From Gracilimonas sp. (lineage in GTDB: Bacteria; Bacteroidota; Rhodothermia; Balneolales; Balneolaceae): a DNA stretch of 64,000 nucleotides. The DNA lies in NCBI GenBank assembly GCA_022450045.1, contig JAKURD010000001.1, positions 1 to 64,000 on the forward strand, in the 5' to 3' direction. A model generated the notes under the pieces. The model was not told where the DNA came from. It made no database searches and saw only the letters and a program-made list of their open reading frames with translations. Below, piece by piece: positions 1-64,000 of the stretch. Numbering within the stretch: the stretch's first letter is position 1; each line of letters opens with the position of its first letter. The translations under genes were made by a program, and so were the position numbers.

Positions 1-107
1 TGCACGCCAATCAACTCCGAAGCTGCCCGGGCCGTGGTGCCTGCTACAAAATGTTCTATCAGCCGGCTTTGCTGGCGGGGGGATAAACGACTTTTACGTT
101 CATACAT
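1..107 (-). CDS. IS1595-family transposase, N-terminal part (runs off the window)
   Basis: A minus-strand reading frame opens with ATG at 105-107 and stays open to base 1, so only about 35 residues are visible. It begins MYERKSRLSPRQQSRLIEHF and continues with VAGTTARAASELIGV, the Lys/Arg-rich helix and helix-turn-helix-like start I know from IS1595-type (ISXO2-like) DDE transposases. The catalytic part lies outside the window, so completeness cannot be judged. It sits at the edge of a run of broken accessory genes, which fits a mobile element boundary. Confidence 0.6.
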   Translation of the reverse strand, partial: MYERKSRLSPRQQSRLIEHFVAGTTARAASELIGV

Positions 108-426
108 AGTAACTAATTTAGTACCTTATTCAGGTTTTAGCTACTTCAGCCTCTTGATTTAAGCTTGGGAGCCGTAGATTCAGGTAAATTTTTACCTTTA
201 GTTAAAAAGATCCTTTTTAAAAAATGCGTCTGAAGACATTAGATTTTTTTTACGTTGATTACGAAAGGAATTACTCAAATTCAGGAACAAATTTACGAAG
301 TACCGGGCTCGTATTAAAACCGAAGGAAATGGTATCCATACCGTGGCGGGCAATTTTTTTTGAGTTCTCGGTAGTTAACAAAGTAAGAGGCTAAATAATA
401 TTGCTTCTAATGGTTTATCAGCTTAA
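108..426. other. Gene-free stretch between transposase and cupredoxin remnant
   Basis: No convincing reading frame on either strand. It is AT-rich and should contain the upstream end of the IS1595-type element, but I could not pick out its terminal inverted repeat with confidence. One isolated TTAAGC occurs near 169-174 without the second repeat copy seen at the promoters further along. Confidence 0.4.
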
Positions 427-486
427 TTGAAAGTCACATCCCCAATTTACTATAATCTAACGAAGAAACCGGAGGGCAAAGAAAGC

Positions 487-964
487 ATGAGTAAAAAAGA
501 AGTTAAAAAAACAAAATCGTCGAACAAGAAAATTTTAAGATCAGGAAAAGAAAAGAACACGCCGAATTTATACCTATTCTGTACTGGTTATTGGCGTACT
601 CGTTATAGCAGGTTACCTGTTAATCCAGGCCTTTTCTTCGCCTAAGTTGCAGCCTGTTTCCGACAGAGTTATTGATATTGAGGCAAATATGGGTGGGTTT
701 AGCATGCAGGTTATAAGAGTAAAAACCGGTGAATCCATCACAATCAGGTTGACCAGTCTTGACAATCAATTTCATGCCGATGGCGGAGGTCAGCATCAAT
801 GGGCAGTAGATGAATTTAATGTCAGTGTTATCGCTCAGCCGAAAAGCTCCAGTATGGTGACATTTGTCCCAACTACACCCGGCACCTATACCTTTTATTC
901 CGATATATGCTGCGGCGGTCGGGCTAATCCGGCTATGCAGGGCACGCTTATTGTAGAAGCTTAG
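487..964 (+). pseudogene. Membrane-anchored cupredoxin-domain protein, frameshifted
   Basis: ATG at 487 follows a GGAGG at 471-475. The first ~22 residues are Lys-rich (MSKKEVKKTKSSNKK), then the frame must shift by one base near 555 (A-rich AGGAAAAGAAAAG) to continue into IYTYSVLVIGVLVIAGYLL, a transmembrane anchor. After it comes a cupredoxin-like domain with VKTGESITIRL, FHADGGG and YSDICCGGRANPAMQG, resembling the copper-loop end of periplasmic cupredoxins. The frame then runs to a stop at 962-964. Expected role: exported copper-binding or electron-transfer protein. The next gene (CcdA-like) starts 10 bases later, so the two were probably co-transcribed. Only one indel separates this from an intact gene, so a sequence error is possible. 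Confidence 0.6.
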
Positions 965-974
965 TTACAAAAAA

Positions 975-1793
975 TTGAAACAGCCGGCAAAAAAAATATT
1001 AATTCAAACTTTGCTTGGAGTAGTGGCCGTAGGAGCATTAGCCTTGACCGGGTTCTGGCACCCCAAAGCGCCCTCCAACGAAATGAAGGAATTTCTACCT
1101 GCCATAACTTTTCTAACTGTGCTTGTGGCCGGTTTTTTAGATGGCATTAACCCATGCGCTTTTACGGTGCTACTGCTCTTTATCACTGCGCTGATCGCTA
1201 CCCTTCAGGCAGGATAATCTGATCCAAAATCTGTGCGCCTTCGCATCATTGGAATGGGAACTATTTTTATCGGTGCTATTTTCATCACCTACCTTACCCT
1301 GGGTATTGGCTTGCTGAAATCGATAGATATTTTTACCCAGCAGCATCTTCCGGCTCGTATCAGTGCCTTGTTAGCTACGTTGTTTGGCCTTTGGATGTTA
1401 AAAGATTAGTTCTTGCCGGAAATGGGCTTGCGGTTGCAAGCGCCGGGCAATGTTGGTGCCTTGGTAAAAAAAGCAGCTAGGAAGGCCACTCTGCCTGCCT
1501 TATTGGCGGGAGGCTTTCTAATCGGTTTGTGTACCATTCCCTGCAGTGGTGCAGTATACCTGGGCATATTAAGTTTATTGGCAGCACAACCGACCGCTTT
1601 AATTGGTTACAGTTATCTGGTTCTCTACAATCTGATATTTGTATTGCCATTAATCATTTTGTTAGTCCTTGTCTCATCACGCCCCACTTTAAACCGCCTG
1701 GCTCACTGGAATATACACCACAAAGAAGGGGTACGGCTGGCGCTTGGCAGTGGAGTAGTGGTGATGGGATTGTTTATCCTATTGGTGGTATAA
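975..1793 (+). pseudogene. CcdA/DsbD-like membrane protein with two in-frame stop codons
   Basis: One continuous frame runs from 975 to 1793 but is cut by TAA at 1215-1217 and TAG at 1407-1409. The frame is the same on both sides of each stop, so these are substitutions, not indels. It shows the DsbD/CcdA transmembrane pattern: a helix with GFLDGINPCAFTVLLLF (the N-terminal Cys-containing motif) and later LIGLCTIPCSGAVYLGILS, the second Cys motif. The family passes reducing equivalents across the membrane for cytochrome c maturation or periplasmic thiol repair. Upstream is a broken cupredoxin and downstream, convergent, a TlpA-like thioredoxin, which suits this role. No full product can be made without readthrough. 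Confidence 0.7.
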
Positions 1794-1912
1794 AATCTTG
1801 CGGTTTAGGCTTACCTATTCCCATTTTATTTTCTAGCTCCAATATTCCGATATCGATATATAGAAATATGAGGTTTCCCAGATTCAATTATATTACTCTT
1901 AGGATAGTCCGG

Positions 1913-2489
1913 TTAGCCAGAAACGGATTTTTTTAGTACTGTAATCGGCGATATCTCCTGTTTATAGACAACCTGCCTCTCTTTGGAAATCACAAAAGTA
2001 GAGGGAATGTACGGGCTCTGGAATATCTTTGGCAGCCCTGAAACGGGAAAATAATAAGGTATAGAGAAATCTTTGCCTTCCATAAATTTTCTGGCCTTTT
2101 CCTGGTTTTCATCCAGAGAGATCATCAGAAATCGAATGTTATCGTTCTTGGACACATCGACATGCAATTTCTGGATAGTGGGCATTTCGACCACACAAAG
2201 CGGGCACCAGAAAGCCTGAATATTGATGAAAAGTGCGTTGTCTTTGAATTGTTCAAGCCGGAGTTGTTCACCTTCCGGAGTGTTCAGCACAAGATGATAG
2301 GCCTGTTCGGAAAGCATCGGGCATAAGGCTTCGGCCACTTCGGTGCCTTCGGCGTTAAAAAGGCCAGCCCATAATAGGACGCGCCACATGGTACCCAGTA
2401 CATCGGTATGTAAACCAGTGAGGTACAGCAGTATGATTACTGCCGCAATACCCAGCCATTCAAGTGCTGTTTTCGTTATCTCTTTTCAT
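1913..2489 (-). pseudogene. TlpA/ResA-like thioredoxin-fold protein, probable N-terminal frameshift
   Basis: The open part (1913-2389 and upstream in frame) has a thioredoxin fold with AFWCPLCVVEMPTIQKL (CPLC active site), FLMISLDEN and the cis-Pro region YIPSTFVISK. The frame continues upstream of ATG 2387-2389 through a hydrophobic stretch (WLGIAAVIILLYLTG), a likely membrane anchor, until about 2465. There a one-base shift joins it to ATG 2487-2489 (MKRDNENST). The family reduces exported thiols or haem-binding cysteines. If translation starts at 2389, a soluble but anchor-less protein could still be made. The CcdA-like pseudogene on the other strand would be its electron donor. Confidence 0.55.
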
Positions 2490-2529
2490 CCGTCATCATG
2501 GATGGTCTTTAATAGAAAGGTTTTTTTTG

Positions 2530-3777
2530 TTATAATTGAGATTCGACAACCTGCCTGAAGGTATTCTGTTGACGTTGAACAAGCTGGTATGAAATCCGGA
2601 TTATAAGAGCCAGCACCAACAAAGCAACCGGTTCAGGGAGCTGCTGAGGTATGAAATACCATCCTGCAAACAGACCTGCATGAAGCACAAGGGCAGTCCA
2701 TAAATAATATCTGAACCAGAGCTTTTGTTGCCACCGTGTTACCCCGACCGCTACGAGCAGGTGTGCAGGCAGTACCCAAAGCAAGTTCCAATTAGGGTGC
2801 AGCGGTTCGTGAATTGATAAAAGCGATACCGGCAGCAGTATCAGCCCTGCCAGCCCTACAGTTCCAAAGAGAAGTCGATCCAACCATTTTCCATCTGCTT
2901 TATCTAAAAATTCCATAAGCGTGAACACAGCGATAAAAACGAGGAATATCCAAAATATAGGAACGGGCGATAACCAGTAAAGCGTTGCAGCGAAGGGTTT
3001 TTCCGGTATAAGCAGCCGGGTATCCGAAACGAGTGGCCTGTCCGAATTATTCAATCCGGTTCCAGATAAAGACTGATAAAACAAGTATGGCAGATAGGTT
3101 TGCTGCCAACTGTCGGCGGTATAGTCAGCAGGGGCACCCAACAAAATGTTGATTCCAAACCGAATCCACGGGCGGCGCTGCAGGTAGGGTTGAAGCAGCC
3201 CTCGGAATGTTGTATTGGTACGGGTGGTGATTGTAACCTGAGAAGGTGTAAACAACCGGTGACGAGCCAACAGATCGCGCACTTTGGTGGTACAGTTATT
3301 GCTAAAAAATTCATAGCGATAATACCGGTTTTCAGATACCAGCTCGGTTTCCATATCCTTTACCAGTGCATAAATTTCCTTCGGGCTCAGGTTAAGAACC
3401 TGTTCTTCGATGAACCGTCCGAGGGCTTGGTTTTCTTTAGCAAATAATTCGAAACTGGATTTGGAAAGGAAATAATTCAGGTTGCCGTAGAGAAATTTCA
3501 ATGCAAAGAAACTGGTCTCAAAATTAAAGGTGCCATAATTGTACACGATATCTTTTTGATAAACCGGATCCTGCAGCCGGATAGCTGTGTGCCCGAACAT
3601 TGCATAAAGTGGATACCCCGGCCCTACGGTTAATACACTCAGGCGGGCTTCAGGGCTAATTTGAATTGGGTTAGGCGGATGGCTGGCAGCATCCTTAGTT
3701 GCTCCATATGCCAGCCCTGACAGGAGCAACAATAAAACGAAAACCGTGTACTTTCGGAATAATATAAATAATGACAT
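2530..3777 (-). CDS. DUF4105 (Lnb-type) periplasmic domain protein with C-terminal membrane helices
   Basis: The product is about 415 residues if it starts at ATG 3775-3777 (MSLFILFRKYTVFVLLLLLS), which gives a clean signal peptide; an upstream ATG at 3816 adds 13 residues. The N-terminal half carries the DUF4105 signature: GPGYPLYAMFGHTAIRL, YNYGTFNF and FFSNNCTTKVRDLLARH. The C-terminal third holds four or five membrane helices. In Bacteroidota this domain is common next to envelope genes and its biochemical role is unsettled; His and Cys residues in GHTAIR and NNCTT suggest a hydrolase-like fold. It stands alone on the minus strand, 43 bases after the UbiB-like gene. Confidence 0.8.
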   Translation of the reverse strand: MSLFILFRKYTVFVLLLLLSGLAYGATKDAASHPPNPIQISPEARLSVLTVGPGYPLYAMFGHTAIRLQDPVYQKDIVYNYGTFNFETSFFALKFLYGNLNYFLSKSSFELFAKENQALGRFIEEQVLNLSPKEIYALVKDMETELVSENRYYRYEFFSNNCTTKVRDLLARHRLFTPSQVTITTRTNTTFRGLLQPYLQRRPWIRFGINILLGAPADYTADSWQQTYLPYLFYQSLSGTGLNNSDRPLVSDTRLLIPEKPFAATLYWLSPVPIFWIFLVFIAVFTLMEFLDKADGKWLDRLLFGTVGLAGLILLPVSLLSIHEPLHPNWNLLWVLPAHLLVAVGVTRWQQKLWFRYYLWTALVLHAGLFAGWYFIPQQLPEPVALLVLALIIRISYQLVQRQQNTFRQVVESQL

Positions 3778-3859
3778 TGTGTTATTTGCTAAACATTGGT
3801 AAGTAGTGAAGCTCATCTTACCCCCTCATTCTCATTGGGCAGCCGGCTTTCTCCTTCTT

Positions 3860-5572
3860 TTATAAATCTTTCCCTTCGCCCCGCCTAGAACAGTTACGAA
3901 GAGAAGAAAATAAAAGGTAACTTAAAAGCAACAGGGCTGCGACCAGGCCGGTGCTAAAAATCCAGCGTATCCACAGCTCCCATCCTTCAGGGTGATAAAT
4001 AAGCATCAGCAGAGCCACCGCTATAACCAAAGCGAGCGTAAGCGCTGAAACTTTTATGGTTCTGCCCAGTTGTCGAAGCTCACGTATGACCTGCTTGTCG
4101 TTTACGGTTATGTCCACACCCATTTCTCCCCGTCTCAACCGGCCCACAAGATGGCGAATCTCTTTCGGAGCCTGTTCTGCCAATGTTAAGACATCCAGCG
4201 AAGCCAAACGTAACTTCGATTCGGAGCTGTCGGGCCGGAACCGCCTTATGATGGCCCGCCGTACAAACTTCCGGGCAACCGGTACAAGATGGAAATCCGG
4301 ATCCAGCCGCGTGCCGATGCCTTCGGCCATAAGAATGGTTTTGGTTAGAATAGCCATCTGTGCCGGAAGCCGCATCCCGAGACTGCGGATCAATTCAAGG
4401 AGATTTGTCAATACTTCCCCCATCGGTATTTGGCTAAGGGGAAGATCAAAATAGTTATTCAAAAAACGGCCCATTTCTATTTCAAGCAAGGCAATGTTAT
4501 GTCCTTTTACTTTCAGACCCAGATCAATCAATCGGTCGGTCATCCGTTCGGGATCGGCTTCCACCATCGCCATGGTCAGCTCGGTCAAAACTGCACGGTC
4601 TCGGGGGGACAGGTATCCTACCATCCCAAAATCCAGAAGCACCATCGTTCCTTCTTCAGTAATACGGAAATTTCCTGGATGAGGATCTGCGTGGAAAAAA
4701 CCTTTACTGAATGCAGTGCCCAACAGCAGGCGCGCCAGCCGATTGGCCAGTTCTTTGGGATCTACATTTAATTTTTGCAGCTGCTCGATATCATCGATGC
4801 GCACCCCTTTTATATACTCCATCACCAGCACATGCCGGCTCGAAAGCGAGTGAAAAACCATCGGGACACGGATGGATTCCCGGGGATTGATATCCCTCCG
4901 ATACCGGTCGATATTTCGGGCCTCCTGGCGGTAGTCAAGCTCGCGTGTAATGGTTTGGGCAAATTCTTCTACTATGGCGGCAGGCTCGTAGGGAGCAAAT
5001 TGCGGGTTCTGTGCAACCCGCCTGGCAATACCCCTCAGCACCTCAAGATCGACCGCAATCTGCTGCTGTACGCCGGGACGCTGTACCTTAACAGCAACTA
5101 CTTGCCCGTCAGCAAGTATGCCCCGGTGCACCTGCCCGATGGAAGCCGAGGCTTCGGGTGTGGAGTCAAGCTCGGTAAAAACGGTCTCAGGGGATCGGGA
5201 CAGGTGTTCCCGGAGCACGGCATGAATATCTTTCCAAGCTACCGGCGGGGCAGTATCCTGAAGTTTGGTAAACTCAATAGCCATCTCGGGTGGCAGCAGG
5301 TCGGGACGGGTGGAAAGTATCTGCCCCATTTTAATGAAGGTAGGGCCCAGTTCTTCAAACAGCAGGCGCAAATGTTCGGCGCTGGAATAGGGTCGCTCTT
5401 TAGGAGAATACCCAAGCCATCCCTTATGAAAGGGTACAAACCGCTGCAGGCCGAATTCAACTACTAAGTAACCGAAACCGTGGCGCAGCATGATACGAAC
5501 GATTTCCCGGTAACGCCTGAAAAGCTGCCAGCGGGTAACTACTTTGGTATGGCTGTCGTTAAAAAGATGCAT
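3860..5572 (-). CDS. UbiB/AarF (ABC1) atypical kinase
   Basis: 570 residues, the usual length for UbiB-family proteins. Visible motifs are the KxGQ region ([16 protein letters not shown]), the Ala-rich nucleotide loop ASIGQVHR, the catalytic segment [10 protein letters not shown] and the metal-binding [10 protein letters not shown]. Two transmembrane helices close the C-terminus. Members bind ATP and support biosynthesis or extraction of isoprenoid lipids such as quinones. No quinone genes are adjacent, so the substrate stays open. The start [10 protein letters not shown] at 5572 gives the normal family N-terminus. Confidence 0.9.
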
Positions 5573-5742
5573 TGATGGCTTATTTTTGTATTTGGGTGTT
5601 CTGTTTTTGCACTGCCAGCCGGATACTCCCCCTGTCTTTGGTGATGCCGGCCTTCGCCGATGGTTATTTCGTAGTTGTCAAGATACGGAACACACGGCTG
5701 CAATTATATATTTATGCTATACAAAGTCCGTCCGATTTCTCA

Positions 5743-6279
5743 TCATTTTATTTCATTTTTCGCACTGGGTAAAATAAGCTCTTTGAATTGAGAGGCTAAG
5801 GGTATCCACAGGGCAACCAGCAAATAAAGGCTTCCTCCGGCAATAACCGCCTCTGTAAATCCCCATTCAATGCCGATAATCATGGCTAAAATCGATCCGG
5901 CAAGCGAAGCCAATCCGTTGATGCCCCACATCGCGGCGGTAAATACCTCCAGCCCATGTTGCTTCAGCATACGCAGGGCCAGCGGGAAGGGGAACCCCAT
6001 GGCGATACCGAGCAGTCCGGTAAGCGAGCCGGCCCGCAATGGCACCGAGGTTGCCGACTGAAGCAAATCATCGAGGAAGTAATTGTAGGCCAGGCTGAGG
6101 GCGAAAACGATGACGGTACTGAAGGCAACGGCAACAGAAAGACGACCGGATATCCACGCACTGCTCAAACTTCCGGCTCCAACTCCAAGCAGCAGCGAAA
6201 ACAACAGCACAGAAGTGGCTGATACGGGATCACCCAAGTATAAGGTCAATTTTTGAAAAAGAGCAATTTCCAGCATCAT
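5743..6279 (-). CDS. C-terminal membrane part of a spermidine-synthase-like protein (split gene)
   Basis: 178 residues with about five membrane helices, starting MMLEIALFQKLTLYLGDP. In related proteins this helix bundle is continuous with the upstream synthase-like protein: the sequence ...GAGFMMLEIALFQ is the normal junction. Here the upstream frame ends GAAS-stop and this one starts at the overlapping ATGATG, so the halves overlap by 4 bases. One missing G near 6283 explains the split. It could still be made by translational coupling as a separate subunit. GFPFPLALRML and GINGLASLAGS are typical of the family's C-terminal domain. Confidence 0.7.
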   Translation of the reverse strand: MMLEIALFQKLTLYLGDPVSATSVLLFSLLLGVGAGSLSSAWISGRLSVAVAFSTVIVFALSLAYNYFLDDLLQSATSVPLRAGSLTGLLGIAMGFPFPLALRMLKQHGLEVFTAAMWGINGLASLAGSILAMIIGIEWGFTEAVIAGGSLYLLVALWIPLASQFKELILPSAKNEIK

Positions 6280-8189
6280 GAAGCCGCTCCCAGCAACAGA
6301 AAAATCAAAAGAAACCCTTTCAGCTCCGGGTGGCGGGCAAATGGCCGGACAAACCCGAGTTTGACCTGATCCGGAGATTTTTTGACCGACACCACCAACA
6401 CTACAACCCCCAGGCCCAGCACAAGCAACCCGTATAGCTGGCGGAAGGGAGAGGGTAATATCTTGTCAAAGTTATAGAAGAAAGGATTGTCATCATAAAC
6501 CGGGGATATATTTAGGGGGAATTTTTTAGCAAAATCCTCCATAGTCATAGTTCCGTTAGAAAGATTATATAGGTTTTGATCGAACATCCTCCATTCAATA
6601 GTAGAAGTTGAATCATCCGGCACAGGTAGCAAAAAGGCAGCTTGTTCCTGGAACGGTATAAAATAATCACCCTGATCATATTCCAACTGATGTAGGGCAG
6701 CGTGTCTTTCCTGCATGTCTTTACCTTCAAAGGATGTTTTTTTCACTACTAATGCAGGCATGTCATGCTTGGAAACGACATATATATGTTTCATAGCCTC
6801 TTGGTTTGAAATTCCCTTTTCTTCAAAAGCTTTCAGGGTCAACCCCAACAGCCGGTAAAGTTCGGCATTGCCATGTGTTACAAAAATAATTCTACCCTCG
6901 GGCGTAAGCCGGTTGAGATAATCGCTGAAAGCCTCCACGGTAAACAGGTAGTTTTCGGTAAGGGCATAACCGTCGATACTGCGGCTGCTTTTGGTTACCG
7001 GCAGGGCCAGCATGAGGAGGTCGTACTGTTCAGAGGTATTGCGAAGAAAACTGCGCCCCTCCCCTACTACTACTTTAGTAGTAGGTAGTTTTGAATATAA
7101 ACCGCCATTAAAATCCTCATAATCTTTAACTATTTGCACCAGATCGGGATTTACTTCAACCGCTGTAATAGATTGTACTCCGCCGAAAAGAGCTACTAAT
7201 ACATCCCGGCCGCCACCTGGTCCGATAATTAGGGCACTGTCTTTTTCATTCTCATTTAAAAAGTAAAATGGAAAAAACTGCCCGAAATTGGAAGTCAAAT
7301 CACTTTGCAATGTTGAATCATTTAGCAATGCCCGAAAATTGAACATGGAAGTGCCGGCTGCTCCGTCAACATAAATCATTTTTTCATCGGGCAGCTGGTC
7401 GTTCTCAACAAGACTTGTTTGGCCGAAAGCACTCCAGCGTGTTTCGACAATACGGCCGTTCCCTGAAGAATCATACAGTATCCTATTGATATCCTTGGCC
7501 TGGTTGTTCCTGATCGGGAGAATGCTTTGCGGAGCCAGCCAGATACCACCTCCCGCTAAAAGAAAGGCAATTAATGATAGCAAGGCTGTGCTCCATCTGG
7601 CCGATTCTGCTGTCATTAAGATGATCGAAGCCAGCGCTGCGGCAAGTACTACAATAAATGCCGCCGTGGTTGCCGGCATTGTATTGAGCAGAGGGACAGC
7701 AGCCAGGGCGGCTAATGCGCCACCGGCAATATCAAACCCATATAACAGCGAACTTCGCTCCGGGGCATTCTGGAAAAATGAAGCGATAGTCATGCCGAAA
7801 AACAGGAATGGTATTACCGGCAGAAACAGGATGGTGTAGGTTATCGATGTACCCCACGTAGCGGGGACTGCCTGAGTCAGGTAAAGAATTAGTGCGGTAA
7901 TTATGCCAGTGGCCAGGGCTGTAATAAGAGCCAGTATATCTGTGCCAGCAGATGGCCAGATTAGCTGCCTCTTTTTCAGCAGGAGTCCGCCCATACCCAG
8001 ACCAAGCATGGCCAGAGATAACACAGCGAACACATAATGATAGCTCAGGATGACCGCAAATATGCGCGTCAGCACTATCTCATATAGTATCATGCCGAAC
8101 GAGATCAGCGCCAGCGAACAGAGAGTACGCGTCAACCGGAGAAAATCTATTCCGGATTTTCCCGGTATCTCAGGTATAAAATTATTCAT
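6276..8189 (-). CDS. Membrane-fused spermidine-synthase-like protein, N-terminal part
   Basis: 637 residues: an N-terminal bundle of about seven or eight helices (residues ~20-230), then a Rossmann-type synthase/methyltransferase domain (~280-560) with IIGPGGGRDVLVALFGG and AVEVNPDL, the nucleotide-cosubstrate loop of aminopropyltransferases and SAM methyltransferases. The C-terminus re-enters the membrane and ends prematurely at GAAS; the missing helices are in the next frame (5743-6279). I do not see a clear polyamine-synthase acidic active site, so substrate is unknown. It is the distal part of the SHOCT/NhaA operon, 48 bases after DUF5676. Confidence 0.75.
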   Translation of the reverse strand: MNNFIPEIPGKSGIDFLRLTRTLCSLALISFGMILYEIVLTRIFAVILSYHYVFAVLSLAMLGLGMGGLLLKKRQLIWPSAGTDILALITALATGIITALILYLTQAVPATWGTSITYTILFLPVIPFLFFGMTIASFFQNAPERSSLLYGFDIAGGALAALAAVPLLNTMPATTAAFIVVLAAALASIILMTAESARWSTALLSLIAFLLAGGGIWLAPQSILPIRNNQAKDINRILYDSSGNGRIVETRWSAFGQTSLVENDQLPDEKMIYVDGAAGTSMFNFRALLNDSTLQSDLTSNFGQFFPFYFLNENEKDSALIIGPGGGRDVLVALFGGVQSITAVEVNPDLVQIVKDYEDFNGGLYSKLPTTKVVVGEGRSFLRNTSEQYDLLMLALPVTKSSRSIDGYALTENYLFTVEAFSDYLNRLTPEGRIIFVTHGNAELYRLLGLTLKAFEEKGISNQEAMKHIYVVSKHDMPALVVKKTSFEGKDMQERHAALHQLEYDQGDYFIPFQEQAAFLLPVPDDSTSTIEWRMFDQNLYNLSNGTMTMEDFAKKFPLNISPVYDDNPFFYNFDKILPSPFRQLYGLLVLGLGVVVLVVSVKKSPDQVKLGFVRPFARHPELKGFLLIFLLLGAAS

Positions 8190-8237
8190 GGAATGTTTTT
8201 ATATCAGCCTGGTGTATTCGGATTGATAGAGCATGCC

Positions 8238-8504
8238 TCAGTCAGTTTTCAATCCCCATCGTTTGTAGAAAAAATTGTAAATGGGTACATAGACCAGCCC
8301 GATGTAAGCGCCCCAGGCAAAGCTCTCGATAAGTCCTAAAAAGAAACTACCGACCGAAATCCACTCGAAAGCAGGCAGAACTATTTCCAGAAACTGATGC
8401 ATGTGAATACTTTCGGGTGTTATTAATCCATAAATAACGCAAAAAATAAAACTGACCGCCGTAAAGGTACCTGCCGCCCAGCTAACAATTTTGATGTTTA
8501 ACAT
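8238..8504 (-). CDS. DUF5676 small membrane protein
   Basis: 88 residues with two or three membrane helices. The sequence MLNIKIVSWAAGTFTAVSF, then VIYGLITPES and MHQFLEIVLPAF, matches my memory of DUF5676, a small protein often found with heavy-metal and stress genes. Function is not established. It lies between NhaA and the spermidine-synthase-like gene, 50 bases after nhaA on the same strand, so it is probably part of the operon read from the promoter at 10458-10490. Confidence 0.75.
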   Translation of the reverse strand: MLNIKIVSWAAGTFTAVSFIFCVIYGLITPESIHMHQFLEIVLPAFEWISVGSFFLGLIESFAWGAYIGLVYVPIYNFFYKRWGLKTD

Positions 8505-8554
8505 GATGAAATCACCTTTTGTTTTTTGTTTGTGTTGATTTTAGAATTTTCTAT

Positions 8555-9907
8555 TTATGTATTGGATCTTATAGAATGATATTGGGAACTTGGCCTTGAA
8601 GATATCCAAAGCATAAAAGAGCCGACAATACCCGCCAATACAGAAGTAAACAGGATGCTTAGTTTGGCAATATATCTAAGCTCTTCATTTTGAAATGCCA
8701 GATCAGTGACAAAAAATGACATTGTAAATCCTATGCCTGCTATCAAGGCTACACCACAAAGTTGTCCCCATGTCACTCCTTCCCCAAGTTCTGCAATTTT
8801 TAATTTTACCAAAATCCAGGAAAAGCCTGCAATCCCGATAAATTTACCAGCTGAAAGTCCTGCCATTATACCCAAGCTGATTTGCTGGCTTAAAGTATTC
8901 AGAATATCACCATGAATGTGAATGCCAGCATTTACCAGGGCAAAAACAGGTAGTATAAAAAAACCGACGATAGGCGCTAATCCATGTTCTAATTTCTGTA
9001 ATGGAGTTTCAGCATCATTGGTTTTACTTTTAATCTTTTCAAGTATGTCCAGTTGACTTTCAGAAATAAAACTCCCTTTAATGGGTGCGGCCTCAATAAA
9101 TTTCCGTTGAAGGATAGTTAGATTTTTCAAATAATTTTGTTCGTCTATTTTTACTTTTCCAGGAATAGCAAAAGCGATAAGAATGCCGGCTACCGTAGGG
9201 TGAACACCTGAAAAGAAAAAGGCCAGCCATACCCCACCAATACCAATGATGAAATAAAACCAGGCGCTCCTGACTCCAAAATAGTTACCTCCTAAAAGTA
9301 CCAGGAAAAAAAGGAAACCATGAAGTAAATCCATTTCTGAGATCCCTGAGGTATAGAAAACTGCTATCACCAATACCGCTCCCAAATCATCCACAATAGC
9401 AAGTGCAACTAAAAAGACTTTAAGCGCAACAGGTACTCGATTCCCAAACAAAGACAGTACACCTAATGCGAATGCAATATCGGTGGCCATTGGTATCCCC
9501 CATCCACTTTGCCCAATGCCATTGCTATTAAAGAATGAATAGATTAGTGCCGGTAAGAGCATTCCGCCCACGGCAGCCCCAATTGGCAGTATGGCTTTTC
9601 GGGGATTTGAGAGTTTCCCACCTAGTATTTCACGTTTTAACTCTAATCCAACAAATAGAAAGAATATGGCCATTAGCCCATCATTTACCCACAATAGAAA
9701 AGGTTCTGATAAGGTACTTCCATTTACCCCAATGGAGATTTCCATACTAATAAATTCGTTGTAATATTCTTTCAGAGGTGAATTTGCCCATAGCATAGCA
9801 ACAATTACTGCCAATAAAATTGCAATCCCAACCCCTACCTGATTCTTTTCTTTCAGGGATTCCAAAAAAATCACCAGGGGATTTCGCTTTAGCGGTTTCA
9901 TGCTCAT
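8555..9907 (-). CDS. nhaA: Na+/H+ antiporter NhaA
   Basis: 450 residues and about twelve helices. Clear NhaA features are ATDIAFALGVLSLFG and ALAIVDDLGAVLVIA (the two-Asp ion site), FSGVHPTVAGILIAF and GVALIAGIGFTMSFFV. It exchanges sodium for protons across the inner membrane for pH and salt homeostasis. An AAGGGA directly abuts the ATG at 9907; the second ATG (9901) has the better spacing to it, so the true start may be two codons in. It lies 14 bases after the His-rich peptide gene. A salt-stress role fits the operon it shares. Confidence 0.95.
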   Translation of the reverse strand: MSMKPLKRNPLVIFLESLKEKNQVGVGIAILLAVIVAMLWANSPLKEYYNEFISMEISIGVNGSTLSEPFLLWVNDGLMAIFFLFVGLELKREILGGKLSNPRKAILPIGAAVGGMLLPALIYSFFNSNGIGQSGWGIPMATDIAFALGVLSLFGNRVPVALKVFLVALAIVDDLGAVLVIAVFYTSGISEMDLLHGFLFFLVLLGGNYFGVRSAWFYFIIGIGGVWLAFFFSGVHPTVAGILIAFAIPGKVKIDEQNYLKNLTILQRKFIEAAPIKGSFISESQLDILEKIKSKTNDAETPLQKLEHGLAPIVGFFILPVFALVNAGIHIHGDILNTLSQQISLGIMAGLSAGKFIGIAGFSWILVKLKIAELGEGVTWGQLCGVALIAGIGFTMSFFVTDLAFQNEELRYIAKLSILFTSVLAGIVGSFMLWISSRPSSQYHSIRSNT

Positions 9908-9921
9908 TCCCTTATGTCAGG

Positions 9922-10107
9922 CTAATGATGTCGATGTTTGTTTTTGTCATCTTCAGGGTGGCTGTGATCCTCCGATGAGTTCTGACTATGTTCTTTTCCG
10001 TGTCCACCGTGCCCTCCATGTCCGTGTCCAAAAATATGCATGGCTATAAATAGTATAATTATCAGTAATAGGAACCAGTTTTCAGCTATCCATTCCATTA
10101 TATTCAC
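9922..10107 (-). CDS. Small membrane peptide with His-rich metal-binding tail
   Basis: 61 residues: one helix (WFLLLIIILFIAMHIFG) followed by a tail of repeated His and Gly (HGHGGHGGHGKEH) and an acidic/His end (DHSHPEDDKNKHRHH). DUF2933-like peptides of this design occur in metal-resistance clusters. The tail could bind Cu, Zn or Ni; this is inferred from composition only. It starts 12 bases after the SHOCT gene stop and ends 14 bases before nhaA, so co-transcription is very likely. Confidence 0.7.
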   Translation of the reverse strand: MNIMEWIAENWFLLLIIILFIAMHIFGHGHGGHGGHGKEHSQNSSEDHSHPEDDKNKHRHH

Positions 10108-10119
10108 CTTATAGATTAT

Positions 10120-10401
10120 TTAAAGTTTATGTCTTTTTACTACATTAGAGATTAGAGGCTCAGACGTTTGCTGTTTCTTTCGTGTGTTCTTCTTCTCAAA
10201 TTCCTGCAGATCATGTTTCAATTCCCTAAAATCCTCCAGGCTTATTTCACCCCGGGCATAACATCGGCAGAAATGATCCAATTGTTTTTTAAATCGCTCC
10301 TTTTCAGGCTTTCGTCTTATAAATAGTACAGTTATGACCAATAGGACGAATGCGGTAAGCAGGAGCCACCAAAATAACGGATTTTCGAACCACATAAGCA
10401 C
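10120..10401 (-). CDS. Membrane protein with SHOCT domain, first gene of the nhaA operon
   Basis: 93 residues. A membrane helix (FWWLLLTAFVLLVITVLF) is followed by a basic linker and a SHOCT domain, recognised by CRCYARGEISLEDFRELKHD (the usual pattern is ARGEI..EEF..LK..L). SHOCT is a short C-terminal domain of unknown, possibly oligomerising, role. An AAGGAGGTG sits 7-8 bases upstream of the ATG as a strong ribosome site. The gene heads a six-gene minus-strand run and has the TTAAGC-repeat promoter 57-89 bases upstream. A second SHOCT protein heads the GAPDH operon in the same way. Confidence 0.8.
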   Translation of the reverse strand: MLMWFENPLFWWLLLTAFVLLVITVLFIRRKPEKERFKKQLDHFCRCYARGEISLEDFRELKHDLQEFEKKNTRKKQQTSEPLISNVVKRHKL

Positions 10402-10457
10402 CTCCTTTTGAACTTTAAATTAATGTTAAGAAGAAAAGGGCCAGTTCTTTTGATTAT

Positions 10458-10490
10458 AGAATACAACAAGAAGGCTTAAAAGAAGCTTAA
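10458..10490 (-). promoter_or_regulatory. Direct-repeat promoter P1 (SHOCT/nhaA operon)
   Basis: Read on the minus strand: TTAAGC, 5 bases, TTAAGC, 10 bases, TATTCT. The half-sites are at 10485-10490 and 10474-10479, the -10-like hexamer at 10458-10463. Same architecture as eight other promoters in this window; both half-sites are perfect. Confidence 0.65.
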
Positions 10491-10662
10491 ATTTGGGAGG
10501 ATAGTTGATAATAGCTGAGTTTTTCGTTTTAATGACCACTTCAGATCGAGAATCATTCATTGGGCAAATGAGATCTGGTAAAAACGAATTATAGCATCAA
10601 ACAAATTTTGCAAAGATTTTTCTAATCGCATCAAGCATAACACAAATATGGACAGATATTAG

Positions 10663-10816
10663 AAAATCAGTCTTTCACTAACCGAAGTAGTTGCCCAGGG
10701 AATAGGCGTTATGATAGGAGCCGTTATTTTTCCACCGATCTGTTTGCGTTGCGGTTATATTGCCGGCCGTACTGATGCTGCTGATCTTTGCCGGAGAAAA
10801 ATGGTTTCTTGCCTGA
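10663..10816 (+). pseudogene. Remnant of an APC-type amino-acid permease
   Basis: From 10663 one frame reads KISLSLTEVVAQGIGVMIGA, very like the first helix of APC-family permeases. After about 25 codons the match is lost. From 10748 another frame reads VAVILPAVLMLLIFAGEKWF and ends at TGA 10814-10816, resembling a last membrane helix. The gene has apparently collapsed to its two ends. The rest of the gap 10491-11321 holds only the hairpin repeat below. Confidence 0.4.
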
Positions 10817-11179
10817 AAAAAATGAACAGCCTTTAGCCTGTAGTTTTTTACGGGTACTCATTCACAGTATGATTAAACAGAAAATGTCAGGGATATTTAC
10901 ATAACTCCTTAATGCAGGATTTTCTCTCACAATTCGTATATTTTTAAAAACATTGGAAATATTTTAATCAATATCGTTTTTTGTATGTTGGGTAATTACC
11001 TTTAGTGCGACAGGCCGAGTAGCTGCACCCACATGGATCGGTAAATCGACCGGAGGATAAGCAAATTAGTGTTTAGAGGATTGATCCACTATAACTGATG
11101 CGGCCCTTTACAAAATCCTCTTCCGTTGCAATTAAAACGCGGAAAATGGACCGTAGAGCCCTCGAACTCAAATAAACTA

Positions 11180-11247
11180 CCCCGCCGCAAGCAGACGGGA
11201 TATCTATTTCTGTTTTTTATTTTATCTTTTCGCCGCAAGCGGCGGGG
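11180..11247. repeat. GC-rich inverted repeat / hairpins
   Basis: CCCCGCCGC at 11180-11188 is the exact inverse of GCGGCGGGG at 11239-11247. The right arm also forms its own hairpin, GCCGC-AA-GCGGC, inside 11232-11244. The surrounding DNA is AT-rich, so these islands stand out. It could be an interspersed repeat or a terminator for a lost gene. Confidence 0.45.
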
Positions 11248-11321
11248 AATTTGACATAGAAAAACAGAATGCAGCATTTTGGTAATAGTGGTCCCAAAGG
11301 CCTTTTCATATTTTCTGAATC

Positions 11322-12977
11322 ATGATATCCAAACATAAAATATCTATAGCGGGATTACTGCTGGGCACCCTGTTTTTTGCCTTTTCTCTGACGCCCAGCC
11401 TGCTGCCGCGTACAAATATAATGCAGGGATTGATTTCCGGCTTTGCATTTACTTTGGGCTATGGATTGGGCGTACTGAGTCGGTGGTTGTGGGCGTGCTT
11501 TGAGCTTCCGATTCCCAATAAGCGCATCCAAAAAATCATAACCTATATCACCGGCAGTATATGCTTGCTCACGGTCATTATCTTTCTCTGGCAGGCTACC
11601 GGCTGGCAAAATTCTTTGCTGACCCTGATGGGACTTGAAAGCTCTGCTATCATGCGGCCCCTGATAATTGGTCTTATAGCAGCAGGTATTTTTTTGATTC
11701 TGCTGTTCCTTGCGCGACTGTTCCGGTGGACATTCCGGTACCTCTCCGATCAGCTTCATCGGATTATACCCCGCCATGTTTCCTATGGTTTCGGCCTGTT
11801 GGCTGCCGTTATCATCTTTGGGCTTGCTTTCAACGGCGTGTTGCCCTCTCTGATCCTGAGAGGAGCGGATGCTTCCTACAAGCAGTGGGATCGCCAAATA
11901 CAGCCCGACCTGGAACAACCTACCGATCCGATGAAAACCGGCAGTCAGGCCTCGCTGCTGAACTGGGATGAAATGGGACACTACGGCCGCGAGTTTGTGG
12001 TTAACGCTCCTGATACAGACGACCTTAAGCAGTTTACCGACCAACCTGTAAAGAAACCTATTCGGGTGTACGCCGGCATGCGGGCGGGCCGCTTTAAAGA
12101 ACGCGCCAAACTTGCCCTTCAGGAGCTAAAGCGAGTTGGTGCTTTTGAGCGGTCCGTAATGGTGCTGAATACGCCCACCGGTTCCGGCTGGGTAGATCCA
12201 GCGGCCATCCAGCCGATTGAATATCTTTATCGCGGCGATATTGCCACCGTCTCAGCGCAGTATTCCCACCTGCCCAGTGCACTTTCGTTAATATTTGAGG
12301 GCGAATATGGCGAAGAGATGGCACAGGCTCTGTTTCAGGAAGTGTACGGCTATTGGAGCGGTCTGCCGGAAGCTGATCGGCCCAAGCTTTACCTGCAGGG
12401 GCTAAGTTTGGGGGCTCTCAACTCCGACCGCTCATTCGACCTGTTCGACATCATCGACGATCCGTTCCACGGGGTGCTCTGGAGCGGACCGCCCTTTCGC
12501 AGCGAAACCTGGCGGCGCATAACCGCGCAGCGAAAGCCCGGCTCTCCGGCCTGGCTGCCTCGTTTTCGGGACGATGCCGTCGTGCGCTTTGCCAATCAAA
12601 ACGGGGGGTTGGAACAGGGGGAATCTCCATGGGGTGATTTTCGTATTGCCTATCTTCAATATGCAAGCGATCCGATCGTATTTTTTGATCCCCGAATTTT
12701 TTGGCACGAACCGGAATGGATGCGCCAACCACGAGGATTTGATGTTTCACAAAACCTGAATTGGTATCCGATGGTTACCATGGTGCAGCTGGCCGCGGAT
12801 ATGGTGGCAGGTACCGGTGCTCCTGTCGGCTATGGCCATGAATATGCGGCCACAGATTATCTGCAGTCATGGATTCAACTCGCTGAACCGCCGGGATGGA
12901 GCCGGGAAGAGCTCGAGCGGCTGCAGGCCTTCTTTGCCGAAAGGGATAAAAGAAAAACGCAAAGCAAAGAATTATAA
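11322..12977 (+). CDS. Membrane alpha/beta-hydrolase family 9 protein
   Basis: 551 residues. The first ~180 residues form four or five helices (SLTPSLLPRTNIMQGLISGF is the family's opening), followed by a cytosolic or periplasmic hydrolase domain. The nucleophile elbow is LYLQGLSLGALNS, with downstream SGPPFRSETW and GHEYAATDYLQSW; the last His may complete the triad. This fits Abhydrolase_9 with its N-terminal membrane domain, for which a lipase or esterase role is suspected but not proven. It is a single gene convergent with cfa, and carries no TTAAGC-repeat promoter. Confidence 0.85.
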   Translation: MISKHKISIAGLLLGTLFFAFSLTPSLLPRTNIMQGLISGFAFTLGYGLGVLSRWLWACFELPIPNKRIQKIITYITGSICLLTVIIFLWQATGWQNSLLTLMGLESSAIMRPLIIGLIAAGIFLILLFLARLFRWTFRYLSDQLHRIIPRHVSYGFGLLAAVIIFGLAFNGVLPSLILRGADASYKQWDRQIQPDLEQPTDPMKTGSQASLLNWDEMGHYGREFVVNAPDTDDLKQFTDQPVKKPIRVYAGMRAGRFKERAKLALQELKRVGAFERSVMVLNTPTGSGWVDPAAIQPIEYLYRGDIATVSAQYSHLPSALSLIFEGEYGEEMAQALFQEVYGYWSGLPEADRPKLYLQGLSLGALNSDRSFDLFDIIDDPFHGVLWSGPPFRSETWRRITAQRKPGSPAWLPRFRDDAVVRFANQNGGLEQGESPWGDFRIAYLQYASDPIVFFDPRIFWHEPEWMRQPRGFDVSQNLNWYPMVTMVQLAADMVAGTGAPVGYGHEYAATDYLQSWIQLAEPPGWSREELERLQAFFAERDKRKTQSKEL

Positions 12978-13032
12978 TGGATGACAGAGCATACTGTTAA
13001 GTGATCGTACGGTTCTACTCATTACTGATTTT

Positions 13033-14166
13033 TTATTCATCTTCCGTCCGGTAACGGGGCGCAACAAACCCGCCGGGGATTCCGCGTTTAGAAAAAACAA
13101 CCTGCCAGAGCTGGTTTTTACGTACCCTGAAACTGCCGGCACAACTGAGTAGATAATACTTCCACATGCGGTAAAACTCTTCAGAGTAATTTGGCTTTAG
13201 CTCATCCCAGTGGTTGTCAAAATTTTGATACCAGGCCATCAGGGTTTTATCATAATAGGCACCGAAGTTTTGCCAGTCTTCCATTACAAAGAGCCCCTCA
13301 GCGGCCAGTGACAGCTGACGTATGGAGGGGAGTTGAGAATTCGGGAATATATATTTTTCAATCCATGGATCAGTAGTACGTACCGATTCATTGCCTCCGA
13401 TCGTATGGAGTAAAAAAATGCCATCATCTTTCAAACACCGATGGACAGCCTGCATATAGGTGCGGTAATTTTTGCTGCCAACGTGTTCGATCATACCCAG
13501 TGAGACAATACGGTCAAAGGGTTCATCAATCTCCCGATAATCCTGAAACCGTATTTCCACTGGCAGGCCCTTGCATCGCTCTCTGGCCAGATCCACCTGC
13601 TCTTTGGAAACCGTGATGCCTACCACTTCTGCCCCGTAGGTTTCGGCCGCATATTTGGCAAAGCTGCCCCACCCGCAGCCGATATCCAGCACACGCTGGC
13701 CGGGCTGTAAATCTATTTTTTTGCATACCAGATCCAGCTTGGCTTCCTGGGCTTCATCCAGCGTTTCAGCTCCTTGCCAGTAGCCGCAGGTATAAACCAT
13801 GCGTTTGTCCAGCATTAACTTGTACAGGTCATTTCCAACATCGTAATGTTGTTCGCCTATTTCATAAGCTTTTTCTTTGCGTTGCTGATTGGTCAGCATT
13901 GCTTTAACATGTTCAAACACCAATGTTGGAGTAAGAGCATGTTTTTTCTCAAGCTCTGCCCGAAGCACCCGGGTAAAAAATTGATCGAGTGCTTCGGCTT
14001 CCCACCAACCATCCATATACGCTTCACCCAGCCCTAATGATCCCTTACTTACTACCCGATCAAAAAGACGGTCGTCAAGCACTTGAATATCCCAAGGCCG
14101 GGTCCCGTTAATTTGGATATCCGCCGACTCCAGGTCGGCTTCTATCTTTTTAATAATATTTTTCAT
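13033..14166 (-). CDS. cfa: Cyclopropane-fatty-acyl-phospholipid synthase
   Basis: 377 residues, normal for CFA synthases. SAM-binding motif VLDIGCGWGSFAKYAAETYG, post-motif GITVSKEQ, and family markers QHYDVGNDLYKLML and IVSLGMIEHVG are present, plus the C-terminal YYLLSCAGSFRVRKNQLWQ. The enzyme adds a methylene group across double bonds of membrane lipids, typically on entry to stationary phase or under acid stress. The promoter at 14267-14299 is one of the TTAAGC-repeat set, linking it to that regulon. Transcribed alone. Confidence 0.95.
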   Translation of the reverse strand: MKNIIKKIEADLESADIQINGTRPWDIQVLDDRLFDRVVSKGSLGLGEAYMDGWWEAEALDQFFTRVLRAELEKKHALTPTLVFEHVKAMLTNQQRKEKAYEIGEQHYDVGNDLYKLMLDKRMVYTCGYWQGAETLDEAQEAKLDLVCKKIDLQPGQRVLDIGCGWGSFAKYAAETYGAEVVGITVSKEQVDLARERCKGLPVEIRFQDYREIDEPFDRIVSLGMIEHVGSKNYRTYMQAVHRCLKDDGIFLLHTIGGNESVRTTDPWIEKYIFPNSQLPSIRQLSLAAEGLFVMEDWQNFGAYYDKTLMAWYQNFDNHWDELKPNYSEEFYRMWKYYLLSCAGSFRVRKNQLWQVVFSKRGIPGGFVAPRYRTEDE

Positions 14167-14266
14167 GATCGTTCTCCTTTGAATTATAACCGGTTGTCAA
14201 TTGACAGACCGTCTAACCCATGATTTATTTTAGCAGGTTTTAAAACCTTTTCTGAATTCTGATTGA

Positions 14267-14299
14267 AGTATACGAGTGGTAAGCTTAAACAAAGCTTAA
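14267..14299 (-). promoter_or_regulatory. Direct-repeat promoter P2 (cfa)
   Basis: Minus strand: TTAAGC (14294-14299), 5 bases, TTAAGC (14283-14288), 10 bases, TATACT (14267-14272), about 100 bases before the cfa ATG. Identical half-sites to P1. The rest of the 14167-14394 gap shows no gene. Confidence 0.65.
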
Positions 14300-14394
14300 A
14301 ATTTCTTGGTGGTTTCGGGTGAGGATAGGGCCGCTACCCTTCTGTATATGGAAACACGCTTCTCAAAAGCGTAAAAAACTAACGTATTGGTTCA

Positions 14395-16470
14395 CTATTC
14401 AATGGTACGCTTCCGTATCAACACGACCACCGACCGTGCCTTTACGGTGTAAGTGATCCCGCCTATCGGTTTCTCCCCTCCAGGCTCGGCAATGTCGTTC
14501 GGACTTGGCAGGCTGGTGTCAACCACCCGCTTCCAGTCATCAGCAGTTCCCTCCTGAATGGTAAAGTCCAGATCGTTCCACCAGGCATTAATCATCACGT
14601 ACAAATCATCATCTTCCTCGGAAGCACCATCCAAATAGAAAGCAATGCTGTGAGAATCAGGCAAGGTATCAGCTGGTCCGTCCGTACCATACCAATGAAC
14701 ATCGCTACGCCAAAATCGGCTTCGACCCAGCGAAGGGTGCTGCTTACGAAATGCAATCATCCGTTTAAAAAAACGAAAGGTCTCTTCATTTTCTTCTTTC
14801 AGGGTCCAGTCCAGCCAATTGATTTCGTTATTTTGATTATATGGATTGTTGTTGCCGTACTGAGTATTTAAAAACTCATCGCCCGCCCGGAACATAGGCG
14901 TACCGTTCGAGAGAAACAGCAGACTGCAGAAATTTTTAGCCTGCCGCCTGCGCAGCTCCATCACCTCTCCGGGTACATGCTCATCTCCCTCCCAACCGCA
15001 GTTCCAGCTAAAATTATGATCCATTCCGTCGCGGTTGTCATGGCCGTTGGCTTCGTTATGCTTGTAATTGTAGGAAACCAGGTCGTACAGGCTAAACCCG
15101 TCGTGCGCATTGATAAAGTTGACGCTTTGCCAGGCATGGCAGGCATATTCCGGCGAATCGGGAAACAAATCATCACTTCCGTACATGCGGGTCATTACTG
15201 AGCCCACCATTCCAGAGTCTCCTTTTACGAACCGGCGCATGTCATCCCTGTATTTTCCATTCCACTGCATCCAGGTAATGCCCGGGAAGCGGACTCCCAG
15301 CTGGTAGCTACTAACATCCCACGCTTCGGCAATAAGTCGTACTTTTGTAAAAGCAGGATCTCCAGATATTTCAGAAATGAGAGGGGGGTCGTCCAGGTTC
15401 AGAGATCCGTCGCGATTGCGGGTAAAAATGGAGGCCAAATCAAACCGAAAACCGTCCACCTGCATCTCCGTAACCCAGAAGCGCAGGCTGTCCATTATCA
15501 TTTTCCGGACGGCCGGGTCGGCGCAGTTAAGTACATTGCCTGTGCCTGCATCGTTGCGGTAGTGGCGGCGATCGTCTTCCAGCAGGTAGTAAGTTTCGTT
15601 GTCGATACCCCGGTAGCTGTAGGTGGGCCCGTTTTCATCACCTTCCGCCGTATGATTATAAACTACATCCATAATTACTTCCATATCCGCCTCGTGGAGG
15701 GCTTTCACCATAGCGCGGAACTCGTTCATCAGGGCGTCAGGCTGCCGGCAGCTGCCATAACTGCGGTTAGGAGAGAAAAAGTTGAGCGGCATATATCCCC
15801 AGTAATCTTTCTCTTGGGGATCATTTTGGTGTACCGGCATCAGCTCCACTACGGTTACCCCCAGTTCTTTCAGGTAGGGAATTTTTTCAACCACCCCGCG
15901 AAACGTTCCCCGTTTGGCCGGAGAAATTCCAGAACTGGTATGCCGGGTAAAGCCGTGCACGTGTAGTTCATAAATGATGGTATCGTGGGTATGCTTCGGC
16001 TTTACCGTTTCTTCCCAATCGAAGGCAGGGGCGTGGGTATGTATAACCCCTAGGGGTGCTTTACCTGCATTCGATCCCTTTTTTTGCGCTGCTTTACGGT
16101 CAAAATCCGGCGGAAAATAGACTGCCTCTGCATACGGATCAAGCAGTATTTTATCGGGGTCGAATCGCTTGCCGGAGGCAGGTTCGTCGGGCCCCTCAAT
16201 GCGGTAGGCGTAACAGGCTGCCTTCTGCATGATGGTATGCGGAACCCGGCAGTGCCAGATATGGGCGGTTTTGTTGATGGCCAGATCGAAGGAATATTTG
16301 TAACAGGGCGTTTTGGTGTCATCTTTGGCGTACAGCAGCAGCGTCACCCCGGTGGCCGTCTCGGAATAGAGGGCAAAATTGCAGGCATGATCACCGTCGA
16401 TACTGGTAACGCCAAGCGGGTAAGGGGTCCCTTCCCGCTGCTCCCATTTGTTAATATTTTTTTCTGCCAT
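14395..16470 (-). CDS. glgX: Glycogen debranching enzyme GlgX
   Basis: 691 residues. An N-terminal carbohydrate-binding domain (GDHACNFALYSE...) is followed by a GH13 barrel. Catalytic segments are visible: VVYNHTAEGDENGP, DGFRFDLAS with the nucleophile Asp, LIAEAWD with the acid/base Glu and FINAHDGFSLYDL. GRSFWRSD-like substrate loops and GDEFLNTQYGNNNPYNQ match bacterial isoamylase-type debranching enzymes. It hydrolyses alpha-1,6 branches of glycogen. It follows glgC by 42 bases on the same strand, so synthesis and breakdown genes are read together. Confidence 0.93.
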   Translation of the reverse strand: MAEKNINKWEQREGTPYPLGVTSIDGDHACNFALYSETATGVTLLLYAKDDTKTPCYKYSFDLAINKTAHIWHCRVPHTIMQKAACYAYRIEGPDEPASGKRFDPDKILLDPYAEAVYFPPDFDRKAAQKKGSNAGKAPLGVIHTHAPAFDWEETVKPKHTHDTIIYELHVHGFTRHTSSGISPAKRGTFRGVVEKIPYLKELGVTVVELMPVHQNDPQEKDYWGYMPLNFFSPNRSYGSCRQPDALMNEFRAMVKALHEADMEVIMDVVYNHTAEGDENGPTYSYRGIDNETYYLLEDDRRHYRNDAGTGNVLNCADPAVRKMIMDSLRFWVTEMQVDGFRFDLASIFTRNRDGSLNLDDPPLISEISGDPAFTKVRLIAEAWDVSSYQLGVRFPGITWMQWNGKYRDDMRRFVKGDSGMVGSVMTRMYGSDDLFPDSPEYACHAWQSVNFINAHDGFSLYDLVSYNYKHNEANGHDNRDGMDHNFSWNCGWEGDEHVPGEVMELRRRQAKNFCSLLFLSNGTPMFRAGDEFLNTQYGNNNPYNQNNEINWLDWTLKEENEETFRFFKRMIAFRKQHPSLGRSRFWRSDVHWYGTDGPADTLPDSHSIAFYLDGASEEDDDLYVMINAWWNDLDFTIQEGTADDWKRVVDTSLPSPNDIAEPGGEKPIGGITYTVKARSVVVLIRKRTIE

Positions 16471-16512
16471 TTTTTTACCTGTGGTTTAGGCTATCAAGAG
16501 TACAAAAACGCC

Positions 16513-17781
16513 TTACTCGATTTGATGAATATTCTGTCCCAGCATTTCCGGTTCCACCAGCACAATGCCGCCGTCGCTCACATCAAACCGGCGACGGTCT
16601 TCCTTAGGGTCTTCGCCAATTACCGTGCCTTCCGGTATCACACACTCCTTGTCGATAATGGCATTGACGATGCGGCACTGCTGGCCAATTATGACGTTGG
16701 GGAGAATGACCGAGTTTTTTACCAAGCTGTATTCCTCAATCCGCACATTGGTGGACAACAGGGAATGCTGAACTTCGGCCCCGGAAACAATGCATCCTTC
16801 TGAAACAATAGAATCAACGGCTAAACCCCGGCGTCCGTCATCGTTAAATACAAACTTAGCTGAGGGATAGTAGTGAGGTGAAGTTCGTATGGGCCAGTCC
16901 ATGTCGTAGAGGTTTAACTCCGGCGACACTCCGATCAGTTCCATGCTGGCTTCCCAGTAGGAATCAACGGTCCCCACATCCCGCCAGTAAAACGGATGGT
17001 GGGTGTCGAAATCGATAAACGGAAAAGCGTAAATGCGGTTGCTGTCAATAACAGAGGGGATAATATCTTTGCCAAAATCATGGGAAGATTCCTCATTTTT
17101 GGCGTCCTCGAGGAGTCGTTCCAGTAGGAAGGAGGTATTGAAAATATAAATCCCCATTGAAGCCAGCGCCCGGTTTTCGCGGCCGGGCATGGGTACGGGC
17201 TGATCCGGTTTTTCATGAAAGCCGGTAATGCGGTACTGCTCATTTACTCTCATCACGCCAAACCGGCTGGCCTCTTCCAGCGGTACGTCAATGCACCCCA
17301 CGGTCAGATCGGCTTTCGATCCCTTATGAAAAGCCAGCATATGCCGGTAATCCATTTTATAAATATGATCGCCGGCCAGGATCATGACATACTCGGGGCT
17401 GTAAAACCGGATCAAATCGATGTTCTCATAGACCGCATCGGCCGTTCCGGTGTACCAATTTTCACTCATACGCTTCTGAGCAGGCACGCATTCGATAAAT
17501 TCATCGAGTTCCGAGCGCAACAGTTCCCATCCCCTCATCACATGCCTTATGAGCGATTGTGATTTGTACTGTGTTAAGATACCAATTTTACGGATATCAG
17601 AGTTCACACAGTTCGACAGCACAAAGTCAATAATCCGGAATTTTCCACCAAAAGGTACCGCCGGTTTAACACGCCACTGAGTCAATTCTTTCAGACGCGT
17701 GCCACGCCCTCCTGCCAATACCAGAGCCAGGGTATTTTTTACATCATCACCGATATTGCAGTAAGGGATGGAAGGTCTCAT
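16513..17781 (-). CDS. glgC: Glucose-1-phosphate adenylyltransferase GlgC
   Basis: 422 residues. The nucleotide loop LALVLAGGRGTRLKELT, the regulatory/substrate segment KPAVPFGGKFRIIDFVLSN, and AGDHIYKMDY are all classic ADP-glucose pyrophosphorylase motifs; the C-terminal left-handed helix repeats (GCIVSGAEVQHS, IIGQQCRI) are complete. It makes ADP-glucose for glycogen. No glgA or glgB is in the window. A TTAAGC-type promoter with two TTAAGG half-sites precedes it. Confidence 0.95.
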   Translation of the reverse strand: MRPSIPYCNIGDDVKNTLALVLAGGRGTRLKELTQWRVKPAVPFGGKFRIIDFVLSNCVNSDIRKIGILTQYKSQSLIRHVMRGWELLRSELDEFIECVPAQKRMSENWYTGTADAVYENIDLIRFYSPEYVMILAGDHIYKMDYRHMLAFHKGSKADLTVGCIDVPLEEASRFGVMRVNEQYRITGFHEKPDQPVPMPGRENRALASMGIYIFNTSFLLERLLEDAKNEESSHDFGKDIIPSVIDSNRIYAFPFIDFDTHHPFYWRDVGTVDSYWEASMELIGVSPELNLYDMDWPIRTSPHYYPSAKFVFNDDGRRGLAVDSIVSEGCIVSGAEVQHSLLSTNVRIEEYSLVKNSVILPNVIIGQQCRIVNAIIDKECVIPEGTVIGEDPKEDRRRFDVSDGGIVLVEPEMLGQNIHQIE

Positions 17782-17822
17782 GGGTTAAGGTTGGTTTGGT
17801 ATGAACTACATGCTTTGTCATA

Positions 17823-17855
17823 AACATACCGCCCTGTGCCTTAAATAAACCTTAA
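17823..17855 (-). promoter_or_regulatory. Direct-repeat promoter P3 (glgC-glgX)
   Basis: Minus strand: TTAAGG (17850-17855), 5 bases, TTAAGG (17839-17844), 10 bases, TATGTT (17823-17828), 41 bases before the glgC start. Both half-sites end in G instead of C. Confidence 0.6.
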
Positions 17856-17904
17856 AAAAATCGAATTTTCTGGTTAGAAATATAGATTTAGACAGTCACT
17901 AAGT

Positions 17905-19128
17905 TTACAAATGGGTTTTAAGCTTCAAATATTGCTTGATTATATAAATCGACATAATCAATACAGCAATGCTAAATGAGAAATACGGCAGATGTATGTT
18001 CAGTGAATATAATCCGGCCCCAAGAAACGAACCGGCAGCCAGTCCCAGGCTGCTCACGGAGGCCAGCAGACCCATTCGTTCACCAACTCTATGGTTACTG
18101 ATTTTACTTGTCAGTGAAGCCAGGCCCGGAGTAACCAGTGCCATTCCCAAGGCAAGAATACTCACAACCACTATGATAAGAGTAAAAGCATTTACAAACA
18201 TCAACAGAAACAGAGCCAGCCCTACCAGCAGATATCCTGCCGGCAGTAGCCGCTCCTCTCCCCATCGGTCAATCAGAGAGCCGGTCAATCCAATCTGGCT
18301 GATACTCATGCCAAGTGCACAGGCCATAAAGATAAATCCCATTTCGAGGACGCTGTATCCCAGCACCTCCTGCGCGTGCAAGGCAAAGGTGCTTTCGAAC
18401 ATGGAGAGCGCCCCTTGCGCAATCATGGCGTAGATCAGTATCTGGAGCATCTCTCCATTTATCATGCTCCTTGTATTTATTTTTTCCTGAGGATAACCGG
18501 TATTATCAATGAGTGGTAGTTTGCGAGGCAGCCATAATAATACGGCCACCAGGGCTAGCAGTGAAAACCCACCGGCAATCAAAAAGGGAGCCGTGTAGGC
18601 ATTTGCAGAAAATAGTTTCCATGACCACCCTTCAAACCAGTCAACATTCATAAAGAAGGAGCTCAGGACCGGGCCGAAGATCACCCCCAGGCTGGCTCCT
18701 CCACCCGTCCATGCCAGTACCTTGCCGCGAGCCTTTACCGGGCTAAGGTCTGTAACCCAGGAATTGACTGTAGGCAGTACGGAAGCTGAAAAAAGGCCTC
18801 CGGCTACCCGAAGCACATATAATAAAACCAGGTCATCGGTCCAGCCAAAGAGGACCAGGGAAAGTGCATACCCCCCCATACCCATTGCCAGCACTGGTGA
18901 TCGGCCGATGCGGTCGGACCAGCGCCCCCAAAACGGGGCTGCGAGAAACTGCATTAAAGGGAAAACGCCGGTCATCAACCCTACATGAATAGCCGGAGAA
19001 AGCCCAAACAGTTCGTTTGAACGTGCTGCTTTTTCCACTAAAAAGGGGAGAATGGGCAGGGTCAGGCCGTAGCCGATCATCACCAGAAACAGGCAAAAAA
19101 GTAAAATACCAATTTCTTTTTTCTTCAT
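17905..19128 (-). CDS. MFS drug/metabolite exporter
   Basis: 407 residues and twelve predicted helices. The loop 2-3 motif is FWGRWSDRIGRSPVLAMGM, the standard MFS A motif, and RVAGGLFSASVLPTVNSWV and GGGASLGVIFGPVLSSF look like the TetA/multidrug (DHA1) branch. Substrate cannot be told. The promoter lies 31-63 bases upstream and belongs to the TTAAGC set. It is divergent from the YVTN gene, which has its own copy of the motif. Confidence 0.85.
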   Translation of the reverse strand: MKKKEIGILLFCLFLVMIGYGLTLPILPFLVEKAARSNELFGLSPAIHVGLMTGVFPLMQFLAAPFWGRWSDRIGRSPVLAMGMGGYALSLVLFGWTDDLVLLYVLRVAGGLFSASVLPTVNSWVTDLSPVKARGKVLAWTGGGASLGVIFGPVLSSFFMNVDWFEGWSWKLFSANAYTAPFLIAGGFSLLALVAVLLWLPRKLPLIDNTGYPQEKINTRSMINGEMLQILIYAMIAQGALSMFESTFALHAQEVLGYSVLEMGFIFMACALGMSISQIGLTGSLIDRWGEERLLPAGYLLVGLALFLLMFVNAFTLIIVVVSILALGMALVTPGLASLTSKISNHRVGERMGLLASVSSLGLAAGSFLGAGLYSLNIHLPYFSFSIAVLIMSIYIIKQYLKLKTHL

Positions 19129-19158
19129 GTAAATCAGATCATTATAAGCATTTTGGTA

Positions 19159-19191
19159 AGTATACAGCTGTAATGCTTAAGCCAAGCTTAA
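19159..19191 (-). promoter_or_regulatory. Direct-repeat promoter P4 (MFS exporter)
   Basis: Minus strand: TTAAGC (19186-19191), 5 bases (TTGGC), TTAAGC (19175-19180), 10 bases, TATACT (19159-19164). The spacer TTGGC is the same as in P5, which faces the other way about 110 bases further on. Confidence 0.65.
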
Positions 19192-19249
19192 AAGAGACTG
19201 CGCCCTCCTGCTCCGAATTATTCGCAACCTTCGTTAGACCCTGTAGAGA

Positions 19250-19280
19250 GACCCTGAGGGTTTTCGAAACCCTCAGGGTC
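19250..19280. repeat. Near-perfect palindrome between two divergent promoters
   Basis: GACCCTGAGGGTTT and its exact inverse (14-base arms) surround a 3-base loop. It can form a strong hairpin. Similar ACCCTGAGGGT palindromes are, to my knowledge, scattered in Bacteroidota intergenic DNA. It separates P4 and P5, so it may act as a bidirectional insulator or be an interspersed repeat. Confidence 0.65.
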
Positions 19281-19302
19281 TAAGAATAACAATCAAGCCC
19301 TT

Positions 19303-19334
19303 TTAAGCTTGGCTTAAGGTAGCAACCTTATCTT
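19303..19334 (+). promoter_or_regulatory. Direct-repeat promoter P5 (YVTN protein)
   Basis: Plus strand: TTAAGC (19303-19308), 5 bases, TTAAGG (19314-19319), 9 bases, TATCTT (19329-19334), 111 bases before the gene start. Confidence 0.6.
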
Positions 19335-19445
19335 GTTATTAGAAACTATCGGAAAAACTTGGCCGCGCGTTTAGTTTACGTATGAGTCAATTTTTAATAA
19401 CAAATGACATAAGAATGAGCCTGTTTAGGCTTGGAGGAGAATGTT

Positions 19446-20594
19446 ATGACAACACAACCACACCAGGCAACCCCAACAAACATCGGTAACAAACTTCAGA
19501 ATATCTTATTCCCCCAACCCCTCAAAGAAGGTGTAACCAAGTATAAAAAGAATATTTTCAAAAGTTTCTTTGCCCTTGTTGCGCTGCCGGTTATGGTCGC
19601 ATTTTTCGCTGTTTCGCCATTTGCAGCTCACGCCCAGGACGCATCCAGAGAATCCGCGGCCTATGAGGTCGGTAGTGAAGACCTCATCTATGCCACCATG
19701 GGCCCCTCGGGCAGTATTGCCGTCATCGACCTGGCCGCCCGAACGGTTATTGACTCGATCGATGCGGGAGGCAACCTGCACGGCGGCGCCCTTACCCCGG
19801 ACGGGAACTATCTCTATACTTCCAATATGAGCGGTGAATGGATCTCGGTCGTGGATACCCGTACCGGCAAAGTTGTAACCAAAATCAATCTGGGGGCGGG
19901 CTCTCACCATGCTGCCGTACGCCCGGACGGCCGTTACGTCTATGAGGCGGCCGGCCGGCTGAAAGTTATTGACAGCTCTACCAATGAGGTTGCTACGGAA
20001 ATTGATACCGGCGAATTTGCATTTTATCCGCTTGTTGACCCGAACGGGCGCACGCTGTATGTGCTCAACCGGGGAACAACGATAAGCGTCATCGATACCC
20101 AAACAAATACCGTGACCAATACGATTAAGATGGGGGCAAAATCAATGATGGGCCATCTTGCCCTGTCGCCAGACGGCAAGACCCTTTATGCGACCAGCGA
20201 CACTGAGAATGTGCTTTCCATCATTGATATAGAATCCGGGCAGCGCAGGGCCCGGGTGGCTGTCGGGCAGCGGCCCCACGGCGTTGCCGTGAGTTCTGAC
20301 GGCAGTCGCGTGTTTGTGAGTAATCGCGAGGGGAATACTATTTCTGTAGTTGATGCCAAAACGGCAACGGTGATAAAAACTCTTCCGCTTAACGGACGTC
20401 CTGTACACTTGGCGATAGTGTCCGGCGGCGACTACCTGCTGGCCGGGCTCATGGGACGGTTTCAGGAAGTAAAATCCGACCGGACCAATGCAATAGCCAT
20501 GATCGATCCACAATCCCTGGAAATAATTGAGGAGATACCGCTGTGGGCACAAGTTCATGACATTTTGGTCACTCAAACTCAAACTGAAAGATAA
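19446..20594 (+). CDS. Exported YVTN-repeat beta-propeller protein
   Basis: About 382 residues from ATG 19446, which has GGAGGAG at 19433-19439; the upstream TTG lies before this ribosome site and is not used. A long N-terminus ends in a signal helix (FFALVALPVMVAFFAVSPF) and AHAQ cleavage site. The mature part holds six or seven propeller blades with repeated units such as IAVIDLAARTVIDSI, ISVVDTRTGKVVTKI and LSPDGKTLYAT. Such proteins are periplasmic or surface beta-propellers; several are tied to metal or alcohol oxidation, but no specific role is shown here. Confidence 0.85.
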   Translation: MTTQPHQATPTNIGNKLQNILFPQPLKEGVTKYKKNIFKSFFALVALPVMVAFFAVSPFAAHAQDASRESAAYEVGSEDLIYATMGPSGSIAVIDLAARTVIDSIDAGGNLHGGALTPDGNYLYTSNMSGEWISVVDTRTGKVVTKINLGAGSHHAAVRPDGRYVYEAAGRLKVIDSSTNEVATEIDTGEFAFYPLVDPNGRTLYVLNRGTTISVIDTQTNTVTNTIKMGAKSMMGHLALSPDGKTLYATSDTENVLSIIDIESGQRRARVAVGQRPHGVAVSSDGSRVFVSNREGNTISVVDAKTATVIKTLPLNGRPVHLAIVSGGDYLLAGLMGRFQEVKSDRTNAIAMIDPQSLEIIEEIPLWAQVHDILVTQTQTER

Positions 20595-20667
20595 TGGCCG
20601 GTGATATCAACCTTAAAACTTATTGCCCCGCTTTATCCTTTAACTAAAATATAGCGAAGGTTCTTTT

Positions 20668-21247
20668 ATGAGTACTAACCACAACGCATACTACACATCA
20701 AAAACATGGTTTGTGCCTGTTGCAAATATACCGTAAAAAAATATTTGAAGGCTTGGGTTGCAAAGTATTTGCTGTTGAATTGAGGTAGGTTGTTATCAGA
20801 TCGCACAATATTCCAGCTCAAGAGCAAGTAAGAGAACAGTTGTTAAAAAATGGGTTTGAACTGCTGGAATCCGAAAATGCCCGCATCATCGAGCGGGTAA
20901 AAGTGCTGCTGATCAGTTTACTCAACTGGAACAGGCCCGTCGGATGGCCGGTCGCTTTGACTATGTACATCGAGGTGCGTACGCAAAAAAAGTTTAAAGA
21001 GTTGGATAGACTTTTCTTTTCAATTTGTGGATGTTCTATTCGGGAATATTTCAATCTGCTGCGGTTTGAACGCGCCAAGGAGCTGATCTCTTACCATGAA
21101 AAGCCCATTCATCATATTGCCGAACAGCTGGGATACGGCAGTGCTGAAACATTGTCACTCGAATTCAGACGACGACCTAAGCTGAATCTGCCGGAGTTTG
21201 TAAAATCAGGACATAAATACAGACGACCAGTAGATGCTCCGGTTTAA
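20668..21247 (+). pseudogene. AraC-type regulator with N-terminal metal-binding domain, broken
   Basis: Pieces in different frames add up to a known layout. 20699-20739 reads KNMVCACCKYTVKKYL, a heavy-metal-associated-like start; a one-base shift leads to EGLGCKVFAVEL; a TAG at 20786-20788 interrupts; then VVIRSHNIPAQEQVREQLLK and LLESENARIIERVK continue to an AraC helix-turn-helix: CSIREYFNLLRFERAKELIS, HIAEQLGYGSAETLSLEFRR. The stop overlaps promoter P6. The family consists of small sensor-regulators of Bacteroidota that sit in metal-resistance loci. With one indel and one stop, it is unlikely to work. Confidence 0.65.
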
Positions 21248-21276
21248 GCTTGTTTTAAGGATGCCATGAGTAAATT
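21244..21276 (+). promoter_or_regulatory. Direct-repeat promoter P6 (RND/HPP envelope operon)
   Basis: Plus strand: TTAAGC (21244-21249), 5 bases, TTAAGG (21255-21260), 10 bases, TAAATT (21271-21276). It is about 175 bases before the MMPL gene, so the mRNA leader would be long; no structure was recognised in it. Confidence 0.55.
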
Positions 21277-21449
21277 GAAAACAGATACCAGGGTATATAG
21301 CGTACCTGTAACCCTAACCTGAATTATTCACAAATGAAGATATATAATACGGTAATAGCCTATTTAACAATGAGATACCATGTAATTGGTTTTGAAAGTT
21401 AAAATGAATTATATCAACACTGTGAATAATCCAAGCTAACTGATGCATT

Positions 21450-24353
21450 ATGTTAAAACTTGCCGACTTTATAATAAAATTCAGATGGTGGATCATCGCC
21501 GGTACCCTTCTTATTACCGCCATCCTGGGCTGGAAGACGGTGCAGACCCTCAGCCTGAATGCTGATTTTTCCAGCTACCTGAGCGAGGACGACCCGCTGG
21601 TGCAGGAGTACAACCGCATCGGGGAGGTCTATGGAAGCAACTCTACCGGCATGGTGCTGGTCAGCTCGGAGCGCGTTTTTGACCCACAAACGCTGCAGCT
21701 GATCAAAAAGCTGACTGAAGCCTACAGCGATGTTGAAGGGATCCGGTATGTCACCAGCCTGACCAACGTGCTCGACTTCCGGAAAACCGACTGGGGGCTG
21801 GAGGTTGGCAAGCTGCTGAACCAGGGCGAAATTCCGCAAGATCCCAAAACGCTGGCCGGGCTCGAAAACTACGTGATGGACAAGGAGCGCTTTGAAGGCA
21901 ACCTGGTTTCGGGCGACAAAACCACGACGGGCATCATCTTACGGTTCGACAGCGACACCGGAGAATTCGCCACCAGCCTGCGTGTGGGGGAAGCCTCTGA
22001 CCGGGTGCTTGGCGAACTTTCTGCATCGCCCTCTGCCCAGATATACTACGGCGGCATGCCCTTTCTGATTTATAACATGACCCTGCTTATTGGAGAAAAT
22101 ATGAGCATTCTCATCCCGCTGATGCTGCTCCTGCTCATCACGATACTCTACCTGGGCCTGCGCCACTGGAGCGGCGTAGTCTTTCCGCTGACCGTTGTGG
22201 CCGTAAGCACGATCTGGACGACCGGCCTTATGGGCTTTTGGGACCTGCAGTTTGATCTGTTGACCGGCATTATGCCCGTTGTACTGATTGCCCTGGGCAG
22301 CGCCGACGGCATCCACCTGATGAAACGATTTTACGAGCGCCGCCGGCAGGGAGAATCTGCCCGCGGCGCCGCCCACTTCACCTTCCGCGATATGGGTACG
22401 CCCATCATGTTAACCACCATTACCACCGCGGTCGGCTTTGCTTCGCTGAGTATCTCGGAATTTTCGGTTATCCGCCAGTTCGGCCTGCTCACGGCTCTGG
22501 GCGTTGTACTGGCCCTGGTGGTTACGCTTATGCTGCTGCCCGCCCTGCTCTCATTCGGGGTCGGCTATAAGATAACCCAGGCCGACACCGCGCAACCCTC
22601 CAAAATATCCGGCACTCGTCGGCTGGCGGGCTGGCTGTTTAATCACCGCTGGACGATCATCTCGCTCACCGGGGCCGTCGTGGTCGTCTCATTAATCGCA
22701 ATTCCGCGCATACAGAAAGATGTGGACTGGACGCTCTGCCTGGCCAAAGGCAGCGATGCCTATCATGCCGAAATGCTGTTGCGGAATAAATTCGGAGGTT
22801 CATTACCCCTTCAGCTAGTTGTTCGCGGCGATTTAAAAGACCCTGCCATACTTTCTGCCATGCGTACCGTTGAGCGCAAATTGCAGACGGTTGCCGAAGT
22901 CAGTAAGCCACAGTCCATGGCCAGTATCATCGGAGAAATGAATGAGGCGATGAACGACCGTTTCGTGATTCCCCAAACCCGGCAAGGGGTTACTAACTTG
23001 TGGTTCTTGGTGGAAGATGAGCAGGAGATGGAGCAGATGGTCGGTCCCGAAGAAAACGAGAGCCTGATGAATTTTAAGCTGGGCACCTGGCATACGGCCA
23101 CTCTTGCCGCGTCGGTTGACAGCGTTGACGCCTATTTGAAGAGCCTGCCTTCGAAAATGGCCGTTGTAAACCCGCGTCTGGTCTCCGGCCCGGCACGCGA
23201 ACGGCTGGATCAGATGCGACAGGCCCGGCTGAGCCGGGAACTGGATTGGCTGCTGGAGCGCTATGATATAAGAACAACCGATGCCCAGCGTAGCACCATG
23301 GCTACCGCGGCTATCCGCTTTTCTATCAATGATGAGGTGCGCCGTGCTCTCACCGGCTACCTGCAAAACCCGCAGGCCGAGCTGGAGCTGTCGTCCGAAC
23401 GTATCCAAGCCACAGCTTCTTTGATCGCCGGGCAACTGAGAAGTGCCTATGCGCCCGGCATCGGCCCGATCACCGAACAAATCCTGCAGGCCAACCCCGG
23501 GATGAACCCCGACGATGCCGAGTGGCTGGGCGGGTCCCTGACTGCGGTGGCGCAAGAAAGCCTGAACGAAGCCCGCGTAGGTACGGCGATGAGCCGGCTT
23601 GAGCCTTTGTTGGATGAAACCGGCAACCGCGACCAGCTTCGAAAATACGCCCGGGGGCTGTTCTGGAAAACCGGAGACGACCGTGTTTTGGTGGATGCCG
23701 CGCGGGCACCCGAGCTGCTGGGTGAAAACACGGCGGCCATCGACCGTGAGGTCGAGTGGAATATTTACCAGGCGGGCATGCCCAGCGTTCTCAAAAGTAT
23801 GGAAGAGAACCTGACGCCCACTCAGGTCCAGAGCCTGCTGATGGCCCTGATATTTGTCGTAATTTTGCTCGGCGTCATCTTCCGCTCCTCGCTGATTGCC
23901 CTGATCGGGGTCGCGCCCATCACGCTCACTATCCTGATCAATTTCGCAGTGATGGGCTACCTGGGCATCGGGCTGGATTCGTTCACCGCCATGATCGCCT
24001 CCATCATTATCGGGCTGGGCATCGACACCGATATCCACTTTATCTCCCGTTTCCGCGATGAGTTCAACGCCAGCGGCGACAAGCTCGAAGCCCTGAAAAC
24101 GACACTGAGCACGACCGGGCTGGCTATTATTACCAACGCGCTGGCGGTGGGCAGCGGTTTTTTGGTGCTGCTGTTTGCCGGCGGGCAGCACATTCGTCGG
24201 TTTGGAGGATTGACCTCGCTGACTATGTTCGTCAGCGCCACCTTCAGCCTGACGCTGCTGGCCATACTGCTGCTGTGGCTTAAGCCAAAATATTTACAGC
24301 GCAACATGGTAAAACAGGAGCAATTGAAAAGGGAAATGACTAAAAAAATATGA
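21450..24353 (+). CDS. RND/MMPL-family exporter
   Basis: 967 residues in two RND halves. The first helix (LADFIIKFRWWIIAGTLLIT) is followed by a large periplasmic loop, helices 2-6 with the sensing segment VLIALGSADGIHLMKRFYER, and a duplicate with IIIGLGIDTDIHFISRFRDE. The Gly-Asp pairs in helix 4 (GSADG, GIDTD) are the proton-relay positions of the MMPL/HpnN/Patched branch. Such pumps move lipids, hopanoids or hydrophobic compounds. It overlaps the HPP gene by 4 bases and is followed by a LolA-like protein and a barrel, an arrangement used for lipid export. Confidence 0.88.
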   Translation: MLKLADFIIKFRWWIIAGTLLITAILGWKTVQTLSLNADFSSYLSEDDPLVQEYNRIGEVYGSNSTGMVLVSSERVFDPQTLQLIKKLTEAYSDVEGIRYVTSLTNVLDFRKTDWGLEVGKLLNQGEIPQDPKTLAGLENYVMDKERFEGNLVSGDKTTTGIILRFDSDTGEFATSLRVGEASDRVLGELSASPSAQIYYGGMPFLIYNMTLLIGENMSILIPLMLLLLITILYLGLRHWSGVVFPLTVVAVSTIWTTGLMGFWDLQFDLLTGIMPVVLIALGSADGIHLMKRFYERRRQGESARGAAHFTFRDMGTPIMLTTITTAVGFASLSISEFSVIRQFGLLTALGVVLALVVTLMLLPALLSFGVGYKITQADTAQPSKISGTRRLAGWLFNHRWTIISLTGAVVVVSLIAIPRIQKDVDWTLCLAKGSDAYHAEMLLRNKFGGSLPLQLVVRGDLKDPAILSAMRTVERKLQTVAEVSKPQSMASIIGEMNEAMNDRFVIPQTRQGVTNLWFLVEDEQEMEQMVGPEENESLMNFKLGTWHTATLAASVDSVDAYLKSLPSKMAVVNPRLVSGPARERLDQMRQARLSRELDWLLERYDIRTTDAQRSTMATAAIRFSINDEVRRALTGYLQNPQAELELSSERIQATASLIAGQLRSAYAPGIGPITEQILQANPGMNPDDAEWLGGSLTAVAQESLNEARVGTAMSRLEPLLDETGNRDQLRKYARGLFWKTGDDRVLVDAARAPELLGENTAAIDREVEWNIYQAGMPSVLKSMEENLTPTQVQSLLMALIFVVILLGVIFRSSLIALIGVAPITLTILINFAVMGYLGIGLDSFTAMIASIIIGLGIDTDIHFISRFRDEFNASGDKLEALKTTLSTTGLAIITNALAVGSGFLVLLFAGGQHIRRFGGLTSLTMFVSATFSLTLLAILLLWLKPKYLQRNMVKQEQLKREMTKKI

Positions 24354-25009
24354 AACCGAAAAACTGGTCTTTTATGAAGAATATTTTTCAAAAAATTCAT
24401 TGGGTGCCGCCCCGAAAATGGGGTCATGGTCAGCGTTGGATGCTTATCATTGACGCACTCAATGCCTTGCTTTCTATGGCTATTGTGGGCGGGCTGGCCC
24501 TAGTATTCAGGGAACCCATGTTGTTCCCCTCACTGGGTGCCACAGCTTATGTATTGTTTGCTCATCCGCATGAACATCAGGGGCAATTCAAAAATACTTT
24601 TTTCAGCCATCTGATGGCGGCGTTCATAGGGTGGGCTACCTTCTATCTGGTTGCTATTAAGATGGGAGGAGACCATCAGGTTAACGTATTAGATATTTTT
24701 CAAACTGGGACTTTACAAAGTCAAATGGATGGTATCTGGCTGTATGTAGCTTCCCCTGCCATTGCAACCGGTCTGACACTGGCTGCCATGGTTGCTACAC
24801 ACACCGAACATTCGCCGGCGGCCTCAACAACCCTGGTTTTTGCACTGGGTATTTTTCAACATGCCTGGCAGATCGGAATAGTAATGGTCGGCGTGACCAT
24901 ACTGCTGATTTGCGGAGCTGTATTGAACAGGCTTGCCGGATTCGAACCGGAATCGATCAAACACAACAAAGAAGCCAGAATAAAAGGAGATCATTCGAAC
25001 AAAACCTGA
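24350..25009 (+). CDS. HPP-family integral membrane protein
   Basis: 219 residues, four or five helices. PSLGATAYVLFAHPHEHQGQ is the HPP-domain signature, here with a changed HPHEH in place of the usual HPP triplet. Plant and cyanobacterial members transport nitrite in plastids; most bacterial members have no known substrate. It overlaps the end of the RND gene (ATGA), so it is translationally coupled. THTEHSPAASTTLVF matches the conserved last helix pair. Confidence 0.8.
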   Translation: MKPKNWSFMKNIFQKIHWVPPRKWGHGQRWMLIIDALNALLSMAIVGGLALVFREPMLFPSLGATAYVLFAHPHEHQGQFKNTFFSHLMAAFIGWATFYLVAIKMGGDHQVNVLDIFQTGTLQSQMDGIWLYVASPAIATGLTLAAMVATHTEHSPAASTTLVFALGIFQHAWQIGIVMVGVTILLICGAVLNRLAGFEPESIKHNKEARIKGDHSNKT

Positions 25010-25072
25010 CTCAATCCGTATCTAATATTTTAATCAAATATAATTAACAACATATAAATCAAGAATTCAGCC

Positions 25073-25834
25073 ATGTTCACCCAATCATTTACTCTATCTT
25101 TGTTCTTATTTACCCTGATGGGAGGGTTAGTGCCTTTACAACCAGCAAGAGCCCAAAATGCAACAGCTATCCTAGCTAAAGTTGATTCTGTGCAAAATGC
25201 CTTTGCGGATATGACCGCGAACGAGCGTATGCTCATAACCGAAGCAAGCGGTACCCGAAAAGAACGGGAGGTGCTCATTAAACAGAAAGGCAGCGAGCTG
25301 CGTATGGTGCAATTTCTCAAGCCGGCAGAAGTTCAAGGCGTGGGCTTTTTGCGTATCAGTTCCGACCGCCAGTACCTGTATCTGCCCGCATTTCGAAAAG
25401 TACGCCGGATTGCTTCTTCTTCTAAAAGCGAAAATTTTATGGGAACCGATTTCAGCTACGAGGATATGTCCCAAAGTACCTATTTGGACGATTATGAAGC
25501 ACGCGACCTAAAGGTGAGCGGAGACCGCTACAAGCTGGAACTTTATCCCAGGTCTGGGACTGATGTAACCTACGCTAAATTGATCCTGTATGTCTCTGGC
25601 TCAAACCATGTGATTCAAAAAATTGAATATTTCGATGATTCGGGTCAACAGGTGAAAGAATTGAACATCAGTAACATTGAGAACATCAATGGCTACTGGA
25701 TGGGTAAAACCATGGAAATGAAAACCCTGAAAAACAATCACCGTACCGAGCTTATTCTTTCCGATATAGAGTTCGACCAGGGACTTAGCGACAGCGATTT
25801 CAGTGAACGAATGCTAAAGCGCCCGATACGGTAG
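25073..25834 (+). CDS. LolA-like outer-membrane lipoprotein-sorting protein
   Basis: 253 residues with a signal peptide (SLFLFTLMGGLVPLQPARAQ). The mature part is a LolA/DUF1329-like half-barrel: KGSELRMVQFLKPAEVQGVG, YLYLPAFRKVRRI, FMGTDFSYEDMSQSTYLDDY and QVKELNISNIENINGYWMGK. This subfamily is regularly encoded next to MMPL exporters and is thought to carry lipids across the periplasm. Ends 8 bases before the hydrolase gene; function as shuttle is inferred from the neighbours. Confidence 0.85.
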   Translation: MFTQSFTLSLFLFTLMGGLVPLQPARAQNATAILAKVDSVQNAFADMTANERMLITEASGTRKEREVLIKQKGSELRMVQFLKPAEVQGVGFLRISSDRQYLYLPAFRKVRRIASSSKSENFMGTDFSYEDMSQSTYLDDYEARDLKVSGDRYKLELYPRSGTDVTYAKLILYVSGSNHVIQKIEYFDDSGQQVKELNISNIENINGYWMGKTMEMKTLKNNHRTELILSDIEFDQGLSDSDFSERMLKRPIR

Positions 25835-25842
25835 GAGAAGCA

Positions 25843-26754
25843 ATGGATTTATTCAGCATAATTACGGCTTTGCTTGTGCTTTTAGCAGCAGCTTTCATGA
25901 TACTGATGGCGGTTGGCCTTTATGAGTATTTGAAAGTTTTAAGAGCCCCTGATTATTCGCCAGACGATATTAATCTGAATTATAAAGTTGTGGACAACGG
26001 AGCCGGGAGTAATTTGCTTCTCCTTCATGGTTTGGCGGGCACCCTCGACTATTGGGAAAGAGGAGTGCAAGAGGCAAGTGAAATGCACAACTTATATATG
26101 ATTGATTTATTGGGCTTTGGAGATTCACCAAAAACAAAATCCGAATACAGCCTGGCAGAGCATCTGTCTGCCATAGAAAAGATTGTGATCAAGGAACAGT
26201 TGAACGATGGCCGTACTCGGGTAGTCGGTCACTCTATGGGGGCCCTGTTAGCTTTGGCGCTGGTATCAAAAAATCCCGGCTGGTATGGAGGGCTGGTGCT
26301 TATATCGTTGCCGGTTTTTTCGGGTCGGGCAGATATGAAAAACCAATACAAAAAGTCCGGTACACTGTTTGAAAAAATTAGCGTTAGTGGTTTTGGAAAG
26401 TATTTTTGCATGATCCATCCGGTGTATTATATCGAAATGTTCAGACCGGATAACATTCCAAAAGATATATTTTTTGATTCAAAAAAACATACTTGGTTAA
26501 GTTATGATCGCTCTTTGGATAACATTGTTCTAAATGCAGATATCACAAATAACTCTAAGACTTTGCTCAGGAATAAAAAGATATTTTTTGTTCACGGTGA
26601 TAAAGATATAACCGCTCCCTATGAAAGAGCAGTAAAATTTGCACAGCACTTTGGTAATCGTTCATTTATGACTATAGATAAAGGAGATCATCAAATATAT
26701 CTAACTAATCATGATGCTATTTGGCAAAACTTCCACACCTTCTTTTATGAGTAG
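25843..26754 (+). CDS. Membrane-anchored alpha/beta hydrolase
   Basis: 303 residues with a first membrane helix (IITALLVLLAAAFMILMAVG). The hydrolase core shows LLLHGLAGTLDYWE (oxyanion HG), RVVGHSMGALLALAL (nucleophile Ser in GHSMG), and a C-terminal FVHGDKDITAPYERA and GDHQIY, giving Asp and His of the triad. Strong AGGAG ribosome site at the start. The stop overlaps the next gene by 8 bases. Probably an ester hydrolase for the same lipid handled by the operon's pump. Confidence 0.85.
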   Translation: MDLFSIITALLVLLAAAFMILMAVGLYEYLKVLRAPDYSPDDINLNYKVVDNGAGSNLLLLHGLAGTLDYWERGVQEASEMHNLYMIDLLGFGDSPKTKSEYSLAEHLSAIEKIVIKEQLNDGRTRVVGHSMGALLALALVSKNPGWYGGLVLISLPVFSGRADMKNQYKKSGTLFEKISVSGFGKYFCMIHPVYYIEMFRPDNIPKDIFFDSKKHTWLSYDRSLDNIVLNADITNNSKTLLRNKKIFFVHGDKDITAPYERAVKFAQHFGNRSFMTIDKGDHQIYLTNHDAIWQNFHTFFYE

Positions 26755-28008
26755 CTTAAAAAAAATAGTTCTTGCAGTACTGCTTTTACTGCCCGTTTCC
26801 CTAACTGCACAACCCACCTTCAGCGGTTTTCTGGAGCTTGATAAGCGATTTGTAACCGGTGGAGACAGTACAATAATTGATGATTTTTACAACCGTTTCC
26901 GGCTGGAAATGAAAGCTCCGGTGGGGTCACAACTGTACGTGTTTTCGAGCTTAGACTTGCGCTTTTACGACTTTCCCAAGTCGCAGTCGCTTGATGACCT
27001 GGAACAAATAGAACAGGAATTCCCTCTCGATCTTACCCTCTGGGAAGCCTTCATTGATGTATATGGCTTCCTGTTTGATGATCTGGATATTCGGGTGGGA
27101 AAACAGCGGATTGCCTGGGGCAAGGCTGACAAGCTGAACCCCAACGATTTTTCAGATATCCTTAATTTTGCAGAGACCATCCCCTCCTGGGCCTTCAAAG
27201 GTACGTGGTATCTTGGAGATCATCAGTTGACCGGAGTATGGCTTCCGTCGGTAACCCCCATTCTGCTACCCCGAAACGGGGCGTCCCTGTTTGTAGCAGA
27301 TGGCGGACAGTTTCAGAACAGCCTTTCCATGCCGGAGCAAACGCCCAAAACAGTATGTTTGCCTTTCGGCTGAGCGGGAATATCGACCGGTGGGATTATT
27401 CGCTGAGCTATTTTAACGGTTATGACGATGTCCCGATCGCCCGCAAATTGGTTATTAATCCCTCGTTTTCAACTCCTCCCGAATTGCAGATGTCCTTTCC
27501 CAAGATGCAGGTGGCAGGAATAGATATCGCTACCGATTTGTCTGGTTTCGGGCTTTGGGCCGAGGCCGGTGTCTTTTGGCCGGAAGAGGTACCGCTGACA
27601 ACGGTCGTAGACAATATCGAAACCCGGCAAAGACAATTGGAAGACAAACCCTACCTGAAGTTTACCATCGGGGGCGATTATACACTCTCCAATGGCTTAT
27701 ACCTGAATACCCAATGGATGCACGGATTTTTTACCGAACGCGGCTCAGGGAGCCTGAACGATTATTTTGTGATGCAGCTTGAGAAAGATTACTTCAATGA
27801 AGACCTGCTGGTTACCCTGGGCAACAGTCTGGAAGTCAATGATTGGAATGCATTGGGTTACAGCCTGTCACCGGAGCTGACTTACCAGGCGATAGATAAC
27901 TTTGAAGCAGGAGTCGGGGCATTTTTAGTGTGGGGTGAAGAAGGAACCTTATTCAACAGCTGGAACGAACTCGATCAAATCTTTCTGCGGTTCCGGGTAG
28001 ATTTTTAG
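26747..28008 (+). pseudogene. DUF1302-like outer-membrane barrel protein, frameshifted
   Basis: Starts at ATG 26747, overlapping the hydrolase stop. Signal peptide (LKKIVLAVLLLLPVSLTAQ), then FSGFLELDKRFVTGG and VGKQRIAWGKADKLNP, a hallmark of DUF1302/alginate-porin-type barrels. The frame runs to a stop at 27373, but the real sequence shifts at about 27350 (in CCCAAAACAG): TPK joins NSMFAFRLSGNIDRWDYSLS in the other frame, which runs on to 28006-28008 and ends IFLRFRVDF with a terminal Phe as in barrels. Restored length is about 420 residues. One missing base would explain it, so an error in the sequence is possible. Confidence 0.7.
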
Positions 28009-28170
28009 AGCGATTCTTGATTTGCCAAATGTAGTTCTCGACTGTCAAAAGAGGATAATATTCCCAGAAAAAAGTGCTTTTGTAACTTATCTGCTTTAGA
28101 TATTAAACAAGGTGGGAGACTGTCTGCATTTCACCTCTGGACATGTGAATAGGTCCAGTAAGTAAATAAT

Positions 28171-28487
28171 CCTCGGGGCAAGCCCACGAAGCAGTAAAAT
28201 AATTTCAAATGATAATCTTTTTTCAATGTTTTGTACTCTTTTTCTATTCCCTGTTCCTTGACCTATTTGGCAATGACGTTTTCGGTCCCGTGCTGACCGA
28301 CGGTGTTCACGAAATTACCTTTTCCCAAAAATTCCCCGCCCCAGAGTTGCTTTTTTACTTCTGGACATCGTTTGAAAACTTCCAGGGATATAAAGCTTTT
28401 GACCATTATAACAATTTTTGTTACGCTATACGAAGGAACGCCTTGAATCAAAAAATGAATATAGTTTTTGTCCATTCCCACTTCCAT
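28171..28487 (-). pseudogene. IS200-type transposase remnant A with end hairpin
   Basis: Minus strand 28263-28487 reads MEVGMDKNYIHFLIQGVPSY, SVTKIVIMVKSF, KRCPEVKKQLWGGEF, a close match to the HxH core of IS200/IS605 TnpA. The frame continues downstream past a TAG (Tyr to stop, after VIAK) into VKEQGIEKEYKTLKKD. No N-terminal half is found. At 28171-28190 GGGGCAAGCCCACG resembles the end hairpins of IS200-type elements. It is a different element from the copy at 44388-44803. The 28009-28170 stretch shows no gene. Confidence 0.65.
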
Positions 28488-28605
28488 AAAAAAAATTCCT
28501 ATCTTTTTTCAATAACTATATTACAGGGTCTCCGGCGTGCCGGGTTAACGTACCGGCTGCCGGAAAATCGAACGAACCCGAAGGTAAACAAGTTATCAGG
28601 AACAA

Positions 28606-30285
28606 ATGACCCAACTAACCCCTAACCAGTGTAGCATGAAAGTTTCCGACCTGTTTGTTAAAGCCCTGGAAAATGAAGGCGTACGCTATGTGTTCGGTGT
28701 TCCGGGCGAAGAGAACGAAGATCTGCTCTTTTCTCTTGACCAATCCTCTATTCAATTTATTCCCACCCGCCATGAGCAGGGCGCTGCCTTTATGGCTGAT
28801 GTATGGGGGCGCATTACGGGGAAAGCGGGCGTCTGCCTGGCTACTCTGGGGCCTGGAGCTACCAATCTGCTGACTGGAATTGCCGACGCCCACCTGGATA
28901 AAAGCCCGGTCGTGGCTATTACCGGACAGGGCGATCTGGATCGTTTGCACAACACCAGCCACCAGAACCTGGACATCGTAAGCATGTTTCGTCCGGTTAC
29001 CAAATGGAATACGGCGGTCAGCACGCCCGATATCGTCCCGGAAGTGGTTCGCAAGGCCTTCAAGCGGGCAGAGCTGGAAAAGCCAGGTGCCACCCATATC
29101 GAACTCTCCGAGGATGTGGCCAAAGCAGAAACACACAATACCGATCTTATTCAGGCTGAATCTCTGCGGAGAGCAGCTCCTGACTATAAAGCCCTGCAAC
29201 AGACCATAGAGTTGCTAAAAAAGGCCCGGCGCCCGCTGATTATTGCCGGGAACGGCGCCATTCGAAAACAAGCCTCTAAACACCTTATGAAGCTGGTAAA
29301 TGCCTTTGGCATTCCGGTGGCCCATACCTTTATGGGAAAAGGCGCGGTAACAGACACCAACGAACTCTCCCTGTATTCCATTGGGCTGGGCTTTAAGGAT
29401 TACGTGATGGAGGCCGTGGAACGTGCCGACCTGATTCTGACCGTAGGCTACGATATTGCCGAATACGCTCCCGAAGCCTGGAACCCGGACAACAGCAACA
29501 CTATTGTGCATATCGACTTTGAGGTGGCCGAGGTCTATACCCATTACCGCCCCGAAGTGGAACTTATCTGTGATATTTCAGCGGCCCTGTGGGAACTGAA
29601 CCGGACCATGAAAGAACAGGATTTTTCTTTTGATACCGGTTGGCACACCGGCATTCGGAAGCGCATCCTGGAGGATATTCAAAGCTATGATCTGACCGAA
29701 GGGGACGACTTTACCATTCCCGGCGCTCTGAACAGCATTCGAAAAGCACTTCCCGAAAGCGGATTGCTAATCAGCGATGTGGGCAGTCACAAGATGTGGA
29801 TTGCCCGCAACTTTTTGACCTGCTGCCCCAACGGGTGCATCATCTCCAACGGGCTGGCCACCATGGGTGTCGCCCTGCCCGGCGGTATTGCCGCATCTCT
29901 GGCTGATCCGGACCGCCATATCGTTGCTGCAATGGGCGATGGCGGCTTTATGATGAACGTGCAGGAACTGGAAACGGCCAAACGCTTGGGAACCGGTTTC
30001 ACCATAGTAATTTTCAACGACAACGATTACGGGCTTATAAGCTGGAAACAACGCATGCATACCGGTTCATCAACCGGAACCCGCATCACCAATCCCGATT
30101 TCAAAGCGCTGGCCGAGAGTTTCGGAATTAAAGGATATTGTCCGAAAACCATTTCAGAATTGAAACAGCAATTGGAACATACAATCGGTACCCGGGAATT
30201 GAGCGTAATTGAAATTCCTGTCAACCCTTCTGTAAATTCGAAACTTACAGAAAAGCTTGATGGATACTGGAAAAAACAAGGTTAA
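28606..30285 (+). CDS. Thiamine-diphosphate enzyme of the acetolactate synthase type
   Basis: 559 residues. N-terminal Pyr domain starts SDLFVKALENEGVRYVFGVP and carries GEENEDLLFSLDQ with the catalytic Glu region HEQGAAFMADVWGR; the C-terminal PP domain shows AAMGDGGFMMNVQELETAKR and NDNDYGLISWKQ (Asp-Asn metal/ThDP motif). It is closest to catabolic acetolactate synthases (AlsS/IlvB), which join two pyruvates; other decarboxylase or carboligase activities are possible. ATG 28606 has AGGA upstream. No ALS decarboxylase, small subunit or branched-chain genes are adjacent. Confidence 0.8.
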   Translation: MTQLTPNQCSMKVSDLFVKALENEGVRYVFGVPGEENEDLLFSLDQSSIQFIPTRHEQGAAFMADVWGRITGKAGVCLATLGPGATNLLTGIADAHLDKSPVVAITGQGDLDRLHNTSHQNLDIVSMFRPVTKWNTAVSTPDIVPEVVRKAFKRAELEKPGATHIELSEDVAKAETHNTDLIQAESLRRAAPDYKALQQTIELLKKARRPLIIAGNGAIRKQASKHLMKLVNAFGIPVAHTFMGKGAVTDTNELSLYSIGLGFKDYVMEAVERADLILTVGYDIAEYAPEAWNPDNSNTIVHIDFEVAEVYTHYRPEVELICDISAALWELNRTMKEQDFSFDTGWHTGIRKRILEDIQSYDLTEGDDFTIPGALNSIRKALPESGLLISDVGSHKMWIARNFLTCCPNGCIISNGLATMGVALPGGIAASLADPDRHIVAAMGDGGFMMNVQELETAKRLGTGFTIVIFNDNDYGLISWKQRMHTGSSTGTRITNPDFKALAESFGIKGYCPKTISELKQQLEHTIGTRELSVIEIPVNPSVNSKLTEKLDGYWKKQG

Positions 30286-30501
30286 TCTATTAGGTGATTT
30301 GCATCTGGTTTTCTACCGGCCTGCTTTGAAACCTTAAGAAAGAATCAGTACATTCTTCCGCCTTCCTCAATATAACCTTAAGACGAAGATATTAACATGC
30401 AAAGAAGGCTTTCTAAACGGTACAGAATAGCTTATTAAAAAGCTGAACTATTGGTTCAGGAAAATATCGAACAGTTTATATTTTTTGAAAATATATCTGA
30501 T

Positions 30502-31335
30502 TTAAGTTGTTTTTACCAGCAGGGGTTGGCAACCGTACCCCTGCTCCAGTGCCCGTTTGGAAAACCGGTAGGCTTCCTCAATAATGAGCTCGGTTTTGCT
30601 GAAATCCAATAAAGTTTTAAGGTGGGTGTTAATGCACAAGTCCAACAAGTACAGCTCAGTATTAGGTGCTATTTTCCGAATATCTTTCCTTAGTTTTTGC
30701 TGCTGGCTGGCCTGAGCGGTACGAATCACCAAATTATAGAGGCCTTCGACAGAATTGCTGAACTGATGGCGGCATTCATTTAGTATGCAGTAGATGGTAT
30801 CCGCCCCCATATCATAGGCCTTGTCAATTGGAATATTATTAGTAAATCCACCATCTACCAATTGCCTCCCGTTCATCGTCTGTGGAGGAAAATAGACTGG
30901 AATGGCGCTGCTGGCGATCAGAGCGGGCAATAACGGTCCCTCGTCCAGATATACCGATCCTGCTTTTTGCAAATCGGTTGCTACCACCGTCAGCGGGATA
31001 TCAAGTTCTTCAAATGTATCGACCGGTAGTCGTTCCTTCAGGAACCGTCTCAGGCCGTTGGGTTTGAATAGGCTGGTTGCATTGCTCCATTTCCAGAGAA
31101 GTTCAGGGTTAAGGCGGTAGAGCTTAGTATCGGATATCTCTCTCCAAATTTTTTTAAGTCTGGGAATTTCTACTCCTGATGCAATAAAAGCTCCGTTGAG
31201 GGCCCCTGCAGAGGTGCCGACTATAAAATCAGGTTTAATGCCCAGTTCGACCATGGCTTGGTAGAATCCGATTTCAGCAGCGCCCTGAGCGCCACCCCCG
31301 CAAAGAACAAGACCAGTTTTATTTTGCGAAGTCAT
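30502..31335 (-). CDS. Patatin-like phospholipase (RssA type)
   Basis: 277 residues. Oxyanion loop LVLCGGGAQGAAEIGFYQ, nucleophile GTSAGALNGAFIASG and the Asp of the dyad in LVDGGFTNNIPIDKA. Members are soluble lipid acyl hydrolases. It begins 128 bases before the class V aminotransferase stop and is expressed alone. No signal peptide is visible. Confidence 0.9.
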   Translation of the reverse strand: MTSQNKTGLVLCGGGAQGAAEIGFYQAMVELGIKPDFIVGTSAGALNGAFIASGVEIPRLKKIWREISDTKLYRLNPELLWKWSNATSLFKPNGLRRFLKERLPVDTFEELDIPLTVVATDLQKAGSVYLDEGPLLPALIASSAIPVYFPPQTMNGRQLVDGGFTNNIPIDKAYDMGADTIYCILNECRHQFSNSVEGLYNLVIRTAQASQQQKLRKDIRKIAPNTELYLLDLCINTHLKTLLDFSKTELIIEEAYRFSKRALEQGYGCQPLLVKTT

Positions 31336-31463
31336 AGATTATAAGGCTTTTAGAGAGCTCCATCTTCGTTATAAAAATACTTTATGAAACTAACCTGCAG
31401 ATAAGATACCTGATTTTGCAAATATATATTCTGCATCACTTTTTTGAAAATTAGAGATTTAGA

Positions 31464-32942
31464 CTAAAGCGCAAACCATTCAGCTATATCATCTTTATGA
31501 TCTTCCGAACGGTGATAAAACTCGTTGGCAGAAGATGAGTAGCGGTAGTCTTTTGACCAAGCATCTGCATTCTGAATGACTTCATCGATCGCATCTATAA
31601 TAAAATGCAACTCCCGGTCGCTCATGGTTGGATGCAGGGAAAGGCGGACCCACCCCGGCTTTGTGGATTGATCTCCCCGATCAATAAGGTCGGTGATTTT
31701 TTGAGACTGTTTCCGAGTTACATGCAGCAGAAGGTGGCCGTAAGTTCCGGCGCACGAGCAGCCACCCCTCACCTGAATGCCGTATCGGTCATTCAGCATT
31801 TTCACCATCAGATTATGGTGCATGTTTTCTACGTAAAAAGAGAAGATTCCCAGCCGCTGTTTTACATCGTCAGCCAGCAGGTGAACCCGGGGAATCTCTG
31901 CAAAACGTTTGAAGCTAATAGCGATCAGCTCCTCTTCCCGTTCCTGTATTTTTTGGACGCTCATCTTCTCCTTGAGTCTTATGGCGAGGGCAGCCCTTAT
32001 GGCTTGCAGAAAACCGGGTGTTCCACCGTCTTCACGCACCTCTATATCGCTGGAATAGCTGCGGCCGCCCCACGGGTTGGTCCATAGCACGGTGCCTCCA
32101 CCCGGATGGTCAGGGATACGGTTCTTATAAAGTTTCTTGTCAAAAACCAGTACCCCTGAGCTGCCCGGCCCCCCTAAAAATTTGTGCGGTGAAAAGAAGA
32201 TAGCGTCGAGACGTTCGGCCTTGTTTTTAGGATGCATGTCGATATCCACATATGGCGCGGATGCGGCAAAATCTACAAAACAGTACCCGCCATGTTCGTG
32301 CATAATTTCGGCCAAACGGTGATAAGGAGCTTTGATACCGGTAACGTTGGAGCATGCTGTAAAGGATCCAAGTTTTAGCTTCCGGTGTTCATATTTTTTG
32401 AGGACGTCGATCAATTGCCGGGGATCCACCAGTAAGTCGTCCGTCGGTTCCAGGACCTCCACATCGGCAACAGTTTCCAGCCAACTGGTGTGATTTGAAT
32501 GATGCTCCATGTGGGTAACAAAGACCACCGGGCGCTCCTCCTCCGGAATATTAATCTGATCATTGTATTTCTCAGGGACCTTTAGTCCGAGAATCCGTTG
32601 AAATTTGCAGAGTACACCGGTCATACCTGAGCCGGCTGTAATAATCACATCATCTGGCGAAGCGTTGACATGGTTTTTGATTATTTCATGGGCTTTGTGA
32701 TAGGCCTGAGTCATCAGCCTGCCGGTGTGGCTCGACTCTGAGTGGGTATTCCCTACAAGCGGCCCGATTGTATCACGCAGTAGCGTTTCGATGGGGTCAT
32801 AAAGCCGACCGCTGGCTACCCAATCGGCATAAATTAGCGGCCTATTGCCGTACGGCGTTATAATTTCAGTATTAATTCCGATCGTCTGCTTCCGGTACTT
32901 ATGGAAATACTCTTCTAAAACGGATTTTTTTTGTTTAATCAT
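31464..32942 (-). CDS. Class V PLP aminotransferase, cysteine-desulfurase-like
   Basis: 492 residues. PLP-Lys region DAIFFSPHKFLGGPGSSGVL, GSGMTGVLCKFQRI, and VTHMEHHSNHTSWLE place it in the SufS/NifS-like class V group; a Cys is present in GIQVRGGCSCAGTYG, near where group II desulfurases carry the active-site Cys. It is longer than SufS (about 410), with a C-terminal extension (SYSSSANEFYHRSE-like). No Fe-S assembly genes are next to it, so desulfurase activity is not certain; kynureninase-like or selenocysteine lyase roles are alternatives. Confidence 0.8.
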   Translation of the reverse strand: MIKQKKSVLEEYFHKYRKQTIGINTEIITPYGNRPLIYADWVASGRLYDPIETLLRDTIGPLVGNTHSESSHTGRLMTQAYHKAHEIIKNHVNASPDDVIITAGSGMTGVLCKFQRILGLKVPEKYNDQINIPEEERPVVFVTHMEHHSNHTSWLETVADVEVLEPTDDLLVDPRQLIDVLKKYEHRKLKLGSFTACSNVTGIKAPYHRLAEIMHEHGGYCFVDFAASAPYVDIDMHPKNKAERLDAIFFSPHKFLGGPGSSGVLVFDKKLYKNRIPDHPGGGTVLWTNPWGGRSYSSDIEVREDGGTPGFLQAIRAALAIRLKEKMSVQKIQEREEELIAISFKRFAEIPRVHLLADDVKQRLGIFSFYVENMHHNLMVKMLNDRYGIQVRGGCSCAGTYGHLLLHVTRKQSQKITDLIDRGDQSTKPGWVRLSLHPTMSDRELHFIIDAIDEVIQNADAWSKDYRYSSSANEFYHRSEDHKDDIAEWFAL

Positions 32943-33013
32943 ATTCCCTCAAAAAGGTTTTAGTTGACATATGTTATAATTTTCCGGGAAATTTTACCTT
33001 AATCCACTTCACT

Positions 33014-33322
33014 TTACTTCACCTCATAATAGGTTCGGTCATGCTGCTTTCTCAGATCAGTCCATGCGTGCGCCTTTTCAACCTCAGAAAGAGCAGGTCT
33101 TTCATACAGGATTCCGTTAAATTCAAGAATTGGAAGTATAAGAGGATTACCCAATTTTGATAACAGCCAATCTGCTTTTTGCGTATTGAATCTTAAATCA
33201 AAAAAGATGTAAGACTGATGTTTTTTCTGCAATATATTGACCAATTTTTGAAGATAATTACACCAGCCCTGACAATAGATTACCAATGTAGAATTTTTTT
33301 GAGTTTTTATTTTATTGAGCAT
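33014..33322 (-). CDS. Glutaredoxin-like small protein
   Basis: 102 residues with a thioredoxin-fold pattern: LVIYCQGWCNYLQKLVNIL, then FFDLRFN, and NPLILPILEFNGILYE, which resembles the TVPxx-FNG stretch of glutaredoxins. The usual CPYC is replaced by CQGWC, so standard disulfide chemistry is uncertain. Starts MLNKIKTQKNS with an AT-rich leader. It may be a divergent glutaredoxin; family confidence is moderate. Confidence 0.5.
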   Translation of the reverse strand: MLNKIKTQKNSTLVIYCQGWCNYLQKLVNILQKKHQSYIFFDLRFNTQKADWLLSKLGNPLILPILEFNGILYERPALSEVEKAHAWTDLRKQHDRTYYEVK

Positions 33323-33488
33323 TAATTTGAATTTAGAGTGGATTTATTTTTGAATTTACTATTGGTCTAATGACTGCTATTTGATGACTGATATTCCTTA
33401 GTATTACAAAAATCTTTGAGTCAAGAATGGTCTGATGTTTGAGGGATATTTACTTCCGTAAAATTTTCGTGCCATTAGTAAATCAATA

Positions 33489-34154
33489 CTAATCAAGCTT
33501 GTTAACAGTATGATCTGACCGCTGAATAAACTGCTTCCATTTACCTTTTACTGGAAGAAAGGCCGGGACGTTCCGCTTGTATTTGAGATATTCTTCTCCA
33601 AATTCATCGATCACTTTCTGCTCTTCCCTTCGGGCAAGCATAACATACGTGACAACGATTACTGGAAATAGACCCACGGAGAAAAGAGTAGGCCAGTGAA
33701 TGACACCTTCTCCAAACAATGCGATGAACAATCCGGTATATTGAGGATGCCTGACCAGACCGTATAATCCGTCAGTTGCCAGCCTGTTCTCCTGTTTAGC
33801 ATGATAAAGCTGCCGCCAGCCCTGGAAAAAAATACCAAATCCAATGAAGAGCAGTGCATACCCCAGAAGCATTGAGATCATCATACCTGTTTCACCTACA
33901 CCTACTAAGGTGGACCAAAGATTAGCATTCAAATAGCCGCTATCTATCCCCAAAAACCTAACTAAGAAATATATTGTAAGCGGGAAGCCGTACATCTCTG
34001 CGTACAGTGCGATGATGAAGCCCTGAATCAATCCGGCCCCCATCCACTCCCGCCAAGTTTTAGGGGCCAGATATTTGTATAAAAACCAAGAAGCAATAAC
34101 GATAACAAATAGCGCTATTACCCATGCCCCTGAATGCTCAATTCCTCGTTCCAT
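33489..34154 (-). CDS. Isoprenylcysteine-methyltransferase-like membrane protein
   Basis: 221 residues, about six helices. The conserved C-terminal part is GLYGLVRHPQYTGLFIALFG, the ICMT/NnrU/phospholipid methyltransferase signature, followed by an acidic ERREE-type end (AREEQKVIDEFGEEYLKYK). Such bacterial proteins methylate small or lipidic acceptors; the substrate is unknown. It lies 51 bases behind the GAPDH gene and probably belongs to that operon. Confidence 0.8.
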   Translation of the reverse strand: MERGIEHSGAWVIALFVIVIASWFLYKYLAPKTWREWMGAGLIQGFIIALYAEMYGFPLTIYFLVRFLGIDSGYLNANLWSTLVGVGETGMMISMLLGYALLFIGFGIFFQGWRQLYHAKQENRLATDGLYGLVRHPQYTGLFIALFGEGVIHWPTLFSVGLFPVIVVTYVMLARREEQKVIDEFGEEYLKYKRNVPAFLPVKGKWKQFIQRSDHTVNKLD

Positions 34155-34205
34155 GTAATTATTTCGTTTAGTTTAAATGTATGTTTATGGTGAAAACAGC
34201 TTTGT

Positions 34206-35234
34206 CTAAATAAACCGTTGGGTAACACCCAGCGAGCGGTTTGTTTTTTCAATGGATTTTTGAGGATCGGACTCACTGCCGGTCAGTGCCCGAATCGCAT
34301 CGATGGTTTCGGGAATGACGATAGCCTGATTATCCACCAAATAGGCGTAGTAAAGCTCGTTTCCTTCCACTTTAAGCATGTCTTCCCAGATGGCCACTTC
34401 GTACATATCGCCGTGGGGACGACCCAAATCCAGCATCAGTTCCTTGACCGCATTGTTAGCTGATAATTCATCATCCATGCGTATTAATGCAGTTCGGGTA
34501 GAAGTGCCAAAGGCTTCCAGCACTTCTTCTTTGGATGCTTCCCTGGCCAATTGCACAGTCCAGTAATGCAGATGGGACAGTGTTTCCGGTACTTTAACGG
34601 CTGCTGTTACCACATCCAGCTCGTGATCCACGCTCTGAGCATCGGGACCCTGGTGACTGGGAATCTCTGGCTCGGGGACCAGCGTATTCATGATGCCGTT
34701 TTTATGGCTCTCCCACGGATCGGTAGCACGGCGCAGCAGCGTGCCGCGTGCTTTTTTGAGCAGCTCTACTCGTTTTAATGCGCTTAGAGTGCGCACAATG
34801 GAGGTAGTATTACAGGAAACCACGCGGGTGCTCTCACGATTCAAGGCGGAAGCGTAATTGTTTTCCGCGCTGAACGAATGACCAGTTGTTTCATGTTTTT
34901 CACCACCCTGTACGATATATTTCACCCCTGCTTGCCGATATTTTTCTGCATTTTGAGCACCGAACTTTTTAGGAGCACAATCTACCACCACATCGGCGAT
35001 AGACAGCAGATCATTGAGGTTGCCCGCTACGGATATTTGGGCATCGTTCATAGCTTGTCGTCCTTCCTCCGTATTGGCAAATACATTATATTTCCGGGCA
35101 GCTACTTTTATCCGCCAATCGGCAGCTACATCACCGATGCCGACCAGTTTCATATCCTCTTGCAGAGCTACTGCTTCAGCTACTCGTTTACCGATGACGC
35201 CGTAACCATTAACGGCAACTTTAATTTTTTTCAT
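34206..35234 (-). CDS. Type II (archaeal-type) glyceraldehyde-3-phosphate dehydrogenase
   Basis: 342 residues. N-terminal Rossmann start IKVAVNGYGVIGKRVAEAV, catalytic cysteine in VVSCNTTSIVRTLSAL, and LHYWTVQLARE and TALIRMDDELSAN match the archaeal GAPDH clade (EC 1.2.1.59) that uses NAD(P), not the bacterial GapA family. This enzyme is usual in archaea and rare in bacteria, suggesting lateral transfer. It follows the SHOCT gene by 18 bases and precedes the ICMT-like gene, so it is read from promoter P7. It would work in glycolysis or, more often for this type, gluconeogenesis. Confidence 0.85.
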   Translation of the reverse strand: MKKIKVAVNGYGVIGKRVAEAVALQEDMKLVGIGDVAADWRIKVAARKYNVFANTEEGRQAMNDAQISVAGNLNDLLSIADVVVDCAPKKFGAQNAEKYRQAGVKYIVQGGEKHETTGHSFSAENNYASALNRESTRVVSCNTTSIVRTLSALKRVELLKKARGTLLRRATDPWESHKNGIMNTLVPEPEIPSHQGPDAQSVDHELDVVTAAVKVPETLSHLHYWTVQLAREASKEEVLEAFGTSTRTALIRMDDELSANNAVKELMLDLGRPHGDMYEVAIWEDMLKVEGNELYYAYLVDNQAIVIPETIDAIRALTGSESDPQKSIEKTNRSLGVTQRFI

Positions 35235-35252
35235 TGTAAGATTCCATTCTTG

Positions 35253-35495
35253 TTATTTGTTCTGTTTCAAAACCTGCTTACGCTCTTCAAATTCTTCCTG
35301 TTCAATTTCGCCCCGGGCGAACCGTTTTTTTAGAATGTCCATCGCGTCTTCATTTAATTCGGTTCTGGACCGATAAGGAATAATATCGAAAGTCACCAAC
35401 AGGACGATGACTATAATGATCAGCCACCAGATCCAGTGCATCCCTATAAAATGATGATTGTAAAACATGATGTCATTAATATATTTTGTTAACAT
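35253..35495 (-). CDS. Membrane protein with SHOCT domain, first gene of the GAPDH operon
   Basis: 80 residues: one helix (MHWIWWLIIIVIVLLVTFDI) and a C-terminal SHOCT domain, DILKKRFARGEIEQEEFEER. An internal Met at residue 10 (MFYNHHFIG) could be the real start. Same build and operon position as the 10120-10401 protein. The TTAAGC-repeat promoter is 51-82 bases upstream. Confidence 0.78.
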   Translation of the reverse strand: MLTKYINDIMFYNHHFIGMHWIWWLIIIVIVLLVTFDIIPYRSRTELNEDAMDILKKRFARGEIEQEEFEERKQVLKQNK

Positions 35496-35545
35496 TTAAT
35501 GTATGCTGTATGATCACCAGCTAAATACAGCACCATACTGTTGGA

Positions 35546-35577
35546 AAGATACAAACGGTAGCTTAAAACAAGCTTAA
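35546..35577 (-). promoter_or_regulatory. Direct-repeat promoter P7 (SHOCT/GAPDH operon)
   Basis: Minus strand: TTAAGC (35572-35577), 5 bases, TTAAGC (35561-35566), 9 bases, TATCTT (35546-35551). Spacer TTGTT, as in P6. Confidence 0.65.
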
Positions 35578-35620
35578 ATTTAGAATACTGTATAGGGTTA
35601 TTTTCATCATTTGCTATTTT

Positions 35621-35935
35621 AACATGAGTTCGAGATAAGAACTAAGTTAAAAGGACAAAAATGGATGCTTGTGGGCACCCAAGCTTGTTCTTATCCTACT
35701 CCAACATCCGGGGCCTGTGTCATTGATCAGATGGGGTTTCCATCAGATCGAATCCGTGGCTGTTTGCACTGCCCCCGGTCTGATGGCTCCAGGTCCATCT
35801 GACCGATTGTCTGATTAGGGCACCTGCGTCTTTTCCTTAACCTAATCCCACATTTTACGCCTACCCCATCAATCAGCCCATACATCAGACGGATCGTGCA
35901 GCTATTCTAACATTCTTTATCTCGAATTCACGTTA
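35621..35935. repeat. MITE-like element 1 with terminal inverted repeats
   Basis: About 315 bases bounded by AACATGAGTTCGAGATAAG on the left (35621) and its near-inverse TTTATCTCGAATTCACGTTA on the right (to 35935). No gene inside. Bases 35626-35667 match, with one difference, the inverse of 56419-56460 in element 2. The right end includes the stop codon of pfkA. Bases 35681-35722 resemble 55909-55949, where a similar sequence interrupts hipA. Confidence 0.7.
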
Positions 35936-36907
35936 TTTTAAATAGAACAATGTCAAAAGTTCTTGTAATTCAGTATTCACCTGGTGTTGTTTTACTACAT
36001 TTTCAAAGGGCGTAAAGGTCAGGGAATTATTTGCAATTCCAGTCATTACGTTTTTTTGTCCTTCCATAACAGCTTTTACCGAAGCTACTCCCAGCCTGAT
36101 CCCTAGCATTCTGTCGAAGGCCGAGGGATTGCCTCCACGCTGCACGTGTCCCAGGATGCTTATGCGCAAGTCCACCGAAGGATTCACTTCTCTGATTTTT
36201 GAAGCGACCATATCTGTTCCCAGTTCATCCCCTTCTGACACTACCAAAATCAATGCCTCTTCGCTGTGATAATGGCGGATCTTTTCCAGCAACCAGTTAA
36301 AATCCTCACTACTCTCGGGGATCAAAATGCTATCGGCACCCGTTCCCAAGCCGCAATGGATGGCAATGTAGCCGGAGTCTCGACCCATTACTTCGATCAG
36401 GAATACACGGTTGTGCGATTCTGCCGTATCTCTTATTTTATCAATATTCTCAATGGCTGTATTTACCGCGGTGTCAAACCCGAGGGTGTAGTCCGTACCT
36501 GTCAGGTCATTGTCAATAGTACCCGGGATGCCGATAAAAGGCAACGTACATAGTTCTGAAAAAGCCAGTAAACCATGAAACGTGCCATCGCCACCAATCG
36601 CAATGAGGGCATCAATCTCTTTTTTCTTTAGGGTTTTCAGAGCAGCGTTCCTTCCTTCCTCTTTACGGAAGCGCTCGCTCCGGGCAGTTTTAAGAATAGT
36701 GCCTCCTTTATGCACAACTCTTTGCAGATCTTTTTCTTCTATGCTTACAAAATCACCGTCTATCATTCCTTCATAGCCCCTGCGTATGCCACTTATTCTC
36801 ATACCATTTGCCAGAGCTGCTTTGGTGGCTCCGTACAGGGCTGCATTCATTCCGGGGGAATCACCCCCGGAAGTAAAAATGCCGATATGTTTTATACTTT
36901 TGATCAT
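35933..36907 (-). CDS. pfkA: ATP-dependent 6-phosphofructokinase
   Basis: 324 residues. GIFTSGGDSPGMNAALYGAT (nucleotide loop), GGDGTFHGLLAF, GIPGTIDNDLTGTDYTLGFD (catalytic TIDND) and EVMGRDSGYIA are all present, giving a standard bacterial PfkA. The ADP/PEP allosteric region RGGNPSAFDRMLGIRLG is intact. Its stop codon lies inside the inverted repeat of MITE-like element 1. It trails the CopB ATPase by 54 bases and may be the last gene of that operon. Confidence 0.95.
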   Translation of the reverse strand: MIKSIKHIGIFTSGGDSPGMNAALYGATKAALANGMRISGIRRGYEGMIDGDFVSIEEKDLQRVVHKGGTILKTARSERFRKEEGRNAALKTLKKKEIDALIAIGGDGTFHGLLAFSELCTLPFIGIPGTIDNDLTGTDYTLGFDTAVNTAIENIDKIRDTAESHNRVFLIEVMGRDSGYIAIHCGLGTGADSILIPESSEDFNWLLEKIRHYHSEEALILVVSEGDELGTDMVASKIREVNPSVDLRISILGHVQRGGNPSAFDRMLGIRLGVASVKAVMEGQKNVMTGIANNSLTFTPFENVVKQHQVNTELQELLTLFYLK

Positions 36908-36961
36908 AATTTATAGTTCTTTCTCTATACTTCAGTACGTTAGCTTCTACGTATTTTGTTG

Positions 36962-39028
36962 CTACTTACTTTTTCGCATTTTTCCTTTAAGCAACTGCGC
37001 ATTGAGGGCAACGATGATAGTACTTAGGCTCATAAATACAGCCGCTAAAGCTGGCCCTAGTACAAAGCCACTGGAATACAGCACACCAGCTGCCAGCGGA
37101 ATGGCAATAATATTATAGCCTGTAGCCCAAATTAAGTTTTGAATCATTTTTTTGAACGTAGCCTTACCAAACAAGATTAAATTGGCAATATCTTTTGGGT
37201 TGCTGTTTACCAAGATAATATCGGCTGTTTCGGCAGCAATATCAGAACCTGATCCAACGGCAACGCCAACATCTGCCATTGCCAATGCAGGGGCATCATT
37301 TACACCATCGCCTGTCATGGCAACAAACTCACCTTTATCCTGTAGGTCTTTTACAATTTCTACCTTTTGATGAGGCAATACTTCTGCAAAATAGCCATCC
37401 AAACCAAGTTTATCGCTAACGGCTTTTGCTGTTTTTTCATTGTCACCAGTAGCCATGAATACTTTGATATTGTTCTTTTTAAAAGTCTTGATGGCATCAG
37501 CCGATTCGGGTCTTATCTCATCGGCAAGAGCAATATATCCAGCTAATTCGCCATCGATCAAAACGAATACTACAGTTTCTGCGGCATCACTATAGGCGTC
37601 TTCAGGGATTGTGATTTTTTCATCCCTTAAATATCCGGGGCTCACCACTTTTACCTGTTTACCCTCTACATCGGCTTCGACTCCTTTTCCAGTAATTGAA
37701 TTGAAATTTTCCGGCTTTGGTATGGCGGCATTATCTTCTTTTACTTTCTTAATGATACCTACGGCAATAGGGTGTTCTGAGCTTTGTTCCAAAGCGCTTG
37801 CAAGTCTTAAAACTTCATCAGAGGTGTACTTTTTAATTACAGATTCAATCCGCGTAACACCAAAATCTCCTTTAGTCAACGTCCCTGTTTTATCAAATAG
37901 TAAGGCAGATATTTTACGTGATTCTTCAAAAGCAGTCCTGTTACGGATAAGCAGTCCATTCTGTGCAGAAACAGCCGTGGAAATCGCCACTACTAGAGGA
38001 ATGGCTAAACCCAAAGCATGCGGACAGGCAATGATCATGACCGTAACCATTCGCTCCAGCGCAAATACAAAGGGATATCCTAGCAAAAGCCATACAGCTA
38101 GGGTACTAAAACCTATAAACAGGGCAATATATGTAAGCCATTTTGCAGCTTTATCTGATAGGTTTTGCATTTTTGATTTGGTGCGCTGTGCTTCGTCAAC
38201 CATCTTGATTACCTTGTTGAGGTAGCTGTCTTTACCCGTGTGCACCACTTTAACTTTCAGGGTACTGTTGCCGTTTAAGGAACCACCTATAACCTTGTCG
38301 TCAAATTCTTTTTTTATAGGTTTGGATTCTCCAGTAAGCATGGATTCATTAAGATAACTGGTGCCTTCAATTATTATACCATCCGCAGGAATTTTTTCAC
38401 CGGGCTTAATCAAGATAATATCATCTTTTATAAGATCATCCAGTTTAACGTCTTCAATTGTGTTTCCTACCACTTTATGCGCTTCGGAGGGCAGCATACT
38501 TACCAACAGTTGTAAAGCCTTGGATGCACCAAGTACAGATTTCATTTCGAGCCAATGCCCCAGCAGCATAATGTCTATCAGGGTAACCAACTCCCAGAAA
38601 AAATCTTCTCCCCTTAATCCAAATACCGTGGCAGAACTATAAAAATAGGCTACACTTATGGCCATGGATATAAGAGTCATCATTCCGGGTCCCTTGACTT
38701 TCATTTCGCCCCAGAAACCTTTTAAAAATGGCCATGCTCCCCAGAAATAAACAAAGGACGAGAGCACAAAAAGGATGTAGGAATTACCGGGGAGCAGATA
38801 GTCATACCCAAAGAATTCCTGGATCATCGGCGAAAAGAAAAGGATAGGAATACTTATGATTGTTGAAATCCAGAACCGTTTTCTAAAATCGGCTACCATC
38901 ATTTTATGATGGTCGTGTCCTGCCATTCCCATCGGTGCATTTGCATCATGACCGGAATGACCTCCGTTTCCATGATCCATTTTTGAATGGTCTGTTTTTT
39001 TATGTTGTTGATGCTCGTGATTTTCCAT
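36962..39028 (-). CDS. copB: Copper-translocating P-type ATPase, CopB type
   Basis: 688 residues. His/Met-rich N-terminus (KKTDHSKMDHGNGGHSGHD...) instead of an HMA domain, TGES in the actuator domain, CPH in the ion-binding helix (MIIACPHALGLAIPL), DKTGTLT phosphorylation site, SEHPIAVGI, and TGDGVNDAPALAMADVGVAV. CPH places it in the P1B-3 (CopB) group, which exports copper or silver. It is 12 bases behind the PPK2 gene and belongs to the operon read from promoter P9. Confidence 0.93.
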   Translation of the reverse strand: MENHEHQQHKKTDHSKMDHGNGGHSGHDANAPMGMAGHDHHKMMVADFRKRFWISTIISIPILFFSPMIQEFFGYDYLLPGNSYILFVLSSFVYFWGAWPFLKGFWGEMKVKGPGMMTLISMAISVAYFYSSATVFGLRGEDFFWELVTLIDIMLLGHWLEMKSVLGASKALQLLVSMLPSEAHKVVGNTIEDVKLDDLIKDDIILIKPGEKIPADGIIIEGTSYLNESMLTGESKPIKKEFDDKVIGGSLNGNSTLKVKVVHTGKDSYLNKVIKMVDEAQRTKSKMQNLSDKAAKWLTYIALFIGFSTLAVWLLLGYPFVFALERMVTVMIIACPHALGLAIPLVVAISTAVSAQNGLLIRNRTAFEESRKISALLFDKTGTLTKGDFGVTRIESVIKKYTSDEVLRLASALEQSSEHPIAVGIIKKVKEDNAAIPKPENFNSITGKGVEADVEGKQVKVVSPGYLRDEKITIPEDAYSDAAETVVFVLIDGELAGYIALADEIRPESADAIKTFKKNNIKVFMATGDNEKTAKAVSDKLGLDGYFAEVLPHQKVEIVKDLQDKGEFVAMTGDGVNDAPALAMADVGVAVGSGSDIAAETADIILVNSNPKDIANLILFGKATFKKMIQNLIWATGYNIIAIPLAAGVLYSSGFVLGPALAAVFMSLSTIIVALNAQLLKGKMRKSK

Positions 39029-39040
39029 AATGTTTGGCTA

Positions 39041-39772
39041 TTAGGTAGTGGGGTATTTTAAATTGTGTTTTTCAAGATGTTCGGTAAGTATATTGGCAAC
39101 ATAATAGTTGCGAAACCAACGTTTATCAGCCGGGACAATATGCCAGGAAGGTTGGTCACAATTATTTATAAGCATGGTATAAGCATCTCGGTAAGCGTCC
39201 CATTGTCTGGCTGATTGTTCATCTTCTATACTATATTTCCAGCGTTTATGTGGTTTGGAGAGCCGTTCGCTTATCCGTTTTTTTTGTTCTTCCTGTGAAA
39301 TATGGAGAAAGAATTTTAATACATGAATGTTGTTCTGTACCAAGTGCTGCTCCAGGCTTTTAAGAAGCCGGCACCGGTGATGGATAACTTCTTCCGGCAG
39401 AGAGCGGTTGACCAACGGGAACAGGATATCTTCGTAATAAGAACGGTTAAATACTTCGATCATTCTTTTGGCAGGGAGGTGGGGATACACGCGCCACAAA
39501 AAATCGTGGGACAGCTCTTCTTCCGTTGGTGCTTTAAAGGATTTTACCTGTATTCCCTGTGGGTTCATACTGCTAAAGGCATGACGGATGGTGCCATCTT
39601 TGCCGGAGGTGTCCATTCCCTGCAGGATAATGAGCAATCCATAACGCCCATCGGCATAAAATTTGTTCTGAAGTTCAAAAAGTTCCTTTCGCAACTTCGA
39701 TAGACTTTTTTTTGCCTCACCTTTTGAAATGTTAGATGGCGGTTTAGTTGAAATTGTATTTAAATCTATCAC
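39041..39772 (-). CDS. ppk2: Polyphosphate kinase 2 family protein
   Basis: 243 residues, a single PPK2 domain. Walker-type loop ILQGMDTSGKDGTIRHAFSS, lid region, and WRVYPHLPAKRMIEVFNRSYYED match polyphosphate:nucleotide phosphotransferases, which use polyphosphate to phosphorylate ADP, GDP or AMP. Which class (I-III) cannot be told by eye. It sits between the site-2 protease and CopB genes. Polyphosphate metabolism next to copper export fits polyphosphate's role in metal tolerance. Confidence 0.88.
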   Translation of the reverse strand: MIDLNTISTKPPSNISKGEAKKSLSKLRKELFELQNKFYADGRYGLLIILQGMDTSGKDGTIRHAFSSMNPQGIQVKSFKAPTEEELSHDFLWRVYPHLPAKRMIEVFNRSYYEDILFPLVNRSLPEEVIHHRCRLLKSLEQHLVQNNIHVLKFFLHISQEEQKKRISERLSKPHKRWKYSIEDEQSARQWDAYRDAYTMLINNCDQPSWHIVPADKRWFRNYYVANILTEHLEKHNLKYPTT

Positions 39773-39801
39773 TTTTATAAAATTATAAATTGTGTTTGAA
39801 G

Positions 39802-40893
39802 TTAATGTCTGTGCCGGGGAGCGGTACCAGCCTCGTTTTGTTCAAGTAGTTTAATCAAGTCCTTGTAATATATGACTCCCACAAGACGATCTTCATCCAG
39901 CACGGGAAAAATATGTTGCCCGGATTGCTGAACCTGCGGTAATAACTCATAAATAAGTGTGTCCAGAGTCAGAGTTTGTATCTGTTCTTTCACAAGATTT
40001 ATTACGGGATTATCAAAATGACCTTTTTGCATCTCTTCGATAATTAGCTTGTAGGATGCGATCCCCATAAAGCGCTCTTCATCAGTTACAACCAGCTCCG
40101 GTTCCCTACTTTCCATAAAAGCGGCTGCCGCCTTTGATACGGAAGCTGTTTGGGAAAGCGCCAAATAATCGGTTTTCATCAGGTCTTGCACCTTTATCTC
40201 TCGCAAAGATTCAGTGGTCACAACCTGTTTGGCTTCAGCCCCTGCTCCCAAAAATACAAAGATCCCTATAAACAGTAGCCAGGGATTGTAAAACAGACCA
40301 AAAAAGACAAATCCAATTGCTAAAAGCTGTCCTACGGAGGCAGCAATTCGGGTAGCTTTTCCTCTTTTCATTTTAAAGGCCAGAAGAGCCCTGAGCACGC
40401 GTCCGCCGTCCATTGGAAAAGCCGGTATCAGGTTAAACAGCACCAGAATAATATTGATCACCAGTAGATCTGCCAGAAAATTTGCGCCGGTAATATGATG
40501 CCCCAGCTCCATATCCGTTTGACCAATCAACAGCATGATAAGGTATAAGCCAGCTGCAATAGCTACGTTAACCGCCGGGCCTGCAATCGCTACCACCAGT
40601 TCCTCTTTGGGATCTTCGGGCATACTTTCCAGCCGGGCCACGCCGCCGATTGGTAACAGGTTAATATCCCGTGTTCCGATACCATAGCGCCGGGCAGCGA
40701 GAGCATGACCAAACTCATGCAGGGTCACGCAAGAAAAAAGGGCTACAAGAAAAAGGAGTCCCATTGCTATCTCAAAAAGCCCGTGCCCCTGCCGCAGGTG
40801 CATCCAGGAAAACCAGATGATTAGCAGAATGAAGGTCCAGTGAATAAAGACTTTGATACCCGCCGGTTTCCCAATATAAAGTGACCATTTCAT
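39802..40893 (-). CDS. Site-2 protease family (M50B) membrane protease with CBS domains
   Basis: 363 residues from ATG 40891-40893 (MKWSLYIGKPAGIKVFIHWT), preferred over the ATG 51 bases upstream because it gives the family's usual N-terminus. HEFGH zinc motif (VTLHEFGHALAARRYG), second active-site motif LIPAFPMDGGRVLRA with Asp, about six helices, then two C-terminal CBS repeats (IKVQDLMKTDYLALSQTASV and QIQTLTLDTLIYELL). It cleaves membrane-embedded substrates such as anti-sigma factors; CBS domains bind adenine nucleotides. 59 bases separate it from the 45-aa gene. Confidence 0.9.
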   Translation of the reverse strand: MKWSLYIGKPAGIKVFIHWTFILLIIWFSWMHLRQGHGLFEIAMGLLFLVALFSCVTLHEFGHALAARRYGIGTRDINLLPIGGVARLESMPEDPKEELVVAIAGPAVNVAIAAGLYLIMLLIGQTDMELGHHITGANFLADLLVINIILVLFNLIPAFPMDGGRVLRALLAFKMKRGKATRIAASVGQLLAIGFVFFGLFYNPWLLFIGIFVFLGAGAEAKQVVTTESLREIKVQDLMKTDYLALSQTASVSKAAAAFMESREPELVVTDEERFMGIASYKLIIEEMQKGHFDNPVINLVKEQIQTLTLDTLIYELLPQVQQSGQHIFPVLDEDRLVGVIYYKDLIKLLEQNEAGTAPRHRH

Positions 40894-40952
40894 GGCAGTG
40901 TTCTTTCTATAAGTGATTATATATATAAAAAAATAATTTGTCATATTTGTAT

Positions 40953-41090
40953 TTAATACATGTCAATGTTACGAGTATCTGGATGATTTTTATTACTTAC
41001 CTTAACTGGAACTTTCCGTAGCTCAGTCTTTCCAAGTAGTTGATCAAGTTTATCAGTAAGATCACGGAGTAGGTTTTTCAAGGTTTCCAT
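40953..41090 (-). CDS. Small conserved-looking protein (45 aa), unknown function
   Basis: ATG at 41088-41090, stop at 40953-40955. The product begins METLKNLLRDLTDKLDQLLG and continues KTELRKVPVKVSNKNHPD; the first half is amphipathic and charged. No family recognised. Its main support is context: a TTAAGC/TTCAGC direct-repeat promoter lies 46-78 bases upstream, and it is followed on the same strand by the site-2 protease, PPK2 and CopB. Could be a short leader gene or a spurious frame. Confidence 0.4.
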   Translation of the reverse strand: METLKNLLRDLTDKLDQLLGKTELRKVPVKVSNKNHPDTRNIDMY

Positions 41091-41135
41091 ATCAATTATT
41101 GTTGATTGAATTAATGATTGTCAAGTTCTTTATAG

Positions 41136-41168
41136 AACATACGCAGGCCTTGCTGAAATGAAGCTTAA
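41136..41168 (-). promoter_or_regulatory. Direct-repeat promoter P9 (45-aa/protease/PPK2/CopB operon)
   Basis: Minus strand: TTAAGC (41163-41168), 5 bases, TTCAGC (41152-41157, one mismatch), 10 bases, TATGTT (41136-41141). Weakest of the nine but with the same spacing. Confidence 0.5.
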
Positions 41169-41216
41169 AACGGTGGGCGTTCTTGTATTTTTTTCGCATC
41201 AGGTTATCTCTCCTTG

Positions 41217-41916
41217 TCAGGCATGTTTCAGCTTATGCCATGTAAGGTATTCGTATAAACTTGATCAGTACATGCCAAAAGTAAAGGTAAAAAGATACTC
41301 TTCCAGCGGGATCCTGACGATCACCAAACCGGACAATTTTTCAAGCGTCCAGACGTGTTCTACATAGTCAGGAAAGACCATGTTCAAACTGGTAAAATAG
41401 ATGAAATACAATCCTGTAAAGAGCAAGCCGCTGATCCAGATTTTGCGGATCAGATCGGGCCGGCAGATCATAGCAGATATCCCACCAATGAACATGGCAA
41501 TTGAACCGTAATAAATATGATTGAGCGGTGTAAATAAAGCAAGGATGAGAAAAACAACGGGTGGGGCGAACAGGCTCAGCAAATGAAATCGGTGGCGTTT
41601 ATGTCCGCGATCTTCAATGGGTATGCCGATGGTTACCACCGGTGTAATCATTTTGTACAGCACCGCTCCAATTCCACCGATCGCAAACGAAAAAATAAGA
41701 CTTTCGATATCAAATCCTGTTTTTTTCTGCAAGATTGAACAGGGAGGGGGGCGTCCAGTATTCGGGCACAAAGAGCGGTTCGGTAAGTCCCATAGGCATA
41801 GTCCACAGGCTTACTTTTAACATTTCTGCTCTGATGGGCTTTTTATAAACGAAGATGACACTACACAACAGTAGGATGAGGAGAGACCATATAAACCAAA
41901 CGTATTGCATGTCCAT
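41217..41916 (-). pseudogene. Lycopene cyclase domain protein, disrupted twice
   Basis: Begins MDMQYVWFIWSLLILLLCSV and has VPEYWTPPSLFNLA, typical of lycopene cyclase-domain proteins, then breaks in a run of seven A's near 41730: the next codons in the other frame continue KTGFDIESLIFSFAIGGIG to PLEEYLFTFTFGMY. A TGA at 41265-41267 then stands where Trp is expected; beyond it the frame reads SSLYEYLTWHKLKHA to a real stop at 41217-41219. The domain has about six helices and cyclises lycopene. With an indel and a nonsense change the gene is dead. Downstream promoter P9 overlaps its 3' flank. Confidence 0.75.
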
Positions 41917-41994
41917 ATTTGTACCAATTTTCAGGAACAGGAGATACAGTTAACCTAAGTTCAATTAAAAAGTAGGTTCTGTCATAGGCAAGAT

Positions 41995-42088
41995 GGTCAT
42001 TTCGCAGCGAATGCCCGAAATCTAATTGTTTTTTACGTATCTATGATTGAATTACCGGCAATACTAAGATCCCTGCCTTCGCAGGGAT
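41995..42088. repeat. REP-like repeat copy 1
   Basis: Starts GGTCATTTCGCAGCGAATGC and continues CCGAAATCT (41995-42023); a hairpin ATCCCTGC-CTTC-GCAGGGAT at 42069-42088 follows. A second copy with the same start and a variant hairpin lies at 56316-56409. Such GTCATTTCG repeats are, to my knowledge, common in Bacteroidota intergenic DNA. The rest of 41917-42398 shows no gene. Confidence 0.6.
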
Positions 42089-42398
42089 GACTTTTTAGGC
42101 ATTTTTCAAGCTATCAATAATCGAGCTCAGGTAGTTATTACTCTTCCTCTTTACTATGCAACCCAGGACAAGGTTGTAAAATGTCAAAAAATACATTTAA
42201 TGGCGGGAAGCTCATGCGAATTATTTGTTCTACATCCATTCACTCCATGCAATAAGGCTGTTTAAAAAAAATGGGCTCCCTCTCTTCCTAATATGACCAT
42301 CAGAATGATGCTACCGAAATCAAGAACAGCACTGATAGTTTCAACGGCTATTCCCAATTTTTAATGCATAGCTTTTCCATAATTTTTGCTCCAATATG

Positions 42399-42587
42399 TT
42401 AATGTTGGCGAACACCCTGACCTGGTCTTCTCCGATGATGACCGATCATTAGAATATGGCAAGCAAGCATAGCTACAATTGCTATTGCAGTTGTTATCCC
42501 CTCATTTAAACCAAGCGCCGGAGCGATGAAGAGAAACAAAAATACGGTGCCGCACCCAATTATCATCCACAAAATGTGCTTATTCAT
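42399..42587 (-). CDS. Small two-helix membrane protein, DUF2933-like
   Basis: 62 residues: MNKHILWMIIGCGTVFLFLF, a second helix (ITTAIAIVAMLACHILMIGH) and a basic HHRRRPG tail. DUF2933 and similar peptides are common in copper/heavy-metal clusters. No enzymatic motif. It follows the Met-rich gene by 109 bases on the same strand. Confidence 0.6.
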   Translation of the reverse strand: MNKHILWMIIGCGTVFLFLFIAPALGLNEGITTAIAIVAMLACHILMIGHHRRRPGQGVRQH

Positions 42588-42696
42588 ACTCTTAATGAGT
42601 CTTATAGTTTAAGAGCTATCGTTATATGTAAAAGTACCTCACCAAATAAATCTTAAGATACCCGGATGCGGATGGCTCATGATCTATTGAGTTTAA

Positions 42697-43173
42697 TCAA
42701 TTATGATGCTCTTGATGTTCGCTGCCATTTTTATTTGGCTTTTTCATGCCCTGATGGTCCATCTTGTTTCCCTGCATCATCTGCATGCACATCATATTCA
42801 TATTCATTTTCATCATGGATGAATCACCCATCATGTTCATCATTTTGGAGTGATCCATATTACCGTCCATCATAGACTGCATCATTTCCATGTGCTTTTG
42901 CATGCGCTCTTTCATTTCAGGATTATTCATCATTTTTTGCATATTGCCCATCATCATGGTGCTGTCCATTTTCATGGTACCCATCATTTTTTGCATTATC
43001 TGCTTGCGCATTTCGGGGTTTTGTGCCATATGATCCATCATCATCGAGCGCATGGTAGAATCCTGCATCATTTCCTGCATCTGTTGTTTTTTCTGATTCA
43101 TATCCTGCTGTTGAGCATAGCCCATTCCCGCAGAAAAAAGAAGTATGGTAAGCGTAAGAATAAGTGTTTTCAT
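42697..43173 (-). CDS. Exported Met-rich putative copper-binding protein
   Basis: 158 residues with a signal peptide (MKTLILTLTILLFSAGMGYA) and an extremely Met-rich mature part: I count 46 Met in the whole protein, in runs such as MQEMM, SMMMDHM, TMMMGNMQKMM, plus a His tail. Periplasmic Met-clusters bind Cu(I) or Ag(I), as in CopA/PcoA-type and CusF-like proteins. There is no known catalytic domain. It is followed by a P-II gene upstream and DUF2933 downstream, all minus strand, driven by promoter P8. Copper buffering is inferred from composition and the nearby copB. Confidence 0.75.
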   Translation of the reverse strand: MKTLILTLTILLFSAGMGYAQQQDMNQKKQQMQEMMQDSTMRSMMMDHMAQNPEMRKQIMQKMMGTMKMDSTMMMGNMQKMMNNPEMKERMQKHMEMMQSMMDGNMDHSKMMNMMGDSSMMKMNMNMMCMQMMQGNKMDHQGMKKPNKNGSEHQEHHN

Positions 43174-43220
43174 AAGGGTGGTGGTTTATAGTTTATGATT
43201 TTAGTTTTTAATATTCTTTT

Positions 43221-43561
43221 TCAAAGAAGGACTTCCGGTCCTCTTGTACCATCTTTTATGCGTACAGCTTCTTCAATTGGAGATATAAAAATTATTCCGT
43301 CTCCTTCTGATCCAGTAGAAGCCTTCTGTTGAATAATATCCGCAATTTTTGAGGCATCTTCGTCCTGAATGGCAATTTCGATTTTACCACTTCTGCATGC
43401 ATCGCTGGAAAGTCTAACGAACCATGTTCTTTCGTGGGATCGACATATCTATCGGTACCCTCACCTCTATATACCGTCATACCAGCTACTCCATGATGCC
43501 GTAATTCTTTACAAATTTCTTCAAGTAAAATGGGCCTGATTAAAATTTTTAGCAGCTTCAT
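43221..43561 (-). pseudogene. P-II family regulator-like protein, frameshifted
   Basis: ATG 43559-43561 (MKLLKILIRPILLEEICKEL) gives the P-II start; HGVAGMTVYRGEGTD is the T-loop region, shorter and different from GlnB. At 43381-43385 one A is missing, turning GTAAAAATC into GTAAAATC; the other frame continues IEIAIQDEDASKIADII, then GDGIIFISPIEEAVRIKDGT and ends RGPEVLL at 43221-43223. Restored length is about 113 residues. P-II relatives occur beside copper RND pumps in this group; a metal-linked role is inferred. A single-base error is possible. Confidence 0.65.
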
Positions 43562-43631
43562 GGCATTGAGCTTTGTGTTAATAACGGGATGAAACACCAA
43601 TAACAAAATCTTTGATCTTTCATCTGATTCC

Positions 43632-43663
43632 ATAATAAGAATCCTTGCTTAAATTAAGCTTAA
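43632..43663 (-). promoter_or_regulatory. Direct-repeat promoter P8 (P-II/Met-rich operon)
   Basis: Minus strand: TTAAGC (43658-43663), 5 bases, TTAAGC (43647-43652), 9 bases, TATTAT (43632-43637), 71 bases before the P-II start. Confidence 0.65.
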
Positions 43664-44337
43664 ATGATCAGCTAAGAATTTAGACACAGGGCCAACCGGT
43701 TCGAAGAATGAGAATGTATCAGAAATTTTAGCGCTATTGTATTGTAAGGAAGCTGAAATCCCAACCTCTCGTACGTTATCTGGGTGCGACACTAAGCCGT
43801 TACTACCTGGATTGAGAAAGGATTCCACACAGCTGAGGCCAGCTATATGGCAGGGCATTATAGTCAGAAAATGGCGAAAATATATACGCATTTATCCATA
43901 ACTAGTGTTGAGTCATGTATGAAATGTCGGCAAAGAGTTGCAACCCCTTGTCTCAGATTACACTTCCATTCCCATAGCCTAATCACATTAAGTACCTATT
44001 CCCTGTTCGGATTGGCAACAGGTAACCACCAGCTGGTATTCTATCCGGCAATTGAACATGAACTTGACATTAGATTGAAAGTTGAAATAATGGTTCTATA
44101 GCAATAATAAGGGGTTACATGGAATTGGCAGAGAAGTCTTAGCAAATAACAGCGATTTGTTTGAACAGCAATATTATTTCAAACCATAGCATGGGTTCGG
44201 TGGACCCAACACTTATACTCATATCTTTATTAAAATAAGCACGTGGGAATGATTAGTATTGCCTGCCAAATCAAAGAATAAGATGTGAAGACATTCAATA
44301 ATTGAGAAAATAATTCTAAATAGTTCAAACTAAACCA
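43664..44337. other. Gene-free stretch with possible recombinase scrap
   Basis: No intact gene. At 43862-43912 the plus strand reads SQKMAKIYTHLSITSVES, faintly like the last part of a tyrosine recombinase (…IYTHLS…), but the Arg/His residues before it cannot be aligned. A second short frame to 44101 matched nothing. Confidence 0.3.
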
Positions 44338-44382
44338 CTCTGCACTGAAAGTGCAGAGGTTTGGGTTGGGACTGAAAGTCCC
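44338..44382. repeat. IS200-type end hairpins
   Basis: CTCTGCAC-TGAAA-GTGCAGAG (44338-44358) and GGGACT-GAA-AGTCCC (44368-44382) lie directly behind the transposase stop. Imperfect subterminal hairpins at the right end are what IS200/IS605-type transposases recognise as folded single strands. Confidence 0.65.
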
Positions 44383-44387
44383 GGTTC

Positions 44388-44803
44388 TCATTCCAAAATG
44401 AAATCTGAGTTATCTTCATCATTTTTGTTTCTATGGTGCTCTAAGTATTGTTGAACCATCTCATCAGTTATATTTCCGGTGCTCCAGGCTCCATAGCCCA
44501 TCGCCCAAAAATGCTTACCCCAGTATTTGTTTTGCAGGTGGAGAAACTCCTTTTTTAAAATACGCGAACTTCCTCCTTTCATCCGTTGACTAATCGATAC
44601 CCGTGGTGGATACTCTATATGTATGTGAACATGATCTTTACTTACTACCCCTTCAGAATCTGTACCTCTTCCCCTTCGCACACCTGAATGATCAACTCTC
44701 GACAACGCTTCTGTACATCTCCCTGTAGTACATGATACCGGTATTTAGTAACCCATACTATGGGACAGATCAAACGACTTACCGTATGGCTGCCCCTTCG
44801 CAT
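44388..44803 (-). pseudogene. IS200/IS605-type transposase TnpA, frameshifted (remnant B)
   Basis: ATG 44801-44803 opens MRRGSHTVSRLICPIVWVTK, followed by RYHVLQGDVQKRCRELIIQV. In GGGG near 44648 one G seems lost; the other frame continues VVSKDHVHIHIEYPPRVSIS (HxH motif), GKHFWAMGYGAWSTGNI (with the catalytic Tyr region) and ends NSDFILE. About 138 residues when restored, the usual size. The element disrupts the 5' side of the lipoprotein remnant next to it. Confidence 0.75.
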
Positions 44804-44905
44804 TCCTTTTTCCATAATCCTAAAATACCCTCTTTTAGATTTTTTCGGAATACTAAAGTGCAGGGTCTTAAACCCTCGGCTGGGACCAATAAAGGGAACC
44901 AGCCT

Positions 44906-45190
44906 ATTTTTTTAGCTATTGTAATAACTACTCTTTTGATCGCAGGTTGCGAGCAAAATTTTGTTAAAGACTGGGACGATGAATCTAAGGAGATAACCGC
45001 CGCTATGGGCGTGGTTCCCGACTCCCTGCGCTCCATTCACCTAGTACGCTGGAACAAAGAGGCTGAACCCCGAGAACTGAAAACCGTCGAGGCCCTCATG
45101 GAGGCTCGATCTAATGGAGAAATTACAACTGAGGAGACCGGTATTGTGATAAATATTCCGGTGCTGGTTTGGCCGGTCGGGCACCGGTAA
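44906..45190 (+). pseudogene. Lipoprotein gene, 5' end lost at the IS200 junction
   Basis: The frame reads IFLAIVITTLLIAGCEQNFV, a lipoprotein signal with LIAGC lipobox, then AAMGVVPDSLRSIHLVRWNK and VLVWPVGHR to a stop at 45188-45190. No in-frame ATG, GTG or TTG lies in a good place before the signal; upstream is the end of the IS200-type element. The mature part, about 80 residues, matched no family I know. It directly precedes the mercury genes. Confidence 0.4.
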
Positions 45191-45198
45191 ATTATTAC

Positions 45199-45230
45199 TT
45201 GACTCTTGGGTATGGTACAGGCCTTATATT
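45199..45230 (+). promoter_or_regulatory. Candidate MerR-type promoter with 20-bp spacer
   Basis: TTGACT (45199-45204) and TATATT (45225-45230) are 20 bases apart. MerR-family promoters are known for 19-20 bp spacing that the regulator corrects by twisting DNA. The sequence between (GGGTATGGTACAGG) is at best weakly dyad-symmetric. It lies 31 bases before the MerT-like gene. Confidence 0.4.
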
Positions 45231-45260
45231 GTCTAATAGAATATAGAACCGTTATTTATT

Positions 45261-45676
45261 ATGGATTCGACCCAAATCACAAAACCCAAAAATCAAACCT
45301 GGAAGCAGAAAGCCTTCAGCTTCTTCGCCCTGTTTACCTCTACCGGAACATTGCTATGCTGTGCACTGCCGGCAGCGGTGGCTGCTTTTGCCGGGGGTGC
45401 CGCGGTATCATCAATGATCTCCGTTTTTCCCTGGCTGGTTCCATTTTCGGCCAATAAAGAGTGGATTTTCTTGGGTTCAGCAATAATGTTAATCCTCAAC
45501 GGCATCCTGATCTATCGCCCCAAAGGTAAGATGGCGTGTAATATCACGGGGGGCAAGGGTGCGAAGTAGCCGGACGTTTTACCAAAGTCATGTTTTGGGC
45601 ATCTATTGTTATTTATGGAACCGGAGCCTTTTTTGCCTACGCTATTATACCCGTCATGCGGATGTTAGGTCTGTAA
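45261..45676 (+). pseudogene. merT: MerT-like mercury transporter, frameshifted
   Basis: ATG 45261 (MDSTQITKPKNQTWKQK). First helix contains the paired cysteines GTLLCCALPAAVAAFAGG, and after a second helix comes LIYRPKGKMACNITGG. Near 45557 one base is missing; the other frame continues GCEVAGRFTKVMFWASIVIY and ends VMRMLGL at 45674-45676. The cysteine pairs in helix 1 and in the loop before the last helix match MerT. It would take Hg(II) from the periplasm into the cell. One indel only, so possibly functional in the living strain. Confidence 0.6.
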
Positions 45677-45705
45677 AGTTAGCCGTAATAACCTGTATCT
45701 AAAAC

Positions 45706-46542
45706 ATGTTTAAAATGAAAATATTTAATACCAGCAACCCCTTGGGTAACTCCGTTAAAGGCCTGTTTTTGCTCGCCGTTTTTTACGTGGGCAGCAGCAC
45801 AGCGGTACGTGCCCATGAACCTATTTTTGGCATTGGTCCGCGAACCATCTGGATGTACGGCCTGGGATTTGAGGCCCGCCTGAATATCCAAAGCTATACC
45901 CGGGAGGCTATGTATGAAATGGATTATCACACTATTTTTGGGTTGAACGCTGACTGGGCTATTAGCTTATCTACGCACCAGCCGCTGAATACTCCAGATT
46001 CACAAGCCCTCCAATTTGGTAATTTAGGAATCAGTACAAAATATCGGTTCTTCCGGAATGATGTGGAGGGCGGGGTATATCATGCCGCTGTTTTAGGAGG
46101 AGTAGAATTACCCATCGGCGATGATGACATCAGCCCAAATACCACCGACGTAGTTGCCGGCCTCTCCGGAGCGTATGAAGGCCGCCGGTGGCTGATGTTT
46201 ACTACGGGCCGGTATCGGCTGAATACGAATCTTAACGGCATTCATCGAGGGGATGCTTTTTTGTATGATATTGCTCTTGGTATCCGCCCGATACAAACAG
46301 GTTATTATGACCCAGATGTTGTACTAATGGCAGAATTTAACGGACAGATTTTTGGTGCAAATAAACGGAATGGACAGGTACTTCCGAACTCTAAAGGTGA
46401 TCGACTTTTTGCCGGCTTTGGCGCCTGGATTACCTATCGGAACTGGGCGTTTAAACCTGGAATACAACTTCCTGTATATGATAATGTAGTCAGAGAAAAT
46501 CCTGTTCCTCGTTTTACCTTCGGTATCGAGTTTCACATTTAA
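45706..46542 (+). CDS. Outer-membrane barrel-like protein in mer locus
   Basis: About 278 residues with a signal peptide (VKGLFLLAVFYVGSSTAVRA). The mature part starts HEPIFGIGPRTIWMYGLGFE and is rich in alternating aromatic/polar strands (YHTIFGLNADWAISLSTHQP, ISTKYRFFRNDVEGG), ending FTFGIEFHI with a terminal aromatic-rich strand, as in barrels. It resembles 'transporter' barrels of the phenol-degradation type and has no clear assigned substrate. Lying between MerT-like and MerP-like genes, it may help mercury cross or leave the envelope; this is inference. Confidence 0.6.
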   Translation: MFKMKIFNTSNPLGNSVKGLFLLAVFYVGSSTAVRAHEPIFGIGPRTIWMYGLGFEARLNIQSYTREAMYEMDYHTIFGLNADWAISLSTHQPLNTPDSQALQFGNLGISTKYRFFRNDVEGGVYHAAVLGGVELPIGDDDISPNTTDVVAGLSGAYEGRRWLMFTTGRYRLNTNLNGIHRGDAFLYDIALGIRPIQTGYYDPDVVLMAEFNGQIFGANKRNGQVLPNSKGDRLFAGFGAWITYRNWAFKPGIQLPVYDNVVRENPVPRFTFGIEFHI

Positions 46543-46570
46543 CAACAAGAATCCTTAAACAACCGCTATT

Positions 46571-46912
46571 ATGAAACATCTAATTCCCCTTTTAGGCATA
46601 GCTCTTGGAATCATGCTCAGCATTGCCGCCCCTAAACAGGCGCTGGCACAAAAAAAAATTGAGAATCCAGATATTACCATAAATGTGGCCGGACTTGCCT
46701 GCCCATTCTGTGCCTATGGCCTGGAGAAAAAGCTAAAAAAACTGGATGGTGTCGCTGCTATTTATGTAAATATCGACGAAGGTCAGGCTGACATCAAACT
46801 TAAGAAAGAAACGACGCTGGCAGAAGCCAATATTAAAAAAGCGGTAGAAGACGCTGGCTTCACCCTTACTAAAGTTACGTATGCCAATGAATCGGCCAAA
46901 CCAGATAAATAG
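46571..46912 (+). CDS. MerP-like periplasmic heavy-metal-binding protein
   Basis: 113 residues with a signal peptide (LLGIALGIMLSIAAPKQALA) and one HMA domain. The metal site is VAGLACPFCAYGLEKKLKKL, with CPFC in place of the usual GMTCxxC. YVNIDEGQADIKLKKE and FTLTKVTY complete the fold. Proposed role: periplasmic metal trap that hands mercury to the MerT-like protein. CPFC occurs in some HMA proteins of this phylum. Follows the barrel gene by 28 bases. Confidence 0.75.
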   Translation: MKHLIPLLGIALGIMLSIAAPKQALAQKKIENPDITINVAGLACPFCAYGLEKKLKKLDGVAAIYVNIDEGQADIKLKKETTLAEANIKKAVEDAGFTLTKVTYANESAKPDK

Positions 46913-46925
46913 CCTCGCTCCATTA

Positions 46926-47414
46926 ATGAATATTACTGGCTCTTTTTTATCAAAAAATACACTTTACGCTGTAGCTTTATATGGGCTTATCCTTAACACT
47001 ATGTGGGAATTTGCTCACGCAGGCCCGCTCTACGATATGTGGAAAGAAGTATCAACCACCGCCGGAATCATCCATATAACCCTGGCCATTGCGGGAGATG
47101 TAGTACTTATGGTTGGTATTGCAACTATCGCTGTATGGGTTTGTGGAGTAAATGATGTTCTTTCTCTCGGTTGGAAGGCCTCGATTTGTCTGTTGAGTAC
47201 AGGGTTTATTTTTGGTCTTTTTCTGGAATGGACTGCTAAGGCTTTAGACTTCTGGACCTACAACGACCTGATGCCCGGCCTTTCTCTATTTGGGGAATCC
47301 GTAGGGCTTTCTCCCTTGCTTCAAATAACGCTGTTGCCTTTCCTGAGTCTGTTTATGGCACTGAAATTTAATATAATTCCCAATCCAGAATCCCACACCG
47401 AAAAAGATCCATGA
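46926..47414 (+). CDS. Four-helix membrane protein of the mer locus, unknown function
   Basis: 162 residues from ATG 46926 (MNITGSFLSKNTLYAVALYG). About four helices, with LNTMWEFAHAGPLYDMWKEV in the first loop and FIFGLFLEWTAKALDFWTYN later; the conserved-looking acidic/aromatic residues (WEFAHAGPLY, LEWTAKA) could form an active or binding site. No family recognised. It starts 13 bases after the MerP-like gene. Confidence 0.55.
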   Translation: MNITGSFLSKNTLYAVALYGLILNTMWEFAHAGPLYDMWKEVSTTAGIIHITLAIAGDVVLMVGIATIAVWVCGVNDVLSLGWKASICLLSTGFIFGLFLEWTAKALDFWTYNDLMPGLSLFGESVGLSPLLQITLLPFLSLFMALKFNIIPNPESHTEKDP

Positions 47415-47468
47415 TTTACTGCTTACACATTTATTATGTCTTAGTCCTCTAATCACACCGAGATTATT

Positions 47469-47928
47469 ATGAAACCTGATATGAAAGAAAAATATGCTGA
47501 CATCTCCACTTTTAAAATTGGGGAAGTTGCCCACCGTGCGCAGGTTAATAAAGAAACCGTACGTTACTATGAAAAGCGCGGGTTGATTCCCGAACCGAAC
47601 CGTCACTACTCAGGTTATCGCATTTTTACCCAGCGCCATATTGATCAGATCCGGTTTATAAAACGAGCTCAGGAATTGGGTTTTTACTCTCAATGAAATT
47701 AAAGAACTGCTGGATTTGCGAATGGAAGAGTACACCAGCTGCTCCCAAATCCGCACGGAAGCACAGAAAAAATACCAGAACGTGATTGAAAAGATCAAAG
47801 ATCTACAACGAATCAAAAATACCCTTATAGATTTAATTGATTCGTGTGCCGACGAAGAACCTAACGGAGATTGTCCTATTTTAAAAACACTTGAAGGAAA
47901 CAATAAGAAGGGTAGGAATCTTAGATAA
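47469..47928 (+). pseudogene. merR: MerR mercury-type regulator, frameshifted
   Basis: ATG 47469. Winged HTH: FKIGEVAHRAQVNKETVRYY, EKRGLIPEPNRHYSGYRIF. At about 47680 an extra T in a T-run turns LGFTLNEIKELLDL into a stop; the other frame continues MEEYTSCSQIRTEAQKKYQ and IDLIDSCADEEPNGDCPIL. The three cysteines are 35 and 9 residues apart, exactly the spacing of C82, C117 and C126 that bind Hg(II) in the classic MerR. So this was a mercury sensor. A single-base error could also account for the break. Confidence 0.72.
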
Positions 47929-47977
47929 TGAATTCTCCAAAATCTGAAATTCCATTCTTAATTTCCATAAACCTCAT

Positions 47978-48195
47978 TTAAACTGCACAACAACTAAGCT
48001 TTTTGACGTCTTTATCAAAAGTTAGTGCGGCAAGTTTTATACCTTCGGAAAGGGTCAAATAGGGATGGAATTCCGACTTTAGTGACTGAATGGTAACACC
48101 GTGTCGAATAGCCAGAGCCAGTTCCATTAATAGTTCCGAACCTTCCGGAGCCAAAATACGGGCTCCAATCAAGCAGAGATCTCGCGCGCGCGTAG
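47978..48195 (-). pseudogene. merA: Mercuric reductase MerA, C-terminal fragment
   Basis: Minus strand from about 48195: LIGARILAPEGSELLMELAL, AIRHGVTIQSLKSEFHPYLT, GIKLAALTFDKDVKKLSCCAV. This is the dimer-interface end of flavin mercuric reductase, with the conserved C-terminal Cys-Cys. Everything before it is gone, replaced by the IS3-type remnant that adjoins at about 48196. MerA normally reduces Hg(II) to Hg(0); without it the locus cannot detoxify mercury by reduction. Confidence 0.72.
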
Positions 48196-48789
48196 CACGC
48201 CCTAAATGGGTCATCACCACCGAATCAGATCATAATGAATCGGTAGCGCCTAACTTGCTGGATCGTAATTTTAACCCCGATGCGTTATCCAAGGTATGGG
48301 TGAGTGATATTACATTTGCCGTGAGAAGATGGTTGGTTATATCTAACTACGGTTATCGATTTGTGTGACCGCAATGGGCATGAAAGCGCAGGATACAACC
48401 ATAGCGGCCTTCAAACAGGCGGTTGCTCATCGCAGGCCGAAAGTAGAAATGACCTTTCACCGCGACCGGGGAAAACAATATTGCGCGGAAGATTTTAAGA
48501 ATCTGTTAGACGACTATCAGATTCAACAATCCATGAGCCGCAAGGGCAATTGCTGGGGTAATGTTACGGCTGAAAGTTTTTTAAAGAGTCTAAAATATGA
48601 GGCGCAGATGCCCAAACGATTTGCCAGCTATAGTCAGCCGTGAAGAATGCTATTTGATTCTGGTATAATACCAACCGTCTGCACTCAGCATTAGACTATC
48701 GAGCCCCAAAAGAAGTTGAGCAACAATTAACATAAAAACTCGCTGTCTAACTACCCTAACTTACTGTCCACTTTTTTGTTGCAAGTCCA
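48196..48789 (+). mobile_element. IS3-family element remnant (OrfB part and right end)
   Basis: Plus strand reads SVAPNLLDRNFNPDALSKVW and VSDITF (first Asp), EDGWLYLTTVIDLCDR in another frame, TFHRDRGKQYCAEDFKNLLD (second Asp), SRKGNCWGNVTAESFLKSLK (Glu) and NRLHSALDYRAPKEVEQQLT. It is the second reading frame of an IS3-type transposase, split by two or three shifts and missing its N-terminus and OrfA. The right terminal repeat is probably TGTCCACTTTTTTGTTGCAA (48765-48784) plus a few more bases. It truncates merA on its left. Confidence 0.7.
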
Positions 48790-48818
48790 GTTCCCTTTTC
48801 GGTGGCTATACATTACAG

Positions 48819-50225
48819 TTACTGGTCAAACCAGAGGGCTTCTCCTAAAGTTGCATCCGGTACGTTAGCTCCGTTTCGTGTCAGTTCCGTAGCGGGATAA
48901 AGAATTCTTCTGATAAATTGACCATTAAGTTCCTCGTTATGGTTATTTGGAAGTTCCATATTCTTATATCCATAATCATAGCGTCGGGCATCAGCCCAGG
49001 CTTCCGGATGCAGGAACATCGCTACATTTTTTTCTTTCATAATATGATCGATTGTAAGGTTGGGAACACCTACACTTACAGAAGAATCATTGATATAAGC
49101 ATCCCGATCTTCCTGATTCACTCCGATTTTATCCATGTGAGCACGAATACCTTCCAGATAGGCATCATAAGCACGTTGGCCTTGGTTATCCCGAAGGGAG
49201 GCTTCAGCCTCAATAAACTTAAGCTCAGCAAAAGTTACCAGTTGAAGGGGAGTACTTCTTCTTCCATAAAATTCGTCACCGTTAATATGACTGTGACCCG
49301 TTATTGGTGATGCAATTCCGTTATCCGTACCGGCATAACTACCATCATCGAGTGAATCCGCAAAAATAGGCAGACGTGGATCGAAGGTAGGATAAGAAGT
49401 CCCATTCATAGCTTCGACTAGTTGAGTAGATATGTCACCGCCAAGCAACCCTCCATTATTAAGAACTACAACATTTGCCCACGGATTCATTTTGTCCTCT
49501 GTATAAGGCATTTGGGCGTCTTCATTATAAGAAACATACGATTGGTCAACAGCTCTTAATACTGCTATAGGATTGTACGATGTCTTTTTAGTCGAGTGAT
49601 TCAGGTAACGCGCTTTCAAAGCATAAGCGGTTTTGATCCACTTTTGGCGGTCGCCCTGATAAACATAATCATCTCTTCCGGGAAGGAATTCGGACTCTCC
49701 TTTTTGCAGATCCTGAATTCCGGTGTCCAGTCTCTGCTGTATTGCCGAATAAATAGATTCCTGACTGTCATAAGCAGGCGTTAGGTTATCCCCTCCTTGT
49801 AATGCTTCGGTATAGGGAATACTGCCCCAGAGATCGGTAGCCAGCCCTAAATTCATTGCATAAAGAATATTAGCAATGCCTGTATAGTCATTAGAACCCT
49901 GATCAGAAGCTATTGTTATCAACTCATCGAGGTCAGTCAGTACGTTATAAACCTGAAACCAAGTATTTTCCAAGCGTACTTCCCGATGTTGATCGATTGC
50001 ACTACCGCTGGGAGAAGCCAGGTGTTGAACATAATACGAAGTGACACTCCCTGCACTCTGATTTAGTTCGCTGGACGCATAAATTGCACTGGCCAACAGT
50101 CCAGAACTGGAAGCTTTGGTTGAAGCATTCGGATCATTGTTAACATCCAGATAGCTTTCACATCCCAACATAGATATCAGGAATATGCTCAATAACAAAC
50201 GGTTAATTTTATTTATATTTTTCAT
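48819..50225 (-). CDS. susD: SusD/RagB-like starch-binding outer-membrane lipoprotein
   Basis: 468 residues with lipoprotein signal LLLSIFLISMLGCESYLDVN. The SusD/RagB fold is indicated by NIL YAMNLGLATDLWG SIPYTEAL, WIKTAYALKARYLN and the C-terminal AELKFIEAEASLRDNQGQRA, with EAWADARRYDY at the end. It binds the substrate of the SusC pore; the class (SusD_RagB-2 type) suggests oligosaccharide or peptide uptake, and no enzymes adjoin to specify it. It follows susC by 32 bases and is intact. Confidence 0.9.
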   Translation of the reverse strand: MKNINKINRLLLSIFLISMLGCESYLDVNNDPNASTKASSSGLLASAIYASSELNQSAGSVTSYYVQHLASPSGSAIDQHREVRLENTWFQVYNVLTDLDELITIASDQGSNDYTGIANILYAMNLGLATDLWGSIPYTEALQGGDNLTPAYDSQESIYSAIQQRLDTGIQDLQKGESEFLPGRDDYVYQGDRQKWIKTAYALKARYLNHSTKKTSYNPIAVLRAVDQSYVSYNEDAQMPYTEDKMNPWANVVVLNNGGLLGGDISTQLVEAMNGTSYPTFDPRLPIFADSLDDGSYAGTDNGIASPITGHSHINGDEFYGRRSTPLQLVTFAELKFIEAEASLRDNQGQRAYDAYLEGIRAHMDKIGVNQEDRDAYINDSSVSVGVPNLTIDHIMKEKNVAMFLHPEAWADARRYDYGYKNMELPNNHNEELNGQFIRRILYPATELTRNGANVPDATLGEALWFDQ

Positions 50226-50257
50226 AATACATTACTTTTAAAACGGTTAGGTGTTAG

Positions 50258-53200
50258 CTACAGTGAGAGATTAAGTGAAAAGGCAAAGCTTCTAACAGAA
50301 GGTGTGCCTCTGCCCTGGAATCCCTGAGTGTTGCTGCCAGCACCATAAGCTGATTGTTCAGGATCAAATCCGGAGTAGGGAGTAAACAACAGCAGGTTGT
50401 TGCCAACAAAGGATATTCTTGCCGCACGTAAAGGGGTCTTATTTATAAGGCTTCCAGGTAAACTATAACTCAGATTAAGAGTTCGAAGTCTTACCCAAGA
50501 AGCATCTTCTACAAAATTGGTAGCAACCTTTCTCCAAACGTTACGATAATAGCCATCTCCGTATTGCACGCCATTATATTCCCCCTGTCCCAGGTAAACT
50601 TCTTTAGTGTTGGGTTGACCGTCAGCAGTTACACCTTCGAAAACAATCACTTGATCCCTGTTTAAGGTCTCCATGGAAAGTCCCTGAGCAGCGAAAAATG
50701 CTTCTGGTTGATTATATACATCACCACCCTTTCTGAAATCGAACAGAAAAGAGAGGCTTATATTTTTATATTTAAATGAATTTGTTAAACCTGCCGTCCA
50801 ATCCGGAGTCGCGTTACCAATAATTTTGTAGTCCAGATTTCGCACAGGAAAACCATTGTCATCTATTAATATGGGGCGATCTTCATCTACAAATAGAGGA
50901 TCTTCATCCTCGGGATTTTCGTAATATCGTTCATAACTGGTACCCATTATGTTTCCATATGATAAGCCTTCGAAGAGCTGAATCAACAGAGATCCCCCAT
51001 AAGAATATGAGGAACCGAACAACTCAATTGATTCAATCCCTTCCCGTATAGATACTACCTTGTTATTATTTTTGGAAAAGTTGGTTTTAATATTCCATGA
51101 AAAATTTCTGTCTTTTATAGGCTGTGCTGAAAGTAGAATTTCGATACCATCATTCTGTATCTCACCTGCATTAGTTAAAAAGGTGGTGAAACCCGTTGTA
51201 TTGGATACAGGTACATTGATGATCTGATCTTTACTGTTTGATTTATACCAGGTAAAATCCAGTCCGATGCGATTTTCAAAAAAACGCAGATCTGTTCCTA
51301 TTTCCACAGAGGTTGTTATCTCAGGTTTAAGGTCAGGATCGCCTAGCCTATTATCTTTTGTAAAACCCGAACTGCCATTAAATGGAAAATTACTTGGTGC
51401 GGTATACTTGATACCTGTTGCGTATGCAGGTGCATCCTTACCTACTTGTGACCAAGAAGTCCTCAACTTTCCATAATCAAAGAAATTCGGAAGCTGAATC
51501 AGATCACTAAACACAAAGCTTAAGCTCGCCGAAGGGTAAAAAAAAGATCGGTTATCTTTGGGTAATGTAGAAGACCAGTCATTTCTTCCTGTAATATTTA
51601 GGTACAGCATTTTTCTGTAATCAATATTGAAATCACCGTAAACACCAGTCACTCTTTTCTCTATTGTGCGCTCCGAAGTATTGGTTGTAGTGACATTACT
51701 CAAATCGTAGAAATTAGGAACTCCAAACTCCGAGCCATCTACTGTAAGGCGATCATACTTGCTGCTAAAAACATCATTTCCTACACGAAAAGAAGTACTG
51801 ATATCCTCAGAAAACTCCATGTTGAAAGTAGCCATTACCGTAGAGGTAAACTCGTTGTTATTAATGGTTGTCTCCTGAAGATACCCTTGTGCATCAAGTG
51901 GCACCTCCCCTTCTATTCCTTGGGGCCCTGGAATAACCCAGTTTCTTACATCATTATAATAATCATTGCCAATTTTATAATTAAGATTAAACCACTCGGC
52001 AATATCATAGTTAAGAGAAATCGTCCCGATCATACGGTTAACTTCATCTTCCATCTGATTGTACTTCGCTCGATAAATAGGATTGTCTAACCAAGGAGTA
52101 TAAACATTTTGGGTTCCATCTTCTTTTATCCAGTTAGTTACATCCTCGCTCGTTGGTGTATAATAAAGCTGACTTATCGGACCAATAGATCCTTGAGGAG
52201 TTTTATCTCCTCCTGAATTGATAAAATTTACTGAACCGCTCGCTTCCAGCTCGTCAGTAATAAACAGTTGCCCGGACACTTTAGCCGTGGTTCGCCCAAA
52301 ATTAGTTCCTGTAACCACACCCGTTTGATTCAGGTCTGAAGCAGAAATATAAAATGTTGACTTGTCTGAGCCTCCAGACAAACTGATAGAATTTTTAATT
52401 TGACGACCTGGTCCATCAAACTCGAAGAAATTTCTCAAATTGTCGTAAAATCTGGCACCCGCTACCGTATCTGCCTTAGGTCCCCACGCATGAAACGGCC
52501 AGGGATTAGATTGATAAGTAGGTTTCCCATACCATCCTCCCATAAACGTTTTCTGTTGATCAGGATACTTGCTAACCTCATCCCAGCCTACAGTACTTGA
52601 AAAATTAACCTTGATTTCTCCGGCAGTACCACTTTTTGTAGTAATGATGACTGCCCCATTAGCCGCCCTGATTCCATAGAGGGCTGTGGCAGCGCCTCCT
52701 TTCAGAATTGACAGTGATTCAATATCATCAGGATTAATATCTACCGCGCGATTACTATAAGCAAAATTTTCACTGCTGTTAGCTCCCGAGTAGGTAGAGT
52801 TATTAATGGGAACCCCATCTACTACAAATAACGGCTGATTGTCGGCACCCGGATCCAACGAGTTTACCCCCCTGATAATGATCCTGGATGACTGCCCCGG
52901 ATTCCCCCCGGCACTGTTAATGTTTACCCCTGAAACCTCTCCGCGCAAAGCATTAACCAGGTTGGGTTGCTCGGTTCGAGCTACCTCTTCTCCTCCTATT
53001 TCCTGAACAGAATATCCGAGAGCCTGCTTCTCCTGCTTGACACCAAATGAGGTAACGACCAATTCATCAAATGCCTGAACAGAAGGTGACAGTTCTACAT
53101 TTATGCTCGAACGCTCATTAATAGCTACTGTTTTCCTTTGATAACCTATAAAAGAAAACGAGAGAGAATCAGCATTTTGAGGTACCTTATTTAAGGTATA

Positions 53201-53389
53201 TTCTCCATCCTGATTTGTTGATGTACCAATTATTGTTCCACTAACTACTACATTTACCCCTGGCATTACAGAGCCGTTTGAAGCATCAGTTACATTCCCG
53301 GTTATAGTTCGTTCTTGTGCAAGTAATGAGCCTATTGCAAATAAAAGAAAAGCTCCAATACAGGCAATTTTATTTATTATTCGTCGCAT
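50258..53389 (-). CDS. susC: SusC/RagA-type TonB-dependent outer-membrane receptor
   Basis: 1043 residues. Signal peptide (IACIGAFLLFAIGSLLAQ), N-terminal carboxypeptidase-like regulatory domain (VTDASNGSVMPGVNVVVSGT), TonB-plug LVNALRGEVSGVNINSAGG, VVDGVPINNSTYSG and LSILKGGAATALYGIRAANG, then a 22-strand barrel ending SFAFSLNLSL with a terminal residue typical of barrels. A GAGGGA lies before the ATG. It imports macromolecules with SusD as lid. No regulator or glycan enzyme is next to it, so the substrate is open. Confidence 0.95.
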   Translation of the reverse strand: MRRIINKIACIGAFLLFAIGSLLAQERTITGNVTDASNGSVMPGVNVVVSGTIIGTSTNQDGEYTLNKVPQNADSLSFSFIGYQRKTVAINERSSINVELSPSVQAFDELVVTSFGVKQEKQALGYSVQEIGGEEVARTEQPNLVNALRGEVSGVNINSAGGNPGQSSRIIIRGVNSLDPGADNQPLFVVDGVPINNSTYSGANSSENFAYSNRAVDINPDDIESLSILKGGAATALYGIRAANGAVIITTKSGTAGEIKVNFSSTVGWDEVSKYPDQQKTFMGGWYGKPTYQSNPWPFHAWGPKADTVAGARFYDNLRNFFEFDGPGRQIKNSISLSGGSDKSTFYISASDLNQTGVVTGTNFGRTTAKVSGQLFITDELEASGSVNFINSGGDKTPQGSIGPISQLYYTPTSEDVTNWIKEDGTQNVYTPWLDNPIYRAKYNQMEDEVNRMIGTISLNYDIAEWFNLNYKIGNDYYNDVRNWVIPGPQGIEGEVPLDAQGYLQETTINNNEFTSTVMATFNMEFSEDISTSFRVGNDVFSSKYDRLTVDGSEFGVPNFYDLSNVTTTNTSERTIEKRVTGVYGDFNIDYRKMLYLNITGRNDWSSTLPKDNRSFFYPSASLSFVFSDLIQLPNFFDYGKLRTSWSQVGKDAPAYATGIKYTAPSNFPFNGSSGFTKDNRLGDPDLKPEITTSVEIGTDLRFFENRIGLDFTWYKSNSKDQIINVPVSNTTGFTTFLTNAGEIQNDGIEILLSAQPIKDRNFSWNIKTNFSKNNNKVVSIREGIESIELFGSSYSYGGSLLIQLFEGLSYGNIMGTSYERYYENPEDEDPLFVDEDRPILIDDNGFPVRNLDYKIIGNATPDWTAGLTNSFKYKNISLSFLFDFRKGGDVYNQPEAFFAAQGLSMETLNRDQVIVFEGVTADGQPNTKEVYLGQGEYNGVQYGDGYYRNVWRKVATNFVEDASWVRLRTLNLSYSLPGSLINKTPLRAARISFVGNNLLLFTPYSGFDPEQSAYGAGSNTQGFQGRGTPSVRSFAFSLNLSL

Positions 53390-53602
53390 ATATCTATATC
53401 CCTCATAATTATAACATTTATTGTTGAATGGGAATTTTCATGTATCCCTATAATAATCTTGTAACCAGTCCTTTACATATTTCCATAATAGTAAAAATTA
53501 GTCATCAATTATAAATAAAAAGGGAACCAATCCGTAAAAAATTTCAACTACTTGGAATTTCCTTCTATTTTTGAGCTCCGCTTTAATCAAAATTAAACCT
53601 GA

Positions 53603-53671
53603 ATGCACGTTCTTAAGTTCGGCGGCACCTCCGTGAGCAATGAATATACCTGGTGGATGCTTCGATTATGA
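53603..53671 (+). pseudogene. Aspartokinase N-terminal tip only
   Basis: ATG 53603 opens MHVLKFGGTSVSN, the start signature of aspartate kinase (KFGGTSV nucleotide loop), but the frame diverges at once and stops at 53669-53671. No other aspartokinase part follows. The remnant marks a deletion or insertion breakpoint. Confidence 0.5.
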
Positions 53672-53833
53672 GACTGTCTTTGAGTTTATTCCCTTGGGCG
53701 AAATTTCGGACAGCTAAAGGCGGTACTAAGATGCCTGTAAGCCCGGATGGGGCTCAGATGATCCCGAAAATAATTCATCTCCCGCCCAAGGTAAGTGACC
53801 CCGAGGCGCCGTTAACTCCCGCTACATAATAAA

Positions 53834-54062
53834 GGTACGATTGCAGTAAACGACCGGGACTATTTTGACTTTGGGCAGTTTGCGATCCATATGGAAGACC
53901 AAAACCACTTTGCCTCCCGCATTAAGTCTAATACCCTTTATGAACCCATCGTCGAAAACGAGCTTTCCGACGGGGAAGAGGGACATATTTTAAAAGATGA
54001 ACTCATCTATATGACCGGTCAGATGGCCATCAAAGTGGGCATGGACCAGGTGAAACCGCGCA
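53834..54062 (+). pseudogene. IS4-type transposase fragment
   Basis: In frame from 53834: GTIAVNDRDYFDFGQFAIHM, EDQNHFASRIKSNTLYEPIV, ending near TGQMAIKVGMDQVKPR. The pattern DRxYxDF..F…..FxxRLKxN is that of IS4-family DDE transposases. Ends are not seen. It abuts the restriction gene fragment. Confidence 0.5.
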
Positions 54063-55646
54063 GCATATCGTGTATTTGAAAGTGAGGACAGAGAAAAAGC
54101 TATCAAAAAATATGCTATTTCAAACCTGAACCCGCTTTGTACCCTGCGTTATTCGGCCACGCACCGAAATACCTACAACCTTATTTATAAACTCGATCCG
54201 GTTGATGCTTTCGAACGTGGATTGGTAAAAAAAATTGAAGTGGCATCCGTTGTTGCTGAAGACAGCTATCATGCGGCCTTCATTTCAGTGCGCGATTTAA
54301 AATCAAAAAATAACAAGCTGAAAGCTTATTTAACCTTTCATAAAGACACCGATTCTGGTCCAAAAGAATCAAATGTAACGGTTACACATGGAGATGACCT
54401 CTATGAAAAATCTAATGAAAGAACCGCCTATCAAAATGGCTATATCGTTACCGAGATTAACGTAACACCCGGCCGGGAGTTTATTCGTTTTTCCAACGGA
54501 CAGCGATTGGGAATTGGAGATTCACAAGGCGGCCTTACCGATGAGGTGATGCAGGCTCAAATCAGAAATACCATCGAAGAACATCTGGAGAAAGAAATTG
54601 AATTGAAAGACCGGGATATGAGAACATTGGCATAATTCCAAAATCTGAATTCCGAAGGGGTCATTCTGTCCTCATTCAAACCTGAACATGAAGATTTTAG
54701 TCTGGAACTGGAGGAAAAATATCAGCCACTGGAAGCCGAAGTTATTGATGCGATCAGGAAGTACGACTTCAGCCGAAGAATTGAGAACAAGAAAAAAACG
54801 CCGCAAACTAATGCTGAATAAGCAGGTCTATCTGGATGAAGATTTCAAAACCTTGTGGGATAAGATTAATAAGAAAACCCGCTACTGAGTAGAATACGAT
54901 GCCAAAGAGCTTATTGAGAAAAGCGTTAAAGCCATTTCTAAAATCCCAACTATTGGTAAAATTAAGCTGCATACTTACCGGACTACGCAAGAAATAACCC
55001 AAAAAGGTGTAGAAGCTCAACTGGTTGGCCACAGGGTTGAGGAAGTGCAGATGAGTTACAAATTGCCGGATATCGTTGCATATATCCAAAAAGAGACCGA
55101 GCTCACCCGTGCTACGATTGTGGAAATTCTAAAGCAATCCGGCCGACTGGATGAGTTTGTAAATAACCCACAGCGCTTCATGGATGAAATTTCATCTGCC
55201 ATAAATGACACCTTACGATCATTGATGATTGGCGGGATCAACTATGAAAAAGTGGAAGGCCAGATTTATGAGATGAGACGATTTGAAGAGGAAGAGCTGG
55301 TATCATACTTAAACCGGTTAGTTCCGGTAAAGCACTCTGTCTATGATTTTGTTGAGTACGATTCTGAGGTTGAAAAAAGATTTGCGGAATAATTAGATAC
55401 CAGAAAATACATCCGGCTATTTGTGAAACTGCCAAAACAGTTCAAAATTGATACGCCAATTGGGGCATTGTAAAGCATGATGAATACGGGGGTGAGGACA
55501 AAGTATATATGGTGAAAGAAACCAAAGGCTCTACCTCGAAAGATCAGTTGAGAATCAGTGAACTTAATAAAATACAGTTTGGAAAAGCTCACTTTGAGGC
55601 TCTTGATGTTGATTACGGGATGGTTAAAAGTGCGAGTGAGGCTTAG
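54063..55646 (+). pseudogene. Type III restriction endonuclease Res subunit, decayed
   Basis: The frame 54063-54635 reads NPLCTLRYSATHRNTYNLIY, KLDPVDAFERGLVKKIEV: a helicase motif region and the domain that follows it in type III Res proteins. After several frameshifts and a TGA at 54886 the C-terminal parts appear: LNKQVYLDEDFKTLWDKINK, 55045-55392 (AYIQKETELTRATIVEILKQ), and YNPDWAIVKHDEYGGEDKVY, VKETKGSTSKDQLR in another frame near 55460-55560, which is the nuclease domain. The N-terminal two thirds and the Mod partner are missing. It cannot work. Confidence 0.7.
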
Positions 55647-56035
55647 GGATCATCCTTAGTCAACACAATTTTTGCTTTACCATCTTCTGATTCTGGATTC
55701 TTTAATTTAGCTACTACTTCAAATGGGCTGTTTTTAAATATCTCTCTTAAAGGTCGTATTATAATTGGCAAGTTCTCAGAAACGATATTACTAATTGACC
55801 TAAATTCGATATAATTATTGATAAAATTATTCTCGCTAAAGTCTTTGAGGCACGGCCTGGCGGCTCCAAGTACTTCTAAGCGTTTATCTTTGTTTGATTT
55901 ATAGGACAATCTTGTTCTTAGCCTAATCCAACATCCTGCGTCTGAATCATACCCGAAACGATATCCGGAATCGATTTCTTCCAGAATGCCTGCTTTTGTT
56001 TTGTTGACATAGATATCAGCCTTTCTATAACTCAT
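55643..56035 (-). pseudogene. HipA-like kinase toxin, truncated by a repeat insertion
   Basis: ATG 56033-56035 (MSYRKADIYVNKTKAGILEE) and IDSGYRFGYDSD match the first ~32 residues of HipA. Then the frame continues with unrelated residues (AGCWIRLRTRLSYKSNKDKR) whose DNA (55909-55949) resembles part of MITE-like element 1. The kinase core is absent. Overlaps hipB by 11 bases, as usual for hipBA pairs. Confidence 0.6.
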
Positions 56036-56248
56036 CACGGTTCTCAATCTTTATAGGGCCCATCTTGTGGCCAAACAGAGCCAGCACTTGGTTCACCTTG
56101 TCCAGCTGAAGGCTTTTCTTCCCCCCTGCTCTAAATCCCGGATAAATCGCAGACTAACCCCGGCCCTTTCAGCCAGGTCTTTTTGAGTCAGGCCCAGTTG
56201 ATTTCTTCGGGTTTTCACAAAATTTATAAGTTCATTTTTTGCAGTCAT
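56025..56248 (-). pseudogene. HipB-like helix-turn-helix antitoxin, frameshifted
   Basis: ATG 56246-56248. MTAKNELINFVKTRRNQLGL, TQKDLAERAGVSLRFIRDLE is a clean HTH_3 (Xre) motif. In the G-run after EQG the frame shifts; the other frame continues KKSLQLDKVNQVLALFGHKM to DEL at 56025. The match to a HipB-type antitoxin is good. Without a full toxin next door it would have no target. Confidence 0.65.
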
Positions 56249-56270
56249 GCTATACCATTACGGGTATAAA

Positions 56271-56467
56271 TTAACGTGAATTCGATATAAAGACCATCTA
56301 TTGAGTACGTTGAACGGTCATTTCGCGGCGAATGCCCGAAATCTTATGGCTGGTCAGGTAGCGAATACGGAATTCATGGCAGCCATTAGATTCCCGTCTC
56401 CACGGGAATGGCCACAAACATCCATTTTTATCCTTTTAACTTAGTTCTTATCTCGAACTCACGTTAA
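56271..56467. repeat. MITE-like element 2 with nested REP-like repeat copy 2
   Basis: About 197 bases between TTAACGTGAATTCGATATAA (left) and its near-inverse ending CTCGAACTCACGTTAA (right). Bases 56419-56460 are the inverse of 35626-35667 with one difference. Inside at 56316-56409 is the second REP-like copy (GGTCATTTCGCGGCGAATGC, hairpin ATTCCCGT-CTCC-ACGGGAAT). The flank 56468-56657 shows no clear gene. Confidence 0.65.
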
Positions 56468-56657
56468 ATTAGTAATATTTAAGTGATTTATATCAGTTCG
56501 GGTATAACATATATACCAAAAGATTGGATCTCGAACAAAATTTTGAAGTAACCCTTTTCTCCGATGAACTTCAAAACCAGGTATATGAGTTGGTACCCCG
56601 CAAAAAAGCCCATACAGGTCTAAACCTGCATAGGCTTGTATATTCATCAACCAGAGG

Positions 56658-57620
56658 TTAGCCCGGTCTTAATGTCATCAACGGCTTGCTCAGCAGCTCG
56701 GCAACGATCGCAGTTGTTGAACCGAGAAGTACTCGTGCGATCCCTGTTCGGCCGTGAGTACTCATCACTACAAGATCTGAATTTTTATTGGCATAATCCG
56801 TGATCTCGGTATGAGCTGAGAATCCTTTTTTGACTATGCTGGTCAGCTTTACAGAATAACTGTTTGAACCGTCTTCCCGAATAAGCAGGTCTTCAAAATC
56901 AACTTCTTTCCGTTTTATGGATAGTTTTAGCTCAGGATTTTCATTGAAGTAATCAGCAATATTTTTGATCAAAGCCTGATATACAGCTTCATCATCTTCA
57001 ATAGTCATTGGCATAACTTCCATCCCCAGAGAATATGGCTCAATGATGTGCATTAAAACGATCTGTGCATCAAATGTAGTAGCAAGATCAAATGCCTCCG
57101 CCAATGGTGCGGCAGAATCTTCTGAGCCATCTACCGGCACGAGGATCTCATGGACAGACTCCTCGTCAAAGGCTTTATCAATGCTCAGTACGGGTTTTTC
57201 TGAATACCGGATTACTTTCTCAGTAATGTTACTTCTGCAATCATCGGTCTTATGGCTTCCCGTATTAGACATGATGATCAGGTCATACTGACTTTTATTC
57301 CCCTGTTCCGCAATTACCTGGGCGGGTTTTCTTCCTACAAGATTTATTAGCTGGCCGCGGTGTTCTTTGGGTATATATTCCTCTGCAATATCATGCAGTT
57401 TTTCATTGGTCTGTTTCAACACTTTGGGATAAATATCCTTCTCCATGTCAAATGGAACGCCTAAGTGCTGCATGCTTTCATCATAATAGCTCATCAGTGG
57501 AATCACATGCATCAGATCAACGGTACTGCCATACCATTTTACAAACCTGGCAGCCATTTTTACTGCTTCAAGCGAAGCGTCTGAAAAGTCGATCGGGACT
57601 AAGATATGCCTGGCTTTCAT
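56658..57620 (-). CDS. Tandem universal stress protein (UspA)
   Basis: 320 residues in two UspA domains. Each begins with the Rossmann start (ILVPIDFSDASLEAVKMAAR; HEILVPVDGSEDSAAPLAEA) and the second ends with the ATP-binding VVMSTHGRTGIARVLLGSTT. The first has DLIIMSNTGSHKTDDCRSNI. ATP-binding Usp proteins are induced in starvation and stress. Strong AGGAGG before the ATG. It is 361 bases from a second such gene; no TTAAGC repeat is present. Confidence 0.92.
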   Translation of the reverse strand: MKARHILVPIDFSDASLEAVKMAARFVKWYGSTVDLMHVIPLMSYYDESMQHLGVPFDMEKDIYPKVLKQTNEKLHDIAEEYIPKEHRGQLINLVGRKPAQVIAEQGNKSQYDLIIMSNTGSHKTDDCRSNITEKVIRYSEKPVLSIDKAFDEESVHEILVPVDGSEDSAAPLAEAFDLATTFDAQIVLMHIIEPYSLGMEVMPMTIEDDEAVYQALIKNIADYFNENPELKLSIKRKEVDFEDLLIREDGSNSYSVKLTSIVKKGFSAHTEITDYANKNSDLVVMSTHGRTGIARVLLGSTTAIVAELLSKPLMTLRPG

Positions 57621-57981
57621 AACAACCTCCTTTTATTAGTCGTTATTCAAATGTAATAAAAAACTGTGAAGGATAGATGAAGGAGGTTTGGGACGGACGA
57701 CCGTTCCGCTAAAAACTTAAAAGATCCGGTGGGCTTAATCAACCACCGAATCCTTCCGGTACACAAGCGAAGGGTTTCCAAAAAACTATACGCAATGCAT
57801 TGTACTCGATTAACCCTTCGCTGATATTGGCAACCGGACCAGCTCAGAGCCCTTCGTACGTTTTACGCCTCACGAACTTGCTGGCTTTGCCGGTCCTTCG
57901 GGGGACCCTCCTTTAGAATTCAGCATAGCTTGGTACGGTTCGCAGTAAGGAAACTCATTTTGAATTTTCTCACTCCCAATA
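57621..57981. other. Gap between two UspA genes
   Basis: No gene or clean hairpin. CTTAA-like words occur at 57715 and 57733 but are 12 bases apart between half-sites, so do not match the direct-repeat promoter. Confidence 0.5.
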
Positions 57982-58962
57982 TCAATCCTCAAGATCCGGC
58001 TTAATCGTTATTTGAGGCTTCTCCAGATGCTGAATAACCTGTTCGGTGGTAGAGCCAAGAAGCATTCGGGAAAGCCCTGTTCTTCCATGAGTACTCATCA
58101 CCACCAGGTCGGCATTGTTATTACAGTAGTCAACGATCTCGTGGTGAGCTGCTATAGATTTTCGAACAATGGTCTTGAAATCTATCGATTCCATTTTACC
58201 GTCCTCGTTGTGGATCAACGTATCGTGATAAAGTTTGTCTCCGTCCTTAATTTCAAAATCATATTCATCATAATCACTGAAAAACGATTTCAATCGGCCT
58301 TTAAGGCCTCCATATACCGCTTTTTCATCAATTCCGAGCGTAGTCGGTTCAACACCGTGAAGGTCGTGAGTGTACATTTCTATTACGTTTAGCAACTCCA
58401 GTTTCGCTCCAAATTTCCTTGCCATATCAAAAGCCATCGGGATGGCAGCCAGTGAGTTATTGGAGAAGTCACATGGAACAACAATCGTATTCAACTTCTC
58501 CACAAACATGGTTTCGGAAAGAGTGAGGATGGGAGTTTTTGACCTTCGGACAATTTTATCGGTTGCACTTCCGTGAAAAAAATCGGCGTAGTGGCTGCCT
58601 CGTGCGCTCATGATCACCAAATCATAATTTCCTTTGTCTATTTGCTTTAAAATAGAATCAGATGGTTTTCTGTCAATAGTGACGATGTACTCTCCCCGCC
58701 GTTCTTTATCTTTGATATGTTCATTCGCAAAAGCACTCAGTTCCTTACGTTGAGTTTCGATCAACTTCGGATAAATATCCTGACTCATATTCAGGGGCAC
58801 CCCGATCTTATCAAAGCTGTCGCCCAGATATTTCGATAAGGGAATGACATGCATGAGATCTACCATGCAATCAAACCTGTCAATGAACAGATCTGCAGAT
58901 GCTAAGGCTGCATTGGATTTTTCGGATAGATCGGTGGGAATTAAAACTCGTTTGATATCCAT
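57982..58962 (-). CDS. Tandem universal stress protein (UspA), second copy
   Basis: 326 residues, two UspA domains. Start MDIKRVLIPTDLSEKSNAAL, then DLVIMSARGSHYADFFHGSA, and in the second domain NTIVVPCDFSNNSLAAIP and VVMSTHGRTGLSRMLLGSTT, the G-2x-G-9x-G(S/T) ATP motif. AAAAAGGAGAG precedes the ATG. Related to the copy at 56658 by design, likely an old duplication. Confidence 0.92.
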   Translation of the reverse strand: MDIKRVLIPTDLSEKSNAALASADLFIDRFDCMVDLMHVIPLSKYLGDSFDKIGVPLNMSQDIYPKLIETQRKELSAFANEHIKDKERRGEYIVTIDRKPSDSILKQIDKGNYDLVIMSARGSHYADFFHGSATDKIVRRSKTPILTLSETMFVEKLNTIVVPCDFSNNSLAAIPMAFDMARKFGAKLELLNVIEMYTHDLHGVEPTTLGIDEKAVYGGLKGRLKSFFSDYDEYDFEIKDGDKLYHDTLIHNEDGKMESIDFKTIVRKSIAAHHEIVDYCNNNADLVVMSTHGRTGLSRMLLGSTTEQVIQHLEKPQITIKPDLED

Positions 58963-59071
58963 GACTCTCCTTTTTGATTGATAACTCTATTAATAAAATA
59001 AGTTAGCGGATGATAATGTTCCATCATCTCTGAAAATAAAGTTGTATAACGAACCAGCGGCCTGTGCCTGG

Positions 59072-60217
59072 TTATTTTTCCCGAAGCCGTTCCAAACCGC
59101 CTACCATCAATATTCCTGCTAATATCCCGATCATCCCACCCCATACATTGGGATCGTCTTCCTCTTTGGCCCCTATCCAGCCCGGAACATAAGGTTCCGA
59201 TCTTATCAATTTGTTTTTAACCGTCTCGATCTCCACCTGTTTCATCTCATCAAAATTTGACTCAGCATTCGAAACTTTACCCAGTCGTTCATATTCCGGC
59301 AGATTGGTATCCGGCGGGTTTTCCATGAGTTCCTGCACTTTGGGATGATCCATGTATTGCACCTCCGACACACTCACCTGCTGCACAAATTCCCGATGCT
59401 GATAGGGCCATATCACATATAAAGAACCAATCAAAAAGCCGATCAATACCGCAATGGTTTGGGGATGATATTTTGAAAGAAGCCAAGACAAAAAGCGTGA
59501 AAAAACGGCTAAGCCAACGATGGCTCCCAGCACAAACGGCAACAGGCCCATCATTCCATCCAGGGTTTCCACCCCTCCGATTTTCCCGATCTGTGAAAGC
59601 AGATAATCGTACTTTCGCATGATGAGCAAAAGGTACGAGCCCGAGATTCCCGGTAATATCATAGCACAGATAGCAATGCTTCCGCTCAAAAATACAAAGG
59701 CCGGATGTTCGGGGGTATCAACGGGAACCAGGGAGACGATCCATATTCCGAAAGCCATCCCCAAAACCAGCATTCCCAGTTCTATTTTTGAGAACCGCTC
59801 CAATGCTTTGATCAAGATATAGATGGAGCCTACGATCAACCCAAAGAACAAGCCATATACAATTTCGGGATGGGTAAACATATATATCTGAAGGGGTACT
59901 ACCTTCGTGAAAAAGGCGAGTGCTGAGAATATCCCAAGAAATAAAATCCCCAAAAAAAAGAAATGTACCTCACCAAAAGCCTCTTTCCATTTGAAGGAGA
60001 AGAGTGTCTTTATAAATCTCCCGTTTACACTTTTGATGGCGTTGAGCAACCGTTCATAAATACCCACGATCAAAGCCATGGTACCCCCACTCACACCGGG
60101 CACAATATCAGCCGAGCCCATCAAAAATCCTTTCAGGGCAAGGAACGGAGCTTCTTTGATTGTGGTGGTGTCTTTGGGGGAGCTTTTCTTTTCTTCCGCC
60201 ACTATCCTTCTCCCCAT
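59072..60217 (-). CDS. DUF368 membrane transporter-like protein
   Basis: 381 residues, about ten helices. GFLMGSADIVPGVSGGTMAL and MILPGISGSYLLLIMRKYDY are the paired PGxSG loops of DUF368; a family member in archaea and bacteria is proposed as a polyprenyl-phosphate flippase. The long C-terminal insert (VSEVQYMDHPKVQELMENPP) before the last helix is unusual. Overlaps the pcm stop by 16 bases, so co-expressed with it. Confidence 0.88.
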   Translation of the reverse strand: MGRRIVAEEKKSSPKDTTTIKEAPFLALKGFLMGSADIVPGVSGGTMALIVGIYERLLNAIKSVNGRFIKTLFSFKWKEAFGEVHFFFLGILFLGIFSALAFFTKVVPLQIYMFTHPEIVYGLFFGLIVGSIYILIKALERFSKIELGMLVLGMAFGIWIVSLVPVDTPEHPAFVFLSGSIAICAMILPGISGSYLLLIMRKYDYLLSQIGKIGGVETLDGMMGLLPFVLGAIVGLAVFSRFLSWLLSKYHPQTIAVLIGFLIGSLYVIWPYQHREFVQQVSVSEVQYMDHPKVQELMENPPDTNLPEYERLGKVSNAESNFDEMKQVEIETVKNKLIRSEPYVPGWIGAKEEDDPNVWGGMIGILAGILMVGGLERLREK

Positions 60218-60855
60218 CCTTTTTCGCCGATAAGGGGCACGAATTTAAAATCAGCCAGTTCTTCGCGCTCATATTCATTCTCTGAAACCCGGGTGATCCT
60301 CAACATCATTTGTTTCTCATCATCACCGACTGGAATTACCAGCCGGCCCCCAATGTCAAGCTGCTGCACCAGATCGTCAGGCACCACAGGCGCGCCGGCA
60401 GTTACAACAATTCCATCATAAGGAGCATAGGTGGACCAACCCAGAGTGCCATCGCCTACCTTAAGCATGGCAGTATATCCAAATTCCCTAAGCGCTTCTT
60501 TGGCCCGGTGGTATAGATCCCTGTGGCGTTCCACGCTATAAACCTCTGCTCCAAGTTCGCATAAAACCATACACTGATATCCTGAACCGGTTCCAATTTC
60601 AAGGATCCTGTCGCCAGGCTCTATAGCCAATAATTCGGTTTGAGCTGCCACCGTAAAAGGCTGTGAAATGGTTTGCCCCATTCCGATGGGCAAGGCTGTA
60701 TCGTTGTAGGCTTTGGTGTGAAGGGCTGTGTCGATCAGCTTATGACGCGGAATTTTTCCAATGGCATTCAATACGCGCTGGTTTTCTATGCCTTTTTCTT
60801 TCAAAAGCTCTACTAATTGCTTTCGCGGCCGAACAAATCTGCGATCTTGTTGCAA
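60202..60855 (-). CDS. pcm: Protein-L-isoaspartate O-methyltransferase
   Basis: 217 residues. N-terminal active-site region PIGMGQTISQPFTVAAQTEL, SAM motif ILEIGTGSGYQCMVLCELGA and YDGIVVTAGAPVVPDDLVQQ are standard. It repairs isoaspartyl residues in aged proteins. Upstream start MQQDRRFVRPRKQLVELLKE is the usual one. Divergent from lgt. Confidence 0.95.
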   Translation of the reverse strand: MQQDRRFVRPRKQLVELLKEKGIENQRVLNAIGKIPRHKLIDTALHTKAYNDTALPIGMGQTISQPFTVAAQTELLAIEPGDRILEIGTGSGYQCMVLCELGAEVYSVERHRDLYHRAKEALREFGYTAMLKVGDGTLGWSTYAPYDGIVVTAGAPVVPDDLVQQLDIGGRLVIPVGDDEKQMMLRITRVSENEYEREELADFKFVPLIGEKGWGEG

Positions 60856-61028
60856 AATATACTTATTTATCTACCTGTTGATCTGTTTTACAAGTATAGG
60901 CATTTGGTTCAAAAAATGAGGTGATAATTTTACGCGATCTCTCAAAAAATGCCTGCTTTCTTTAATTGGATTTTTTTATCGTGCACACCTTCTTATTTTC
61001 TGTATGAATTTTTCAATCAATCGACCTT

Positions 61029-61868
61029 ATGATCTTAGCACTGCTTGATAATCTGACTTGGGGTATTGACCCTGTAATATTTGAACTCGGTCCCATTGCC
61101 CCACGCTGGTATGGAGTTTTATTTGCAGGTGCTTTCGTTTCCGGATACCTGTTTGGAGTAAGGATGTGGAAAGATGCCGGACGTAAGGTTGAAGAGATGG
61201 AAAACATCCTTACCTGGATCTTGGTTGGCACTGTAATAGGCGCAAGGCTTGGCCATGTTATCTTTTACGATCCTTCTTACTACCTGCGGAATTTAGATCA
61301 GGTACTGGCGGTTTGGAACGGCGGCCTGGCAAGTCACGGTGCAGCTATCGGGATTGTCATTGCCATGTATTATCTGGCCAAGAAAACTCCAAAAATGAAT
61401 TTCTGGTGGCTTGCCGACCGGGTGGTAATCCCAACAGCCGTGGGTGGTGCTTTTATTCGTTTGGGGAATTTCACGAATTCTGAGATCTATGGGCATGAAA
61501 CGGATGCTCCCTGGGGTGTTATTTTTTCAAATCTTCCCGGACCTGCAGGCATGATCCCTCGTCACCCGACCATGCTTTATGAGGCTTTGCTTTGCATCAT
61601 CGTTTTTGCAGTTCTATGGGCAATCTATAAAAAATATAAGTCTAATCCACCCAGCGGCTCTTTGTTTGGAACTTTTTTGATCTTATTATTTTCCGGGCGG
61701 TTCTTTCTTGAATACACCAAGATACCACAAGCCGACTTCGCCAGTGAATGGGCCATTAATATGGGACAAATACTGAGTATCCCATTGGTGTTGATCGGAC
61801 TCTATATTGTCATCAAGGTGGTGGATTGGAATGAGCAGGGCACAAACTTAAAACAGACAGATTCCTAA
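61029..61868 (+). CDS. lgt: Prolipoprotein diacylglyceryl transferase
   Basis: 279 residues, seven helices. RWYGVLFAGAFVSGYLFGVR, the GARLGHVIFYDP region, the ARxxG-like PTAVGGAFIRLGNFTNSEIY and RHPTMLYEALLCIIVFAVL signatures of Lgt are present. It adds the lipid to prolipoproteins such as the SusD and other lipoproteins here. Its stop overlaps the end of the convergent porin gene by 4 bases. Confidence 0.95.
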   Translation: MILALLDNLTWGIDPVIFELGPIAPRWYGVLFAGAFVSGYLFGVRMWKDAGRKVEEMENILTWILVGTVIGARLGHVIFYDPSYYLRNLDQVLAVWNGGLASHGAAIGIVIAMYYLAKKTPKMNFWWLADRVVIPTAVGGAFIRLGNFTNSEIYGHETDAPWGVIFSNLPGPAGMIPRHPTMLYEALLCIIVFAVLWAIYKKYKSNPPSGSLFGTFLILLFSGRFFLEYTKIPQADFASEWAINMGQILSIPLVLIGLYIVIKVVDWNEQGTNLKQTDS

Positions 61869-63133
61869 AATCCGATGTTCAATCGAATTCCGGCTACCAG
61901 GGAATTATCGAGTGTTCCGTCAAAACCGGGATTGATGACATATTGCACATTTGGCTGAATGCCGGCATAGTCATTCAGCATAATTTTGTGGGTAAATTCA
62001 ATGTTGGTTTCTGCTTCTTCGGGACGATTTGAATTAAGCATGGTATTGTTGATATAGCCGGCGCCCCCCAGTGCATGTGCAAAGGCAATTCCTGTTTCAT
62101 CATCGGTTCTTGAGGGCAACAAACCTGTGAATACCATCCCTCCTCCATAAAAACTGTCAAGCATATTCGTTTTTGGATTTGACCATCCCGCCCGGGCAAA
62201 TACTTTTATGCTTTTCGGAGATGCATCTTCCCTCTTCAACACTTCATACTCACCCAAAGCATATACTCCGTACTCATGTTCAGATCCGGTTCCATCCCAG
62301 ATATCCTTTTCCCTGGAATAATACCAGGCTCCGATACCAATATTGTTATCCGAGCCATTACCGGGACTTAAAATTTTTTGCAGCCGGGCGGTTCTGTTTC
62401 TCATCTGTAAGTTTTGATTACTTAAGGAATGAAGCCCCAATTCACCTATATAAAATAACCCATCTTCTTCTCTCAAAAACACCTTTGTGCCTCTTGAGTT
62501 TTCCGGATTGGAAGGAACGCCGTCTAAAACTGCAGCCTGAAATACCATACCTTTATACACATTCACTTTTAACCGTACTGCCAGTGAGGTATGTGGAAAT
62601 GTTGAAGGGCCCATCTTTCCGCTCAAAGCTATCGTGGGATCTAATCCGCTGGAGCTATTCAGAAACAGAAGGCTGCTATTCAAAGCATTGAATTCTGAGT
62701 TTATATCGTAAAGGCCAACCAGAATAGAGCTGTTTGCAAGAAAGAATTTCTTTTGTGCCCAAAACTCAAATATCCTCCATGAGTTCTCTGCCTCAATATT
62801 GCTGATGCCCTGTACATCTCCTGCATATGAAGAAATACTATTCCCCTGGTTCCCCAATCCGTACACGTAAAAGGTAGTTCCTGAAAAGCCAAACGGCAGG
62901 TTTTCAAAATTTGCTTCCAGGTTTACGTCAATGTTATCCAGATACACCGTTCCGGTGTTAGCTCCGCCGGTTGTGTTCGTGAAAATATCTCCGTTGTAGC
63001 TTACACTAACTTTAAAGGGCCCGTCTTCTTGCGAAATTTGCGCGCAAACTGTTATTGAAGTAAGCAGAATAAATAATGTGCTTACTGCTACTTTTCCGAC
63101 TCTATCATGTAATAATACAATACTTCCTCTCAT
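61865..63133 (-). CDS. OprB-type carbohydrate-selective porin
   Basis: 422 residues with a signal peptide (VSTLFILLTSITVCAQ). FGFSGTTFYVYGLGNQGNSI, FWAQKKFFLANSSILVGLYD, NSEFNALNSSLLFLNSSSG and the C-terminal VNPGFDGTLDNSLVAGIRLNI with final Phe indicate the OprB-type barrel. Probably sugar uptake. The window ends within a second porin on the same strand 105 bases upstream, separated by a terminator. Confidence 0.8.
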   Translation of the reverse strand: MRGSIVLLHDRVGKVAVSTLFILLTSITVCAQISQEDGPFKVSVSYNGDIFTNTTGGANTGTVYLDNIDVNLEANFENLPFGFSGTTFYVYGLGNQGNSISSYAGDVQGISNIEAENSWRIFEFWAQKKFFLANSSILVGLYDINSEFNALNSSLLFLNSSSGLDPTIALSGKMGPSTFPHTSLAVRLKVNVYKGMVFQAAVLDGVPSNPENSRGTKVFLREEDGLFYIGELGLHSLSNQNLQMRNRTARLQKILSPGNGSDNNIGIGAWYYSREKDIWDGTGSEHEYGVYALGEYEVLKREDASPKSIKVFARAGWSNPKTNMLDSFYGGGMVFTGLLPSRTDDETGIAFAHALGGAGYINNTMLNSNRPEEAETNIEFTHKIMLNDYAGIQPNVQYVINPGFDGTLDNSLVAGIRLNIGF

Positions 63134-63161
63134 AGATATATCATTAAACTATTTTGGATAC

Positions 63162-63189
63162 AAAAAAGCTCCGATTAAAAAATCGGAGC
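63162..63189 (-). terminator. Rho-independent terminator of the 63238 porin
   Basis: Hairpin GCTCCGATT-AAAA-AATCGGAGC at 63168-63189, followed on the minus strand by six T's (63162-63167). It lies between the upstream porin stop and the OprB-type gene start. Confidence 0.8.
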
Positions 63190-63237
63190 CTAACTTAATC
63201 AATGCTATGCTACTTTCCTTATCAGCTCTTTACTCTT

Positions 63238-64000
63238 TTAAAAAGCAATATAGTAACTGAGCGTTAATCCGTGATTGGAAAAATCGGTATTATCCAAAGG
63301 CAAGTTATAGTTGATTCTGAACCCTGTTTGTTTTGTCGGAAAATGCGAAAAGCCAAATACGAGCCGCTCCTGATTTACAAACGGACCCAAAAGCTCTGAA
63401 TCAAGATTTTCAAAACGGAGCAACACCCTGGATCTTTCTGAAAGTTTATATCCTCCTGTCACATGCACCCCAAACACATTATCCTGCTCAGTAAATCCAA
63501 TGTAATCAAGATCAGCTGCCAAGAACTCTGAAGCAAAAATAAATGTGGTGTTCTCAAATCTCAGATCACCGCCATAAATAAGCCGTTCACCGTCAATATT
63601 TGGTAAAATACCGGCAGAAAGCCGGGCATTCGATTGCTCTCCATAAGCCGCGTTAACGCCAACGACCAATGAACCATCTTCAGATGAAGAATTATATCCG
63701 AGCCGGCCGGCATAATAGAATTTATTGTTGTCGTTAGCTCCAAGTCTGTTGCCATTAAAAATACCAACACTGTAATTAAACTCGTTGCTGAGATCACCGC
63801 TCAACCTGGCACCAAGCTCCCTATTTTGAGCCAAAGCCGTTACAATAAAACTTCGGGTAACAAAATCCAGTTTGTGAGGTGCCGTTAAAAACTCATAGCT
63901 GATTCCCGGTTTTTGCGCTCCCACGGCAAAATTAGTCCGTTCATTTATAGCATAAGCGATGATCGCATCTAAAAGAATGTTGTCTAAAGTCGCGTCAAAT
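63238..64000 (-). CDS. Outer-membrane porin, phosphate-porin (OprP/OprO) type, start outside window
   Basis: Open from base 64000 to the stop at 63238-63240, so the N-terminus is missing. Visible part contains NERTNFAVGAQKPGISYEFL, TAPHKLDFVTRSFIVTALAQ, FNYSVGIFNGNRLGANDNNK, and ends NHGLTLSYYIAF with terminal Phe. The pattern LTxAxxLDFVxRS… with following strands is that of OprO/OprP-like porins. Substrate preference is not established. Confidence 0.75.
   Translation of the reverse strand, partial: FDATLDNILLDAIIAYAINERTNFAVGAQKPGISYEFLTAPHKLDFVTRSFIVTALAQNRELGARLSGDLSNEFNYSVGIFNGNRLGANDNNKFYYAGRLGYNSSSEDGSLVVGVNAAYGEQSNARLSAGILPNIDGERLIYGGDLRFENTTFIFASEFLAADLDYIGFTEQDNVFGVHVTGGYKLSERSRVLLRFENLDSELLGPFVNQERLVFGFSHFPTKQTGFRINYNLPLDNTDFSNHGLTLSYYIAF

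Follow-up and report, generated by a model that had tools for sequence, protein, structure and literature searches.

The paired boxes of the window

The window, i.e. the whole stretch of 64,000 nucleotides from Gracilimonas sp. that was analysed, contains nine paired boxes, all of which face the next gene and are followed 9-10 bases downstream by a TANNNT hexamer. The first four are situated on the minus strand. Box 1 (TTAAGCTTCTTTTAAGC, 10474-10490, hexamer TATTCT at 10458-10463) points toward a small ORF (10120-10401) and then NhaA (8555-9907), box 2 (TTAAGCTTTGTTTAAGC, 14283-14299, TATACT at 14267-14272) toward cfa (13033-14166), box 3 (TTAAGGTTTATTTAAGG, 17839-17855, TATGTT at 17823-17828) toward glgC (16513-17781) and glgX (14395-16470), and box 4 (TTAAGCTTGGCTTAAGC, 19175-19191, TATACT at 19159-19164) toward an MFS transporter (17905-19128). 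On the plus strand, box 5 (TTAAGCTTGGCTTAAGG, 19303-19319, TATCTT at 19329-19334) precedes a beta-propeller protein (19431-20594) and box 6 (TTAAGCTTGTTTTAAGG, 21244-21260, TAAATT at 21271-21276) an MMPL/RND transporter (21450-24353) with its followers. The minus strand again carries box 7 (TTAAGCTTGTTTTAAGC, 35561-35577, TATCTT at 35546-35551), directed toward a small ORF (35253-35495), a type II GAPDH (34206-35234) and a methyltransferase-like gene (33489-34154); box 8 (TTAAGCTTCATTTCAGC, one mismatch, 41152-41168, TATGTT at 41136-41141), directed toward an M50-CBS gene (39802-40944), a PPK2 gene (39041-39772), a copper P-type ATPase (36962-39028) and PFK (35933-36907); and box 9 (TTAAGCTTAATTTAAGC, 43647-43663, TATTAT at 43632-43637), directed toward a P-II-like gene (frame-broken ORF 43292-43633) and a Met-rich protein (42697-43173). 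Scanning the window for Rfam families and for tRNAs gave 0 matches in both cases.

A preliminary description of this DNA had proposed the nine boxes as promoters of an undescribed regulon, and its coordinates and strands were correct in all nine cases, as were the hexamers, the orientation toward the next gene, the single TTCAGC variant in box 8 and the deviating hexamer TAAATT at box 6. The half-site TTAAGC was found as described there and can be refined to mostly a 7-mer, giving the box TTTAAGS-N4-TTTAAGS; in boxes 4 and 5 a C replaces the extra T before the second half. The TTCAGC variant also occurs at sites in the related genomes G027, G024, G045, G011, G065, G025 and G017. With one mismatch at most, the window holds 10 matches, while 100 dinucleotide shuffles gave 1.78 on average and 4 at maximum, none of them reaching 10. 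A look-alike with one mismatch at 30365-30381 on the minus strand had rightly been omitted; it has no hexamer, the next same-strand ORF start in a heuristic gene list is 11 kb away, and it was judged a chance match.

Throughout the genome, the exact pattern TTAAGS-N5-TTAAGS was found 15 times (8 of these in the window) compared to 2 times for the reversed control, and 26 compared to 9 times when one mismatch was allowed. Box and hexamer together define 17 promoters, nine in the window, six on contig C2 and two on contig C56. The look-alike at 30365 and eight genome matches outside C1, C2 and C56 lack the hexamer and were rejected as sites. Genes behind the boxes outside the window include CopA, a multicopper oxidase, a CusA-type efflux system and a Met-rich protein.

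Box architecture in related genomes

The architecture was analysed at 149 sites in stretches from 19 genomes, which contain 117 of the 121 exact boxes of these genomes; the four left out are on G016:C38 (3) and at G065:C6:36359 (1). The stretches were chosen for holding exact boxes, so the box letters are no evidence there, but the counts of hexamers, ORFs and extra T are. The extra T, which lies outside the search pattern, precedes both halves at 134 sites. A TANNNT hexamer follows at 9 or 10 bases in 142 of the 149 cases, compared to 2-28 at other, non-overlapping offset pairs. Moreover, 146 sites are situated outside mechanically defined ORFs (at least 80 aa), although such ORFs make up 87% of that DNA. 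Hence, an equal frequency of the pattern inside genes, which the preliminary description had named as evidence against its claim, was not found.

If the hexamer represents the -10 box, the paired box spans approximately -39 to -22, which is where an activator of the OmpR/PhoB/PmrA type would sit and supports the placement proposed earlier for OmpR/PhoB-type activators. The Bacteroidota sigma-A form TAnnTTTG at -7 (consensus from an excerpt of PMC9723704) was found in 1 of the 142 hexamers. It could be argued that a box occupying the -35 position and followed by a -10-like hexamer is itself the -35 region of a sigma factor rather than an activator site. We regard this as highly improbable, because the box consists of two near-identical halves one turn apart and because, from genome to genome, its occurrence closely follows that of a single response regulator.

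A candidate regulator and its kinase

The regulator is not encoded in the window, in agreement with the initial reading; the best candidate is on contig C2. The boxes are very probably recognized by an OmpR-family response regulator (C2:61715-62449) that acts with a kinase (C2:62446-63873), as judged from sequence comparisons. The regulator matches PF00072 (91.1 bits) and PF00486 (75.5 bits), both above cut-off. Among 92 genomes of the family, at least two exact boxes occur in 17 of the 18 genomes with the regulator (defined as at least 71% identical) and in 1 of the 74 without it (Fisher p = 2e-16, a value that overstates independence because 12 of the 18 regulator-bearing genomes belong to one genus). 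The exception among the 18 is G018 with only one exact box. In the group of 74, G025 has four exact boxes and no close regulator, these boxes being situated on two contigs whose ends split a GAPDH gene; G005 and G007 have a 57% identical regulator; and seven genomes have single boxes, none of which is followed by the hexamer. Within the query genus, the regulator is present in three of ten genomes, with 13, 7 and 7 boxes, while the seven genomes without it have zero boxes except for G025.

The box is also found close to the regulator gene itself. At all 14 loci with 57-91% identical regulators (12 of them on contigs already within the 92 genomes) a box with at most one mismatch is nearby, in 13 cases no more than 70 bp from where the tblastn match begins. 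The window's own genome has no box adjacent to its regulator gene. Among 66 remoter regulator loci that were kept, one showed a box match, without hexamer, and the 400 bp preceding the Rhodothermus regulator (50% identical) contained no repeat with an 11-bp period (6 in 7 letters). On the whole, the box, its hexamer, spacing, orientation and conservation as well as its tie to the regulator across genomes can be read from the DNA itself.

Other regulatory genes are situated among the C2 boxes, namely an ECF sigma factor, GntR, NtrC-type (these three labels come from by-eye sequence reading, not from a family scan) and AraC-like gene, and one of their products could bind the box with the OmpR-type regulator as a mere neighbour. 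This appears very unlikely. When five C2 regulator genes were sought in the stretches of the 19 genomes, the OmpR-type regulator was found in 18 (45% identity, 60% length), but GntR in 4, ECF in 2, and NtrC-type and AraC in 1 each; furthermore, GntR relatives are present in 70 of the 92 genomes at E <= 1e-50 and the NtrC-type gene in at least 2 of 92 at 1e-120 (among the best 18 or fewer candidates per genome). All four were rejected as the regulator by this distribution. In addition, the arrangement as a direct repeat with a distance of 5 bp between the half-sites is that of PmrA boxes (excerpt of PMC3973317).

The kinase, assigned here to the OmpR-type regulator, contains the histidines H41, H45, H46 and H51, which are invariant in all 21 sequences compared (18 genomes), as well as H165 (20/21) and F40 (19/21); membrane segments were judged by eye. 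Both proteins remain below the copper-related NCBIfam cut-offs, the regulator with 196.5 bits for TIGR01387 (CusR/CopR/CzcR, cut-off 279.2) and the kinase with 253.2 bits for TIGR01386 (CusS/CopS, cut-off 292.55), with residues 11-470 of 475 aligned.

Genes behind the boxes and the likely signal

A downstream gene was assigned to 143 of the 149 sites, with up to six genes per site. The three largest families are of copper type: the Met-rich small protein in 18, the multicopper oxidase in 18 and the copper P-type ATPase in 14 of the 19 genomes. The profile scores of the copper-type genes all exceed their cut-offs (TIGR01480 804.6, TIGR01511 623.7 and 611.9, TIGR00914 1232.1 bits), the 611.9 bits (cut-off 397) belonging to the CopB-like copper-translocating ATPase of the window (36962-39028, minus strand). 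A second RND pump, preceded by a box on C2, reaches 274.8 bits for CusA/CzcA and stays below the cut-off of 701.45 bits. The regulator-bearing genomes contain 23 copies of the multicopper oxidase, of which two have no box and one has a box but no hexamer; for the G010 locus, the box at C25:56 was taken from the genome-wide box count. The Met-rich protein of the window (42697-43173, minus strand, 29% Met) is, judged from its sequence, a small secreted-type and likely copper-binding protein of a family of 24 with 23-33% Met. In a plasmid search with 33489-43700, two records matched, through a copper P-type ATPase that accounts for 3% of the query.

The small ORF 10120-10401 was found in the stretches of six other genomes, and in five of them a box lies no more than 500 bp upstream. 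The cfa ortholog, glgC and the relative of the MMPL/RND transporter are boxed in both genomes in which each of them was found, and the P-II-like gene in 4 of 4 at the search setting used. M50-CBS was found in ten genomes, in seven of them behind a box at a distance of at most 500 bp. The MFS transporter has relatives in five genomes, one of which carries a box in the 500 bp upstream of the gene, and for the beta-propeller protein no box-linked relative was found among the stretches compared.

The preliminary description had suggested a response uniting salt, metal, envelope and storage. The regulon itself is real, but the joint theme is not supported, since the top three families across the 19 genomes are of copper type; for the same reason, copper is the most likely signal. 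The same regulator and box could instead serve a general stress response (envelope, salt or multi-metal), in line with the presence of NhaA, cfa and the MMPL transporter in the window group and with the sub-threshold copper/heavy-metal scores of regulator and kinase. Given the dominance of copper-type families, and since NhaA was found in the analysed box clusters of four other genomes and cfa in those of two, we consider such a general signal unlikely. Silver or another soft metal might possibly act instead of copper.

Hence, the nine boxes are probably bound by the regulator of a two-component system predicted to respond to copper, and we infer both DNA binding and copper induction. The kinase (C2:62446-63873) would sense periplasmic copper via its invariant histidines and phosphorylate the response regulator (C2:61715-62449). 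As a dimer, the regulator would occupy the direct repeat TTTAAGS-N4-TTTAAGS and bring RNA polymerase to the TATNTT-like hexamer, which follows after 9-10 bases. The activated regulator would induce the genes for copper export and copper oxidation as well as those for Met-rich copper binders, and a side group of metabolic genes may be turned on together with them.

Type II GAPDH and the metabolic group

The metabolic group comprises type II GAPDH, PFK, PPK2, glgC/glgX, cfa and NhaA, and is predicted from the shared boxes to be switched on alongside the copper genes. The PPK2 family polyphosphate kinase (39041-39772, minus strand) scores 296.4 bits for TIGR03709 (cut-off 247.2) and the type II, archaeal-type GAPDH (34206-35234, minus strand) 451.3 bits for NF003251 (cut-off 185). 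A better Gp_dh_C match on contig C40 was taken as the canonical GAPDH. The type II gene is boxed in all ten other genomes whose stretches contain it; counted as copies, with the split G025 gene represented by its first half, it is boxed in 11 of 11 in box-bearing genomes and in 0 of 2 in box-less genomes without regulator. It is absent from 8 of the 18 regulator-bearing genomes.

The type II enzyme is most plausibly a stand-in for a housekeeping GAPDH that is poisoned by copper. GapA of Staphylococcus aureus is inhibited by copper (excerpt of PMC6350627). It is tempting to speculate that a single copper two-component system has gained control of a second energy and carbon metabolism that is copper-proof. 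In this metabolism, canonical GAPDH would be replaced under copper by the archaeal-type enzyme, with a dedicated PFK, polyphosphate kinase and dedicated glycogen enzymes; all of these would share the PmrA/HP1043-type box with the efflux pumps, and the whole package would be mobile between Balneolaceae genera. We put this forward as a tentative idea.

Comparison with known systems

The system resembles CusRS/CopRS of E. coli, Pseudomonas and C. glutamicum and LciRS of Legionella, where an OmpR-type regulator and a kinase are likewise found near copper export and multicopper oxidase genes and histidines precede the kinase core; the gene set here additionally holds central-carbon, polyphosphate and glycogen genes. 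Excerpts of the respective papers report invariant His41 and His140 plus Phe42 for CopS (PMC7763554), and CusS/CopS-like kinases of a marine flavobacterium (2024) that are unlike known periplasmic metal-binding domains (PMC11213822). The boxes are different: the LciR box is an inverted repeat, ATTACAAnnTTGTAAT (excerpt of PMC6989116), whereas a direct repeat is found here, and the C. glutamicum CopR box, TGAAGATTTnnTGAAGATTT (excerpt of PMC3140484), also differs.

The box core is that of PmrA and HP1043; the difference lies in the copper genes and in the metabolic genes that accompany them (type II GAPDH, PFK, PPK2, glgCX). PmrA/BasR targets are lipid A genes, whereas the targets here are of copper type, and the regulator scores 162.4 of the required 330 bits for NF007928, so membership of PmrA was rejected. 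The Salmonella PmrA box is a direct repeat of YTTAAK (PMC10927774) with half-sites 5 bp apart (PMC3973317, both excerpts), and the box here fits YTTAAK-N5-YTTAAK, given the T before both halves (134/149) and a terminal G that came from the search pattern; the stricter CTTAAG/XTTAAT (also PMC3973317) is not fitted. HP1043 (HsrA) of Helicobacter pylori is an activator and orphan regulator with a degenerate receiver, whose consensus TTTAAG-5bp-TTTAAG overlaps the promoter and equals the core found here (excerpt of PMC8345958). Membership of HP1043 was rejected, since the receiver here exceeds the Pfam cut-off and a kinase gene is adjacent. CtrA of alphaproteobacteria recognizes TTAA-N7-TTAA, with the same distance between the two TTAA, but lineage and genes differ, and CtrA membership was rejected at 150.2 of 350 bits for NF045991.

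Significance

Among the literature matches listed, as far as their excerpts go, no copper two-component system tied to a TTAAG-type box was found for this bacterial group; in the excerpt of PMC9302797, the box string is present in primers. A bacterial group for which those matches contain no copper regulon gains a candidate regulator, kinase, box and gene list. Should binding be confirmed, at least three quite different OmpR-family regulators would share the TTTAAG direct repeat. Furthermore, the boxed second GAPDH of another type (11/11 versus 0/2 copies) would link copper to glycolysis.

Distribution and architecture of the box

The nine paired direct repeats (TTAAGS-N5-TTAAGS, hereafter boxes) named in the preliminary description of the window lie at the positions and on the strands assigned to them, and each is aimed at the next gene with a hexamer TANNNT 9 or 10 bases beyond. 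The pattern is enriched over shuffled sequence: 10 window matches were obtained with one mismatch allowed compared to a shuffle mean of 1.78. The whole-genome scan (3.5 Mb) yielded 15 exact core boxes versus 2 for the reversed control pattern. The tenth window match at 30365-30381 is without hexamer and was judged to be a chance occurrence. With one mismatch and the spacer TT fixed, 26 matches were found genome-wide against 9 for the reversed control. Eighteen of them are located on the window's contig C1 and on the contigs C2 and C56, and 17 of these 18 possess the hexamer, 30365 being the exception; the 8 matches elsewhere (two each on C7 and C9, one each on C16, C30, C47 and C67) were set aside, and none of them has the hexamer. 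Boxes with hexamer are hence confined to three contigs, i.e. they form a compact regulon of which the window contains one part.

For site statistics, 149 sites were collected from 33 stretches of 19 genomes comprising 842,964 bases: 117 of the 121 exact boxes of these genomes plus 32 sites that deviate by one mismatch. The exact reversed pattern had 0 matches in the stretches. The hexamer occurs at 9 or 10 bases in 142 of the 149 sites versus 2-28 at other non-overlapping offset pairs. An intergenic preference is evident, since 146 of 149 sites fall outside ORFs although ORFs make up 87% of the DNA. The next ORF on the same strand starts no more than 150 bp away at 102 of the 149 sites and no more than 400 bp away at 136. 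Both halves are preceded by a T, which was no part of the search pattern, in 134/149 sites; the predominant half-site is hence TTTAAGS, and 4 bases separate the two halves. The hexamer reads TATATT, TATCTT or TATGTT in 73/142 cases, and only one of the 142 has the form TAnnTTTG, the promoter consensus of Bacteroidota (PMC9723704). If the hexamer is the -10 box, the repeat would span about -39 to -22, the position of an activator replacing the -35 element.

Some gene models next to the boxes deserve mention. The P-II-like gene behind box 9 (43224-43588) is split over two frames compared with intact relatives elsewhere (tblastn); in the mechanical ORF list its start (43633) coincides in part with the hexamer, and several relatives begin at an MKLLK methionine, such that the real start is probably there, at about 43561. 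An IS200-like (Y1) transposase is situated at 44388-44705, just right of this last box. The ORFs 10120-10401 and 35253-35495, which come first after box 1 and box 7, respectively, encode small proteins that begin with a hydrophobic segment and resemble each other in the C-terminal tail; the 35253 type exists in 17 other genomes, with a box within 500 bp for 14 of them. ORFs 26711-27373 and 27205-28008, which overlap, were grouped into a single family and are possibly one gene (26711-28008) with a frame break.

Linkage to a two-component system

The box is very probably controlled by an OmpR-family response regulator (C2:61715-62449) with its kinase (C2:62446-63873). Among 92 genomes of the family Balneolaceae, to which Fodinibius belongs, the exact sequence TTAAGSTTNNNTTAAGS is present in 26, while a regulator copy 71-100% identical to that on C2 exists in 18; G005 and G007 with a 57% identical regulator were counted as genomes without it. 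All 18 regulator genomes have at least one exact box compared to 8/74 without regulator, of which 7 have single boxes, with the hexamer in 0/7. At least two exact boxes occur in 17/18 regulator genomes versus 1/74 of the others (Fisher p = 2e-16, a value overstating independence since 12 of the 18 belong to one genus, Fodinibius and Aliifodinibius). Regulator presence is scattered within genera (3/10 in the query genus, 2/28 in the genus g11), and in both genera at least two boxes track it with the exception of G025. Transfer of the regulator between genera is suggested by the g11 genomes G045 and G065, whose regulators are 91% and 74% identical, respectively, to that of the query genome. G025 has boxes (stretches L100 and L101) without a close regulator; its GAPDH gene is severed by two contig ends, so the missing regulator is possibly an assembly gap.

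The neighborhood of the regulator gene points in the same direction. Among public genome contigs with the best 80 of 144 relatives, a box (up to one mismatch) lies near the gene at 14/14 loci with 57-91% identical regulators, 12 of which are contigs already included in the 92 genomes and thus the same data viewed again, the two Balneola loci excepted. At 13 of them the box is within 70 bp of the regulator match start and aimed at the divergent gene, while at the fourteenth it is 245 bp away and without hexamer. Of the 66 remoter loci in this set, one has a box match, again without hexamer. In the window's genome, an NtrC-type pair found in 2/92 genomes lies between regulator and multicopper oxidase, which may explain the absence of a box beside the regulator.

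Regulator and kinase were found in the fetched stretches of 18 of the 19 box genomes; the other C2 regulators that were sought there, considered as alternative box binders, appear in 1 to 4 of the 19 each. Furthermore, the downstream genes are without box in genomes without the regulator (type II GAPDH 0/2; multicopper oxidase 0/3, with 0/2 in genomes having only the 57% identical regulator and 0/1 for a 38% identical oxidase). Type II GAPDH is behind a box for 11/11 copies in box-bearing genomes, and the oxidase has one at 21/23 copies in regulator-bearing genomes (20 by script, one at a clipped locus from the exact-box list).

Copper as the predicted signal

Behind the boxes of C2 and C56 are genes for a multicopper oxidase (TIGR01480, 804.6 bits, above cut-off), a CopA-type P-type ATPase that contains HMA and YHS domains and has a cupredoxin encoded after it, a small protein followed by OEP, CusB-like and CusA-like proteins (TIGR00914, 1232.1 bits) with P-II and DUF411 proteins, and a Met-rich small protein followed by a second set of OEP, CusB-like and RND proteins, the last below the CusA/CzcA cut-off. 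Further boxes precede an NADH dehydrogenase operon as well as genes for a DUF2231 protein, for a CxxC protein whose match to HTH_18 is below threshold, and for a small protein that matches nothing in Pfam. The window contributes a copper P-type ATPase, a further Met-rich protein and metabolic genes. The P-II family protein adjoining the C2 CusA-type pump (PF00543, 60.5 bits) is at 7591-7968 of stretch L026. The gene behind the first C2 box is adjoined by a phage-type integrase (C2:25122-26294; L026 5122-6294), and C2:4435-5214 encodes an IS110-type transposase; given both, the cluster on C2 is possibly a mobile island.

Over the 19 box genomes, Met-rich proteins with 23-33% Met are the largest family behind boxes (24 in 18 genomes), followed by multicopper oxidases (20 in 18) and copper P-type ATPases (18 in 14), then by P-II-like proteins (15 in 13), an uncharacterised family (C2:51449; 15 in 15), type II GAPDH (11 in 11) and another unnamed family (11 in 10). 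The kinase has a motif H-x3-H-H-x4-H (H41, H45, H46, H51) right after the first hydrophobic stretch in 21/21 sequences, with a Phe ahead of it in 19/21, and H165 right before the second stretch in 20/21, the stretches being judged by eye. In the CopS sensor domain (taken as residues 34-151), the metal sites in common with CusS are a Phe and two histidines, His41 and His140, both invariant (PMC7763554); the likeness of our kinase to CopS is by position only. The three leading families and the kinase histidines are the reasons why copper is predicted as signal. Regulator and kinase both scored below the cut-offs of the NCBIfam copper models.

The core corresponds to the HP1043 consensus and to a looser form of the PmrA half-site pair, and differs from the LciR copper box, an inverted repeat, and from the C. 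glutamicum CopR repeat. We predict that the system works like CusRS/CopRS but with a PmrA/HP1043-type box, and do not assign it to any of these families.

Metabolic genes of the regulon

Metabolic genes behind boxes of the window are glgC/glgX, PFK, PPK2, cfa, NhaA and type II GAPDH. Box linkage is strong for GAPDH and its neighbors; for the RND gene, glgC and cfa, each tied to boxes in 2 other genomes, it is weak. The type II GAPDH gene occurs in 13/92 genomes: in 10 of the 18 regulator genomes, in G025 and in two more. Because the genome contains a better GAPDH match (on C40) and PFK in two additional copies, the window copies look extra. GapA of Staphylococcus aureus is inhibited by copper (PMC6350627). 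It would therefore be sensible to predict that a GAPDH of another type, if induced by copper, serves as a bypass.
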